From: Henricia sp. BOLD:AAB3569 | Taxonomy: Eukaryota; Echinodermata; Asteroidea; Spinulosida; Echinasteridae | Reading direction: 5' to 3' | Length of the DNA: 64,000 bases | NCBI GenBank assembly: GCA_037783545.1 | Contig: JBBELK010000372.1 | Coordinates: 124,001-188,000, forward strand | In this document: one piece after another, positions 1 through 64,000 of the stretch | Layout of the letters: every line of letters starts with the position of its first letter | How positions within the stretch are numbered: position 1 is the stretch's first letter | Notes under the pieces: generated by a model | Told to the model about the DNA's origin: nothing | Databases searched by the model: none | What the model saw: only the letters and a program-made list of their open reading frames with translations | Program-made: the position numbers and the translations under genes

Positions 1-276
1 ATCGTTGTGAAAATATGAATTCAGTTTCTACTTTGCACAAACCATGTACCCGGCTGTATAGAGAGAGGATTTCATATTAAAACTATATTCCATCATTTTG
101 CAAGACGAACCCGACTAAAAGTGTTGATATCAATGATATAACAAACACCACGATTTTCCCTGTGTAAAATGGTATACCTTTGTGGGCAAAATTGCAGAAG
201 GTGTTTCACACAAAAGCGCCCCCACCCCCATTTTTGGGGTGTTCGCACACACATTTATGTTAATTTGCGTTAAGTG

Positions 277-532
277 CACTCTAAAAACAGATTGGTTGAA
301 TTCAACCAATGTGGTTGGTAGATATGTGTCCAACCAATCTATTGGTTAATCTTATTGGTTAATAACCAATCCATATTGGATTGGTTATTTTAACCAATAA
401 ATATTGGTTGGACACATATCTAACATCATTGGTTGAATTTAACCAATCTGTTCGATTGGTTATTTTAACAAATATATATTGGTTGGACACCTAACTACAT
501 CGGTTGAATTTAACCAATCTGTTTTTAGAGTG
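277..532. mobile_element. Foldback element, TTGGTT type, copy 1
   Basis: The ends are inverted repeats starting CACTCTAAAAACAGATTGG and closing with its reverse complement. The interior is a degenerate array of TTGGTT / AACCAA in both orientations, so almost any part can pair with another. No ORF. It is a non-autonomous foldback MITE by structure; superfamily not assignable because no clear target duplication is visible. Confidence 0.8.
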
Positions 533-1649
533 TGTCGTTTTCTTATCAAAATATATCATAATTGAAACCACTTCTATCTTCTATATATTTAAGTATTTTT
601 TTCCCGATCAAATCTAGTTGGATACAATTTTGGGACATCGAAAATACGGGCTTAGAAACCGATATACAAGAAACATCTTGGGCGTGTTTGTTTCGGACGG
701 ATCCAGATTCAGATCCGCGCATATCCAAGGTGAACTCGTTCACTTCGCGCACATCCTGATCGAGATCTGTGATCTGTGGAATCCTTCTCGAGAGATAGTT
801 CAGCGCTAGATCCAAAATGGCGACGTAAACATCGCGGAGATTTTGTGTGAGTAAAACCGTGTCGTTTCAGTTTTCAGAGGCAACACACGATAGATACAAA
901 TTTAGAATGCTTGTTTATTTACGACGAATGTCGTGGGAGAAATTTGGAATAGAAATTTGACAAATTTGGTAAATAAATTGCAATTCACGTGATTTGAGAT
1001 CCGAGTTGAGAGCGGTTTTGTTTGTTTCTGCGTGGCAAAACAGATCGGGATCTGGATTCGGATCTATCATGAAACAAACACGCCCCTTGTCAATGCCTCT
1101 TCCATGAAGTCACGTGTGACGTTCTTGTTGTCACTATGTCATTGACCCTTAATTGAGCGCGTGGAACCTCTTAAAAGCAGGAAAACACAACACGGCGAAT
1201 CAAAATTACAATAATCACGCCGCGAGTGACGAGATGTTTCTGCGAAATCGGCGGCCTCGTCGACTTCAACCTTTCAATTCATATCAGTCAAAACATCAAT
1301 CTCTTCGTTTAGCCAAGCTTCCTTCTTTCTCTTTCTACAAGTAAATTGTAGATTAATGCAAAAAGCCACCGTGACTGTGGATTTATAGCAGGTTGGAAAT
1401 GCAAGTAGGCCTATAGCATTTCTTTCCGTAGTACGAACTATTTCGGATGGCGTTAGAAACACTCAACTGGGGCATAATTACAAACCAGCCATACTTAAAG
1501 GCAGAACACATGATTGGTAAACCGTTACAAATAGTTTTATCTCCCTGTGTGATTGAAGATATGCATGATTCAAACCAACCTGAGTAAAAGTCAGCTCTGT
1601 ACGTCGTCTACCTTTTTGAAGGAAAAAAAAAGTCAAAATTTGTTTTAGT

Positions 1650-1800
1650 CACTTCGCCTAAAAACCACTTCGCTCTGAACCACGGCCTGTGTACGAAGTG
1701 GTTTTGAGGCGAGGTGGCTTTTTAGGCGAGGTGGCTTTTTAGGCGAGGCCTGAGGTGGCGTTTGGGTGAAGTGGTTTTCGGGGCGAAGTGAACTTTCGTC
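1650..1800. repeat. CACTTCGCC-motif repeat element, copy 1
   Basis: Dense alternation of CACTTCGCC and its reverse complement GGCGAAGTGG, with AAAACCACTTCGC on the left and GCGAAGTG on the right, giving a foldback layout. Related segments occur at 6,228-6,376, 18,236-18,405, 37,828-37,890, 42,298-42,472 and 60,410-60,525. Non-coding. Confidence 0.65.
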
Positions 1801-2262
1801 TCATGAGACGAAAATTAATTGTTTTACTCATTTCTCAATATATAGCACTTCAGACAAAACCATTTCACGGGGAGGTTTTCTACCATCATCATGCCTGTTT
1901 ATATTGTGTAAGTTATATGTGTAAATCTGGGAATTCAACGTTTCTGATTTTCGAGATACCAATCATGAGTTCTGCTTTGAAGGAGCTTGCTCAGATTTTT
2001 CCAGAAAATGGATTTCGTTTTTAACCCAATAATTATATGAAACACCTCCCTAAAATACTATCCATGTGAAGGAAACAAATAATGCAATAATGGAAGCAAT
2101 AATGTTTGTGTAATCACTGTAGTGTTTTTATAATAGCCTAACTAGATAAATTAATTTCCAAAATGTATGAATTGAGAGCGCGACATTTCAAAGTGGCCAT
2201 GAGGAAAATATGACACATGATATGGTATTTAAATATAATCACCCGTGACGCAAGCGTGGGGA

Positions 2263-2265
<3 letters not shown>

Positions 2266-2300
<35 letters not shown>

Positions 2301-2311
2301 GGGGGGGGGGG
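2266..2311. repeat. Poly-G run, block copy 1
   Basis: 34 G, one T, then 11 G. The flank resembles the middle of the TTAA-flanked MITE family (see 50,615-51,348). Confidence 0.9.
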
Positions 2312-3449
2312 TGTAAAAAGGGTGATCCTGGTGAATTCATTTTATCCGACCAGCTAAAACACTTAAAATACATTCTCGTGCATATTTCCGGCCGTAGCAA
2401 ATTCTGTTGCCGATTCGCTGCTTTCTACACAGTGTATTGTTTATCCGGTAGTGGAATCACGCGTATACGGTGAATTAATTTTGTGAAAGAAATTGCAAGC
2501 CCGAGTATGGCCAGTGGATACAATGATTTACTGTACAATTTTACACAGCAAATCACATGTCTCATTTTTAGCAGACAGACCTATTTGTAATCTGGTTGAA
2601 AGCTATTTTTACGGGGTCGATTTGAACCATTGGTGCATGCTCCTTCATCCGTAAACTGAGGTATAGGCCTACTCTATATATTCTCGATATCATGAAAAAG
2701 AAGACACGGTGATGAACGTGGTTACTGTTTTCCAAATCTTTAGTAATTAATTTTTTATTTTTCCCCCTAGGGCACCATTTTTTTCTTCGGCAGCCACGAA
2801 TTGTGTAATTTTGATTAAAATATGTAAAATGTTGGCTTATAGTTTCCAAAAACAGAACGAGAGCCGGCCCTTTAAAGTTAAACTGTCTGATTTTAGGCCG
2901 ATTTGAGCGTCTAGAATATAAAAAGTTATAAGCTTTCATTTGGTACCAAGAATTTAAGTTTTTATATTTTCGTTACAGAGACACGTAAGCTGTCTAATTT
3001 CGTTCGTTTGACTGTGTGAATTAAATTTGTTTGAAATCCTTTCACCCCAAAACGGACAGTGCAACTTTAAGCACCGAAAACGTACACAAGATGCCATATA
3101 ACGCATAATGTGACAGCCACCTGCAGAAACGTATATCACATGTCAGTCACCGATATACCGGAGATTAATATATAATGGCGAATCCGACAACATACTAACG
3201 AGGTCCAGAACTGAAATAATAATATGAACTGGGTTGGGAAACCCGACCAAGGGACCTACATTGTCATTCATACCCTTGCTTATTGTGCCCCGTAGATCCA
3301 TATAATTTATGCCTATAGGTCTACCATTCTAGCTCCTTCGGAAATAGGCCTATAGCCCCGGCCGGCTGCCTATCGTGCGTTCAATGGCTAATCAAACACA
3401 TCAACATTCACTAGTATACCCGCTCAGGTATATACATTTACTCCTGGAT

Positions 3450-3545
3450 AGAGACGAACACAATGCGTGCCAAACTGCCTTGCTTAAGGACACGGGATTC
3501 GAAACTCACAGAATTTAGACCGCTCCGGCATGGCACTCCACCATA
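3450..3545 (-). repeat. tRNA-related SINE remnant, copy 1
   Basis: Read on the minus strand it has a tRNA-like box B (GTTCGAATCCC type, here with one extra base in the loop) followed by CTTAAGCAAGGCA, a tail block seen in many invertebrate SINEs. The copy in block 2 (8,028-8,115) has the intact GAGTTCGAATCCC. Confidence 0.5.
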
Positions 3546-4853
3546 TATAATTTATAAAGTGCTGTGAAATTAGACCTCAAAATAATTCCGTTCAACCTCA
3601 CCAATTTCGAGGGTCTTGACATTTGCAAATGAAAAAGCGCGTGACATACATGTAATGGCCCAGTTAGTGCTATACTTTCAAGTTTGTCAATTACCTTTAA
3701 ATTTGGACGACGAATACGCTTCATTGTATTGTAAATTAAAATTGTTATGAAATCTTTAAATAATGGCATTGCATTATCTAATTAAAAGAAGAATGTTGGT
3801 TTCGTTTGGCAAAAGAATCCCCATTACCTCGGACAACCAGCCTTAATTTCCTTTTGCAAGTTTCACATGAATAGCGTCTGGTGTTCCGACGTACTTCCTT
3901 TCACATGGACACTTGGTATCCACTTGACCAGACTGAAATTTTGTTCCTATTCGGTGGCACGCGGCAAGTGTGAAATACATAATTAATACCGTGTTCACCA
4001 TATGAGAAAATAACATAAAACAACCAGACCTATGTGGCTGAAATGTCTACAGGGCATGCAGTTTAATAATATTAACGTTATTCTTCAGTTACATGTATGT
4101 AATTCTGTAGTTTCTAGAATTTGAAAAAAAATATGTAAATCCGTAAATGATATTATGGCCTTTAATGCGTACCTTCGATGACGGCCAATTTCAACACCCG
4201 TTCATCATTAGGCATACTTTGTATGCACGAGCACGTTCGGTGTAATTAGTACCAGGTTGCACATAAAGAGTTTTTCTGCGAAATTTGATAATTATAATGA
4301 AAACGTGTATGGCTTCGTGGTGTTTGTCAAATATAATTTGTCTAATAGTGTATTCTGTGACATGCAAAATTACCGTGCATTCATGAATAGCAAAATGGGA
4401 GACATTATCAGCCATGGTTGTATTGGTTTTGTCTGTTCAAAGTCTCCTTTCAAAGTCAATCTTTTCATCACATAAAATAATGTTACATCGAATGCGGGGT
4501 GTTTGTTTGGTTTTTAATTTAGGGCCATTTTTACTTATATTGTATCATTTTCACTGATATTGTATCATTTTCTTGGTATCGTTGTGAAAATATGAATTCA
4601 GTTTCTACTTTGCACAAACCATGTACCCGGCTGTATAGAGAGAGGATTTCATATTAAAACTATATTCCTCATTTTGCAAGACGAACCCGACTAAAAGTGT
4701 TGATATCAATGATATAACAAAACACCACGATTTTCCCTGTGTAAAATGGTATACCTTTGTGGGCAAAATTGCAGAAGGTGTTTCACACAAAAGCGCCCCC
4801 ACCCCCATTTTTGGGGTGTTCGCACACACATTTATGTTAATTTGCGTTAAGTG

Positions 4854-5109
4854 CACTCTAAAAACAGATTGGTTGAATTCAACCAATGTGGTTGGTAGAT
4901 ATGTGTCCAACCAATCTATTGGTTAATCTTATTGGTTAATAACCAATCCATATTGGATTGGTTATTTTAACCAATAAATATTGGTTGGACACATATCTAA
5001 CATCATTGGTTGAATTTAACCAATCTGTTCGATTGGTTATTTTAACAAATATATATTGGTTGGACACCTAACTACATCGGTTGAATTTAACCAATCTGTT
5101 TTTAGAGTG
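4854..5109. mobile_element. Foldback element, TTGGTT type, copy 2
   Basis: Second copy of the TTGGTT foldback, carried inside duplicated block 2, with the same 26-bp terminal inverted repeat and the same internal array. Confidence 0.8.
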
Positions 5110-6841
5110 TGTCGTTTTCTTATCAAAATATATCATAATTGAAACCACTTCTATCTTCTATATATTTAAGTATTTTTTTCCCGATCAAATCTAGTTGGAT
5201 ACAATTTTGGGACATCGAAAATACGGGCTTAGAAACCGATATACAAGAAACATCTTGGGCGTGTTTGTTTCGGACGGATCCAGATTCAGATCCGCGCATA
5301 TCCAAGGTGAACTCGTTCACTTCGCGCACATCCTGATCGAGATCTGTGATCTGTGGAATCCTTCTCGAGAGATAGTTCAGCGCTAGATCCAAAATGGCGA
5401 CGTAAACATCGCGGAGATTTTGTGTGAGTAAAACCGTGTCGTTTCAGTTTTCAGAGGCAACACACGATAGATACAAATTTAGAATGCTTGTTTATTTACG
5501 ACGAATGTCGTGGGAGAAATTTGGAATAGAAATTTGACAAATTTGGTAAATAAATTGCAATTCACGTGATTTGAGATCCGAGTTGAGAGCGGTTTTGTTT
5601 GTTTCTGCGTGGCAAAACAGATCGGGATCTGGATTCGGATCTATCATGAAACAAACACGCCCCTTGTCAATGCCTCTTCCATGAAGTCACGTGTGACGTT
5701 CTTGTTGTCACTATGTCATTGACCCTTAATTGAGCGCCGTGGAACCTCTTAAAAGCAGGAAAACACAACACGGCGAATCAAAATTACAATAATCACGCCG
5801 CGAGTGACGAGATGTTTTCTGCGAAATCGGCGGCTCGTCGACTTCAACCTTTCAATTCATATCAGTCAAAACATCAATCTCTTCGTTTAGCCAAGCTTCC
5901 TTCTTTCTCTTTCTACAAGTAAATTGTAGATTAATGCAAAAAGCCACCGTGACTGTGGATTTATAGCAGGTTGGAAATGCAAGTAGGCCTATAGCATTTC
6001 TTTCCGTAGTACGAACTATTTCGGATGGCGTTAGAAACACTCAACTGGGGCATAATTACAAACCAGCCATACTTAAAGGCAGAACACATGATTGGTAAAC
6101 CGTTACAAATAGTTTTATCTCCCTGTGTGATTGAAGATATGCATGATTCAAACCAACCTGAGTAAAAGTCAGCTCTGTACGTCGTCTACCTTTTTGAAGG
6201 AAAAAAAAAGTCAAAAATTTGTTTTAGTCACTTCGCCTAAAAACCACTTCGCTCTGAACCACGGCCTGTGTACGAAGTGGTTTTGAGGCGAGGTGGCTTT
6301 TTAGGCGAGGTGGCTTTTTAGGCGAGGCCTGAGGTGGCGTTTGGGTGAAGTGGTTTTCGGGGCGAAGTGAACTTTCGTCTCATGAGACGAAAATTAATTG
6401 TTTTACTCATTTCTCAATATATAGCACTTCAGACAAAACCATTTCACGGGGAGGTTTTCTACCATCATCATGCCTGTTTATATTGTGTAAGTTATATGTG
6501 TAAATCTGGGAATTCAACGTTTCTGATTTTCGAGATACCAATCATGAGTTCTGCCTTTGAAGGAGCTTGCTCAGATTTTTCCAGAAATGGATTTCGTTTT
6601 AACCCAATAATTATATGAAACACCTCCCTAAAATACTATCCATGTGAAGGAAACAAATAATGCAATAATGGAAGCAATAATGTTTGTGTAATCACTGTAG
6701 TGTTTTTATAATAGGCCTAACTAGATAAATTAATTTCCAAAATGTATGAATTGAGAGCGCGACATTTCAAAGTGGCCATGAGGAAAATATGACACATGAT
6801 ATGGTATTTAAATATAATCACCCGTGACGCAAGCGTGGGGA

Positions 6842-6844
<3 letters not shown>

Positions 6845-6879
<35 letters not shown>

Positions 6880-6891
6880 GGGGGGGGGGGG
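6845..6891. repeat. Poly-G run, block copy 2
   Basis: 34 G, one T, then 12 G, at the same place as in block copy 1. Confidence 0.9.
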
Positions 6892-8027
6892 TGTAAAAAG
6901 GGTGATCTGGTGAATTCATTTTATCCCGACCAGCTAAAACACTTAAAATACATTCTCGTGCATATTTCCGGCCGTAGCAAATTCTGTTGCCGATTCGCTG
7001 CTTTCTACACAGTGTATTGTTTATCCGGTAGTGGAATCACGCGTATACGGTGAATTAATTTGTGAAAGAAATTGCAAGCCCGAGTATGGCCAGTGGATAC
7101 AATGATTTACTGTACAATTTTACACAGCAAATCACATGTCTCATTTTAGCAGACAGACCTATTTGTAATCTGGTTGAAAGCTATTTTTACGGGGTCGATT
7201 TGAACCATTGGTGCATTCTCCTTCATCCGTAAACTGAGGTATAGGCCTACTCTATATATTTCTCGATATCATGAAAAGAAGACACGGTGATGACGTGGTT
7301 ACTGTTTTCCAAAATCTTTAGTAATTAATTTTTATTTTTCCCCTAGGGCACCATTTTTTTTCTTCGGCAGCCACGAATTGTGTAATTTTGATTAAAATAT
7401 GTAAAATGTTGGCTTATAGTTTCCAAAAACAGAACGAGAGCCGGCCCTTTAAAGTTAAACTGTCTGATTTTAGGCCGATTTGAGCGTCTAGAATATAAAA
7501 AGTTATAAGCTTTCATTTGGTACCAAGAATTTAAGTTTTATATTTTTCGTTACAGAGACACGTAAGCTGTCTAATTTCGTTCGTTTGACTGTGTGAATTA
7601 AATTTGTTTGAAATCCTTTCACCCCAAAACGGACAGTGCAACTTTAAGCACCGAAAACGTACACAAGATGCCATATAACGCATAATGTGACAGCCACCTG
7701 CAGAAACGTATATCACATGTCAGTCACCGATATACCGGAGATTAATATATAATGGCGAATCCGACAACATACTAACGAGGTCCAGAACTGAAATAATAAT
7801 ATGAACTGGGTTGGGAAACCCGACCAAGGGACCTACATTGTCATTACCCTTGCTTATTGTGCCCCGTAGATCCATATAATTTATGCCTATAGGTCTACCA
7901 TTCTAGCTCCTTCGGAAATAGGCCTATAGCCCCGGCCGGCTGCCTATCGTGCGTTCAATGGCTAATCAAACACATCAACATTCACTAGTATACCCGCTCA
8001 GGTATATACATTTACTCCTGGATAGAG

Positions 8028-8115
8028 ACGAACACAATGCGTGCCAAACTGCCTTGCTTAAGGACACGGGATTCGAACTCACAGAATTTAGACCGCTCCG
8101 GCATGGCACTCCACC
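8028..8115 (-). repeat. tRNA-related SINE remnant, copy 2
   Basis: Minus strand: CCGGAGCGGTCTAA resembles a box A region, and GAGTTCGAATCCC is a good box B. The two boxes are only about 24 nt apart, so this is a truncated tRNA-like head, not a functional tRNA. The CTTAAGCAAGGCA block follows. Confidence 0.5.
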
Positions 8116-8860
8116 ATATATAATTTATAAAGTGCTGTGAAATTAGACCTCAAAATAATTCCGTTCAACCTCACCAATTTCGAGGGTCTTGACATTTGCA
8201 AATGAAAAAGCGCGTGACATACATGTAATGGCCCAGTTAGTGCTATACTTTCAAGTTTGTCAATTACCTTTAAATTTGGACGACGAATACGCTTCATTGT
8301 ATTGTAAATTAAAATTGTTATGAAATCTTTAAATAATGGCATTGCATTATCTAATTAAAAGAAGAATGTTGGTTTCGTTTGGCAAAAGAATCCCCATTAC
8401 CTCGGACAACCAGCCTTAATTTCCCTTTTGCAAGTTTCACATGAATAGCGTCTGGTGTTCCGACGTACTTCCTTTCACATGGACACTTGGTATCCACTTG
8501 ACCAGACTGAAATTTTGTTCCTATTCGGTGCACGCGGCAAGTGTGAAATACATAATTAATACCGTGTTCACCATATGAGAAAATAACATAAAACAACCAG
8601 ACTATGTGGCTGAAATGTCTACAGGGCATGCAGTTTAATAATATTAACGTTATTCTTCAGTTACATGTATGTAATTCTGTAGTTTCTAGAATTTGAAAAA
8701 AAATATGTAAATCCGTAAATGATATAATGGCCTTTAATGCGTACCTTCGATGACGGCCAATTTCAACACCCGTTCATCATTAGGCATACTTTGTATGCAC
8801 GAGCACGTTCGGTGTAATTAGTACCAGGTTGCACATAAAGAGTTTTCTGCGAAATTGTTA

Positions 8861-10660
8861 TTACGATTCAGAAAATCAACCACGCAACAATGCAGGCCTA
8901 ATCCACACTGTGCGCGTTTGGTGTTTTTTCTGTAACAAAACCGGACACTGTAACAGTTCCATTCGTGTTTTTGGAACTCTTTGTCAGACTTGTCGTCCTC
9001 TCCCCCCCCCCCCCCCCCTTTCCAGGATCCCCCCACCCCCACCCCGTAGCTACACCGCTGCACAGATGCTAAAGAGACACAGATGAACAGACCAAGGTCC
9101 TATTTCATGAAGCCCACTCAGAAACATTCCTAAATAAACATTCTTAATCCATGTTTTTATTGTTCCTAAATCCACTTAAGAATATTTTTAACATTTATGA
9201 AAAAGTACCAAGGGCCAATTTCATAAAGCTGTTCACCAGAAGAAGAAAAATTGCTTGATGCAAAATTTCTTTGCTTTGAAAAAACAAAAATGGGTTAGCA
9301 GTCAAAATCGTATCCGATGTGTATTACAATTGATCTGCTACGCTCAAGAACGCAAGTTGGCATACAATTTTGACTGATAATCCATTTTTTTCAAAGCAAA
9401 TAAATTTTGTATTAAAATAGCGTGTTCAGATCTTTCCAGAAAAATGGATTTCGTTCTAACCTAACAATCATATAAAATGCCTCCCCAAAGTACTATCCAT
9501 GGGAAGAAAACAGGAAATTTACAATCTCCAATTTGGATGTAGAAGCAAAAAGGTTAGTGTAATTACTGCACTGCTTTATGGAACTAGATAAATTTGTTTA
9601 CGAAACCTCTGTGGGTTTTTTTACGATACTCTTGGAAATATATTGGTTGAGAACGCGAATGTGATCTGAACGCGAATGTGATCTGAACACGCTTGTTTGA
9701 ACAAATTTGTCTGCTTTGCAGCTTTAAAATAATTGGCCCCTGAACGAGCTGTTGTTTTTACTCCATGACTCAGCAATCCCAGTCCCAATTCCTCATTTCA
9801 TCTGGATTATATTCAGTCAGGGAACTAGATATAAGGAACTGTTTTCTTGCCCTTTCCAGCATCATTAACATTTATCCTTTTATTCCATATATTGCGTTTA
9901 TCCTTAAAATTACACACTGATTCACTAAACATAGGAAATACATATATATAGGAAATTGAAAATTTACGTGTGGGTGTTTATCTATGCACACATTTATAAT
10001 AATTTATTTGCACATTTCTGTCGAATGTGAAAGCAAAACTATCTAATAGATATTTATCATGTCTTCGCGGGCACGATGCCTTGGCAAGATTTGTTAAAGG
10101 TATCATGAAATAGGATTTTTATTACATGAAGAAATAATAGTAGAGGATGTGTTTTACACATTTCGATCAATTTAAAAGAATTTTATAGTTATGTTTTGGT
10201 GTAATTGCAAGTTTTCTATTTTTATGCAAAGCTGTGATGTCATCTCAGGACAACAGAGGAATTATCCATTGACATGTGTACTGCAAAAGAAGATGTCATT
10301 TTCAGTTGTTTCTTTATATCATGAACTGCATCAGTTTACTGTACGTCATTTGCAACAATCCTAACAAGTTTATTGGAGATAAAAGTGGATCAGTGGGCTA
10401 CTGTTACTGTTTGAAATGTAATGTTCTTTCTTTGTTTTTCAACATTACTGTGAGTTCCCTCTATGACCAGCAATAAACAGCGCCCTCGCCTGTCAAAAAA
10501 ACGTTGAAGTAGAGAAAAGGTCTCTTCTTTCTGAAATGAAAACAAATTTGAGTTTGCCCTTTTGTCTGCAGCACTTTGATCCTTTGATTTGTGTATAAAA
10601 CCGGCTGGTTGATATTTTGCATTTCACAAAACCTTTAAAATTATAGACCCTTATTTGCAC
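8861..10660. other. Gene-free repeat mosaic
   Basis: No coding sequence recognised. It contains a C run near 9,001-9,018, a foldback at 9,211-9,740 and a piece of the TTAA-type MITE family near 9,430-9,680. The flanks near 9,095 and 10,102 are also inverted (a CCTATTTCATGA-type sequence and its reverse complement), suggesting one element nested in another. Confidence 0.5.
9211..9740. mobile_element. Foldback element with GGGCCAATT ends
   Basis: The left end reads AGGGCCAATTTCATAAAGCT and the right end is a near reverse complement closing AATTGGCCCC. No ORF. The interior holds pieces of other repeats. Confidence 0.55.
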
Positions 10661-10668
10661 GGGCGACA

Positions 10669-11390
10669 ATGGTAGGGGCAGTCACACTGTCACCGTGTGT
10701 CATGCACAAGTATATGGGTCTGTCCACAGTAATGGGGTACATTTGAAAAATAAGTCAATAATTCCTTTCAGATGTCTTTAGTTTATCTCAGAATTAAAGA
10801 AATGTCCTTGTTTTGTTCTCAGGATATAACTTTTGCCCCAAAAGGTAAGAAATTGCTGCCACAATATACATTTTTGAAAAGCTTGTGTACAAATTGTCCT
10901 ATTACGTATGTAACGTGGACAGTCCATTTTGTGACATTTTTGTCCGTCTTTGTTAAGCCTACATGCGTCATAGGACAATTTTTGCACGGGGTTTTCACAA
11001 ATGTATGTTGTAGGACTATCTTTCCTACTCCTTGGTGAAAAAGTTATTTCCTCAGTTTAGCTTGACAATTTAAAGATAAAATTAAGACATTTGAAGTGAA
11101 CTGGGACCTAAGATCTTGAATGTTACAGAAATGTACCCCATTGCTAGTGGAAAGACCCATATACACTTTGTGGATTGACACAAATTTAAAAACCTGCCCC
11201 CTGTCATGGCCGCTGGTATACAAAGGGTCTGTAAAGTATGATCCACACATATGTAAACGATCGTGGTGATTCGTAGTAAAAGTCGTACTGTGGGAGGTCG
11301 ACTTAAAGAATAGTCCGTGTGTTTTTGGTGTACGTGGCACCTCGAAAAATAATTTTTTTTTGAATTGGTATTTTTCTAGAAACATAAGTT
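10669..11390. mobile_element. GGCCATGAC repeat family copy, interrupted
   Basis: Same family as 23,198-23,450 and 35,949-36,080: a short inverted pair built on ggccatgacagggg, then a downstream part ending near cgtggcacctcga. This copy is interrupted by a 445-bp foldback (10,715-11,159). Confidence 0.65.
10715..11159. mobile_element. Nested foldback MITE with TATA target duplication
   Basis: Ends are TGGGTCTGTCCACAGTAATG and the near reverse complement of that sequence closing AAAGACCCA. TATA occurs on both sides (10,711-10,714 and 11,160-11,163), while the related repeat at about 23,240 has a single TATA at the same place. Much of the interior is an imperfect palindrome. A related segment lies at about 59,990-60,290. 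Confidence 0.8.
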
Positions 11391-11498
11391 GTTCGCTTTA
11401 AAATGAGACATCAACGAAAAAAATCGACTAACAATTAGTTATCGAACAATTACTGTCAATATTTCGAATTATTGGCAGTCCGCCAACTCACGGCGTAA

Positions 11499-11717
11499 AC
11501 TTGCCCAAGTCTGACTTTCCGTGTTTGGTCTGTGATGCGCAGCGTACATCCCGCCCTCTGGACTGGAGGCGTGTCTATACTATGTTTTCTTCTGTTTCTT
11601 CTGTCTCAGAACGTCTTCCGAGACGGTAGGAAAGAGATCAGACAGGCCACATGTCCAGAGGGCGCGATGTACGCTGCGCATTACAGACCAAACACGGGAA
11701 GTCAGACTTGGGCAAGT
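11499..11717. mobile_element. Foldback MITE, ACTTGCCCAAGTC type, copy 1
   Basis: Long inverted arms of about 65 bp each: left ACTTGCCCAAGTCTGACTT, right its near reverse complement, with arms continuing through TGATGCGCAGCGTACATC. Related copies at 26,078-26,264 (right arm damaged) and 32,320-32,486. Confidence 0.75.
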
Positions 11718-11799
11718 CTATGCAAGGCACAAAAACGGCTGTTTTTTTCACAGGATTGCCGATGTCTAAAATACAAAGTACGATGTTTAAATTTTAGTT

Positions 11800-12250
11800 A
11801 AAATAAAATAAATGCTTTAAAAATTCATTAAGAGAAAAAAAAGTCGAAATTCAAGTGAGCACCACGGACAATATAACTTTAAAGCCCCCAGTATACATCA
11901 TCTGCAGTTAACCAAACATTTTATATTTACTTCACAACTTGTCAAGAAAAACCCGACTAAAAGTGTTGATAGCAATGGTAACAAACACCACATGATTTTT
12001 CCTGTGTAAAATGGTACCTTTGTGGGAGAAATTGCAAACTAAAGGTACTTTTTAAAATGCAGGTGAGTTTTACCTGTCCGTTACCTGTACACAAAAACCG
12101 TGCATGGATTTTAAAGATTTTTTGAAGTATTACTGCATCTATGTAGTAATTTCTACGAGGCAGTTTATCAACATTTATTCTTTAGCTATATACAATGCCG
12201 TTGTTCCTGTTTTTCAATCAAGACATGTAATTTGTCTTTAAACAAAAGCC
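11800..12250. other. Intergenic, dispersed repeat only
   Basis: No gene seen. It carries a copy of a dispersed repeat recognised by GTTGATAGCAATGG near an ACACCACATGATTTT block. Other copies are near 105-175, 4,680-4,750, 18,590, 20,640, 20,840, 38,090, 41,050 and 61,490-61,570. Confidence 0.5.
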
Positions 12251-12495
12251 CCAAAACATCGCCAACACCAGGGCTGGATAACACTTGCCATGATTGGCCA
12301 GATTCTGTAACCTGACACAAGTCACCTGACTCGGTAAATGTATGAGGTGACATGTTTACTGTGCCAGGTGACAGAATCTCGCCAATCATGGCAAGTGCTA
12401 TCCATGTGTCGGGTGACGTCACGCACGTGCTTTGCAGAAATCATTGCAAAGTTGAGCATGCAGTGGTTGGAGCGGACGAACTACACCCAATACAA

Positions 12496-12655
12496 TTTTT
12501 TTTTATTTTTTTTTATTTATTTATATACCACATCCAACAGCGGAGGGACCGCCAATTACAGGAATGGGAGCAAGTGTTTTTGAGTGCCTTGCTCAAGGGC
12601 ACAGGTGCCACAACCCGTCACGGCCAGGAATCGAACCTACATTCTAGTATTAGGT
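12496..12655 (-). mobile_element. SINE-like insertion with A-rich tail
   Basis: Minus-strand reading: box-B-like GTAGGTTCGATTCCTGG, then CCCTTGAGCAAGGCACTCA, then an A-rich tail (the T-rich stretch 12,496-12,528 on the plus strand). It interrupts the left arm of the 1.96-kb foldback, since the right arm lacks it. Confidence 0.6.
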
Positions 12656-12760
12656 TAGTTCCTACCTAATACTTTTTGATGTAACTCAACAACAATTTTA
12701 TTGATTTTTGTCATTCAAAGAGCAATGTGTGCACCGAAGTCCTAAATTATACGCACACTG

Positions 12761-13222
12761 TGGCTGCGTTCGGGCGTGTACTCGATCGTGTAAACACGAG
12801 TATACTCCTGCGCGCGTGAACGGCAAGATTAACGACACTCGGGTCAGTGAGAGTGTGCTCTCACTACTCCTCGACAAACGGGGAGTGTGCACGTACTCCT
12901 GACAAGTGCCATGTGATTTGTACAAAGATGGTGGAATATGGGTGGGATTTTTTGTGAATTTGCCCAACGTGTTAACTCAATAACTGAAACAATAACTCAC
13001 TAAGGTTTGTTTTAGACGGCATCAAAAGTTCTCGCGACTTACGGCCTGTGAGCAATGAAACGGCATTTTTTTGTGCAGTGCATGATGGCAAGAGACGGAC
13101 ATCTTCACTGATTGCGAATTGCCATTCGCCGCACGCGGACTTGCCGTTTGCGTGATGTGACCCGAGTGCAATGCGCACGCATTACTCCCGAGTAACGAGA
13201 ACTGCACGCCCGAACGCAGCCA
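12761..13222. mobile_element. Foldback element TGGCTGCGTTCGGGCGTG, copy 1
   Basis: Ends TGGCTGCGTTCGGGCGTG and its reverse complement. The interior has repeated GAGTA/TACTC-type motifs. It sits in the left arm of the 1.96-kb foldback; the equivalent place in the right arm (about 14,305) is unoccupied. Copy 2 at 31,478-31,949 is in the opposite orientation. Confidence 0.8.
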
Positions 13223-13585
13223 ATGAGTGGTTTCATTCACACTGTTTTCACTAACAAATCACGAATTTTATGACATTTTGCACTTTTGAAAAGTTGCACT
13301 TTTGTCTATGTTCACTTTTACACACAAAAAACTGTTTTATGGCCATTATTACCCCTTGACATAACTTCGGTTAGGTAACAGAGTGCTTATTTGTAAGAAC
13401 TTTTTAATAATGAGTCGGTCCGCCGTCTTTTGCAATCACCTCAAGACATTATTCGCGCATGCTGTTTATCAAACTTCGAATGGGCTGCTGCTAAGTTTGC
13501 CCATACCTGCTGTAAAATGCGTACTTGCCAATCCTGCAAAGAAGTTTATAGTCATTCACTTATTAATTGTTGGCCTTCCGCTTAA

Positions 13586-13718
13586 AGGCACAGGCTCATC
13601 AGCAATGCACGCGCGACAAATTCGTGCCACGAAATACGCAGCTCCATAGGAAAGGCATGGAGCTGCATATTTCCTGGCACGAATTTGGCGCGCGCGCATT
13701 GCTGACGATCCTGTGCCT
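13586..13718. mobile_element. 133-bp palindromic MITE with TTAA duplication
   Basis: Almost entirely two arms. Ends AGGCACAGG / CCTGTGCCT, with TTAA on each side (13,582-13,585 and 13,719-13,722). A TTAA target is typical of piggyBac-type transposons, so a piggyBac-mobilised MITE is inferred. Confidence 0.75.
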
Positions 13719-14481
13719 TTAATGTCATCCCAGAGGTTCCATAGTATTGCAGTCGGCAAATCCTGATGGCCATTCCTTACGCTCGATCCCGTTGTCTTCC
13801 AAATACTGGTTGGTGACTTGAGAAATGTTGGGTTTACATGTGTATATATTTTTAAATGTCTTTTCTTCCTGTAATACAAGACTTTGTCATGCAAGTCAAT
13901 ATTACTGCAGATGCACTGCCATGTGGTATTACATAATCACCACGAGTTTGAAGAAAAAATACATTTTCTTTCCAATGTTATGTTAAAGTTCTTTGGGATT
14001 AAAGGGACTTTAAAATAAAGTCTGTCATTCTCTGGTCTGTCAGTTTTGCCTGTTCCATGCATTTGTCCATGTAGAAGTGATTACAAAAGACGGCGGACCC
14101 ACTCATTATTGAATTGTTCTTGCAGGTAAGCACTCTGTTACTTAACTGAAGTTACAAGGGGTAATAATGGCCAGAAAACAGTTTTTCAGTGCGTAAAAGT
14201 GAACATATTGATAAAAGTGCAACAAAAGCGCAACATTTCATAAAATGCGTGATTTCTTAGTGAAAACGGTCACCGTGTCTATACTGGCCGAATGAAACCT
14301 CTCATTGTGTGCATACGATTTCGGTGTACACATCGCTTTTTTAATGACAAAAATCAATAAAATAGTTTTTGAGTTACATCAAAACGTTCTCTAAACGTAT
14401 ATTAGAGGGGAACTAACTTTTTGTGTTGGGTGTAGTGAGCGCGCAAACCAATGCGAAAGGAGTGTACACGCCGTGCGACAA

Positions 14482-14801
14482 TCAGTAGACGTTGCAGCGG
14501 ACGCCGGCGTCTTCACTGTGTCCGCAGTCATGACTTCCCCAGCCACTGTGCGGGCACGATCCCAGCGAAGACTCGCTTCCAGAGCAGCCTAGGTCGTGCA
14601 GGTGAATCGATCCCGAACCCTGCCCGAACGCGGCCGAACCCCAGACGTATTGCGCCGAGGGATAGCCGAGTTCACGACACGCGACGTTACCGTCCGATAT
14701 ATCCCATGAATCGTCGCACACGGTGCCCCAGACCCCGCTGTAGTACACTTCAACTCGGCCTTCGTTCGGCAGTGAACCACCCACAAGTCGTATCGAGCCA
14801 C
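14482..14801 (-). CDS. Gene B last exon: SRCR domain and stop
   Basis: After a CAG acceptor (14,802-14,804) it reads [19 protein letters not shown], then [29 protein letters not shown] and ends VRCNVY-stop. These are hallmark SRCR blocks. Six cysteines are visible, the group A number. The 320-nt length is identical to the last exon of gene A. Confidence 0.92.
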
Positions 14802-15867
14802 CTGCAAAAGGAGTTACCATTTGAAAGGGTTGAAAGGAATCCTAAAAAAAAAAAACACCTCGCTATCAGGACAACAGGACATTTCCCTAAGCACCCGGTC
14901 ACTTTGTACACGGGCTATGGGGTCTGCTATGTACCAGAATTGGACATAGAGATCTGATTGGTCGAGACACGGGGCAATGATTAATATTCATGCAACATTT
15001 TCATAAAATGTGCTTGTATATTAGATTTCCTCAAGTAGTGGACCTATCAATATCCATTACTCCTGAATTTCAAAATGAGATATAATCATAGTAATAATTC
15101 GACCTTTCCGTTGGCCCAAGTTTTGGTAGAGAAATCAATTCAAAAATCGTAGCCGACAATTCTCTCAATTGTTGTGGGGGAGATTTTGTTGTATAGGCCT
15201 ACATGCGTATTATTTTATTGTACACTAAAGAACGCAGTATAAATGCTCGTGACTCAAAATGTCACACTTGCATTTAGATCGCACTAGTTTATTGAATCGT
15301 TCTCGTTATGTTTTAGGTAGTATCAACAGATAAAGGTTCGATTCATGAGGCCGTATATTCTTTATATGCTGAGGGTAATTGTAATTCTCTGAAGTCCGGT
15401 AATTATAGAAATCAACTCCAGAAGTGTCACGACGTAAGGGGGACACTGTGTCCCGTTTTCATGGAATGACCCACATGCGGATTGAGAGCGCGAAATTTCA
15501 GAATGGTAATGAGGTATCAAAATCTCAACACCCATATGAACAATGGAGGGCTCAAAATATTCAGTAGTTTTGTGGTAATATAACATTTTTAAAATGTTTC
15601 ATAAATGTATAGTATACTATACTTTTTGAGGACACCTTGTATTGTTATTGACCAGCAGCCCAGAGGTATTTGGTTAAACGAATGAGGTACCAACGACTGA
15701 GGGCAGGAATATTTTAGGAAGAGACCTAGTATTTGCAGATCTGGGCTTCTGTCGGGGTTCCTCTGCTGCTGCGTTTGACCCCGGGGACTTGAGAGGAGTT
15801 GTTCTCTAACACAAATTTGAAGAATCAAGACATGCACTGGACTGAAAAATGAGCTTAAAATTCTTAC

Positions 15868-15973
15868 TTCTGTCGCATCTGGTGCCTGTGTAGCCAGCGT
15901 TACACGAGCATGTGTATCTGTTAACGCCGTCGTGGCATGCGCCGTTCACGCAGGGATTGTTGGCACATTCGTT
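15868..15973 (-). pseudogene. Gene B EGF exon remnant without splice acceptor
   Basis: It codes for NECANNPCVNGAC and [14 protein letters not shown], a full six-cysteine EGF module with an intact GTAAGA donor. Compared with its gene A counterpart (32,963-32,853), about 12 nt are missing exactly over the acceptor AG and the first codons (TTGACAGACATC). No AG lies just upstream. Skipping it keeps the frame because flanking exons are phase 1 on both sides. Confidence 0.8.
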
Positions 15974-16254
15974 GAGAATTATGATAATATAAATAATATT
16001 AGGCCCTTTCAGAAAGCTGTCCCGAGTCAACTCGCCCCCGAAAAGGCATTATACCTATGGGACCAGTCAATGGGATTGCCAGCGGGCGACATTCTGCGAC
16101 CTACATGCAGTGGCGTACCTACACCGGTACGGTATGTACATAGTGTTCGTAGGACATTATTTTCCAACAAGAAGAGAAACCAACCGCGAATGACAAAAGC
16201 AACTCGCACTTCGCGCTGGTTTCTACGGCTGGAAATACAACTAACTCACAAGAC

Positions 16255-16299
16255 CACGTGACTTTTCGGAACCAGAATCTGGTTCCGAAAAGTCACGTG
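16255..16299. repeat. Perfect 45-nt palindrome in gene B intron
   Basis: 22-nt arms CACGTGACTTTTCGGAACC... and exact reverse complement around one central base. It contains two CACGTG E-box cores. Probably the remains of a short foldback. Confidence 0.9.
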
Positions 16300-16420
16300 A
16301 CTTTGAATCTGGGAACAAAATGTGTTAGTGCGCAGAAGCATGAGGTGTAGTCACTTTTCTTTTACAGTGAATAATTTTGCCCTGAAAAATGAGTTAAATC
16401 ATTTTCCCGAAAATCCTTAC

Positions 16421-16531
16421 TTGTTTCGCATCTAGTACCCTCGTAGCCAGCGTTACACGAGCATGTGTAATCGTTAACGCCGTCGTTGCATGCGCCGTTT
16501 CCGCAGGGATTGCTGGCACATTCGTTGATGT
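16421..16531 (-). CDS. Gene B EGF exon 2
   Basis: 111 nt, phase 1 to phase 1, CAG acceptor and GTAAGG donor. Codes for [16 protein letters not shown], then [16 protein letters not shown]: six cysteines with the DINEC and YTC signatures of calcium-binding EGF modules. Counterpart of gene A exon 37,742-37,632, with matching flanking intron sequence. Confidence 0.92.
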
Positions 16532-16827
16532 CTGTCAAGAGAAACATGACCTTTAAAAATAAAGGAAAGACTTGCCGAAAGATGTTTGTTTCGTCGGGAT
16601 ATCACCAGCATGTTATATAACGGGCACAATGGAAGTATATTTTGTCATGCATTTTTTTTGTATTAAAGGAGCTTATTCGGAATTTTCTGGAAAATGGATT
16701 TCGTTCTAACCTAACAATCATATAAAATACCTATGTGGAGAAACTGGAAAGTTGCAAACTCCAATTTGTATGTGGAAGAAAAAGGGTTGGTGTAATCACT
16801 GCACTGCTTTATAGAACGGGTAAATTA

Positions 16828-17300
16828 GACCCCGTTCTCACTAGAGAAATCGCTTCGTTCAAAGAAGATTAGTTAATCGTCGTTAGTTATAATGAAGAGT
16901 GCGTTCTGAAGAGCGACCGCTAACGAAGATTGAATGAAGCCGTGGGAGGTCGTTCATGTGCATCGCGCATCAAGCGCTGAGCTTCAAGCGTCTAGACGCG
17001 CTGTGTGGTTTTCCAGCGGCGCGTCAAAAACAACTCTTGCTAGGCGCTCGACACACAACGCGCTTGTGCATAAGGCCTGCCAAATCACTTCTAACGAAGG
17101 GAGCCTTTCACATTACAAATTTGCTTCGTCGAATAAAGAGATCTTTTCATCGAATTAATTAAGCTATTTCCTTCATCGAATGAAGCGATTCTAAATATCG
17201 TCGAATGAAGAAGCGTGCGTTCACATCAAGAAATCTCTTCGTCGAATCATCGTCGAATCATCGTCGAACGAAGCAATTTCTCTATAGTGAGAACGGGGTC
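16828..17300. mobile_element. Foldback element GACCCCGTTCTCACTA, TTA duplication
   Basis: Ends GACCCCGTTCTCACTA and reverse complement, with TTA on both sides (16,825-16,827 and 17,301-17,303). The interior is an array of TCGAACGAAG-like motifs in both orientations. It is inserted in a copy of the TTAA-type dispersed repeat; other copies of that repeat (near 9,590) are uninterrupted at this place. Confidence 0.82.
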
Positions 17301-17491
17301 TTAGTTTACAAAACTTCGGTGTTTTTTTAATGATATCCTTGAAAATATACGGAATGAGAGCGAAACATTTCAGAATTGTAATGAGAAAAATATTACAAAT
17401 GATATGGTATCAAAATCTCAACACCAATGGGAAAAACGCGGTGTCAAAATGTGACAGATCACATTTTTGTGCACCTCTCCACCCCCCGCGG

Positions 17492-17513
17492 CACCCCCCC
17501 CCCCCCCCCCCCC
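17492..17513. repeat. Poly-C run inside TTAA-family repeat
   Basis: Uninterrupted C run next to CCATTTTTCGTACGGGTGTTGAG. It occupies the internal site where other copies of the family carry only a few C or G. Confidence 0.8.
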
Positions 17514-17923
17514 ATTTTTCGTACGGGTGTTGAGATTTTTACATTATATCATGTGTCATATTTTTCTCATTACCATTCTGAAATTTCACGCTCTCAATCT
17601 ATATATTTTCAAGGATATCGTAAAAAAAATACCGATGTTTAATAAACTATAATTTATCAGAAACAAAGCACTGCACTGATTACACCAATCTTTTTGCTTT
17701 CCATCAAAATTAGAGATTGCAGATTTCCCATTTTCTTTCCATATATAATGTATTGAGGAGGTATTTTACATGGTTGTAAATTTATATTAAAATCCATTGT
17801 CTGGAAGAAAAACAAATACGAACAAGCTTCTTTAACAAACACAACATCATGTATATGGTGCCTGATCACCATTGAAATGAAACAACCAATCTTACGATTT
17901 TTCTCTCGTCCCAACTTCTTTAA

Positions 17924-18040
17924 GCGATTTTTGCCACGAATTAGGTACGATTAGCTACGATTTGGTACGATTGTGTGTAGAGTGTATACATAATCGTACC
18001 AAATCGTAGCTAATCGTACCTAATTCGTAGCAAAAATCGC
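17924..18040. mobile_element. 117-bp near-perfect palindrome
   Basis: Arms GCGATTTTTGCCACGAATTA...AATCGTACC pair over about 48 bp around a short AT-rich centre. Internally built from GGTACGATT / TAGCTACGATT. In an intron of gene B, absent from gene A. Confidence 0.8.
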
Positions 18041-18235
18041 ACAGTGGGAGGCCCGCTTTAAGTGAATGGTAAAAAATGTGTGTACACACACATGCTGTTT
18101 CTAAAAATTGCCTTCAGTTAAAGATAGTATACATGATTGGTAAACTGTTACAAATAGTTTTATCCCCCTGTGTGATTGAAAATATGCATGATTAAAACCA
18201 ACCAAAACAGTAAAATAAACAAAGGGTTCGCAGTC

Positions 18236-18405
18236 ATTTCACCCCGAAACTACCTCGCCCAAATGCCACTTTGCCCCAAAACCACTTCTTGCACAGGCCG
18301 TGGTTCAGGGCGAAGTGGTTCAGGGCGAAGTGGTTTCGGGGTGTTTGGACGAAGTGATATGGGCGAAATGGCACTTAGGCGAAGTGGTTTGGGGGCGAAA
18401 TGAAT
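18236..18405. repeat. CACTTCGCC-motif repeat in gene B intron
   Basis: GGCGAAGTGGTT and its complement repeat many times, left half in one orientation and right half in the other. The right part is shared with gene A at 37,828-37,890. Confidence 0.6.
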
Positions 18406-18659
18406 TGTTTTGCTCATTTCTCAAAGACTATAATAGCACTTCAGACAAAACCAAAGGGGAAGTTTTCTGCCGTCATCATGTTTATATCGTGTAAGTTATG
18501 TGTAAATCTGTAAACATTTCTGATTCTTCGAGATACCAATCATGTATATAGTTGGTAAAATCTTACAAAAAGTACCATCTTGGAAGAAAATAAACTCATG
18601 TCGGGTTTGTCATCATTGCTATCAACACTTTAAGTATATGTTTTTTTTGTCTTGTCTAC

Positions 18660-18996
18660 AACTTACTCTTTCGCGTTTAGGTCGACCGGTTATGGGTAAA
18701 AAAGGCGTATTAGGACGACCGACCGCATTAGGGCGACCGATAGCCGGTCGTCCTAACGCTAAGTGCTTCAAAAACCATCTTTATTAGGTCAAAAACCATT
18801 TTTATTAGGTTCTTAACCATTTTTATTAGGTCACAAACCATTTTCGTCTAGGTCGCAAAACATTTTTTTCCAGAGAATTAGGTCGAGAAAATGGGTGTCA
18901 ATTCATGAGTTTCTTTCCGACAATTTTGTGGTTTTAGTGGTCTCTGTAAGCATTCTACCCAAAAAGGTCGTCCTAATACGGGAAAAGTAGTTACTA
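18660..18996. mobile_element. Foldback element of GGTCGTCCTAA type, empty site in gene A
   Basis: Present in gene B and absent from gene A, where the flanks join at TAC (38,153-38,155). TAC is duplicated here at 18,657-18,659 and 18,997-18,999. Ends AACTTACTCTTTCGCG and an imperfect reverse complement, with GGTCGACC / GGTCGTCC just inside. The middle has tandem TTTTTATTAGGT units. Confidence 0.8.
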
Positions 18997-19387
18997 TACT
19001 CATGAAGTACATTTGTTGGTCATTGTAAACGATATTATGGGCCTTTAGGTAGAATACAAGCGATCGTATGGACCGGAGAGCAGTCTATGCAAAGCATTGT
19101 CTGTCAAAGTAAGATATCCGGCGCGTTGCTTCAATTCTCATAGTTACAAAGCCATCAGTTGTGCACTGTAGGAACAAATTATGCGTGATCTTTTTTTGGT
19201 AACAACTAATTCATAAGATGCAAGTAGTTGTTGTATGCTACGAAAGCTCATGCATAATTTGTTATGTATGTAAGTGCGTAAACGCCTAACAGACCTCACC
19301 GTTGTAGGTGTTTGCTGCCACCAAGAGTTGCAAAAGAGTTAGTTTTTCTTCCGTTCGCCGCACGGTGACGGTATTGTATAGCTGTAA

Positions 19388-19633
19388 TGCGCTGCCGCAC
19401 CCCCTAGGTGGGGGTTTGGTCAAATTTTTCATGCCCCAGGGTGGGGCATTTGGCCCATTTGTTTTGCATTTTTGTGCATTTTGCGCATGTTTTGCACCCG
19501 AGGGTGGGGATTTTTGTCACCTAAATGTTGCCCCAGGGGTGGGGATTTTGTCACGCAAAAAGTGACAATCCCCACCTCTTAGGTGGGGTAGCCCGGGGGA
19601 AGGGAGGGGTGGGGGAAACAATTGATATGTGCA
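19388..19633. mobile_element. Harbinger-like MITE in gene B, TAA duplication
   Basis: Right end closes CAATTGATATGTGCA; the left end is degraded (TGCGCTGCCGC). TAA is duplicated at 19,385-19,387 and 19,634-19,636, and gene A has a single TAA at 39,443-39,445 with otherwise continuous sequence. Same family as 38,303-38,626. TWA duplication fits PIF/Harbinger. Confidence 0.85.
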
Positions 19634-19843
19634 TAACTTCATGTGGTGTTTTACTTTGCGTATCCTTAGTCCCATATACATCAGTTACAGCTCATTAACG
19701 TGGACATTTTGTTTTTGAATCATTAAAAATTGTATAAATGGTTAACTGTTGCCACGCAACAGTTAACTAGTAATTTTTAAACTTATGACGACCAAAGTTA
19801 TGACTCGGAAATGAACAAATCCAAAATGGGTAAATGAACTTAC

Positions 19844-19954
19844 TGATGTCACAGGTGGTACCACCGTAGCCAGGGGAACATGTGCATGTAAACATTTCCC
19901 ATTCGTCTGTGCACTGTCCATGCTGACACGGGCTGCTATCGCATTCATTGGGCT
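19844..19954 (-). CDS. Gene B EGF exon 1
   Basis: 111 nt, phase 1 both sides, TAG acceptor and GTAAGT donor. EPNECDSSPCQHGQC, then EWEMFTCTCSPGYGGTTCDI: a six-cysteine EGF module. Nearly identical to gene A 39,763-39,653. Confidence 0.92.
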
Positions 19955-20339
19955 CTATGGCGAAGGATTGGAAAGCAAATTAACAAAATAACAAAATGAT
20001 TCTAAAAACCGTTTGATAAGTTAAAATCGCAAACTTTCGGCAATCTTAAAGATGCTTGACCAGATCACTTTTTGACACCCACTTACCTTATTGGTGATGG
20101 AATTTTTACATCATTTTTTCTCATTACTATGCCGAAATGTTGCGCTCTCGATACGTATACTTTCAAGGATATCGTTCAATCGACGTTTCCAGTCATTTGC
20201 GGTTCAGTAGTAATTCGAAATATTAACAGTAATTGTGTAGGTCGATTTTTTTTTTGATGTCTCATTTGAAAGCGGAAAACCTTTTATGTTTCTCGAAAAA
20301 ATATCAATATAGGTGCGTTACACAACACACTAGACCATT

Positions 20340-20460
20340 GGCATTACATCCCTTCCATTATTGATAGAGCAATTGTGGTTAAATGCCTCGCTCAAGGGCA
20401 CAGGTACCATGACCGGGTATCAAACCCACAACACCAAGTTATTACGCACCAAACAATAAA
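20340..20460 (-). repeat. SINE-tail remnant in gene B intron
   Basis: Minus strand shows a weak box-B-like GGGTTTGATACCCGG followed by CCCTTGAGCGAGGCA. The same segment is in gene A at 40,730-40,870, so it predates the gene duplication. Confidence 0.5.
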
Positions 20461-20515
20461 TTACTCGGCCATGGAGTGTAGTAATGCGTTACCCGTTAAT
20501 TCCTTATGTACTCAC

Positions 20516-20570
20516 CATGTGTTGTCGGCAATGGCGTCGTGGTGGGGAGCTCAACTGTTATTGCGGTTCT
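20516..20570 (-). CDS. Gene B exon 2: Thr/Pro linker
   Basis: 55 nt between a TCTCTCAG acceptor and a GTGAGT donor. Codes for RTAITVELPTTTPLPTTH, likely an O-glycosylated spacer. It enters in phase 0 and leaves in phase 1, which sets the phase for the EGF exons. Conserved in length and sequence with gene A 40,974-40,920. Confidence 0.85.
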
Positions 20571-20619
20571 CTGAGAGAGAGAGAAAAGTATAACAGTCGT
20601 AAGTTTGTCTTGTACCATC

Positions 20620-20960
20620 TTGGGCAGAAATAAATCCATGTGGTGTTTGTTACCATTGCTATCAACTCTTTGACTAATTTTGTTTTGTCAAACTCTTGAA
20701 GTAAAATATTTGGTCATTGCAAACGATACAATGGGCCTTAAACACCTCCAGAAAGGCATTGGAAAGAAGACAGTAACATAATTGTAAAATTTATTTCTTA
20801 CATAACGTACCATGGACAGCAATCAATTCATGTAGTGTTTGTTACCATTGCTATCAACTGTTTGACTAAGATTGTTTTCTTGTCGATAAAATTTCGTGTC
20901 ATTGCAAATGATGCAACGGGTCTTAAACGCCCACAAAAGGCATTGAAAAGAAGATGTTGT
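20620..20960. repeat. Diverged tandem repeat in gene B intron 1
   Basis: Two direct units of about 180 bp, each with GTTACCATTGCTATCAACT and later GGCCTTAAAC-like sequence. Gene A has only one unit (about 41,030-41,180). Confidence 0.6.
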
Positions 20961-20996
20961 AAAAGTCAGAAAAGAGACAATTGCCAGATTACTTAC

Positions 20997-21335
20997 ATCC
21001 CACACTTCGTTAACATCGGGACCACAAGACAGGTAATCTTCATCCTCGACCGTTCCTTGCGCCGAGCCCGTCTCTAAGAGACACTCTCTCGTCTTGGGAG
21101 AGTAGTTCACAAACCGGCAGTCCTCGTGGGCGAAGCAGGACTTGAGACATTTCGATTTGGACTGTACCTGGTGGAGCACCTCCAGCCTGGTTCCACCCGT
21201 CAGTCGGGTCCCTTTCGTGCACTTGACATTGAACCCGCGGTACCCCCACGATGATTCTAGTCCTTGGACAACAAACTGAGGCGTGGAAATTATGATACAA
21301 AGTGATTTCAACAGAAATACTGCGACGTTGGCCAT
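20997..21335 (-). CDS. Gene B exon 1: signal peptide and PAN domain
   Basis: ATG at 21,335 opens MANVAVFLLKSLCIIISTP, a clear signal peptide, then LESSWGYRGFNVKC and SKCLKSCFAHEDCRFVNYSP, the cysteine spacing of PAN/apple domains. GTAAGT donor after codon 113. This ATG was chosen because homology to gene A and the signal peptide both begin here. Confidence 0.92.
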
Positions 21336-21510
21336 GGCTGGGACTCAATCGTTCTGTATCCCGACGCCGGCGGGTGAAATATTTAAGTACAGCGCCGAAA
21401 TCGTGAAGCGAATGCACAAATGGCGTCCAATAGAGTAAAGTGAATAGACCAGTTGCGTGATAGATTTGCATAAATCCGAGAGGGCACGCCTTATATTTGT
21501 ATAACTGCTG
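21336..21510 (-). promoter_or_regulatory. Probable gene B promoter region
   Basis: On the minus strand a TATAAGG lies near 21,492 and an ATGCAAAT octamer at 21,464-21,471. An ATTGG (reverse CCAAT) near 21,428 is shared with gene A. Sequence upstream of the ATG is conserved between A and B to about 21,445 / 41,660 and then diverges. Confidence 0.35.
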
Positions 21511-21560
21511 GAGTCCAGCCTTCGCGCTATATGGCGCTCGCGTACGAGTGAGTCAAGCAC

Positions 21561-22900
21561 CATGCTACCGGGTCTATTCGTTACTTTCTGTGAGTTGCCA
21601 AGGTTACTAGATTTTCGTCAAACTAGACCACCGTTTCCGCGTGCTTTTGCAACGTGCGTTCAAACCTATAGTGCAGTAGACTGTACATTCTTTTTAAGAA
21701 TGTACAGTTAAGTCTACTTTCTTAGTACACTTTACTGAATAGAGTGAGTAGTTTAAAGCCTTTTGCATGTGTAATTAGTACCAGGTTGCAGATAAACACG
21801 TTTCTGCAATATTTTTTATTAGAGTCACAAAATCGACCACACAACAAAACCCGGACACTGTAACAATTTTATTCGTGTTTGTGGAACTCTTTGTGCTGCT
21901 GTATAATATAGGCCTATCTTTTAAATGATCTTTTAAACGACTCGATTCGGCGCCAAAAACCCTTACTCATTACAGCCTGTATAGTGTTTGCCGTACTTTA
22001 GAGTAATAAATGTAATTGGTAATTTAAATTGATGTAGGCTGTAGTGCAAAAATGCATCCGCATAGCGGAGGAAAACAAATAGTTCATGTAAATTGGAAAC
22101 ACAACCATGTCGTATATGTACTTGTTGCCAAGGAAACGTTTCAAAAACTGTTGCATCAACGATTGGGGCGGTCGAGTTGGTCTGTAGTGTCTTTTCGTGC
22201 TTATATGGAAAACGTTTCAGACTACCACAGATTTGAAAACAAAATACCAATTTACAATTGCATAAATCTTGGTAAGAACTGGACTCTGATAGACAAGGTC
22301 CGTTGTGTCCATTTGTGTCCGTTGTGTTCATTTGTGTCCGTTTGAACTATTGTGTCCGAAGAAATTTGTTGGATGGAGTAGACATAATGGTTTTTCGTAT
22401 ACATGTGTAATGAACAGATGTTGCAACGAAACATGCAATTTTAATTAAACATGCACCACTTGGTCAGTCCCAAAGCATAGTAATTTGATTCAATGTACTA
22501 CTACTGTACAAGTCGAACATTACATAAGCCCTCCTGCACTAAATCTATGAAAGAATTCCAAGTTTTTTCCAAGTAAAATCTATATAATTTTTTTCCCCTC
22601 AATTTTAGGGGTTTTGATATTAGATTTGCAATTATTCATGCTTAATAAGTAATTTTAAGGAAAAATAGTTATGTCCAAGTACTAATTTGTCTTACGCAAC
22701 GCGTACACTAGTGCGGGGATCGCGAACTCCAACAATAAATTCGGCCTTAAATCAAGACTATGCTTTGGGGCTGACCAAGTAGTGTTTTATCAAAATTGCC
22801 TGCCAGTTTGGTGGATCGCATGCATGATCCGTTGCAACAGCTAGCCAAATACCTGAAACAAAGTTTGCTAATTTTTATGAGCTATACAAGTAGAATATCC
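21561..22900. other. Intergenic upstream of gene B
   Basis: No gene supported. It contains a hairpin at 21,676-21,716 (arms GTAGACTGTACATTCTT) and a short-period repeat of TTGTGTCCG at about 22,300-22,360. Confidence 0.5.
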
Positions 22901-23083
22901 ACGTGCTTGTCTATTGGTTATAGGCCTGTATACGTGTAGATGTTTTGTTCATACAGAAAAGAGTCCAGATGAAAGTCATAATGATTCTTCCTTTGAGTAT
23001 GATTCTAAATCACAGGACCAGCGGAACTGTTTTAAAAGCGTTTCCAGAGTGGTTGTCGATCAGTGCCTTTGTGTCCTGTATTC

Positions 23084-23195
23084 GGGCGGGCTGGGGCTGG
23101 GGCTGGGGCTGGGGCTGAGCTGGCTGGCTGGTTCTGGGCTGGGCTGAGCTGGCTGGCTGGTTGGCTTCAGGCTGGGCTGGGCTGGATTGGGCGGC
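23084..23195. repeat. GGGCTG minisatellite
   Basis: Runs of GGGCTG with GAGCTGGCTGGCTGG interruptions, directly beside a GGCCATGAC-family element. Confidence 0.85.
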
Positions 23196-23197
23196 CA

Positions 23198-23450
23198 TGA
23201 CAGGAGCAGTCACACTGTCACCATGTGTCATGCACAAGTATACACTTTGTGGATTGACACATAAATTTAAAAACCTCCCCCTGTCATGGCCGCTGGTGCA
23301 AAGGGTCTATAAAGTATGGTCCACATATATATATCAACAAATCTTATCTAATCGTGGGAGATTCATAGTAAAATTCGTACTGCGGGAGGTCAACTTAAAG
23401 AATAGTCCGTGCGTTTTGGGTGTGGCACCTCGAGAAAAAAAAATTAATTG
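23198..23450. mobile_element. GGCCATGAC family copy, uninterrupted
   Basis: Contains AAGTATACACTTTGTGG, the empty-site version of the locus filled at 10,715-11,159, followed by CCCTGTCATGGCCGCTGG. Confidence 0.65.
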
Positions 23451-24840
23451 AATTCAAAAATTGAATTGGTATTTCATGAAGTCATGAAGACGGTTATTCG
23501 ACCACACACGATTGCTATACGAATATGAAGCTCTGTTTTATTTATTCTTGTTAATTTTGCACCTTACATTAATTTAAAATTACCTTGTTAATTGTAACGG
23601 GGGCTGCTAGGTCTTTTATAAGCCCGATTGGCTTTTTATCTAGCATCCCATACATCTTCCATTTAACAAAATGCCCTTATTGTGTTGTGTTATGTTTTCA
23701 ACAAAGTTAATTTTCATATAGATATTCATGACGTGTTTATATAACGCAGCTTGTAATGATTGTATAAAATCAAACCAGGGAATATGTATGAAATTTGTTT
23801 GAGAACAAGCGATGTGGAGGAAATTTTGAGTGAAACGATACCCTAAGTATCACCGAATTATGAAACGACATTCCGTCCAGCATGTCCAAGCTAATTATGT
23901 GGATTTCGGTGCGTTGTTTCACGCAAAATTCCTTCCACATAATTAGCTTGTGCGCGTTGTGCGCGTCATGTATGCGCGCTATTTTATTTAACAACAACGC
24001 ATAACGCATGCACAGTCCATGCACTGGGAAAAAGTTGCGTCCCAGCAATGGCGGACGTACGTGTACGTAGCCTTTTGACAAGGCCTCGTGAATTTTGGCG
24101 ATTTGGTGCCTTGAGTAGAGTCTACACACGCCGAGTATCTCATTCACTTGGCCTTTTTCGAACTGCGAGGAATTCTTATGTTTTACTTTATAATCGCTAC
24201 CAACGTTGGTAGCAGAAATCGGCCAGTCACGTGCGGGTCATCCTATGCAAATTACGTCGTGAGCTCCTACAAACAAAGGGAGGTAGGCTTACGCAAATAA
24301 ATCAAATGGAAATCATATTCGTTCCGTATAAAACTTGGATGTAATGAACAATTTGTCAAATTTAAACGTACTTAAATTGAGCTCAATGGGGTATTTTCGA
24401 AGTAAATGTAAGTACCGTACCTACATTGATAATGAACGAGTCCACAACGCCGCAGGCGATGTGATTGGTCGGATTGTCCTGTGGGAACTGTACGAAACTT
24501 GCACCACATGTCACGCGCGCGTGCAAAACAGGTTCCTAGCGCTCATTGGCTCAGTTGACAGTTTGTTTTCGATCTGTTTTCAAAATGTTTACATGTAGAG
24601 TGGGGCGCGGGTAATGATGTTGTGACGTTGCACGTTCGGGTCAACTACTTGCATGTAATGAATAATGTAGTACTAGTAACCAGCTCGAAAAGGGCTTTAT
24701 GGCAAGGCAGAAGGCGTAACGTTCGCCCAGCCTTTATATACTCCGCTCAAGACGCCTGATTATCCCACATTTTACCAAACAATATAACCCCAAAGCCATA
24801 AAGCCTTGCCAAAAGGCTAACGTGTATAAGGGGAAGGAGT
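23451..24840. other. Intergenic, no gene recognised
   Basis: AT-rich at first, then moderate GC. Short ORFs have no recognisable domain. The sequence GCTTTATGGC recurs inverted as GCCATAAAGC at about 24,692 and 24,796. Confidence 0.4.
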
Positions 24841-24849
24841 CCTGGGAAT

Positions 24850-25205
24850 GGTCTATAGTCATCGCGTGTGGTCGAATAGCCGTCGTATTGGGGGTACCCA
24901 CGGTCACCTATACGACTGCTATACGATCAACGGGATGGCTATACGATCGGGTGGCTTTACGATTCCGACGATGGCTACCCGATCGCTATACGATGACTAT
25001 TCAACCATGTGCGACTGATATTTTGGTCGTGTTCGAACACGATATTTTAGCATGTTCAAAAAATCGTGAACGATGAAAATCACGCACGATGGCTATTCGA
25101 TCAACGCGAGTGAAGTATGATGGCTATTCGACCATGCGCGATCAATTAGAAGTCCACTATACACTACCACACTTTTTCGCTTGATCGCGTGTGGTCGTAT
25201 TCCAA
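24850..25205. mobile_element. GGCTATACGATC-motif foldback
   Basis: GGCTATACGATC and variants (GGCTATTCGACC, GACTATTCAACC) occur at least eight times in both orientations. CGCGTGTGGTCG lies at both ends (about 24,863 and 25,185). No ORF. Confidence 0.55.
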
Positions 25206-25235
25206 TTTACTTCTGTGGGAAAGGGGCTTTAGTTA

Positions 25236-26012
25236 TACCCCGTCACACCGGAGGCGCGGTGCCACTGCGGTGCTTGTACGGCATAAACCGCAGTGGGATC
25301 GCCGTGGTTCCGCAGTGGTTCCGCCATTGATCGCCGTAGCACCGCGGAAAACTGTCAAAACCGCGGACCTTCGCGGTGGCACGGCGGAAACTTTGAACAT
25401 GTTCAAAACTTCCGCAGTGCTACGCGGGTTGGGCCAATCCGCAGTAGGATCGCCGCGGCACCGCCATGACCGCCGTGGGACTTTACAAGGACCGCAGTAG
25501 CACCTCCATCACCGCCGTGCCTCCGCAGTACAACCGCCGTGCAATCGCCGAAAAAGTAGACTGGCGACCCTACGGCGATCCCGTGGCGGTTCTACTGCGG
25601 TTATGGCGGTGCTACCACGGTAGCACTGCGGGTATGGGGGTGCCACTGCGGAGCCAGGAAGGAATTTTAGAAAACTTGGCGAACTTATTGCGGTGCCACT
25701 GCGTTCCTACGGCGGTGCCGGCGGTGTTATTGAGGCGCTTGTACGGCAATGGCGTTTCCACTGAGGTTGCACTGAGGTGCTTGCACGGTGCTACTGCGGG
25801 CATATTTTGTAGTATAAAAGCTTCGGTTTTCTGCTTCAATTTCAGTGTTCTAAAAGTCTTCAAACGGTTCAGATCGACAGTAGCACCGCGAAGAAAAACA
25901 CACGTGTGACGGGTAGGGGAAAACTATGAAAAACTACTGTCGGTGTCACTACGTTGATGGCGGTTTTGACCAAAAACCGTAGTGGCACCGCCAATCCGGT
26001 CTGACGGGGGTA
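25236..26012. mobile_element. Foldback element TACCCCGTCACACCGG, TTA duplication
   Basis: Ends TACCCCGTCACACCGG and its near reverse complement, TTA at 25,233-25,235 and 26,013-26,015. GC-rich interior is an array of CCGCAGTGG / CCACTGCGG variants. The long ORFs in it are by-products of this array and not genes. Confidence 0.85.
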
Positions 26013-26077
26013 TTATCAAACAATTACTATCAATATTTCGAATTATTGGCGGTCCACCAACTTACGGCAAGGCATAG

Positions 26078-26264
26078 ACTTGCCCAAGTGTGACTTCCCG
26101 TGTTTGGTCTGTGATGCGCAGCGTACATCGCGCCCTCTGGACTGGTGACCTGTCTAATATATCTTCTTCTGTTTCTTCTGTCTCAGAAAGTCTTCCGAGA
26201 CAGAAGAAAATGGATTAGACATGCCACAAGCCCAAACCACAGACCAAACACGGGAAGTCAGACA
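26078..26264. mobile_element. ACTTGCCCAAGT MITE, copy 2, damaged
   Basis: Left arm and loop as in 11,499-11,717. The right arm lacks the block after ACATGCCACAAG. Flanking sequence is also shared with copy 1. Confidence 0.6.
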
Positions 26265-26644
26265 CTAGACTTGTTCCCTGTCCTCATCCCCTTCTTATAT
26301 ACACGCCGCCATGTTTGGCATAAATATCCTGGAATTCCTGAAGGTTTATGCAAATTAACGATTGTGAAATTCACTCGTCGTTGAGCTATCTCTAAAAATA
26401 GATCATGCATATTTAATACAACGACCAATCACGCGTGATTATTGCTCGGCATTTTACATGTCCATTTCCTGTACACAAAATCCATGCATGGATTTTTAAG
26501 GTTTTCTGAAGTATTACTGCATCTATGTGGCTGAAATTTCTACAAGGCAGTTTATCAACATTATTCTTTAGCTATACAATGCCGTTGTTCCTGTTTTCCA
26601 ATCATGTTTTACGTCTTTAAACAAAAGCCCCAAAACATCGCTAA

Positions 26645-26967
26645 TTTACACGCCGTGTTCACTCCTTTCGCAGTGGTTTGCGCGCCCACTACTAGTTCGT
26701 CCGCGTGTGTGACGTCACCCAACACCGATGCTGAATAACACTTGCCATGATTGGCCATATTCTGTCACCTGACTCAGTAAATGTGTCAGGCGACATGTTT
26801 ACTGTGTCCGGTGACAGAATCTGGCCAATCAATCATGGCAAGCGTTATCCATGTGTCGGGTGATGTCACGCACGCGTTTCGCAGGAATCATTGCGAAGTT
26901 GAGCAGTAGTTGGAGCGTACGAACTAATTGACGCGCAAACCACTGCGAAAGGAGTGTACACGCCGTG
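26645..26967. mobile_element. Foldback forming the gene A 3' region
   Basis: Arms pair over about 150 bp: CACGCCGTGTTCACTCCTTT on the left, its near reverse complement at 26,945-26,966 on the right, continuing through AACACTTGCCATGATTGGCC. The right end lies about 7 nt from the stop codon of gene A. Gene B keeps much of it (12,250-12,480 and 14,437-14,475), so it predates the duplication. Confidence 0.75.
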
Positions 26968-26973
26968 CAACAA

Positions 26974-27293
26974 TCAGTAGACGTTGCAGCGGACGCCGGC
27001 GTTTTCATCGTGTCCGCAGTTATGACTTCCCCAGCCGTTGTGCGAGCACACTCCCAGCGACGACTCGCTTCCAGAGCAGCCTAGGTTGTCCAGGTGAATC
27101 GATCCCGAACCCTGCCCGAACGCGGCCGAACTCAAGGCGTCTTGCGCCGAGGGATAGCCGAGTTCACGACACGCGACGTTACCGTCCGATATATCCCATG
27201 AATCGTCGCACACGGTGCCCCAAACCCCGCTGTGGTACACTTCAACCCGGCCTTCGTTCGGTTGCTGACCGCTCACAAGTCGTATCGAGCCAC
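26974..27293 (-). CDS. Gene A exon 9: second SRCR domain and stop
   Basis: CAG acceptor at 27,294-27,296. [63 protein letters not shown] then TGA at 26,974-26,976. Six cysteines. 320 nt like gene B. Confidence 0.93.
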
Positions 27294-27585
27294 CTGCAAA
27301 ATGAGTTACCATTTGGGATCAGAAAAAGATGCAAGGAATCCTACAAATTTGTTGTTGTAGTTAGTATTAACTAAGACATCTTCGGCAACTTTATGCCATC
27401 AACTATACGGTATTTGGTTTAACTTTACTTTATTAGGAAACTTAAGATGACGAAGAAGCAAATGCAGTTTTAAAAGTGGGAGGATACCTTCCAGGGAAAT
27501 CTCAAGTTCGGACTGTAAACCCAAAAATATGATGTCGCCTTCCCGATGCATTTATCTCATACCATGCCCGAGCGGCACGGGTCAA

Positions 27586-27716
27586 TAGACCGTATCGAAT
27601 AGCCGTCATTTCGTGGGGCACCTTTTGTTACTTAAACCGTTCAACAATGAAAGCACAATATGTGCAACCATGCAAAGAAACTGCCCCACGAAATGGCGGC
27701 TATTCGATACGGTCTA
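27586..27716. mobile_element. TAGACCGTATCGAATAGCC MITE, copy 1
   Basis: Ends TAGACCGTATCGAATAGCC and its reverse complement, continuing through CATTTCGTGGGGCA. Short unique centre. In the intron before the last exon of gene A. Copy 2 at 50,067-50,212 has its centre in the opposite orientation. Confidence 0.85.
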
Positions 27717-28075
27717 TATAGACCCTATCACGTGAAAGGATAGTTCATCGTGTCCCATGAATTAATTCTATTATATACAGAATGCAAACTGCTGAATAAA
27801 AGGGTCCCAGTTACGTATGCGTTTCAAATCTCGTTGTCAAGACGAGGCTTGGAACACGGCTAGTCTGGCACCTTTCCGATCAGCAGTGTGCACTCAATAG
27901 GACTGATTCAAGGGACACGATTGAACTGTCCTTCCCTGTGAATAGTGCCTATGTCTTACAAACTACATGTGGAAACCCCCTTCGGATGGGATGCAAAGAC
28001 GTAGATTGATTAGGGAAGGCGATTTCCACAATGTCTTTGGTCTCTTTGCTTGATGTGCCACCTGTGTATATATCT

Positions 28076-28233
28076 CTGCAGCCGATTTCACGAAAAATTG
28101 CGTAGCTTGCGTAACGTTTGAAAATGGCTTACTTGCGTGTAATTATCATAGGAATGTTTCGTAGCTTACGCAATAAAAAAAAGTTGAGCAAACGGGCTTG
28201 CGCATGCGTAAGGTTCCGTGAAATCGGCTGCAG
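28076..28233. mobile_element. CTGCAGCCGATTTCACG foldback
   Basis: Ends CTGCAGCCGATTTCACG / CGTGAAATCGGCTGCAG. The interior has repeated TTGCGTAA / TTACGCAA motifs. Confidence 0.7.
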
Positions 28234-28705
28234 GTCTAGGTGTTATACTTGTAAAGCTTATTCAGATGTCGGTAGACATGAAATGGAAAAAAGAACTACT
28301 ATTATTAGCAATATAATTTGATGACGTCAACAGTCACCACTTTAGTGCAAAAGGTGCGTGGGCTTATACAACCTTAGAACAAATTATTGGACCACCTATG
28401 TCTTGAATTATTCATAAAAGTCTCTCCTCTTCGGCAGCAACCGGGCTTTTGTTTACGGTGTTTGGTCTTAGACAATATTCATTAGCTCATGAGGCTTACA
28501 TGGCATCAAATATTGCTATAAGACAATCCTCAATTTTTTTTTCAAGGCTGTTTATCTCTGGTCTTGCTGTTACTTGTAAAACATATTCAAATTTCGGTAG
28601 ACATGAAATGCACTGTATAAGAACAAACTACTATTATCATCATCCTAATTTGATGACGTCAGCAGTCACCACTTTACAATGCAAAAGGAGCGTGGGCTTA
28701 TAGGT
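28234..28705. repeat. Diverged direct duplication in gene A intron
   Basis: Segments at about 28,245-28,360 and 28,565-28,702 share TCGGTAGACATGAAATG, TTTGATGACGTCA, GTCACCACTTTA and GTGGGCTTATA in the same order. Confidence 0.7.
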
Positions 28706-29199
28706 TACTTTTGGTAATACCTGCCACTTGAGGTAGTAATTAGGTAATCGTTTTACTAGCCTATTGGTTCATATGGCCGGTATACTCATCTCCAATTTCT
28801 GTGGCATATATAGTGTGAGTGGGAGCATAAGGGTGTCCCTAAAAATATACCTTTACTTAAATTCATATTGGAGCAAAAGCAACATTGTGCACATGCTTCA
28901 TGTATAATCTAGCTGCGCATGCACTGTAGCGTGCTCCCTGCTGCAGACAAATTAGCGCTCAGCATTCTGAACACGTCATTCCCGCCTTCAGCCTTCAGCC
29001 TTTGTATAACAGCGTCATGACGCCATTCTTGCGTTTTGCTCCGAGTGCAAGTCGAAAAGTGCTTTACCGTGTCTTTGTCGTTACTTAATTCTATTTTCCG
29101 ATTTTGTAGTACGAAACACCGTTCAATTCATACACTGGGTGGGATGACAGATTTTGTTTTGTTTTTGGTAATGAATTATTTCGAAATGAAACTACTTAC

Positions 29200-29511
29200 T
29201 TTGATAACAATCGACACCGGCATCTTCGCTGTGGGCGCAGTTGTGTGATCCCCACCCCTGATGCGAACATGAACCCAGACTGGTTTCGGTTCCCGCGCAG
29301 ATGACATTGTCGAGAAGAATTGAGCCGGTGCCTTGACCATAGAATGCCAAACTCCGGAAATTCTCCGCTTTTGGGTAAAACAGGTAACGACAAACCACGT
29401 GGGCGGCGTTTAGGTTCCATCCGTCGTCACACACGGTGCCCCATTGGTTGTTATGAAAAATTTCTACCCTGCCTTTGTATGCTAAGGAACCGCCAACCAA
29501 ACGTAGGGGTT
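29200..29511 (-). CDS. Gene A exon 8: first SRCR domain
   Basis: 312 nt, phase 1 both sides. PLRLVGGSLAYKGRVEIFH, GTVCDDGWNL, VVCRYLFYP, YGQGTGSILLDNVIC, GSCSHQGWGSHNC, VDC. Six cysteines. The usual CRxLG is CRYLF here. No counterpart in gene B. Confidence 0.92.
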
Positions 29512-29567
29512 CTGCGAGAAAAACATGAAATAATTTTAACACTCATCTTTATAATAACCTTTGTGTG

Positions 29568-29603
29568 ACCATGGAGGAAGGTCTTTCCTTCCTCCGACCA
29601 TGG
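29568..29603. repeat. Short hairpin
   Basis: ACCATGGAGGAAGG faces CCTTCCTCCGACCATGGT around a 4-5 nt loop, just upstream of SRCR exon 8. Confidence 0.7.
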
Positions 29604-30076
29604 TGTGACCATGGAGGCTATACATGCGTTTGTTCATTTGAGTTGGGTCACGTTTTGTGACATACCATAATTATCTCAAAACTGTCTCATTCCAGCTCAG
29701 CTACTTTAGTCAGTATTCATTAAAGAAAGAAACGTATATCCCATGCACTACAGTAAAAGTACTGTGAAACCCTAGTGCCACATTATCTTAACTTGCGGCC
29801 GGCCGGTCGCAAGTTAGTAACAAACATCCCCACCCTTTAAAATACGTGCACCACTTCGTGAAATACACACCACATGATGCCACTAAAGAGGCTAATCATA
29901 AGAGTACTTGCATTGTGATGTAATAAACTACAGGCCCAGTAAAATGCCCATGTAGCATAGGTGAAACGATAATTTTATAATCCGTGAGAGATTGCCCATT
30001 GAAAACATGAATGAATAATTGAATATGGCAGTGCACAAGGCCAGGGCCGTAGGCTGGGGGTGCGTGGGTGCGGACG

Positions 30077-30121
30077 CACCCCTCCCTCCCACACCCCTCC
30101 CCCTCCCCCTCCCCCTCCCCT
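30077..30121 (-). other. C-rich tract with G-quadruplex potential
   Basis: Repeated CCCCTC units. The minus strand, which is the sense strand of gene A, would carry GAGGGG repeats able to form a quadruplex inside an intron. Confidence 0.5.
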
Positions 30122-30352
30122 AAACGCAGCATGGAGTTCCGTTTTGCATGCACCCCTCGGGAACAAACCAGTCTACGCCCATAGCATGAAGGTTATACAA
30201 ATTTGTATACATTTTTCGTATGTTATTACGACAACTGTCTCGTACCGATGCAACATGGACACCAATGTGCCCCAACTAACAAATTCCTGACAATGGATTT
30301 TTTTCACATTTAATTTGCACACTGTAATTTCCTGAATTAATAAAAATAATTG

Positions 30353-30430
30353 TGTAAGCGAGCAGGTTCGAACTCGCAACTCTTGATTGATAGTCCTACG
30401 CTTTACCACTAGACTACCAAGCAACTCGCT
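30353..30430 (-). pseudogene. tRNA-like sequence, degenerate
   Basis: On the minus strand TAGTCTAGTGGTAAAGC looks like box A and GAGTTCGAACCT like box B, at roughly tRNA spacing. The anticodon and T stems do not pair well. Best read as a tRNA pseudogene or SINE head. Confidence 0.4.
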
Positions 30431-31253
30431 AAACCCTCTCATTTTCTTCCTTTTATCCTTTTATTTAACAACTCCTGAGGGCGTTCATATTTATATTCAT
30501 TTGAACCAATCAGAAGCAGAGAAAATTCTCAATGCCCTCAACCTAGTCTGGTACCCGGACCAAAAATCTTTTGACTAGACTGAATTTAAGGTCCGGCAGC
30601 CGCCAATTTCGCCATTTTGAAACAGGAGGAATTTCTCCTTTTTCCGAAGGTTCCCGAAGTTACCCGAATGCACGTCCGGTCGTCCGGACGTTACCGTTAA
30701 TCGTCGGGTACACTTCGTCATTGGTTCGAGAATTTGAATTGACGTCGCGTGCACGTACGTACGTGCGTGCCGCTGCGTGTGTATTTATGCCACGGATTTA
30801 AAACTACGCAATGGCTGTCATCAGTCGCTATAGTTACGGGATTGCAACAGCATAGTACATTATGGAGCTCGATCACTGGGTGATGCAGACAAGGTTTGAA
30901 TTTTCGTTTTGATGCTAGCCTACATGTATATTAAAATGGGCATATTTAATATTTTAAGGTTAATATATTCAATTTGTATTGGTCAAATATGTAATAACCC
31001 CTTTCAAATTGTTGTACACTCATGCCATATAGCGCACAGCGCGCTTTGAAAATTAACGGTTATGTGCTTCTAAAAATAAATACATGACGTAATGCTTAAA
31101 GTGCTATTTTAAACACCACAGTAGCCGGTCCTCATATTCAGTCGTTGTATGTGGAATATGTGGAGCGGGAACCAGTCTACCCTCAACCCTCCTAAACAAA
31201 ATACTCGGTCTATTTAAGCATTTCCCTCGCATGCCTCTTGGTGGCGCACTTAC

Positions 31254-31367
31254 TGCTTTCACATAGGGTACCCCTGCTGCCTGACACACACGTACAAGTA
31301 AATTGGTTAACTCCGTCCGCACAGGTAGCGCCGTTTTGACAAGGGGTACTGCTGCACTCGTTAATAC
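31254..31367 (-). CDS. Gene A exon 7: fifth EGF
   Basis: 114 nt, phase 1 both sides. [18 protein letters not shown], then [16 protein letters not shown]. One residue longer between the second and third cysteines than the other EGF modules here, the common Notch-type spacing. Confidence 0.92.
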
Positions 31368-31477
31368 CTGAGAATAGAGGGCAGAAGTATTCATTTTCCA
31401 TATTTACAGCTTCAATACGTCATTTGCAGTATCCCAAAATCTTACTAAATCCATGAAGGAAGAAACACCTGACTAAC

Positions 31478-31949
31478 TGGCTGCGTTCGGGCGTGCAGTT
31501 CTCGTTACTCGGGAGTAATGCGTGCGCATTGCACTCGGATCACATCACGCGAACAGCAAGTCCGCAGTCCGCGTGCGCGAATGGCAATCAGTGAAGATGG
31601 CCGTCTCTTGCCATCACTGCACAAAAAATGCCGTTTCATTGCTCACAAGAAACTGACGAAATACATGCCGTAAGTCGTGAGAACCAGTTTGATGCCGTCT
31701 AAAACAAACCTTTGTGAGTTATTGTTTCGGTTATTGAGTTGACACGTTGAGCAAATTTACCAAAAATCCCACCCATATTCCACCATCTTCGTACAGTCAC
31801 ATGACACTTGACAGGAGTACGAGCACACTCCCCATTTGTTGGGAAGTAGTGAGAGCATACTCTCACTGACCCGAGTGTCGTTATTCTTGCCGTTCACGCG
31901 CGCAGGAGTATAACTCGTGTTAACACGAGTACACGCCCGAACGCAGCCA
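31478..31949. mobile_element. TGGCTGCGTTCGGGCGTG foldback, copy 2
   Basis: Same ends and interior as 12,761-13,222 but inverted. Intronic in gene A. Confidence 0.8.
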
Positions 31950-32319
31950 AAGTGTTAATGGGGACCTCGGACATATATAGGCGACTTTCTTGACATTGGA
32001 GGACGCCAAGTCGAAAGTGGCAGATTCTGAAATAATGGTTTTTGCGTATGGCTTTAAAAGCCTCTCGGACAAAACTGACAAAAATGTGTCATGCCTTGTT
32101 TACAAGACCTGAAATTCTGGTTTAAATCCATTGGCAAATGGCAGTTATTTAAGATCAAAAGTAGGACATATTAAAGATATACAGTTCGTGGTTCTCATCT
32201 TTTTTCCTCCGAACGAATTATTAAAGTATTTACTTTATTTGAATGACAAAATATCATACTTTGTGGTTTAGAAGTTGGAAACCCTGTGAAAAACGCCATT
32301 TTATACGGCCGATTTTTGC

Positions 32320-32486
32320 GCCTTGCCTAGACTTTCCGTGTTTGGTCTGTTGCGCGTGCGTGCAGTGCGCCCTCTGGAATGGTGGCATGTCAAATCTCTT
32401 TTAAAAGACGAAAACAGATTAGACAGGCCACCGATCCTGAAGACGCACTGCGCTGTGCGTTGCAGACCGAGCACGGGAGGTCAGAC
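32320..32486. mobile_element. ACTTGCCCAAGT MITE, copy 3
   Basis: Shorter relative of 11,499-11,717: GACTTTCCGTGTTTGGTCTG on the left, diverged complement CAGACCGAGCACGGGAGGTC on the right. Confidence 0.6.
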
Positions 32487-32852
32487 AAACGTGTCCTATT
32501 ACAGTCAGCAGTAAACATATTACAGAACTGATTCGGGGGACATTATTAAAAATGGTCTCCTCGTAAAAATGTCTTCGCTGCAAACGTCCGAGCGTTATTT
32601 ATAATGTCTTTTAATTAGAAGGTTGTAAATTTCAAATTATCACTCGAAAATATACTGTATTTATGTTCGTTATCAAATCCCAGTCTTCGGCGAGTGTCAT
32701 CTTAGACTAGGTTATATATCATCAACCAAGTCATGCATAATTCATTTCGGGCACGTGACACACTTGAGAGGAGTCGTACTTTAACAACATTTTTAAGAAT
32801 GACATGCACTGCACTGAAAAATTAGCTTCATTATTTTTCTGAAAATCCTTAC

Positions 32853-32963
32853 TTGTTTCGCATCTGGTGCCCTCGTAGCCAGTATTACACGAGCATGTGT
32901 ATCCGTTAACGTCGTCGTTGCATGCACCGTTTACGCATGGACTGCTGGTACATTCGTTGATGT
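32853..32963 (-). CDS. Gene A exon 6: fourth EGF
   Basis: 111 nt, phase 1. [17 protein letters not shown], then [18 protein letters not shown] acceptor intact. The gene B copy (15,868-15,973) has lost it. Confidence 0.92.
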
Positions 32964-33065
32964 CTGTCAAGAGAAACATAATTGATATATTCTTAGGCAC
33001 TTTAAGAAAGTTGTCCCGGGTCAAGTCGCCCCCAAAAATACATAATACTTAAGGGACCAGTCAAT

Positions 33066-33786
33066 GGGCTGAATACATAAAAACTAACAACTGCTTATAA
33101 GAAGAAGCACCGAGCAAAAGCATAAGCTTATCAAGCAGAAGCAAACGCAAAAGCAATTGCCTGAAAACATATTCTTAACCCTTTGCTTTGGCTGAGAGCT
33201 TTTTCTTAGGCTTCCTCAGCAATTGCTTGGGGGATCTGAACAATAGCGCTATTCATCAAGAGGCACGCATGTTATGTAACGGCTTTGTATAGACGGATGG
33301 GTTTTCTTTTAATCCTCATCCGGGGTATCCTACCATTCTCAGGCATAATTTTTGCGCCATGTAGCCGTTCAACATGCATGTTGTTTGTTGAAACAAAACA
33401 ATTTACGATAAGTTGGATTGAAGATTTCTTCTCGATTAATCCTTGGTTTGTACACCTTAGGCCGAGCCCGGTCATCTCTAACAGGCATAAACATGATGAA
33501 ATCTTCTCTGGTTGTTTGTAAAATCACGAACAAGTAAGAGGTCAAGCTACCATGTAAGGATCTTGTAACACTGCAAGCAATTGCTGAATAACACAAGCAA
33601 AAGGTTGTTGTTATGTATACGTATTTAGGCAATTGCTAATCAAGGTGGCATTTGCTTGCAAGAAACAAGCTTTTGCTTTTGCTTAAAACTAGACACTTTT
33701 GCTTGCTAGCAACTGCTTATTTTTATGTATGAAGATGTAAGCAAAAGCCTACAAAAAGCAATTGCTAGTTTTTATGAATTCGGCCC
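33066..33786. mobile_element. AAGCAAAAGC foldback, copy 1
   Basis: Ends GGGCTGAATACATAAAAACT and complement closing ATTCGGCCC. The interior is dominated by AAGCAAAAGC / GCTTTTGCTT. A unique core (about 33,236-33,400) recurs inverted in the adjacent element. Confidence 0.75.
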
Positions 33787-33789
33787 ATT

Positions 33790-34968
33790 GGGCTGAATAC
33801 ATAAAAACTAGTAATTTCGGTGGTTTTGTTTTGTTTTTGGGGGTTTTTTTTGGCTTTTACGTACATCTTCTACATAAAAATAAGCAAGTGCTGTCAAGCA
33901 AAAGCTTCTACTCTTCAGTAAAATCAAAAGCTTCCCAGATTGGCAGTTGCTTAAAAACGTATACAGCTTTTGCTTTTATCACTAAGCATTTGCTTGTAGT
34001 GTTTTAAGTTCTTAGAAGTTTTAACTCTTGCTTATAACAAGATTAACCGTTAGCAACCGTTACCTACCTTTAGAGACGGTTTCAAGTGTACAAAATCAGA
34101 TCACAATGAAATATTGCAAAAAACCTACCTTACTTTTTGTTTCGACAAACAACATGCATGTCGAATGGCTGGATGGGGCAAACATTTATGCAATTACAAT
34201 TGTAGGGTTCCCCTCGCCCCGGACGTCCGAGTCCCAGATGAGGATGTAGCAAATCAGTGTATCTGTTCAAAGCCGTTTACATAACACACACACACGCCTC
34301 TTGATGAATAGCGGTATTGTTCAGAATCCAAGCAATGCATATAGTTCCGAGATTGCCCAATTAACCCCGATACTGTTGCTATATGCTCACAAGCCATCGC
34401 AAAAATGGCGAGACACAACGCACGAAAGACTCGGCATGGTAATTACAGATTCATTAGAGAAAACTCAAAGGTATTTATGTTTCATGCATGGTTAATTGAC
34501 ATTCATCGTAGCACACACCGAGTATAAAAGGGCTAGTATTACAGGGATCCCATATATTTATAAAATACGCGCTTTCTTACCTTTGAACAGCGAATCGACC
34601 GACATTTAAACAAAAATTCACCCGGATCACCGCAATGCCGCATACTAACTGTATACGGCCGAGCATCGCTTATAAGCACGTGTTTTGTTTGTTTGTGAGA
34701 AAATGCACTCTGATCTACGTGGGCGCTGTCCGCATAGCTTGTGATTGGTCGGCAGGTTCGGCTTGATTGACATGTCGGAACTATGCATTGCTAGGAGGCT
34801 CAAGAAAAAGCTGTCGGCCAAAGCAAAAACTTATGAATATGTTTTCAAGCAATTGGTGTTGCGTTTGTTTCTGCTTGTGAGCTTATGCCTTTGCTTGATG
34901 AGCTTATGCTTTTGCTTGGTGCTTCTTCGGTAGTTACTAGGTTTTTTTGTTGTTAATGTATTCGGCCC
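33790..34968. mobile_element. AAGCAAAAGC foldback, copy 2
   Basis: Begins three bases after copy 1 with the same GGGCTGAATACATAAAAACT and ends ATTCGGCCC. Core segment AACAACATGCATGT ... CTCTTGATGAATAGCG is the inverse of that in copy 1. Confidence 0.75.
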
Positions 34969-35688
34969 AGTACCTTCGGATCGCGACATTTTGCAACCTA
35001 CATACACTTTGCAAATGACTGCCGCTTTTGGCGGGAAACACGACATTCTTTAATATGATAAACAGAAGAACTAAAACAAAATTTGATTGCGATTTTTTTT
35101 TTGGCTGTTTAACATATCGATGGTAACTTCGTGTTACGCAAAGATTGACCTCAACTGACGTACTTTGGTGGGGAATTTTCAAGAATCGAATTGTGCTGGG
35201 AAGAAATGAAACTTTACATTTTATCAATGTTCTTGAGTAATTTCCAAAATTAGGGGTCCAAAATTGTTAGTGTCCCAGTTACGTACGACACTTTATGCTT
35301 CAAAAATTACCACTCATGATCACAAATTCTCAGTAATGGACTGTGGCCTGTGATTATAGGGGGCAGCATCAGTTTCTTTAATATTTTGTTCTCTGATTCC
35401 TGAAAAATATTCAAAACAAAAGACCATAAAGGCTTATCATTTGTTCCATGGTATTGAATAGGAGTTTGGTGTCCCGGGTTACCTACGCCAATGAAAATTG
35501 GCTGTAGAATGAGTTTGCATTAACATTGGTGCCATATCTACATACAAACATTGAATTTAAGTGGCATTTGTTGAAATAAAAATAATTATTTTCTACTGGG
35601 AAATCACTTTCAAACACTAAAAACACTTGGAAATCTTAAAAAGCATGTCACACTTTTGGACCCCTAATTTTGGTTATTATCCTCTTAC

Positions 35689-35799
35689 CTATTTCGCATG
35701 TTGTTCCCTCGTACCCACCATTACACGAGCAAGTGTACTGGTTAACACCGTCATTACATGCTCCGTTCACACAAGGACTACTGGAACATTCGTTGATGT
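35689..35799 (-). CDS. Gene A exon 5: third EGF
   Basis: 111 nt, phase 1. [17 protein letters not shown], then [15 protein letters not shown]. No counterpart in gene B. Confidence 0.92.
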
Positions 35800-35948
35800 C
35801 TGAAAAGATAAACGAAATCATCTTTTTACTTTTCTCCACAGTAAAACTTATTCAAGAGAATCTGGAAAGCTGCACTTCGACATGTGGTAAGTCCTCTCAT
35901 CACGTGACATTAATTAGTGCATGTTCCCACTCGTAGCATTGCTTGTGC

Positions 35949-36080
35949 GGCCATGACAGGGGGAAGTCACATTGTCACCGTGCGTCCTGCACAAGTAAAA
36001 GCGCTTTGTGGATCTATTGTCACACATAATTTAAATATGAAAACATGCCCCCTGTCATGGCCGCTGGTGCAAATGGTCTA
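35949..36080. mobile_element. GGCCATGAC family copy, short form
   Basis: GCGGCCATGACAGGGGG ... CCCCCTGTCATGGCCGC form the inverted ends of about 110 bp. Confidence 0.65.
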
Positions 36081-36543
36081 TAGACGGCCCAAGTGTGACG
36101 TATGCCATGGTAATTGGCTCTAAACATTGAGCCGTCGAATTATACTCGGATACATACAGCATCCATTGCAAAAGCATTGGGGCACGGTTCAGCGATTTGT
36201 ATAGTGTAGAACCAGTGCCTAGGCAACCAACAAAGGATAGCGTATTCTTTTCTGCAGTTTATATACATGGTGGCTATTAAAGCGGTAACAAAATTAAAAT
36301 TTCAAATCATTTCAAATGTTGTTGTTGTTGTATATTTTATGGCATCTTCGGCAACTAAGGCCCTTTATATGCCATCATTTCAAATATTTACTTCTTTCTG
36401 CAATAAATTGAGCCAATATAGTACTATAAAGTGAAAACGCCACGCTTTGTTTGTTACCAAGGCTACTGGGTCAACATTAAAACCAGTGAACTGTTTTCCT
36501 GCGCTTTAGGAGTGGGCGTTTCAGATTACCCAGTATATACTTA

Positions 36544-36847
36544 AGGGGCGTTCACACTATCGCGGAAAATTCACACTTTCGCGCTGCGCTCACCGCATTG
36601 CATGAGTTCCTAATCGCCGATTATTCCAAAATAGAAAATTCCACTCTGGTAACTTGGGGCTTCTCTGATACATCATTGGCTGCGCGTTGGAAAGGTAAGC
36701 GCACCGCGGTCAAAGTTCAACAAATTTGAACTTTGACCCAGCTGAAAACGTTTTGCGCGTCGCGATAGGCCGCGCACAAGCGGCAAACCAGTTTGTGTAC
36801 AAACCAATGGAACAGTGTGATTTTTCCGCGATAGTGTGAACGCGCCT
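36544..36847. mobile_element. Foldback element AGGGGCGTTCACACTATC, TTA duplication
   Basis: Ends AGGGGCGTTCACACTATCGC and its near reverse complement closing GAACGCGCCT, with TTA at 36,541-36,543 and 36,848-36,850. In an intron of gene A. Confidence 0.85.
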
Positions 36848-37240
36848 TTAGACCCAGTTATACCCTGACAACTGAAGTTACACTTCAGTAGTCTATTGTT
36901 TGTACCTTGTTTCAAGGCCCGTATTATTTATCACTCATATTATTCAAAAATTGAGCCTCGGTGGACTCATCAAAATTGTAAAAACTGACTCGACGTCATT
37001 CACATGATTCCACCAAGCTTATGCACCTGAAGTGCACGCACTTAATACGCAATAATACGCATCATGGTGAGGCGAGTGTCGCGTCATGTTGAGAAAAGTG
37101 CCACCTCATGTTGAGGCGAGTGTCACCTCAAGTGTTTCATGTGCCTGATGTAATAATCAAAGCAACTCATGCAATCTAGATGAAATGATTTTCAGTAAAA
37201 AGTATTTATTTTGGGCAATCATCTGTATGCATGTTAGGTG

Positions 37241-37282
37241 CAACAAGCGCTGCTCAACAAGCGCTGCTCAACAAGCGCTGCG
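37241..37282. repeat. 14-bp tandem repeat, three units
   Basis: CAACAAGCGCTGCT three times, next to a region rich in GAGGCGAGTGTC and CACCTGA motifs (37,020-37,500) that may be another foldback. Confidence 0.8.
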
Positions 37283-37631
37283 CAGCACGCTCTGTCCACT
37301 GCTACACGCACCTGACGTGAATATTCGTTTTACTTTTTAAATTTACCGGCCCCATGCACATGTGCATGAGGCGCGAGTTACCAAATGAGACAATCTCCTG
37401 TTGCACGTGAGAAATCAACAGTTGGTTAGACTCCTCGAGCTACTTGAGGTGCTAGTCGGAAACAAATCAGGTACCTCATCCATAAGCAGTTACATGTACC
37501 TGCCTAATGTGTTCGTAATTTGGGGACAAAATGTGTTAGTGCGCAGATGCATGAGGTGTAGTCACTATTTTTTTACAGTGAACAATTTTGCCCTGAAAAA
37601 TTAGTTAAATCATTTTCCCGAAAATCCTTAC

Positions 37632-37742
37632 TTGTTCCGCATCTGGTACCCTCGTAGCCAGCGTTACACGAGCATGTGTAATCGTTAGTGCCGTCGTTGC
37701 ATGAGCCGTTTACGCAGGGATTGCTGGCACATTCGTTGATGT
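37632..37742 (-). CDS. Gene A exon 4: second EGF
   Basis: 111 nt, phase 1. [17 protein letters not shown], then [15 protein letters not shown]. Intron flanks match gene B exon 16,531-16,421. Confidence 0.93.
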
Positions 37743-38302
37743 CTGTCAAGAGAAACATGACCTTTAAAAATAAAGGAAAAACGTGCCGAAAGATGTTTGT
37801 TTCGTCGGGATATCACCAAATTTAGTGTTTGGACGAAGTGATTTGGGGCGAAATGGCACTTGGGCGGAATGGTTTTAGAGCGAATTGAATTGTTTTCCTC
37901 ATTTCTCAAAGACTATAATAGCACTTCAGACAAAACCAAAGGGGAAGTTTACTCCCGTCATCATGTTTATATCGTGTAAGTTATGTGTAAATCTGTGAAC
38001 ATTTATGATTCTTCGAAATACCAATCATGTATAATGCCTTTAAGTTGTTAAAATCTTACAAAAAGTACCATCTTGGAAGAAAATAAACTCATGTCGGGTT
38101 TGTCATAATTGCTGTCAACACTTTGAGTGCAGGATTTTTATTTTGTCTTGTCTACTCATGAGGTACATATGTTGGCCATTGTAAACGATATTATGGGCCT
38201 TTAGGTAGAATACAAGCGATCGTATGGACCGGGGAGCAGTCTATGCAAAGCATTGTCATTCAAAGTAAGATATCCGGCGCGTTGCTTCAATTCTCATAGT
38301 TA

Positions 38303-38325
38303 TGCACCTATCAATTGTTTCCCCC

Positions 38326-38365
<40 letters not shown>

Positions 38366-38626
38366 CGCTACCCAACTCCCTAGGTGGGGGTTTGGTCACA
38401 TTTTTCATGCCCCAGGGTGGGGCATTTGGCCCATTATCTGTGCCTTTTTGTGCATTTTTGCGCATGTTTTGCACCCGAGGGTGGGGATTTTTGTCACCTA
38501 AATGTTGCCCCAGGGGTGGGGATTTTGTCACGCAAAAAGTGACAATCCCCACCTTTAGGTGGGGTTGCCCGGGGGGGGGGGGGGGGGGGGGGGGGGGAGG
38601 GGTGGGGGAAACAATTGATAGGCGCA
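38303..38626. mobile_element. Harbinger-like MITE in gene A, TTA duplication
   Basis: Ends TGCACCTATCAATTG / CAATTGATAGGCGCA; TTA at 38,300-38,302 and 38,627-38,629; gene B has one TTA at 19,144-19,146 with continuous flanks. Inner arms are a 38-nt C run (38,327-38,364) and a 27-nt G run (38,571-38,597). The middle repeats GGTGGGGATTT / GTCACC motifs. Confidence 0.9.
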
Positions 38627-39652
38627 TTACAAAGCCATCAGTTGTGCACTGTAGGAACAAATTATTCATGATCTTTCTTGGTAACAATTAATTCATAAGA
38701 TGCAATTAGTTGTTGCATCTGATGAAGTAATTGTTGTACGATACGAAAGCTCATGCATAATTTGTTATAGGTCAGTGCGTAAAAGCCTAATAGACTGGTT
38801 CCCATGATATTCCACACAGGAGAATATAAGGACAGGTAAAGGGCGCTTCATCTTGATCTGTAATTGGTCGTCATTGCGCGTGCGCATTGTGTTTTTTATA
38901 TTTAAAAATTGGCCAAGCCCTTTGCTTTAGGCAATGTACTTTATTTACATAATTGGATATGTTCGACACGCACGGCCAAGTTACAAATGTCAATGCAAAA
39001 TCTGCGCACTTACTAAAAAAATAAAATAATAATAACCACGTGACGGGTAGCCTTGTCCAAGGCTATGAAATTGTGTGAATCCGTGAAAAATTTGCCTGTA
39101 TGCTATGTAGCGAAAGTGCGCCAACACGCGGTGAATTGTAGCCAACTGCCAAATAGTCTGGTTACCGTAATATCTTGGTCTGAATCCTGACTTCACGGAC
39201 GAGGCTGAATCATAGCCTTGTTCTTTATGTACTCGATGTGTTTTATGAGCAGAATTATGCCCGTCATGGCTGCCCTTTACCGATCCCTATATTTTCGCAA
39301 TAAGCGAACCAATCTATAGGGATCGGGAACTAATCTAAAAAGCCTAACTGACCTCACCGTTGTAGGTGTTTGCTGCCACCAAGAGTTGCAAAAGAGTTAG
39401 TTTTTCTTCCGTTCGCCGCACGGTGACGGTATTGTATAGCTGTAACTTCATGTGGTGTTTTACGCTGCGTATCCTTAGTCCCATATACATCAGTTACAGC
39501 TCATTAACGTGGACATTTTGTTTTTAAATCATTAAAAATTGTATCAATGGTTAACTGTTGCCACGCAAACGTTAACTAGTAAGGTTCAAATTTATAACGG
39601 GCAAAGTTATGACTCGGAAATAAACAAATCCAAAATGGGTAAATGAACTTAC

Positions 39653-39763
39653 TGATGTCACAGGTGGTACCACCGTAGCCAGAGGAACATGTGCATGTAA
39701 ACATTTCCCATCCATCTGTGCACTGTCCATGCTGACACGGGCTGCTGTCGCATTCATTGGGCT
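39653..39763 (-). CDS. Gene A exon 3: first EGF
   Basis: 111 nt, phase 1. EPNECDSSPCQHGQCTDG, then MFTCTCSSGYGGTTCDI. CAG acceptor, GTAAGT donor. Confidence 0.93.
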
Positions 39764-40729
39764 CTGTGGCGAAGGATTGGAAAGCAAAATGACAAAATAA
39801 TTATAAGAACCGTTTGATAAGTTAAAATCGCAAACTTTCGGCATTCTTAAAGATGCTTGACCAGATCACTTTTTGACACCCACTTACCTTATTGGTAATG
39901 GAATTTTGACATCATATCACGTGTCATTTGTTCTCAGTACTATACTGAAATGTCGCGATCTCGATACGTATATTTTCAAGGATATCGTAAACTACATATC
40001 CGGTTACATAAAGCAATGCAGTGATTACACCAACGTTTTTGCTTCCATATCTAAATTGGCGATTGCAAATTTCCTGTTTTCTTACCATGGATAGTATTTT
40101 GGGGAGGTATTTTAGACGATTAAGCTATAGAACGAAATCCATTTTCTGGAAAAACTCTCAACAATTAGCTTTTCAGGATACAAGTTATGACACACATTTT
40201 TATTGCAAGACAAAATTATTTCATAGTTAGACGTTTTTTGTATTGCAATCCACCCCGGCATAGATGGCATCGTAAAACCAAACGTGATAAAAATAAGATT
40301 GCACAGGAAGTCGTAGCAAATTGCACACTGGGCGATCAAAATTATTGTAAGCCTCACAATATGCAGCCAATAATCGCTGACAAAGTAAAATATACACTGA
40401 ATCGCAAAAGGACGTGTCGCTTTTTCAAATGTTGATAAAACCTCAACAGAATTATGTATTTTCTTTGTCATTTTGAGTGTGCTTGATTTGACATGTTGTA
40501 CCATTACACTGAAAGTTCACCCAAATGCCCAGCTCAATATGCTATTTTTAAAATGAAGCTTACATTATCCATATTCAAGCGACGTTTCCAGTCATTTGCG
40601 GTTCAGTAGTATTTCGAAATATTAACAGTAATTGTGTTGGTCGATTTGTTTTTTTGATGTCTCATTTGGAAGCAAACAACTTTTTATGTTTCTTGAAAAA
40701 TATCAATATAAGTGCGTTACACAACACAC

Positions 40730-40870
40730 TGGACCATTGGCACTACATCCCTTCTAATAATTATTGATAGAGCAATTGTGGTTAAATGCCTCGCTCAAGG
40801 GCACAGGTACCATGACCGGGTATCAAACCCACAACACCTGACCAAGTTATTACGCACCAAACAATTATTC
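40730..40870 (-). repeat. SINE-tail remnant in gene A intron
   Basis: Orthologous in position to 20,340-20,460, with CCCTTGAGCGAGGCA on the minus strand. Confidence 0.5.
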
Positions 40871-40919
40871 GGCGATGGAGTGTAGTAATGCGTTACCCGT
40901 TAATTCCTTATGTACTCAC

Positions 40920-40974
40920 CCAGTGTTGTCGGCAATGGCGTCGTGGTGGGGAGCTCAACTGTTATTGCGGTTCT
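40920..40974 (-). CDS. Gene A exon 2: Thr/Pro linker
   Basis: 55 nt. RTAITVELPTTTPLPTTL plus one base of the next codon. Acceptor TCTCTCAG, donor GTGAGT. Bridges phase 0 and phase 1. Confidence 0.87.
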
Positions 40975-41226
40975 CTGAGAGAGAAAAAGTATAACAGTCG
41001 TAAGTTTGTCTTGTACCATCTTGGGCAGAAATAAATCCATGTGGTGTTTGTTACCATTGCTATCAACTCTTTGACTAAGTTATTTTTTTTCAACTCTTGA
41101 AGTAAAATATTTGGTCATTGCAAACGATACAATGGGCCTTAAACACCTCCAGAAAGGCATTGGAAAGAAGACGGTAACATAATTGTAAAAGAGTACCAGA
41201 AAAGAGACAATTGCCAGATTACTTAC

Positions 41227-41565
41227 ATCCCACACTTCGTTAACATCGGGACCACAAGACAGGTAATCTTCATCCTCGACCGTTCCTTGCGCCGAGCCCG
41301 TCTCTAAGAGACACTCTCTAGTCTTGGGAGAGTAGTTCACAAACTGGCAGTCCTCGTGGGCGAAGCAGGACTTGAGACATTTCGATTTGGACTGTACTTG
41401 GTAGAGCACCTCCAGCCTGGCTCCACCCGTCAGTCGGGTCCCTGACGTGCACTTGACATTGAACCCGCGGTACCCCCACGATGATTCTAGTCCTTGGACA
41501 ATACCATAGGGCGCAAAAATGATGATACAAAGTACTTTCAACAGAAAAACTGCGGTGTTGGCCAT
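41227..41565 (-). CDS. Gene A exon 1: signal peptide and PAN domain
   Basis: ATG at 41,565, MANTAVFLLKVLCIIIFAP signal, then FNVKC, SKCLKSCFAHEDCQFVNYSP, RECLLETG, YLSCGPD. 113 codons, GTAAGT donor. An in-frame upstream ATG at 41,646 exists, but the signal peptide and the alignment with gene B favour 41,565. Confidence 0.93.
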
Positions 41566-41649
41566 AGCTGGGACCCAACCGTTTTGTAGGATATCCCGAC
41601 GTTGGCGTGTGAAATATTTTGAAGCGAATGTGCAAGTGGCGTCCAATAG

Positions 41650-44100
41650 AGTGAATTCGTTAATATGTAAATTATTTGGCGTTATCTAATTAAATTGGCG
41701 TTATCCTAAAAAATAACCATGAGTCTCCATGCACTTGGACATTTTCTGTAGCATCAAAAATGTCCAAAGTTATTATTTTCTCGAACACAATCGCCTTAGT
41801 CCAGAAACTGCATTGGCGTGTTTCCCTGTCGGCGAAAAACACTTTAAGTGCGCATCAATAACACCAGTTGTGTACGTACTTCTACCTCATCGCCTTGTTA
41901 TATGTAGTCGGGTAGTGATCTTATTGACATATAAAGCTGGTAAATTATTATTAATCATCATCAGTTATTCATTACCAATGCCACGGCTATAAAGTGGTGA
42001 CCTTCTGTGTGATACCGTTAAGTATAAAGGCACCTGAATAATTGAGATAAGATGCGTGCATCGCATTCTGACCAATTGCAAAATTACTGTATAGTTTTAG
42101 GCCTATATGAGATGATTGGGGCGTTTAAACATAACATGATATATCGGTCAACCAAGTGATTTGAAATAACCATATCTCTACAAATACTTTTATCTCCATG
42201 TATGATTGAAGATATGCATAATTAAAACCAACCTGAGTAAACGTCAGCTCCGTACTTCGTCTAACTTTTGGGAAAACAGTAATAAAAAAAGGCTTTACTG
42301 TCACTTAGCCTAAAAACCACTTCGCACAAAAACCACTTCGCCCCGGACCACGGCCCGTGCACGAAGTGTTTTTGGGGCGAAGTGGTTTTAGGGCGGAGTG
42401 GTTCAGGGCGAAGTGGAGCAAGGGCTAAGTGGTGCAAGGGCGAAGTGGTGCAGGGGTTAAGTGAATTTTCGTCTCATGAGACGAAAATTAATTGTCTTAC
42501 TCATTTCTCAAAGACTATAGCACTTAAGACAAAACCATTTTAGGGGTAGTTTTCCGCAAGCACGATGTAGCCTTGTCAGATTTACGCCTGAATACGCAAC
42601 TAATAATACTAGAGGTCAAGGAGGTTTTTTTTTAATCGCTTGCATAAAATATTAATACCGCGAGTATCAATATTAACAGCAGGCCAGGGTAAAATTTGTG
42701 AAGTGGAAAGTTTCAGGGTATCGTTGTGTGCTGAAGCTTGCGGAGCATACCAAAGGCAATGTTAAAGATTTACGCCTGAATGCGCAACTAATAGTGTAGT
42801 ATAGAGGTTAAACAGCTATAGAATCCCCCCTTCCACATTTTTTGAGTTTTTCTGTTTATCATGGAGGTGTAGGCTATGTGTCTACAACACCATCACAACT
42901 TGTTTTTTCACAAAAAAATCGACAGGCTTTTGCTTAAAACGTAAAGCAGTTCCGACCCTCTTCACCCGGAATTCTGAAACGCTCGAGGTCACTTGGTCTG
43001 TTTATCAACAGGGTTTTGACGTCATCCTGAGAAACATACAAAACGGCCTGTGCAGTATTGAATGGAAAATACACGAAGTGAATGTTTATCATGCCTGTTT
43101 TGTCCTTGTAATTCAAAATACAAACGTGAAAAACATTTCATGTAATATGACAACAATCTACTATTACCTGTTTTGTGAAAAAAAACGGTGAAATTGTGGC
43201 TCACAATGAAGCTCTTTTGAAGTAAATACTGGTGCATTGCGACGGGTGGTTTTGTCACGGAACGAACGGCATTCACAGCGGTCTGTCTGCAGCATTGAAC
43301 GGTTCCCTGCGGGCCGTATAGTTCCCACGTGTTACATCGGCCGGTACAAGTTAGAATGAGCGACTCATTTTTCTCTCTCTTGGTAATAGAAAAGAAAATC
43401 TTTCTGCTCTTTTTTTTTCATAGTGTCTGGTAAAACATACAACCACGCAGCTACTGGGCATATATCTGGCTTTTTGGACCAACAAAATTATTAAAAAAAC
43501 ACCATCTAACAGAGACGGTTTTTTCACGTTTTTTGCGTGTAAACGTATGGGGCTAACAATTGTGTTGACTTCTCTTTCTCAGGATTGCGTCACGGGGTCA
43601 CGCGCATATCATGAATACCTAATGAGCGTTTCAGAAATCGCGAAAATCTCATTTTCGAAAAGCGCACTTTTGCTTGCAATTTATCCACTTAAAACCGACA
43701 ATTAAAAAATAATAAAAATCCACGTCGGCAAGAGGGATGTTTGGACTATCAAAAAAGCCTAAATGCTGGATTTTTGTCAAGGGGGATTCTTCCTCTTTAA
43801 GGAGGTTTTTTTTAATAGCTTGCATAAAACCGCGAGTATCAATATTAACAGCAGGCAAGGATGCAATTTTTGAAGTGGACAGTTTCATTGCGAGCGTACT
43901 GAAGCTTGCGGAGCATACCAAAGGCAATGGTAGTTACCATGGTAAAGGCATAATACGTCGGCTAAAATAACACGTGGCGGCAATTTAGCCTGTTTACTTT
44001 ATGCACATGTATTCCAGTATAGGCTGGCGAGGGGAGATTGATGGGGGAGGGGGGCGTGGGCATTGGGGATGAACGCCCCTTTCCCGGGTATTTGGAACCT
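41650..44100. other. Intergenic between genes A and C
   Basis: No gene supported. It has a CACTTCGCC-motif element (42,298-42,472). Near 42,620-42,770 and 43,795-43,925 are two diverged copies of a segment with AGGAGGTTTTTTTTAA, GCGAGTATCAATATTAACAG and GCTTGCGGAGCATACC. Confidence 0.5.
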
Positions 44101-44130
44101 AAGATCGCTTATCGGTTTTTAGGTGTGCTT

Positions 44131-44215
44131 TATGGCGTCATTGCTTCTTTCTATGACGTCGTTGCTTCTTTCTATGACGTCATTGCTTCTTGACCTCATT
44201 GACCTCATTGACCTC
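44131..44215 (+). promoter_or_regulatory. Tandem CRE-like motifs upstream of gene C
   Basis: Three 21-nt units TATGACGTCATTGCTTCTTT (variants GGCGTC and GTCG) put TGACGTCA-type sites in a row, followed by TGACCTCAT repeats. About 390-470 bp before the gene C start and outside its inverted repeats. Regulation is inferred only from the motif. Confidence 0.35.
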
Positions 44216-44304
44216 GGAATCTAGATTGGCAGTTCGAAGTTCCAACCCTTGAAAACCCGCCAACCCCGTCCCCACGCAGTCGATCGTAACTCGTTCCAAA
44301 GGTT

Positions 44305-44363
44305 TAGGCCATGGGCCAAAACCTGTATCGTGCAGTTTCGTTTTCACTTTTTAGGGGCAACTT
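44305..44363. repeat. Left inverted repeat flanking gene C
   Basis: Two blocks, TAGGCCATGGGCCAAAACCT and CACTTTTTAGGGGCAACTT, match in reverse complement at 48,474-48,542. Confidence 0.75.
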
Positions 44364-44603
44364 TATTCTTTGGTTATACGTAGTTTGGGGCATACTGATT
44401 AATATTTCACCTGTTCACATTTAAACCGTCTGCTCCTTAATGAGAAATACAGGTCAGAAGATCGGTAATTTTTACGGCTTTCTAACGCTGTTTTCCTAAC
44501 GTGAATCTACCAAAAGAGGGCGCTAGTCCTAAACCTCGAACTACCACTGCCGTTGCAAACTGCTATACCACCGTTTTAATTTGGATACGAGGCGGATTTC
44601 AAG

Positions 44604-44824
44604 ATGGCAGCGCCCGTGCCCACGTGCGTTTGTCATTTGGTAGAGAATTAAAAAGGAAAAGTAACCCTGTTTACGACCGTCAGTTGGCAGAAATTTTGTG
44701 ACTGCAATCGCAGATGGAAGTTGCTCGATGGCAAACAGCGAGAATTGGCTGATCAAAACGAAGAAATAGTGCAGAAAAGTGCCCCCGATGCTGGACTTGG
44801 ATATCATCGGCGCTGCTATCAAAG
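44604..44824 (+). pseudogene. Gene C first exon with in-frame stop
   Basis: MAAPVPTCVCHLVEN then TAA, then an open frame through VSWQKFCDCNRRWKLL, KQRELADQNEE and YHRRCYQ to a GTAGGT donor. The text after the stop is clearly protein-like, so the stop or the assigned ATG is suspect. Confidence 0.6.
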
Positions 44825-45425
44825 GTAGGTATACCAGTCCATACAAAACATGCAAAATGGAGAGCTGTACCTTGTTAGATTATTTTACAGGTACATGTAT
44901 ATACACGTTCGTCACTTAATCTTCCTAAAATGACATGAAAACGCCCCAGAAAGTTTAAGTGTGGCGAGAAAACATAATTTTTAGCAGTGAAAAAAAAAAA
45001 ACTTTTCTTTGGAAACTCTTCAGATAATTTAGGCATATGTTTATGTTATTCTTTCCCTATAATCAATTTTTTTAAAAGGTGATAGACAATTTTCAGTCAT
45101 GCCAGTCCTTAATAACATCTTGTTGTCTGGATGTGGAATGCAAACAAACATGTAGCCTATAGCTGCCATCTTTCCAATCAGCAGTTTCCATTCTATAGAA
45201 CTGATTCAGGGAACATACAGTCCTTCCACATGGACAGGGTCTAATGTCGGCATAGTCGCCAGGTCCCTGAGCTAGGTTGCCTCCCTATTCACAAGCCATT
45301 GTTCATAAGGTTATTTAACATCAAAAGTAGGATTTTTTTTTTTACACATACAATACCCACCCCCACCCCCCAAAAAACACATTGGAGCCTCAGTAACAAA
45401 TTTTTGAATTTTATGAACTTCACAG

Positions 45426-45696
45426 GTTTTGTGATACGACGCAAATTGAACGAGCCGAAAAGCGTTTGGCTAAAAAGACACCGGACGTTCCAAGCTCCAC
45501 TGCGGTCAAAGAAACTGAAGAGTCGTCTCAAGAACCAACAAGAAAGTCAAGTCGGCTTTCGTCTGGAGTTTCACTCTCGCAACGCAACCCACACTTCCAG
45601 TCAGATGTGTCATATGCAGAAAAGACAAATGGGTTGTTGACAAACACTCATCAAAGCGGTCAAGGGAAAGACTGGCAAACTGCGAGTACCAATCGG
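45426..45696 (+). CDS. Gene C second exon
   Basis: CACAG acceptor. It completes YHRRCYQR-F and continues CDTTQIERAEKRLAKK, then a Ser/Thr/Glu-rich stretch, to a GTTAGT donor. 271 nt, phase 2 to 0. Frame continuity with exon 1 supports both calls. Confidence 0.6.
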
Positions 45697-45946
45697 GTTA
45701 GTTGTCTATTAACTTAAAGATACAGCAGTTAGGAAAAATCTAATCTAAGTACTGTGGTTATGATAATTTTTTTTAAAAGTACTTTAATTTGTAACTGTAT
45801 GTAACAGCAATACAATTCAACATCTATAAGGCTGCTTGGTATGAGTGGTATTTTAAAAAAAGTCTTACCTTTGAGCTAGGTAATACATGTATGTTGAATG
45901 TGTTACGTAATGTCAGTGCATTTAAAAAGACACTTTTGTCAGTGAG

Positions 45947-46183
45947 CACATTATGTGGCCTAAACTTCGTTTAGAGGCATTAAATCTGTATAAGGATGTA
46001 TTTAAAGTCAGCACAACATGTAACCTCACTGAAGGTGGAGTTGTGTTTCTTCCCACAGGTGGTTTGCTGCTCAAAGCTGCAGAGATGCTTGATGATGAAA
46101 ATCTTCTAATCGACATCAAGGGAAAAGACCTGGTCGCAATTGAAGTCCGATACCATCGAAGTTGTTACAAGGAGTATACCAGG
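45947..46183 (+). CDS. Gene C third exon
   Basis: Phase 0 with an acceptor at TGAG; LRLEALNLYKDVFKVST, then GGLLLKAAEMLDDENLL, DLVAIEVRYHRSCYKEYTR; donor GTAAGT. 79 codons. Confidence 0.6.
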
Positions 46184-47086
46184 GTAAGTTACTGTTAATC
46201 ATTCTCACAGCTCAATGGTCTTTAACATTGTTGGTTTTCAGCAAGCAAATCTGTAATGGTTCTTCTTGACTAATAAATACTATCTCAACATCTCAAAATT
46301 ACAACCATGGCTTGCTGTGTTAATTTTCGCTCGTTGCCATCCGCCCACATTGGGTGCTGGTACGGGCTGGTGTGCCTTCACAAATTTCAGTAACGGAAAC
46401 ACGTGACAAAAAGGTCACACATACAGAGCCGCGTAGCATTGTGGGTTGCTTACTGCCAGACGAAAAATTGATAAAAATATGTTTACAATGTTAACGCTCA
46501 TATCCAATGCAACAAATCAAATTTCCGAAAAACATGAGTGGCATATACAACTTTGGCCAATGAGGGTGCAAACAATTTAGCCTGTCCCAGCACCCAGTAA
46601 GTGTTAATTGTGCATTCGAACCCTAACATTGCCATCATAAAGCTTATAGTATTTGTAATGGCCAAATTTAATTGCCCTAAAAAAATTATAGATACATGTA
46701 CAACCATAAAATTTGTCAATAATAAATAAAAAACAAATTACAAGGTAACAAAAGGAAATAATTTACCAGTCAGCTGTCACCAGAGGCCTCATGTACAAAA
46801 CCCATGATAATGCTCCCATTTTTCCCCTTAACAAGTGAAATCTTTATATTTTCACTGCCAAATGTAATTTTTTTTAAATTAGATATGCAGAGTACACATA
46901 CTGATGGCTATTTTAAAGAAAAGAAACAAATCTAGCATTAAACCCTGCTGCTGTGACAATGTTGTGTGCTGTGTAGGGGTAAGGAAAAATACTTGATATG
47001 GTTTTTCCTTTAGGAGATACTGTCCTGGCATAAGCAGTTAACCACATTGTCAAACAAAATATTTTATTCTAATTCTTTTGTGTCAG

Positions 47087-47330
47087 GTCGTTTCGTTGGG
47101 TTCAGCTCTGCCTCAAGACCCTGCAAGTGAAAGTGTCATTCAACGCATATTTGAGACTTTTGCATGTGCACTGTAGCTGCAAGAAATCTCACTGCAACAC
47201 AGCAAGCTGTTCATGTCAGAAAGCAAAGCTTCCATGCACTGACCTCTGCAAATGTAGTGACTGTCAGAACACGTTAACAGATGTTGATGATGATGACGAT
47301 GAGGAGGACTCGGATGAAGAGACGGACTGA
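47087..47330 (+). CDS. Gene C last exon: CXC cysteine cluster
   Basis: After CAG, the frame ending at TGA 47,330 codes LLHVHCSCKKSHC, CSCQKAKLPCTDLCKCSDC then an Asp/Glu-rich tail. Cysteine spacing CxCx4Cx4CxCx6Cx3CxCx2C is that of tesmin/TSO1 CXC repeats, which bind zinc and DNA in characterised proteins. Phase does not match exon 3. Confidence 0.65.
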
Positions 47331-48473
47331 TTGGATGTGCTCACTTTGTTACGATTTTCCAGCTTCACTGAGCAGAAGTGAATCAGGACATTTAAAAGTG
47401 TGCACATAGTATTTTAAACCACATTAGTGACGTGATATACATACATGTACATGCATATTTTAATGACACGTGCACCTTTAAAGCCTCGCGACCCAAGTTC
47501 CTAGTTCATTTCATGTTTATCCATGCTGTATAAAGTTTATTAGCAAGCCTTTTTTTTCACGGAGGAAACAGAGCACCACAAAAGAAAGTACATACATGTA
47601 TGTGCATTTGTAACTACACATTGCGGAACCTGTGATTTGTTTTTATTTTTATAATTACCATAATTTATATGTTTTAGCAGTATTCATTATAACGCTTTTA
47701 AAAGTTATCGGTACCATGTTTAAAGAGAAAACGGGCCACCACAAAAGAAAGCACATGTATATTAAACTAATTAGTTTGAAACCTGCGACTGTTTTTTATT
47801 ACACTTCGTGATATAAGGGAGAATTAATTTTCATAACACATACACCTTTAAAGCTTAAAGTAAAGGTTCATCTGTGCTGTATAAAGCTTAATAAAAGCTT
47901 AATGTTCATGGAAGAAACAGACAACCACAAAAGAAATTACATGCAATTCAATATACTGCCCTATTTATGTGTTTAAAGCAGTTCTCATTTTCATGACACA
48001 TATACATGTACACCTTTAAAGCTTTTGTCGTTTTATAATACATATATGTGTGTTTAATGACGTTGATTGCACCTTAAATGTAAGCTCAATGAGTCCTCAA
48101 CCTTTCTCCTGTTTATAGATCAAATAAAGCCAACACAAAACAAGGCCCCCTGCTGCTTATGCAGATTAGAAAGTCAAATTTTGGGGCAAAAATCACAACA
48201 TTTGGCAAAAACATAAGAATAGCGCCCCCTAGCGGCGACCCGAAGTGCAAAATAGTGACTCGTATTATGCTAGTATGACTGACAACTATCTGTGGCAAGT
48301 TTGAAAGCATTCGGATCTAAAACAAAGCCACTATGATAAAAATACTGTTTTTTACCAAAAACTACCAAAATTTAGGGGAAAATGGTCACCCTGGGTTAAT
48401 GTGCAAATTTGGACGATGTGAACAACCAGATTCGGATTCAGCACTATCGAATTAGTAAAGATCACCTAATTTT
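47331..48473. other. Gene C 3' region, no further gene
   Basis: AT-rich. Recurring AGAAACAGA(G/C)CACCACAAAAGAAA-type segments near 47,565, 47,735 and 47,915 indicate a diverged tandem array of about 175 bp. Confidence 0.45.
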
Positions 48474-48542
48474 AAGTTGCCCCCAAAAAGTAAAAACGAA
48501 ACTCAATTTCTAGGCCTCCTACAGGTTTTGGCCCATGGCCTA
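48474..48542. repeat. Right inverted repeat flanking gene C
   Basis: Reverse complement of 44,305-44,363: AAGTTGCCCCCAAAAAGT and AGGTTTTGGCCCATGGCCTA, separated by about 17 nt. Confidence 0.75.
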
Positions 48543-48747
48543 GTTGTGTTACCGCTTACTTTTTACCAAATATGCGAAACTTTTTTGGTGTGTATATATT
48601 AAACTAAAAAGATAATTCCGTTTTGCCGATTTCCCTTCACTTTTATGATTGGTCGCTTTGTATACGTAAACGCGCACATGCAGTATTGGTCCACAAGAGA
48701 GCGTATACCCGGGGGTTAATCCCAGAGCGAACGCCCTGGAAACAAAA

Positions 48748-49033
48748 TGGCTTCTAATCTAAAGTTGTCGCAACTCCGAACGGAAGATCAATGTGGCAAG
48801 GTCGTCGCAGTATGGACCAGATCGTGTTATTTTTCGCCATAAATGTTGATTTGAAACTTCATTAAAATCACTGGAAACATTGCAGCCGACTTAAATTGTC
48901 TTGAAGAAGAAATTAACAAACTGAAACAATTGACAAAAGCAAGTAATTATTCTGAAGAAAAGTTGATTTATGTACAGCCGCAAAGCACGCCATATAGAAA
49001 GGAGGGCGCCCTCTTGCAAGTTTCAGACACGTA
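48748..49033 (+). CDS. Possible small coding segments, unresolved
   Basis: ATG at 48,748 opens MASNLKLSQLRTEDQCGK. Further on, after a CAG near 48,883, an open frame reads LEEEINKLKQLTKASNYSEE to a TAA at 49,033. Both look protein-like but I cannot join them with a consistent phase. Low certainty. Confidence 0.2.
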
Positions 49034-49243
49034 ATCCTACAATTTAATGAAACAAATTTGCACTAGATTATGAATAGGTTTATAAATGCGAAGAAGGAAA
49101 AAAACACCTATAAAATTAATACGTGGTGTTTTCATTGGAAACTTGAAAGTTTATAATTGAATAAAATATTTAAACAGTTATTATTTGTCTTTTTCTGTTT
49201 ACCCTTTTTTAGCCGATAGACCTGTTTATTGTTCAAAGTTATA

Positions 49244-49661
49244 CGTGCCTTTACGGTTCCCCCACAATTCACTGCGCGCGGTACATGGCGCAGTGCATGA
49301 TGGTATCAAAATCTAGTGGAGACCCAGGACTGGCGACGCCACGCACGCTTGGCTTCATGCAATACCGTAACCACAGATCGTCGACAGTTATTTCACAAAT
49401 TCCACCCATAGACGCCCCAAAACAGTAGGTTGAATCTGTATCTGAGCTCTATATTACCAGTTCTTATTTTGTGTCAAAAACACAAATTCGCCGCGTTTTA
49501 TGAGTTTGAGCCGGCCAAGAACTCCACTCACCTCCAGAAACCCATTGACTTGCTTACAATCGTACGTACGATATTCTGCCAGCGTACTAGATTTGTATAC
49601 CATCATGCACTGCGCCATGTACCGCGCGCAGTGAATTGTGGGGGAACCGTATAAAGGCACG
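49244..49661. mobile_element. Foldback MITE CGTGCCTTTACGG, TA duplication
   Basis: About 60-bp arms almost exact, running from CGTGCCTTTACGGTTCCCCC to GCGCAGTGCATGATGGTAT. TA on both sides suggests a Tc1/mariner-type target. Confidence 0.8.
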
Positions 49662-50066
49662 TAGGCCCTAGTTGACAAGTTCGCTTTGATAAACGAATAG
49701 GTCCCTGACTACTGTGATATGATGCCTCCTTAATACTAGGATGGCGGCTTCTCACAATTTCTCAAAACCACGGACAGTTGTTCATTGTTTTCTCTGAACG
49801 TAGACAAGGTACTGAGCTACAGGTTATTTTATATCACACATATCATTAATTACACGTGAGATAACGCCGTTTTCCAATCCTCTATAAACTATCTTCAACG
49901 TTCAGCTGACCATAATATCCAAATATTTTTCCTTTACAGATCAGTGGACGAACACCGCTTAATTTTAACAGCGCCCTCTCTAAAATGACAACCGTCAATA
50001 ATTTTCGAAACGACTGCATTCCACTTCAGTCCTTGCCACTTTCACGTGTTCTTTAAGCGTTTGCTA

Positions 50067-50212
50067 TAGACCGTATCGAATAGCCGCCATTTCGTGGGGC
50101 AGTTTCTTTGTTCCTTGAGGACATGCATGGTTGCACACATTGTGCTTCCATTGTTGAACGGTTTAAGTAACAAAAGGTGCCCCACGAAATGGCGGCTATT
50201 CGATACGGTCTA
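50067..50212. mobile_element. TAGACCGTATCGAATAGCC MITE, copy 2
   Basis: Same ends as 27,586-27,716 with the centre inverted; TA on each side (50,065-50,066 and 50,213-50,214). Confidence 0.85.
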
Positions 50213-50614
50213 TAGACTGCCGAAGTAAATACGTCATCTTTTGTTAGTTGCCTATAGGCAATGGCCGGCTCTACACTAAAAATCACTGAACCGTGTCCCT
50301 GTGCTTTTGCAATGGTACTTTTGCAGACGGCCATGATGTTTAGAGCCAATTACTCTGGCAACACGTCACACTTCGGCTGTCCGTTGGACCCAGTGGAAAC
50401 TAATGATGTAAAACAGCGAATGTTTCGAGCTGGTGTCAGGTGCCACCAATTTAGGCATCGCTTCAATGCTGTTGATGCATGTCAACGGTGAAATCTGCCG
50501 TTTCGAAAACGCCTCGTAACCATTTCTCCTAATTCGGCTAAAAAGGCAGCATGTTTCATGGTGTAAATGAATCATAAACACCATGCGGTTAGGATGACAA
50601 TACTGGCAATTTAA

Positions 50615-51348
50615 AGGAGCGTGACCAGATCACATCATTTTTTCCATAATTCCCCGGGACTTACCTCATGGGTCCCGAGATTTTTAGATCATAACATTCG
50701 TCATATATTTCTTATTACGAATCTGAAACTCCCACGCTTCTAGGCCGCATATTTCCGAGGATGTCGTCAAAAAACCACCGATTTGTTGTAAACTAATTTA
50801 TCGAGATTGGACTATGTGGACAGCAGGCTTGTTGGACACAGGCTTTTTGTCCCTAGTATCCCGGCTTCATTTACGTGAATCAATACACAGCGCGCGCTAT
50901 CGCGCCCAGACTAAGTGGCATATTTTGTGATTATTGGTGGCGCTATACAGTTTTTCGGCTCCGCGATCTCGTCGGGTTCTTATAGAAGCTCAGCGCACGG
51001 TTACAGAATCAGCACCAGTCTTTTTCATGTCCGGCAGATGTCAGTTAACAAATGGGTCATTACAAGTCTTTTTTTTTCGAAGTAGGCCTACTGATCATGT
51101 GCATTTATAAGATATTTCGAACTGAGGTTCCAATGTGAGTAGAAATTATGTTATAGCTATTAGCACTATGAAATATAGTCGGAAAAGCAAACTTCAGTCC
51201 GATTTCGAATTCTGGTATTGGAAGTGAAACAGCGCGATTTCGGGTTGTGTCACTATTTTCTTGTCATGAATAGTATTTTTGGGAGGTATTTTATATCATT
51301 GTTAAGTTAGATCTAAACAAAATTTCCAGAAAATCTGGACACGCTCCT
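50615..51348. mobile_element. TTAA-flanked MITE, AGGAGCGTGACCAGAT type
   Basis: Ends AGGAGCGTGACCAGAT / ATCTGGACACGCTCCT, TTAA at 50,611-50,614 and 51,349-51,352. The interior matches a widespread repeat (around 2,160, 9,430, 15,060, 17,330-17,700, 20,060, 39,870, 54,520-54,785, 59,350-59,475). TTAA target is piggyBac-like. Confidence 0.8.
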
Positions 51349-51384
51349 TTAATTTCAAATCTCTTCTGGACCCGGGACTAAAGG

Positions 51385-52075
51385 CTATGTCACACAGCCA
51401 CTACGTACAATTAGCGCATATTCCACGGATGAAATTTGGTCATTCGTGGATATACGTGGAAAAATTGAGAAAAGTTGGGGTCTTTACGTGAAATTTTGAC
51501 AGATGTATCACGAATGAACCACGTTAAAACCACGGAAGAAGTACGAATAAACCACGCAAAGAACACGTAAATCTACGTAAAAGCCATTATTGCGCTGTTT
51601 ATCAGCAATTCATTAGTGATTCGTGCGTCAATTACGTAATTTTAACGCGATATGTGCGCCGTATGCGCGATATAAAAGTGATACATCTGTGGTACATGCG
51701 TGAAAGGTCCGTTAAACATACGTGCATGGACATACGTGGAACGGTCGTGGAAAGCCAAAAATTTGCGTCTGCATCTCGCAAAAATCACGCACAACTGCGT
51801 AAGATTTACGTAAGATTTACGTAAGAATTGCGTATAAACTACGTAAAATACGCATAAACTGCGTAAATCTCAACCGACCAACAATTTTGAGCAGCTCAAA
51901 CCGAAATCACGTAAAGTACGTCTGCCGAAACCCTCGACGGACATCTGCGCACATCGACGAATGAAAAACGCATGAAACACTTATGAATTACGTATATCGC
52001 GCATGTATCACGAATGACAACAATTTCATCCGTGGAATATGCGCTAATTGTACGTAGTGGGGGGAACACTGACTA
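51385..52075. mobile_element. ACGTAAAT-motif foldback
   Basis: Arms ACTACGTACAATTAGCGCAT (51,400) and exact complement ending 52,058; the interior is an array of TACGTGGA / ACGTAAAT variants. Outside the arms GGCTATGTCACAC resembles the ends of the TTA-flanked group, but the right end is not a match. Confidence 0.75.
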
Positions 52076-52079
52076 TTAT

Positions 52080-53510
52080 TATTACACACATAAAATATTA
52101 AAAATACAAAATTGTTTGTTCTTGCAAATATAAGTAAAACAAATTCACTTTGTGAGATTGTTATTCGTGTTGGCTAATAGATCTTCACAAAAAAATACCA
52201 TGTTGTTCAATGTTTGCAGGAGACGTGGATTTCGTTTCATTTTAATCGGTGAATCTTGTGTAAACCATCGCGGGTTGTGGGTTTTATTTTTATTTAGTCA
52301 TCACAAATACAATAGGCCATGGCATTCCTGTGTCGAGTCATTGTCGCCCAGACATCGTGGAATTAAAGCAATGTCATTTGGTCTGTCTGGATTCACGAGC
52401 ACTGAATAAATCATTTTCGGTTCAATCATGCGAAAATACGACAGCGAAATGATAATATTTCTCCTCTGGATAAAACCTGCGCGTATAGTATAACAAAACC
52501 GCGGTAGTCCCACGATCTAAATCTGATTGGCAAAATACCGTGGAGTGGCCGCGCACTTGTCATCCTAAAACGCTATTAAGTCCCCGTTGTTTCCTCCGTA
52601 ATCAAGGTCTTAGGAGATGAAAGGGTGCCGGCCGGCGGGCCGACCCGGATCAAAGGGGCCGCCGTGCTAGGGCGGTCTTTTTGCCAACTCGGCGGTGCTT
52701 TGGATCGAAGCTGGCCGGGGAGCCCCGGGCGTTCTGTCGGTTCGCTTTGGCTGTGACGGGTTTGGATTGTACACAAGGCGGGGAGGAGTTTGTTTGCGTA
52801 AGGGGGAACTCGCGGTGCCTAGCCCGGCCCACACGATGCTGTAGCCTCTGGCTTTGTATTTGCTAGACGGAGTCTCAATTCGCGTTTTTTTATCGCACGG
52901 AGAGAGGCCAAAATAAGCAATATTTAATATTATTGGGGTCATGTTTGGTTGTGCTTATTTGTCAAATTGAGCTTTGCAGTGAATTCTGTGGCGAACCATA
53001 TGAAGATAATGTTTTCCCCGTTTCATGCTTTTAAAGTGCCATAAAATCTCAACTAATTCGGCAGCCGCGGGAGACACTTTGAACAAACACAGCTTTTGGC
53101 GATAACAGTGCACTCTTGATATTTGTGATACAACCGCACAAACAATTCTTCGTTCAAATATAATAAAACTTACATAAAAGTCTCTTGTAGATTAGGATTG
53201 GCGCCTTTGTCGGTGCTCAGTGCCGATTATTTTAACTTCAGAATAATCAAAAATATATTTCAATAAAAAAATATGGATATTTTTCGGTTTACCGAAATTA
53301 TTATATTAAGAGAATGAATGTGTGGCTTGCCTGTTTTAAATTGTACGTTTAAAACCGGATAGAGGCCTGGACGTGAATATGTACCCGAGACGAAGCCGAG
53401 GGGAGCTATAATGCGTCCATGCCCCTAAATCTGTTTTAAACGTTTTTAAATTGGTCAATCATTACCATTCATACGTTTTCGTACAATTCAGTAAAATCTC
53501 TGAATTTGTG
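52080..53510. other. Intergenic, GC-rich patch at 52,560-52,870
   Basis: No gene recognised. The GC-rich patch contains several CpG-dense segments such as GCCGGCCGGCGGGCCG and could be a promoter of a gene outside the window, but there is no supporting ORF. Confidence 0.3.
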
Positions 53511-53514
53511 TCTA

Positions 53515-54289
53515 CACTGCAAAAAATGGGGTGTTAAATTCTACACCACTGGTGTTAAATTTGATTCTTCGTTGGTATCCATTTTGGGCAAGGATTTGGG
53601 TGTTAATATTTTTTAACACCAAGAAGAGTGTTAAACTTTAACACTCCCATCCGGTGTCAACGTTTTCTTTTTGGTGTTTATTTTGGGCAAGAATTTTAGT
53701 GTTAATTGACACCTGAATGTGGAATTAAATTGTAACACCTACAGTTGATTTATTCTTACAGAATTAGAAGCCGACAACAATTGATGTAAAATGGGAGAAC
53801 CACTTTAAAATAAAACACGCAGTGCAAAACGTCTGGTGTTAAATTTAACACCAGCATCTGTTCGTGGTGGAACAGTAATGTTATTGGCAAATAACCATTA
53901 TTTTCATTATGTTTTTTCATGATTTCTTTTATCCCCTCAGGATTAATGATGATATCATATGAAAAAAATTCAGATAGTCTAGCCATAAGTACAACGTAGC
54001 CAATCAACTAGCTGGATTTCCGCGCATGCTCTCTCAGCATTATTTTTTAACACCAAAACACTTTGTTGGCAGTGAACACGTTACCGACATCCCATAATTT
54101 TCTCGGATTAGAATACTAAGCGTCATGCATTGTGATCATTAGAAGTTTATCAAGTTTAACACCATGCAAATTCTACACCAATTTTTCTGCTGTTAATCTA
54201 TTACACCGGTGTTCGTTTGACACAAATGTAACACCCAAAGAATTTAAAAACCTTGGTGTTAGAAATTTAACACCGCATTTTTTGCAGTG
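53515..54289. mobile_element. CACTGCAAAAAATG foldback
   Basis: Ends CACTGCAAAAAATG and complement, TA on both sides; the interior is an array of GGTGTTAAATT / AATTTAACACC. Common MITE type in invertebrates by end sequence. Confidence 0.85.
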
Positions 54290-55900
54290 TACAGTAAAAC
54301 TAGTAAACTTGAACTAATTTATGCGTCGCAGGCATGTTCACCAGAGAATTCACCAGCGGGAAGTTTAATATGAACAACTATTGGGATATACGGGCTGTCA
54401 AAGGTTTATAAATGCCCCCTTTTCTCAAAGATTTCGCGGTGGATTTTTCCTGCTGATATTTCATTTCAAAGCTTATAGTTTCGGCAATATGAGAAAATAA
54501 TTTGTCCACGTTAAAGCAAAGGAGCGTGCCAAGATCACATTTTGAGCCCCTATTTTTCCCGTGGGTGTTGAGATTTTGATACCATATCACTTGTCATATT
54601 TTGAAATTTGAAATCCGTACATTGTCAAGGATATCGTCAAAGTGATTAATACACCAACCATTTTGCTTCCACATCCAAATTGGAGATTGCAAATTTCCTG
54701 TTTTCTTCCCATATAGTATTTTGGGGAGGTATTTTATATGATTGTTAGATTACGAAATCCATTTTCTGGAAAAAATCTGAACAGGTTCAAATATATTTTA
54801 TGTACATTTCCAAAGTTTGTAGTATACGATTAGATTATGTATATACGTCAATCCAGACTCAAATGCACCGCGCGAGGCAGGGGCAACACGGCCAAAGTGT
54901 GCCGGGGCGGCGCGCAGCGCGGTCCGTGTAGCCATCTTCTGAAGAAGGCGGTGCGCTTTGATCAGACAACGCAATTACGCGGACTGCCACGCAATTAAGG
55001 CTGATTACCGCCGGCTTCTGCCCCGCAATTACGGGCACCCGGAATTACTTTGACATATACACGGTCCCACACGTACGTATATCTTATGTATTAGTCGGTG
55101 CTTTGTTTTTTCCCCGACAACCCATAATGGGTGCTCCGGTTTTTTTCGCGTCAGGTGTCGCGTTAAATTACTCACGAACGCTATGTTTTTATGTCTAAAT
55201 GGGGAAAAACAAAAGCAAACAAAAGGGTGATTTATTTTGGTTAAGAAACGACAAAGACACGCTAAAGACTTCTCAAAGTATGGCGGCAGACGATAATCAA
55301 ATATCGTAAAAGGCGGGAATTATGTGATCGAATTGCTGCGAGCGCTGATTGGACTGTACACCCCCAAGTTGCTTGGGATTTAGGTCAAAACAATGCTAAA
55401 CTTGACGTTATAAGGAAGGGACTTTCAAAGTTACATTTTAAAAGGGTTTTATTTCCAACAACAGTAACATTTCAGACTGACTTGACTTTCTTGAGTCTCC
55501 CATGCACCATTAATGACTCGACTTGGACTCGAGTCACTGACAGAAATGACTTGACTCGGACTTTGACTCGAGTCTGCATGCGAAAAGGTACATTTTACAT
55601 TTAAAAAAAAAAGGAATGCAGTATCTGATTTTTGCAATTTGGGGGACAAAATGTATTAATACCTGCTATTAAGGCCACCTTGATAAAGATGCCACCTGCC
55701 TATAGCGGCCACCCGTCTTTGGTACGAAATATGTGTAAATGCTAATGCAACCTTTGTGGCCACCTGTTTAAATGGCCACTTTTTACGGTCTATACGAGGA
55801 TCGCCACTATATTGATACATTCCTTCCTCCATGATTGATATTACCACTATTACCATTGCCCTTGTAAATCTCCTTCCAAAATAGTCGAATGTTTAATATA
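54290..55900. other. Intergenic with MITE piece
   Basis: 54,520-54,785 is a copy of the TTAA-type family. 54,870-54,960 is GC-rich. Around 55,480-55,580 is a short GACTCGAGTC-type repeat. No gene recognised. Confidence 0.4.
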
Positions 55901-56080
55901 CAAATATTGACTGCTCATGAGGGTGATGGTGCAAACTATCGTCCCGAGGTTATTTTGAGACGGCAGGCCTGCTATTTTCCCGAGGCCGTAGGCCGAGGGA
56001 AAATAGCAGGCCTGCCGTCTCAAAATAACCGAGGGACGATAGTTTGCTCCATAACCCGAATAAAGAGCAGTCAATATTTG
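55901..56080. mobile_element. 180-bp palindrome
   Basis: Arms CAAATATTGACTGCTC and complement; the centre is two long exact arms GGCAGGCCTGCTATTTTCCC facing each other around GAGGCCGTAGGCCGAG. Confidence 0.8.
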
Positions 56081-56124
56081 TTTTATATACCTCATACATT
56101 GATTTTATGTGTCAAAATTATTGG

Positions 56125-56240
56125 TATTTTTGACCTATGACGCAGAGGTCAAACAATAGTACTTTTTCAGTTGCCCAAAATTGTACTATCCTTTGACCTA
56201 TGACGCAAAGGTCAAACAATAGTACTTTTTTTAGTTGCCG
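56125..56240. repeat. Two direct units with everted AGGTCA half-sites
   Basis: TTTGACCTATGACGCAGAGG and its near copy repeat at about 66-bp spacing, each with TGACCT and AGGTCA separated by 9 nt. They lie between inverted TATACCTCATACATTGA sequences at 56,086-56,103 and 56,303-56,322. Confidence 0.6.
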
Positions 56241-56339
56241 TCGGAAATGGTTAAACTATTCCATGTCAGGTGATCTGCTTTTAACCAATCAGTTAACGAG
56301 ACTCAATGTATGAGGTATATAAAATATTTTAGCGCACTT

Positions 56340-59300
56340 TCGTTTTGTTCTGATCCACTGTGCACTGCGGCAGATTTACAGGATTACCCGTGTCAAAGGT
56401 TAACGTGTAAAGATGTTGGTCTAAACGTTTTCCATCAACCACGGCATTAATTTGACATAATTACACGATCCACGCCAATCATCCCCTATACAACCCTTTT
56501 TATTCGACACTGCTGACCAATCGTGCGCAGCGTAACATAACAATACGACACTAACGCCAGCTGTGATTGGACAATGCGGACACACCTGACGGCACTAACT
56601 GTCAGCAGTGAAAGCGTCGTCCATTGAAAATAAGTGACAAGACTTGACAGTCTTTTTATAGACAGCTGTGGGAGAAGCGAACGGGAGGGGCAACTCAGCG
56701 TGAAACCCGCTAACTGTTGACTTTAGATGCAGCTTTAGATGTCTGCCGACTTGCAGACAGGATCAGGGAAATCGAAAGATCGATTTAAGGCTTTTGTCCT
56801 GGGCTGAAATGCTACCCTCCATAAGTTGTCAGTTCTCCTGTCAATCTGACGAGGATGTCCCTTGAGTTTGCCGCTTCAGATTAGCGCTTTAGAGGGGATT
56901 TGCGAGTTTTTAGAGTCATACAAAAGGGTGTAAAATGATGCCTTCAACGATGGCTTCAACCATGGAGGAAGGCTCTAATGTCTGCACATTTTTTTAACAA
57001 TAGACTGCGAGACTGAAAAACAGACATATAGGAGTGCATCCGTAGAAGCGTCGTTTTCTAGGAAATAGTGACCATACTTATCCTACATGTACATGATTTC
57101 CCCCTTTTTATTGGCCATGCATCTAAAACCATATACTAATAAAAGGAAAATTAAATAGGTCCGATGACCCTCGGGAAAATTATAGCAACAAGAAAAACAG
57201 GAACTATTTTAGTAAAAGGTTTTTGATATCAAATCCAGAGGAAAAAACCATAAGAAAAACATGTTTGCGATTTTTGCTTTTAAAAGGGCCAACTTTTGCA
57301 CGATTCTACACGCTAAAGTTGAAAGAACTCAACAAAAGCAAACGTCTCAGATAAGTCAAATTGTATCGGAAAATGAACACCGAGTCTCGTCGTTTTACGC
57401 TGCATGATATCATTACCCTTTCAAGCAAAGATGTTTGTTTGTTCCCGATCTGCGAATTTAAAAAGAACATTTCACTGCGGGGAAACAATGATCGTAGTCC
57501 AGTTTATACGAGAATACACGTGAAATTTATCCATGAAAATGCTTTTTTAGGTTTAGGGTTTCGGTCGCAACATGTAAACAAACTTGCTGAAAAAACTAAG
57601 ATACTTGGCGTTACGAACAGTATGAAGTTATGAACAACTAAACACAGTTTCACCAGACACTGGAGAATGCTTACGTCAAGACTGCAAAACATTGCCAGTT
57701 TGACAATACAAGTCTTTAAGAAAAGTTGATTTTGTGAAATTTTCTTCGTTAATTTCTGAAACAGTAGATTTAACTGAAATATCTTGTTTTGGTTTCCGAA
57801 CATATAGAACTTAGACGCCATGCCATCTACTATTCATTTAAAAGGGGTTTCCCTCTCTTTTGAAAATGGACTGTCACTCAAGACACGTATGCTAATTAAG
57901 CTATGAAATATATCTTTACAAAACTAACCAGAAAGCAGTAACACTGGTTAATCCCCGAAACACAGAGGCGAGCCGACTGCGACAAACAAGCTGTCAGCCC
58001 ACGTCTTGGGTCCCGATTAGGACCCTTTGCGTGTGCCGCTCTGGTCCGCGTGAACCACCGAGCTTTTGTCCGGCTCTGCATGGGTTCCTGTGGGCGGGAA
58101 CACAATAGATGCATCCGCGACCAATGAAAACGCTACTCCATGCCTCGGCCTCCGAAAAATGCATCCTCTGCGACATCAATATCAAAACATTTTAACCAAG
58201 CACTTGAAGAAAAAAAAAAAACAACAACAACAACAAATGCCGGTGCACACGCATTTATATAAATTCATGTTCAATTGTCGTTTTCTCAAACTAAAACTAA
58301 AATGCATATCTCAGTGGAATGTCCCAAATTTTTATCAATAATTTGACTGGAAGGCTTTAGTCAAAATGGAAGATAGAACTAGTTCCAACTGTCCAATACA
58401 ATGATTCCGCCTTGGATATATTTTTATAAGAAAACAATAATTGAATGTATGTACATGCGTGTGCACAATAATTTTTTTACAAGGGCGCCCTCATGTGTAA
58501 TTATAAATTTATGGAAAACAACCTTCCTATAGGCCTAGTTTGGCATTAAAATCGAAGTAGGAAGTTTTCTTTTATTGAATTTTTCTCGGTTGTCAATTCG
58601 ACTTTCAATTTGTCGTTTATCATTAAGACTGCAATCACAGGGAAAATATTAAATCAAGGAGGCTCGACTGCAGCGGTCGGCAAATTGAGCCAAACTTTTA
58701 ACCATCACTGCGTGTCATACGATTTCATAAATCGGCATCTTCTCAGTCACAACAACTCGGCTGCGTTAACACATAGGCTTTATATAGTACACACATACCA
58801 CCGCCAGCACCGTGCAATATTATTATCATCATTAATAATCGCGCGAAATAACTCGTCAAGCGACCAGGAAAAGAGCGCGGGAACCACAATCGCCCAGCCG
58901 AAATTAATTTCCGAAGTCGGTAAGGAAGGACCGTCGGTTAATCGCTAGCGGCGATTTACAGGAAATTCTCCGACCAATATAATCAACTGAAGACACATGT
59001 CTTACGGTTATATGGGTTTATGTCGCTATATACGCTCGTGTAGAAGAATGATAGCTAAAAAATAACCGGGGAAAGGCGCGGAAATTGATGTTTAATTTTA
59101 GAAAACATTCTAATTTGAATGTGCATTTTTTTTGCTTCTGGCTACGTAATGATGCTCAAGATGCGTGTTAACTGAGCTTATTCATATTTTTTCCAGGAAT
59201 TTTTTTTTCTAACTTAAAGATAGTGTACATGATTGGTAAACTGTTACAAATAGTTTTCTCCCGTGTGTGATTGAAGATATGCATGATTAAAACCAACCTC

Positions 59301-59380
59301 AGCAAAAACCAGCTCCGTACTTCGTTTGCAGTCATTTCGCCCCAAAACCATTCATAATATCAAATCTCAACACCCATGGA
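56340..59380. other. Intergenic, no gene recognised
   Basis: Short ORFs lack domains. A GC-richer patch at 57,945-58,150 has no coding signal. A CAA repeat is at about 58,222-58,237. Confidence 0.35.
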
Positions 59381-59385
59381 AAAAT

Positions 59386-59440
59386 GGGGGTGGGGGGGGG
59401 GGGGGGGGGTGGGGGGGGGGGGAGGGGGTGGGGCGGGGGT
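59386..59440. repeat. Poly-G tract in TTAA-family MITE
   Basis: G runs broken by single T, A or C. The right end of the MITE (ATCTGGACACGCTCCT, then TTAA) follows at about 59,458. Confidence 0.85.
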
Positions 59441-59989
59441 GATGTCTTAAAAATGTGATCTGGACACGCTCCTTTAAAAGAAAGGAATTCCAAAAAAAAA
59501 ATCTAACAAATGTGAGCACGTTTTAACCAAAAATTGAATTGATTAAATAAGCGAGTTTGGGGTTTCGTCTGGGTTTCTGCACAATGTAAACTGGAGTGAG
59601 AAATTGACCCTTCAGATCAGTAGAAAACAACCCGACCGAAAGCTATACGCCAACGCATGAAGACACCGATCACCGACACCAACGGTGAAAATAAATTTTC
59701 TTGGAACGTAAAAATAGGAAGGTTTAATAGATGCACGTAAAACGCAAACGTGAACGCGAAACGGCTTGAGCACTGCTCATATTTTTAAGAAGTCTTAGAA
59801 CCCAGGTTCTCAACTCATTAGCCTTTTAGAAGTATGGCAGAACAAAAGGAGAGGGCGCAATTTTATTTGGGTATGAATTTTTTAACAATAAATTTCATGT
59901 TGCAATTATAATACAGAGACAGAATTTAAATAAAATAAATAAGCGCAAAGTGAAAAATACAGTTATATTGCATTTTATTCGATTTTATA

Positions 59990-60290
59990 CCCACTTCAAA
60001 GTGCGCCATGCTTCAAATGTCTTAATTTTATCTTTAATTTATCAAGCTAAACTGAGGAAATAACTTTTTCACCAAGGAGTAAGAAAAATAGTCCTACAAC
60101 ATACATTTCTGAAAACCCCGTGCACAAATTTCCCTATTACGCGTGTAACAAAGACGGAAAAAAATGTCACAAAATGGTCTGTCCACGTTACCTACGTGTC
60201 CTGCTATTCTGTCATGCTTTTTATTGGGCAATTTATCACCGATAATGTTTTATGTCACACTGACACAAAATAGCACTGTAAAGACATTTG
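59990..60290. mobile_element. Relative of the nested TATA foldback
   Basis: Matches, inverted, the right half of 10,715-11,159, for example TAGTCCTACAACATACATTT and AATGTCACAAAATGG. Confidence 0.65.
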
Positions 60291-60409
60291 ACTAGGGTCG
60301 GTAGTTTGGTATACAGCGCAGAACAAGTACCTTTACTGCAGTGGGATATGGCTTTGTTTCTGAAATGAATATGACCATGGAGCTCCATGATATAACGGTT
60401 GTCGGACGC

Positions 60410-60525
60410 TTTGCCCCATTTCCACTTCGCCCCATTTCCACTTCGCCCCATGTCAGTTCGCCCCATACCACATCGCCCCATTACCACTTCGCCCCATTGC
60501 CACTTCGCCCCAATACCACTTCGTG
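60410..60525. repeat. CACTTCGCCCC tandem array
   Basis: About eight units of ATTTCCACTTCGCCCC with small changes. Related in motif to 1,650-1,800 but arranged in one direction. Confidence 0.75.
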
Positions 60526-61899
60526 GATGGTCGTTGACACACCCCAGTTTGGGACGGGAATTTGGTCTGTAAAGCGATATAAGTAGCTGAGCTGGATTGA
60601 GGTGTTTTTTTATAGATACATGTAAGTCACAAATCGGACTCAACATTATGGGCAACCTAAATGTCTTCATACAAAATTAGTCTATCTTTACAGTACAAAA
60701 TCATATGGTTTTTCATTAATTTTACGATTCTTTCTCCACTTTCACTAAGTTTCAGAAGAAGCTTAGAATATCACGTGACATCTGACGCCATACCAATTGT
60801 TTGGTTTGGTTGCGCATCATACACGTCAATAAAAAACGACAAATAGGGCGAGCATTCACACCCCGTTTTATAGACCATTGTGTGCCAGTAATGACCCTGC
60901 CATGGTAACGACGCACAATAGGGGTGTTAGGAGCGGCACACGCAAAGGGTGCGTCCGGATCCGAGGGCTAATCTTGGGGTGCTGTTTGTCACGGCGGTGC
61001 CCCTCTGTGGTCCGGGGATGGTTTCCTCTAATCCCTCGATTGACGTGTCTCATTTTGACAAGCAGGTTATAAAGAATAATTGGTTGACGCCGTGTACAAA
61101 ATAGTTTCCCTTCATTAGTTGGGCCTTAGGTTCTTTATCAAATGCTCTCAAAATTAAACTTTTACAAGATTTGCAACGTCCCAAAATTTTAATCCTTCAT
61201 TTGACCAGAAAAACCTTACTTAAATTGAAGAAAACTGCCTAATGCAATGGTTCCACCCGAGAAGATGTATATTTTATAAAATCACGAACATTAAAAATTA
61301 ATTTATATGTGCACACACATATTTTCACAAGGGCGCCTCCATAAGGCCATGTGAAAGAAACGAAGCCCCTTATGCACGGTCCAGTTGTCCGGGTATCAAC
61401 CTATATATACACAATTTTGGAGATAACGTCGTCTGTATGTAGTTTTCCGGTCCTGTAATCTTTAAAGCCCCATATAATTTGCAGTTACCCAAAATTTTAC
61501 TTCACGAGTTGATAGCAATGGTATAACAAACACCACATGATTTTCCCGTGTAAAATGGTACCTTTGTTGGAGAAATTGAAAATGAGGTGCTTTTTAAGAA
61601 AGAATTGTCTGCCGACAATTTTTTCAACACAAAAACCATGCATGGATTTTTAGGTTTTCTTAAGTATTACTGCATGTTTACATGGACAACAGCATTACAT
61701 AACAAGAGAATATTGTTGATAACTGCCTTTTAGAAATGTCAACCACATTGATGCAGTAATACATGTACTTCAGAAAACCTGAAAGGCGGAACCACCGCAA
61801 AGGTTGAAACTATTCATAAACTGTGAACTTGTAAAGTATAAACTTGACTCAAACTATTATTAAAAGATCATCTATGCAATTTGCAATATGCAACATTTA

Positions 61900-63064
61900 A
61901 GCCCCCGTCACACTTATTCGGAATTAGCAGGAATCAAGCAGAACCAGCCGGAATGACAAATTTTCAAAATTCGTGCCACGTTCGGGCGGGAATTTCAAAC
62001 TGACCAACATTCTTACAGCTTTGTAAGAATGCCGTTCGAATACTTATAATGCGCTTCGAACCGTGCTGAGAAATGTGCTTATAATGTAACACGAATGTCC
62101 CGAGTGTACCAAGAATCCCACCGGAATCAATGGTCCCCGATGGGGTATAAAACGCTGCCGAATCTAGCATTTTCATCAGTCTCAGCCCAGACCATGTTGC
62201 TTTGCGGCAGCTAGCTGCGTTTTCATGCGATTCGGTGGTTTTCTGAATTACGTCAAAATTCGTGCCACGTTCGGGCGGGAATTTCAAACTGACCAACATT
62301 CTTACAGCTTTGTAAGAATGCCGTTCGAATACTTATAATGCGCTTCGAACCGTGCTGAGAAATGTGCTTATAATGTAACACGAATGTCCCGAGTGTACCA
62401 AGAATCCCACCGGAATCAATGGTCCCCGATGGGGTATAAAACGCTGCCGAATCTAGCATTTTCATCAGTCTCAGCCCAGACCATGTTGCTTTGCGGCAGC
62501 TAGCTGCGTTTTCATGCGATTCGGTGGTTTTCTGAATTACGTCCGGACTCATTCAAGGGCCAATCGGGACGTTCCGACTGCATTCGAGATGTAATCGAGC
62601 GGCAATAGAAATATTCAGAAGGCATTCGAAGTGCATTTCAGCTGAACTATTTTAGTATCAAAATAGATTCCGGCAGCAATCGAGGTGCATTCCGGCTCAT
62701 TCGAGGCACATTCGGGACATTCTGGCAGGATTGCCATGGCTTGCCATTTCGATTTTTCCCTCGAACGCGATCAGAATGTTTCGAATTATGTTGGAATGCC
62801 GTAAGAATAGTTAGAATGCAGTCAAAATGCAGTTAGAATACACTTCGAATGCCGTTCGATATTTCTCCTCTTCGAATGCACCTCGAATGTTTTGAGCATG
62901 AGCAAAACATTCGGGCCGGCCACAAGAATGGGCCCAAATGTTTGGAATGCACTCAGAATGCAGTCAGAATTTTTAGAATGCACTTCGAATATCCCGGAAT
63001 ACACGAGGAAGTTTTATCCCGACGGCATTCCGGCTCAATCCGCCTCTATAGTGTGACTGGGGTA
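61900..63064. mobile_element. Foldback element AGCCCCCGTCACACTTAT, TTA duplication
   Basis: Left AGCCCCCGTCACACTTAT, right complement of TACCCCAGTCACACTATA. TTA at 61,897-61,899 and 63,065-63,067. The interior is an array of GGAATGC / TTCGAATGC motifs and carries an exact 289-bp tandem duplication. Confidence 0.8.
61965..62542 (+). repeat. Exact 289-bp tandem duplication with TATA/initiator motifs
   Basis: 61,965-62,253 and 62,254-62,542 appear identical by eye. Each has GGGTATAAAACGCTG and, about 32 nt downstream, ATCAGTCTC, an initiator-like sequence at the canonical distance. A short ATG frame after it stops quickly. Promoter activity is inferred. Confidence 0.8.
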
Positions 63065-63531
63065 TTACTGCAAAAGATGTGGAATTATAGAGGGGAAATT
63101 CCTAGATTTTTTTATTTTTTAAGATTACAAACACATTTTGACGGATCTTGTCGTGCATGGAAACATCAAATGATTTTTCCGATACGTGTGCTAATTATTA
63201 TATACAAGGACATGACCTACACTGAACCATATATAGAGCAATAAACAGACTGAACAGTCTGAAACGACTAAAAGGTGTGACCTATAATGACCACAACCAC
63301 GGGAGTAATTATAGGCAGGTCGGCTTCCTTTGTGGACAGATTCCCCTTAATTTAATTAATTTAACCAGCAGGTGAACTCGGGATTTACAAAAACGTCATT
63401 TGAGTGAGGGCCGGGTTATTTAGCAGGGGTCCAAGGTGCGAATCCCACATATAGGGTGCTTGGTGAACACTGTTTATTAAAAATGTACGTGACATCTGGC
63501 ATGACAGAAAGAGAAACGCGAGACATTAAGT

Positions 63532-63798
63532 AAATTGAATGTTAAGTAAGGTTGTTTTTGCCCTTACCCGACGTATTTATTAACATTGTATACTCAGTGC
63601 TTTCCCGAGACACTATGAAAAACTTTATAGCGTGCTCGGGTGGTTAAGACGTCTGCCATGTATGCAGGAAGTCGTGGGTTCGAGTCCCACCCGAGCACGC
63701 TATGAAGTTTTTCATAGTGTCTCGGGAAAGCACTGAGTATATAGTGTTAATAAATACGTCGGGTAAGGGCAAAAACAACCTTACTTAACATTCAATTT
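63532..63798. mobile_element. 267-bp palindrome with tRNA-like apex
   Basis: About 107-bp arms with three mismatches, starting AAATTGAATGTTAAGTAAGG. The apex 63,633-63,697 holds the tRNA-like sequence described separately. Confidence 0.9.
63626..63697 (+). pseudogene. tRNA-like sequence, Thr(TGT)-like anticodon
   Basis: Perfect box B GGTTCGAGTCC at 63,677, a box-A-like TGCTCGGGTGG at 63,633, spaced 44 nt as in tRNAs. T arm GTGGG/CCCAC, 5-nt variable loop and anticodon stem TCTGC/GCAGG are intact; TGT is in the anticodon place. Base 33 is A not T, the D stem is poor and the 5' acceptor strand does not pair in register. A tRNA-derived sequence, probably not a working tRNA. Confidence 0.5.
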
Positions 63799-64000
63799 CT
63801 CCGACGCAAGTCTAAATCAAATTCTGATTAAGTAAATTTAAAACATTTATATATTCAATAAAATATTGAGTCAGTTTTATAATTGAGTGTTTTATGTTTT
63901 TGGAAGTTAGAAGTGAGCCATTCATCGGCTTGGAATTTACGAACCTACAAACTTTGTGAATTTGTTTTGACACATGATGATCGAACCATGATCGAACTAC

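Follow-up and report, generated by a model that had tools for sequence, protein, structure and literature searches.

Four elements (F1 to F4) lie in the window, by which we mean the whole 64,000-nucleotide stretch of DNA that was analyzed. We think it likely that F2 to F4 are non-autonomous Harbinger (Tourist-like) MITEs and F1 probably a relative, that the short core in their ends is superfamily-wide, and that an overhang from the donor site is sometimes retained upon insertion.

Four Repeat Families in the Window

The first-pass annotation had described four foldback elements, each between TTA trinucleotides, and all four are present in the window at the positions it gave, with TTA on both sides (Table 1). 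Genome-wide searches, in which the 40 best candidates were scored per element, gave sharp and recurrent ends, so F1 to F4 are all repeat families. Copies extend mostly over positions 1–473 of F1 and 3–777 of F2, over 1–304 of F3 in the leading rows, and end at 1163 of F4 in most rows. The true end of F2 is the family end in Table 1, from which one C is missing in the window copy; the window copy of F4 measures 1165 bp, versus 869–885 bp in 27 other fetched copies, owing to a direct repeat of 291 bp in its interior. TTA followed by 24 bases of the F3 left end, a pattern of 27 letters, occurs 264 times in the genome, and its reversed control 0 times. The interiors are indeed unrelated, the best cross-family match (E = 0.036) being located at the ends. 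"Foldback" is too strong a label, as the inverted repeats are confined to the termini (F1, ∼43 bp with 1 mismatch; F2, ∼18 bp; F3, ∼34 bp with 2 mismatches; F4, ∼15 bp with 3 mismatches).

Table 1. Elements, End Cores, and Internal Repeat in the Window
Feature	Positions	Strand	Description
F1 element	16828..17300	.	473 bp; ends GACCCCGTTCTCACTA; flanks TTA 16825-16827 and TTA 17301-17303
F2 element	25236..26012	.	777 bp (consensus 787); family end TACCCCCGTCACACCGG; flanks TTA/TTA
F3 element	36544..36847	.	304 bp; ends AGGGGCGTTCACACTATCGCGG and AGGCGCGTTCACACTATCGCGG; flanks TTA/TTA
F4 element	61900..63064	.	1165 bp; ends AGCCCCCGTCACACTT and TACCCCAGTCACACTA; flanks TTA/TTA
Direct repeat in window copy of F4	61964..62543	.	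291 bp, exact; period 289
F1 core TCTCAC	16836..16841	+	left end, positions 9-14
F2 core TCACAC	25243..25248	+	positions 8-13 in window copy (one C lost); 9-14 in family
F3 core TCACAC	36552..36557	+	left end, positions 9-14
F4 core TCACAC	61908..61913	+	left end, positions 9-14

Target Sites and Superfamily Assignment

A TWA target and the PIF/Harbinger superfamily had been proposed for all four elements, and both proposals are supported for F2 to F4. T-N-A is found on both sides of 21 of 26 distinct sites in F2, 23 of 26 in F3, and 25 of 27 in F4, with a middle base that is mostly A or T, and DDE_Tnp_4 elements with the same core are present in the genome; the assignment of F2 to F4 as PIF/Harbinger-type MITEs is well supported. 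For F1, the superfamily is plausible, but the TWA target does not hold, with T-N-A on both sides at just 3 of 26 distinct sites. Its 3-bp sites are instead WWW (A/T-rich) within GWC-WWW-GWC; the 3-bp duplication is backed by empty paralogs, and the TTA flanks of the window copy are incidental. An extended 9-bp palindromic target is thus seen in F1, and in F3 as G-N-C before TWA; the pattern is weak in F2 and F4. The first terminal base, usually A or G in PIF/Harbinger elements (PMC4482050), is G in F1, A in F3, A and T in F4, and T in F2. The TNA or WWW sites are 3 bp in length and do not correspond to the TTAA target of piggyBac.

We regard F1 as probably a PIF/Harbinger relative with a relaxed A/T-rich target. 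That it belongs to another PHIS group, or to another superfamily with Harbinger-like ends, is possible but somewhat unlikely: WWW within GWC-WWW-GWC fits none of the groups described in PMC4482050 (TWA, ANT, CWG, C-TNA-G, ISL2EU with 2-bp AT, and Spy without duplication), yet F1 carries TCTCAC at the same positions 9–14, with GTT at 7–9, and combines a 3-bp duplication with a 9-bp palindromic target, as do PIF and mPing (PMC2836001). F1 also fits the fixed-position terminal motif G(N)5GTT reported for diverse Medicago PIF/Harbinger families (PMC2213677), which F3 fits save for the first base; neither F2 and F4 nor any of the remaining ends that were read have GTT at 7–9. F3 further resembles the PHIS element NuwaII, whose TNA is preceded by C and followed by G (PMC4482050), in having C at −4 in 62%, but differs in having A or T as the middle base in 90%.

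A Core Shared by Diverged Transposase Families

The core common to F1 to F4 had been written as G(T)TC(A/T)CAC at about position 8; its presence in all four stands, while TCNCAC at positions 9–14 fits better. By word counts in the window the core is not exceptional (other words reach 7), so the evidence for it rests on genome-wide copies. A chance scan of the window for TNA-flanked inverted pairs with ends matching at least 11/16 gave 858 pairs, 4 of which have the core at both ends; F1, F3, and F4 are three of those, and F2, having lost a C, was not picked up by the scan.

Many diverged Harbinger transposase families are present in the genome. Family A, whose ends (TGGCACAGTCACACGG/TGCTACAGTCACACGG) were found by inverted pairing with the core not used, is a 2.1-kb element (L143:1386-3489) with a 423-aa stop-to-stop frame containing DDE_Tnp_4 (E 6.2e-31), and its protein is matched over 410 or more of the 423 residues, at 99–100%, in 26 places. 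In six further transposase families, the left-end zones hold T-N-A and the core. TCNCA at positions 9–13 is common to the left ends of 7/7 transposase-bearing families whose left-end zones were fetched after the survey of diverged families; in six of the seven (all but family A) the left end was picked because it holds the core. Both ends are known for family A only: about 600 bp on the right-hand side of each of families B, E, and S yielded no matching end. The 30 best-scoring DDE_Tnp_4 loci gave no ends in a core scan of all 30 and a pair search of 18; these may be elements longer than the 3.5-kb loci, or immobile genes. A second ORF with a Myb/SANT domain is not expected in MITEs. Family A (L143) has no second frame over 150 aa, and its contig has no Myb_DNA-bind_5 among the matches listed (this Myb model only). 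At least 8 other loci have Myb_DNA-bind_5 and DDE_Tnp_4 within 3 kb of each other in convergent orientation (lists compared by eye).

The first-pass annotation had taken the core as a sign of one shared transposase. All seven transposase families read carry the core, which therefore does not single out one enzyme. F1 to F4 do share an identically placed core, and cross-mobilization is documented in the superfamily, with Pong proteins mobilizing mPing (PMC2836001), but it is unlikely that one Harbinger transposase recognizes the short core alone and mobilizes F1 to F4: besides the distribution of the core, the F1 target differs from that of F2 to F4, and the ends are unlike outside the core. 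F2, F4, A, and B are each enriched in short subterminal words of their own, the observed count being reached in 0/100 shuffles; the enrichment is weaker in F1 (1/100) and F3 (3/100) and is not seen in the short stretches available for families D, E, H, and T. In family S, the top subterminal word is a C run. Among the seven families read, no transposase-bearing element shares ends with F1 to F4 beyond the core. The core has the appearance of a superfamily signature, probably a general catalytic or binding one, with family identity probably residing in the remainder of the end and the subterminal repeats. It offers a simple handle for finding Harbinger families with unrelated interiors in one genome.

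The rice mPing/Ping/Pong group and Tourist-like MITEs share with the elements here the 3-bp TWA duplication, the 9-bp extended target, and the terminal core (AAGGCCAGTCACAATGGGG in an mPing primer, PMC2836001, and TGGCCCAGTCACAATG in family S here), although the mPing core TCACA lies two positions nearer the end. The elements here differ from that group in the WWW target of F1, in the family A contig without a listed Myb_DNA-bind_5 match, and in the discordance of about a fifth of the T-N-A sites of F2 to F4.

Target Duplications That Do Not Match

The middle base differs between left and right in 15 of the 69 T-N-A sites of F2 to F4. By family, 6/21 distinct sites are discordant in F2, 4/23 in F3, and 5/25 in F4, against divergences from consensus of 1.3%, 0.46%, and 1.0% (p = 1.4e-5, 5.5e-5, and 1.2e-4, respectively). 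A coordinate sample of F3 copies with TTA on the left had TTA on the right in 16 and TAA in 7 (p = 1.2e-9 for 7/23). A↔T accounts for 9/15 flank changes versus 6–11% of substitutions within the elements. An empty paralog is available for 8 of 39 distinct discordant sites. In all eight the target is contiguous, and in seven the base of the paralog is kept on one side only. In the strongest cases, F2_L096 has flanks TAC and TAA where the target is TAC in 4/4 fetched paralogs, and F1_L074 has TTT and ATA where one paralog has TTT. The flanks of F2_L098 (TAC, TTA) both differ from the TAA of its two paralogs, and the paralog of L094 matches on the right over just a short stretch. We note that the concordant copies F2_L013, F3_L118, F4_L125, and F4_L026 also differ from their own paralogs, which makes a paralog an imperfect guide to the target. 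Our full-text literature search returned no report that we recognized of mismatched Harbinger duplications in natural copies; such duplications would be invisible in the Medicago search, in which TSD mismatch was disallowed (PMC2213677).

Origin of the Mismatches

Mutation after insertion is a very unlikely source of the mismatches. Two of the eight empty-site cases could be plain single transitions (L126, A>G; L117, T>C), but the discordance rate far exceeds family divergence, and most of the changes are A↔T, with those in F2 to F4 falling mostly at the middle base; L074 would require two A↔T changes, and in L096 a C that is the target base would have to become the canonical A. Recombination between two insertions at T-W-A sites would also produce middle-base mismatches, and F3 does form close pairs, some 3 bp apart (C43, C161; further pairs C230, C74). 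In 8/8 empty paralogs of discordant copies, however, the two flanks meet without a break at the junction, and we consider recombinants or collapsed pairs very unlikely.

The reading we prefer is carry-over of the donor flank. F2 to F4 would be mobilized in trans by Harbinger-type DDE transposases, and the element would be excised with a 3-nt overhang from the donor flank, which would pair with a 3-nt gap at the target; if the repair step sometimes retained the overhang, one flank would be the target and the other the old address. We give an even chance to the specific proposal that natural integration proceeds without a resynthesized duplication, with the donor overhang retained on one flank in roughly half of donor/target mismatches. 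The excised piggyBac element, which bears a short flank-derived overhang, TTAA (PMC7351741), serves as a model for the TNA bases here, although it is of a different superfamily, with a 4-bp TTAA and a hairpin intermediate. For mPing with a TCA/TCA donor, 45/46 insertions were at TTA or TAA (PMC4561436), which argues against frequent carry-over in that element. At engineered Cas9 targets, mPing is joined to the nuclease cut, for the most part through end joining (PMC11254759), whereas the insertions here are natural.

Under this even-chance proposal, the flanking trinucleotides of a copy would record its present and previous addresses, and a mismatch rate of about 25% for TWA, and a higher one for WWW, would follow from the target alphabet. 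If a duplication can include one donor-derived copy, the mismatch is a genome-readable trace of Harbinger excision and integration chemistry, the textbook account in which both copies of a duplication come from the target would be only partly valid for the superfamily, and searches that require identical duplications would miss about a fifth of such copies.

Two further patterns were seen in the flanks. Discordant copies of F2 and F4 are mostly TAA..TTA and those of F3 TTA..TAA, where the F3 coordinate sample covered left TTA only. A TGA flank occurs in 5 F4 copies at T-N-A sites, on the left in 5/5 and on both sides in 2.

Inverted-Repeat Families and Their Target Sites

The four elements F1-F4 and their TTA flanks lie exactly where the first-pass annotation placed them, and each represents a repeat family in the 740.7-Mb genome, in which the window occupies C372:124001-188000. 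We scored 40 genome candidates per family, and 28 copies per family, window copy counted, were fetched from the best-scored and read at both flanks. The terminal sequences are constant in these copies; the F2 family end is TACCCCCGTCACACCGG, from which the window copy has lost one C. F4 measures 869-885 bp in its 27 other fetched copies, and the window copy has an additional 291-bp direct repeat.

Locations of elements, with family counts for F1-F4 (candidates, first-look genome candidates; divergence, from family consensus; sites, distinct sites after removal of those seen twice; discordant, T-N-A sites whose middle base differs left versus right; p, excess over twice the divergence)
Feature	Location	Candidates	Divergence	Sites	T-N-A both sides	Discordant	p
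F1	window 16828-17300	2635	5.1%	26	3/26		
F2	window 25236-26012	265	1.3%	26	21/26	6/21	1.4e-5
F3	window 36544-36847	1778	0.46%	26	23/26	4/23	5.5e-5
F4	window 61900-63064	171	1.0%	27	25/27	5/25	1.2e-4
324-bp inverted pair	window 38303-38626						
734-bp inverted pair	window 50615-51348						
240-bp units	window 285-524, 4862-5101						
F3 pairs, 3-bp spacing	C43:2814428-2815039, C161:360136-360750						
Family A element	L143:1386-3489						
Array around family A	L143:1-1380, 3490-6001						

F1 prefers a different target, GWC-WWW-GWC. Nearly every one of its three site positions is A/T, with C at -4 in 79%, A/T at -5 in 97%, and G at -6 in 57% of the 28 copies, and empty paralogs (related sites without the element) of the window copy back a 3-bp duplication. 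F1 is probably a relaxed-target relative of uncertain group.

Other inverted pairs occur in the window. The TTA-flanked 324-bp pair has long C and G homopolymer runs directly inside its ends (TGCACCTATCAATTGTTTCCCCC...), which are not Harbinger ends of the core type. The 734-bp pair, which starts AGGAGCGTG between TAA and TTA, is possibly a further Harbinger-like element with discordant flanks, and the two 240-bp inverted-repeat units share their ends (TAA, AAACAGATTGGTTGAATTCAACC..., TTA). Elsewhere, the two closely spaced F3 pairs look as if an insertion had hit an older copy's duplication, and the left flank of another F3 copy (L104, flanks TTA/TAA) matches the terminus of transposase family S (L146), 100% identical over 100 bp with TTA in common.

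Transposase Families Sharing the Core

The DDE_Tnp_4 domain (PF13359) gave 606 first-look candidates, of which 150 were scored. Family A has many near-identical members; in one copy (L143), a search for T-N-A-flanked inverted pairs that did not use the core (TCNCA at positions 9-13) delimited an element with ends TGGCACAGTCACACGG and TGCTACAGTCACACGG. It encodes a 423-aa frame with DDE_Tnp_4 and no second stop-to-stop frame >150 aa, and its flanks, TTA and TCA, are discordant too. A protein search returned many other transposases at 46-59% identity. In the left-end zones of six of these families (B, D, E, H, S, and T), T-N-A is followed by the core in 6/6 (chance by hand estimate 0.1-0.2 per zone, ∼1e-5 for all six); T and H hold a weaker second candidate end within the same zone. 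Across 14 ends compared, T9, C10, C12, and A13 are invariant, partly by construction in these six families, whose ends were chosen by the core, and C6 occurs in 13/14. On the other side, for families B, E, and S a matching end was absent from the right-hand zone read, and a search around the 30 best-scoring DDE_Tnp_4 loci revealed no ends. The F1-F4 ends beyond the core were not found in any of the seven transposase families whose left ends were read.

The family S end (TGGCCCAGTCACAATG) is nearly that of rice mPing (primer AAGGCCAGTCACAATGGGG), whose core lies two positions closer to the end (PMC2836001, excerpt). Work on PIF elements in Medicago made use of G(N)5GTT, a motif at a fixed position (PMC2213677, excerpt); F1 fits it. 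The core therefore looks like a superfamily signature rather than the mark of one enzyme, and the suggestion that a single transposase moves F1-F4 is not supported. The four elements are of a known kind, well spotted at first pass. Two-ORF Harbingers are present in the genome, with Myb_DNA-bind_5 <3 kb from DDE_Tnp_4 and convergent at at least eight loci (C1308, C715, C761, C930, C366, C377, C129, and C422; listed matches compared by eye); no Myb_DNA-bind_5 is among the matches listed for the L143 contig, C1095. The family A transposon sits within a tandem array with long open frames and a period of ∼297 bp, as judged from hit spacing, and one F4 copy (L125) lies in a related repeat.

Mismatched Target Duplications

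The part worth following is the mismatched duplications. Pooled over F2-F4, 15/69 T-N-A sites are discordant, and 9 of the 15 changes are A<->T, versus 6-11% of substitutions inside the elements. For F1, 16/26 sites are discordant versus 28% expected (p = 3e-4), with A<->T in 15 of 25 base changes. A second F3 sample took exact ends with a left TTA (first 100 of 264 places, by coordinates) and right ends from two lists covering 100 of 105 and 100 of 112 places. The right flank is TTA in 16 and TAA in 7 (7/23, p = 1.2e-9 against twice the divergence); there are 5 further symmetric-ended copies of the TTA..TAA type, and the remaining left ends have no exact partner among the right ends listed. 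The two samples overlap, with a few copies in common.

Empty paralogs were sought by local comparison of all fetched copies and by two genome searches (eight and nine discordant copies, six in both). They were seen for 8 of the 39 distinct discordant sites; for the others, none appeared among the fetched copies and the ∼40 matches listed per search. In 8/8, the paralog runs straight from left-flank into right-flank sequence at the junction.

Discordant copies (family and fetched locus) and their empty paralogs
Copy	Target in paralogs	Flanks	Remark
F4_L126	TAA, 6/6 fetched (of at least 10 places)	TGA, TAA	
F4_L139	TAA, 6/6 fetched (of at least 30 places)	TAA, TTA	paralogs without 4 bp upstream
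F2_L094	TAA	TAA, TTA	right-side match short
F3_L117	TTA	TTA, TCA	
F1_L005	AAA, five distinct paralogs (73-80% identity)	AAA, ATA	
F1_L074	TTT, one paralog	TTT, ATA	
F2_L096	TAC, 4/4 fetched	TAC, TAA	
F2_L098	TAA, 2/2	TAC, TTA	neither side fits

The most telling is F2_L096 because its target is noncanonical yet one flank is the canonical TAA. Among concordant copies, F3_L103 and F4_L030 equal their paralogs and F2_L013, F3_L118, F4_L125, and F4_L026 do not; paralogs are therefore imperfect stand-ins for the target.

In plants, excised mPing carries donor flanking TTA/TAA bases to a Cas9-cut target (PMC11254759, excerpt). We infer that normal insertion may also use such an overhang, which is the role suggested for TTAA in piggyBac (PMC7351741, excerpt). 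Donor and target trinucleotides would form a heteroduplex with the outer T and A paired; were A and T equally likely, half of events would carry a mismatch, and random resolution of each side would leave ∼1/4 discordant, against 15/69 and 7/23 observed. The overhang model also expects greater discordance for F1, with three free A/T positions, as is seen. The main contrary datum is that mPing from a TCA/TCA donor gave 45/46 insertions at TTA or TAA (PMC4561436, excerpt). We note that the discordant A/T cases run TAA..TTA in 6/7 for F2 and F4 and TTA..TAA in 2/2 for F3, a strand-independent difference.
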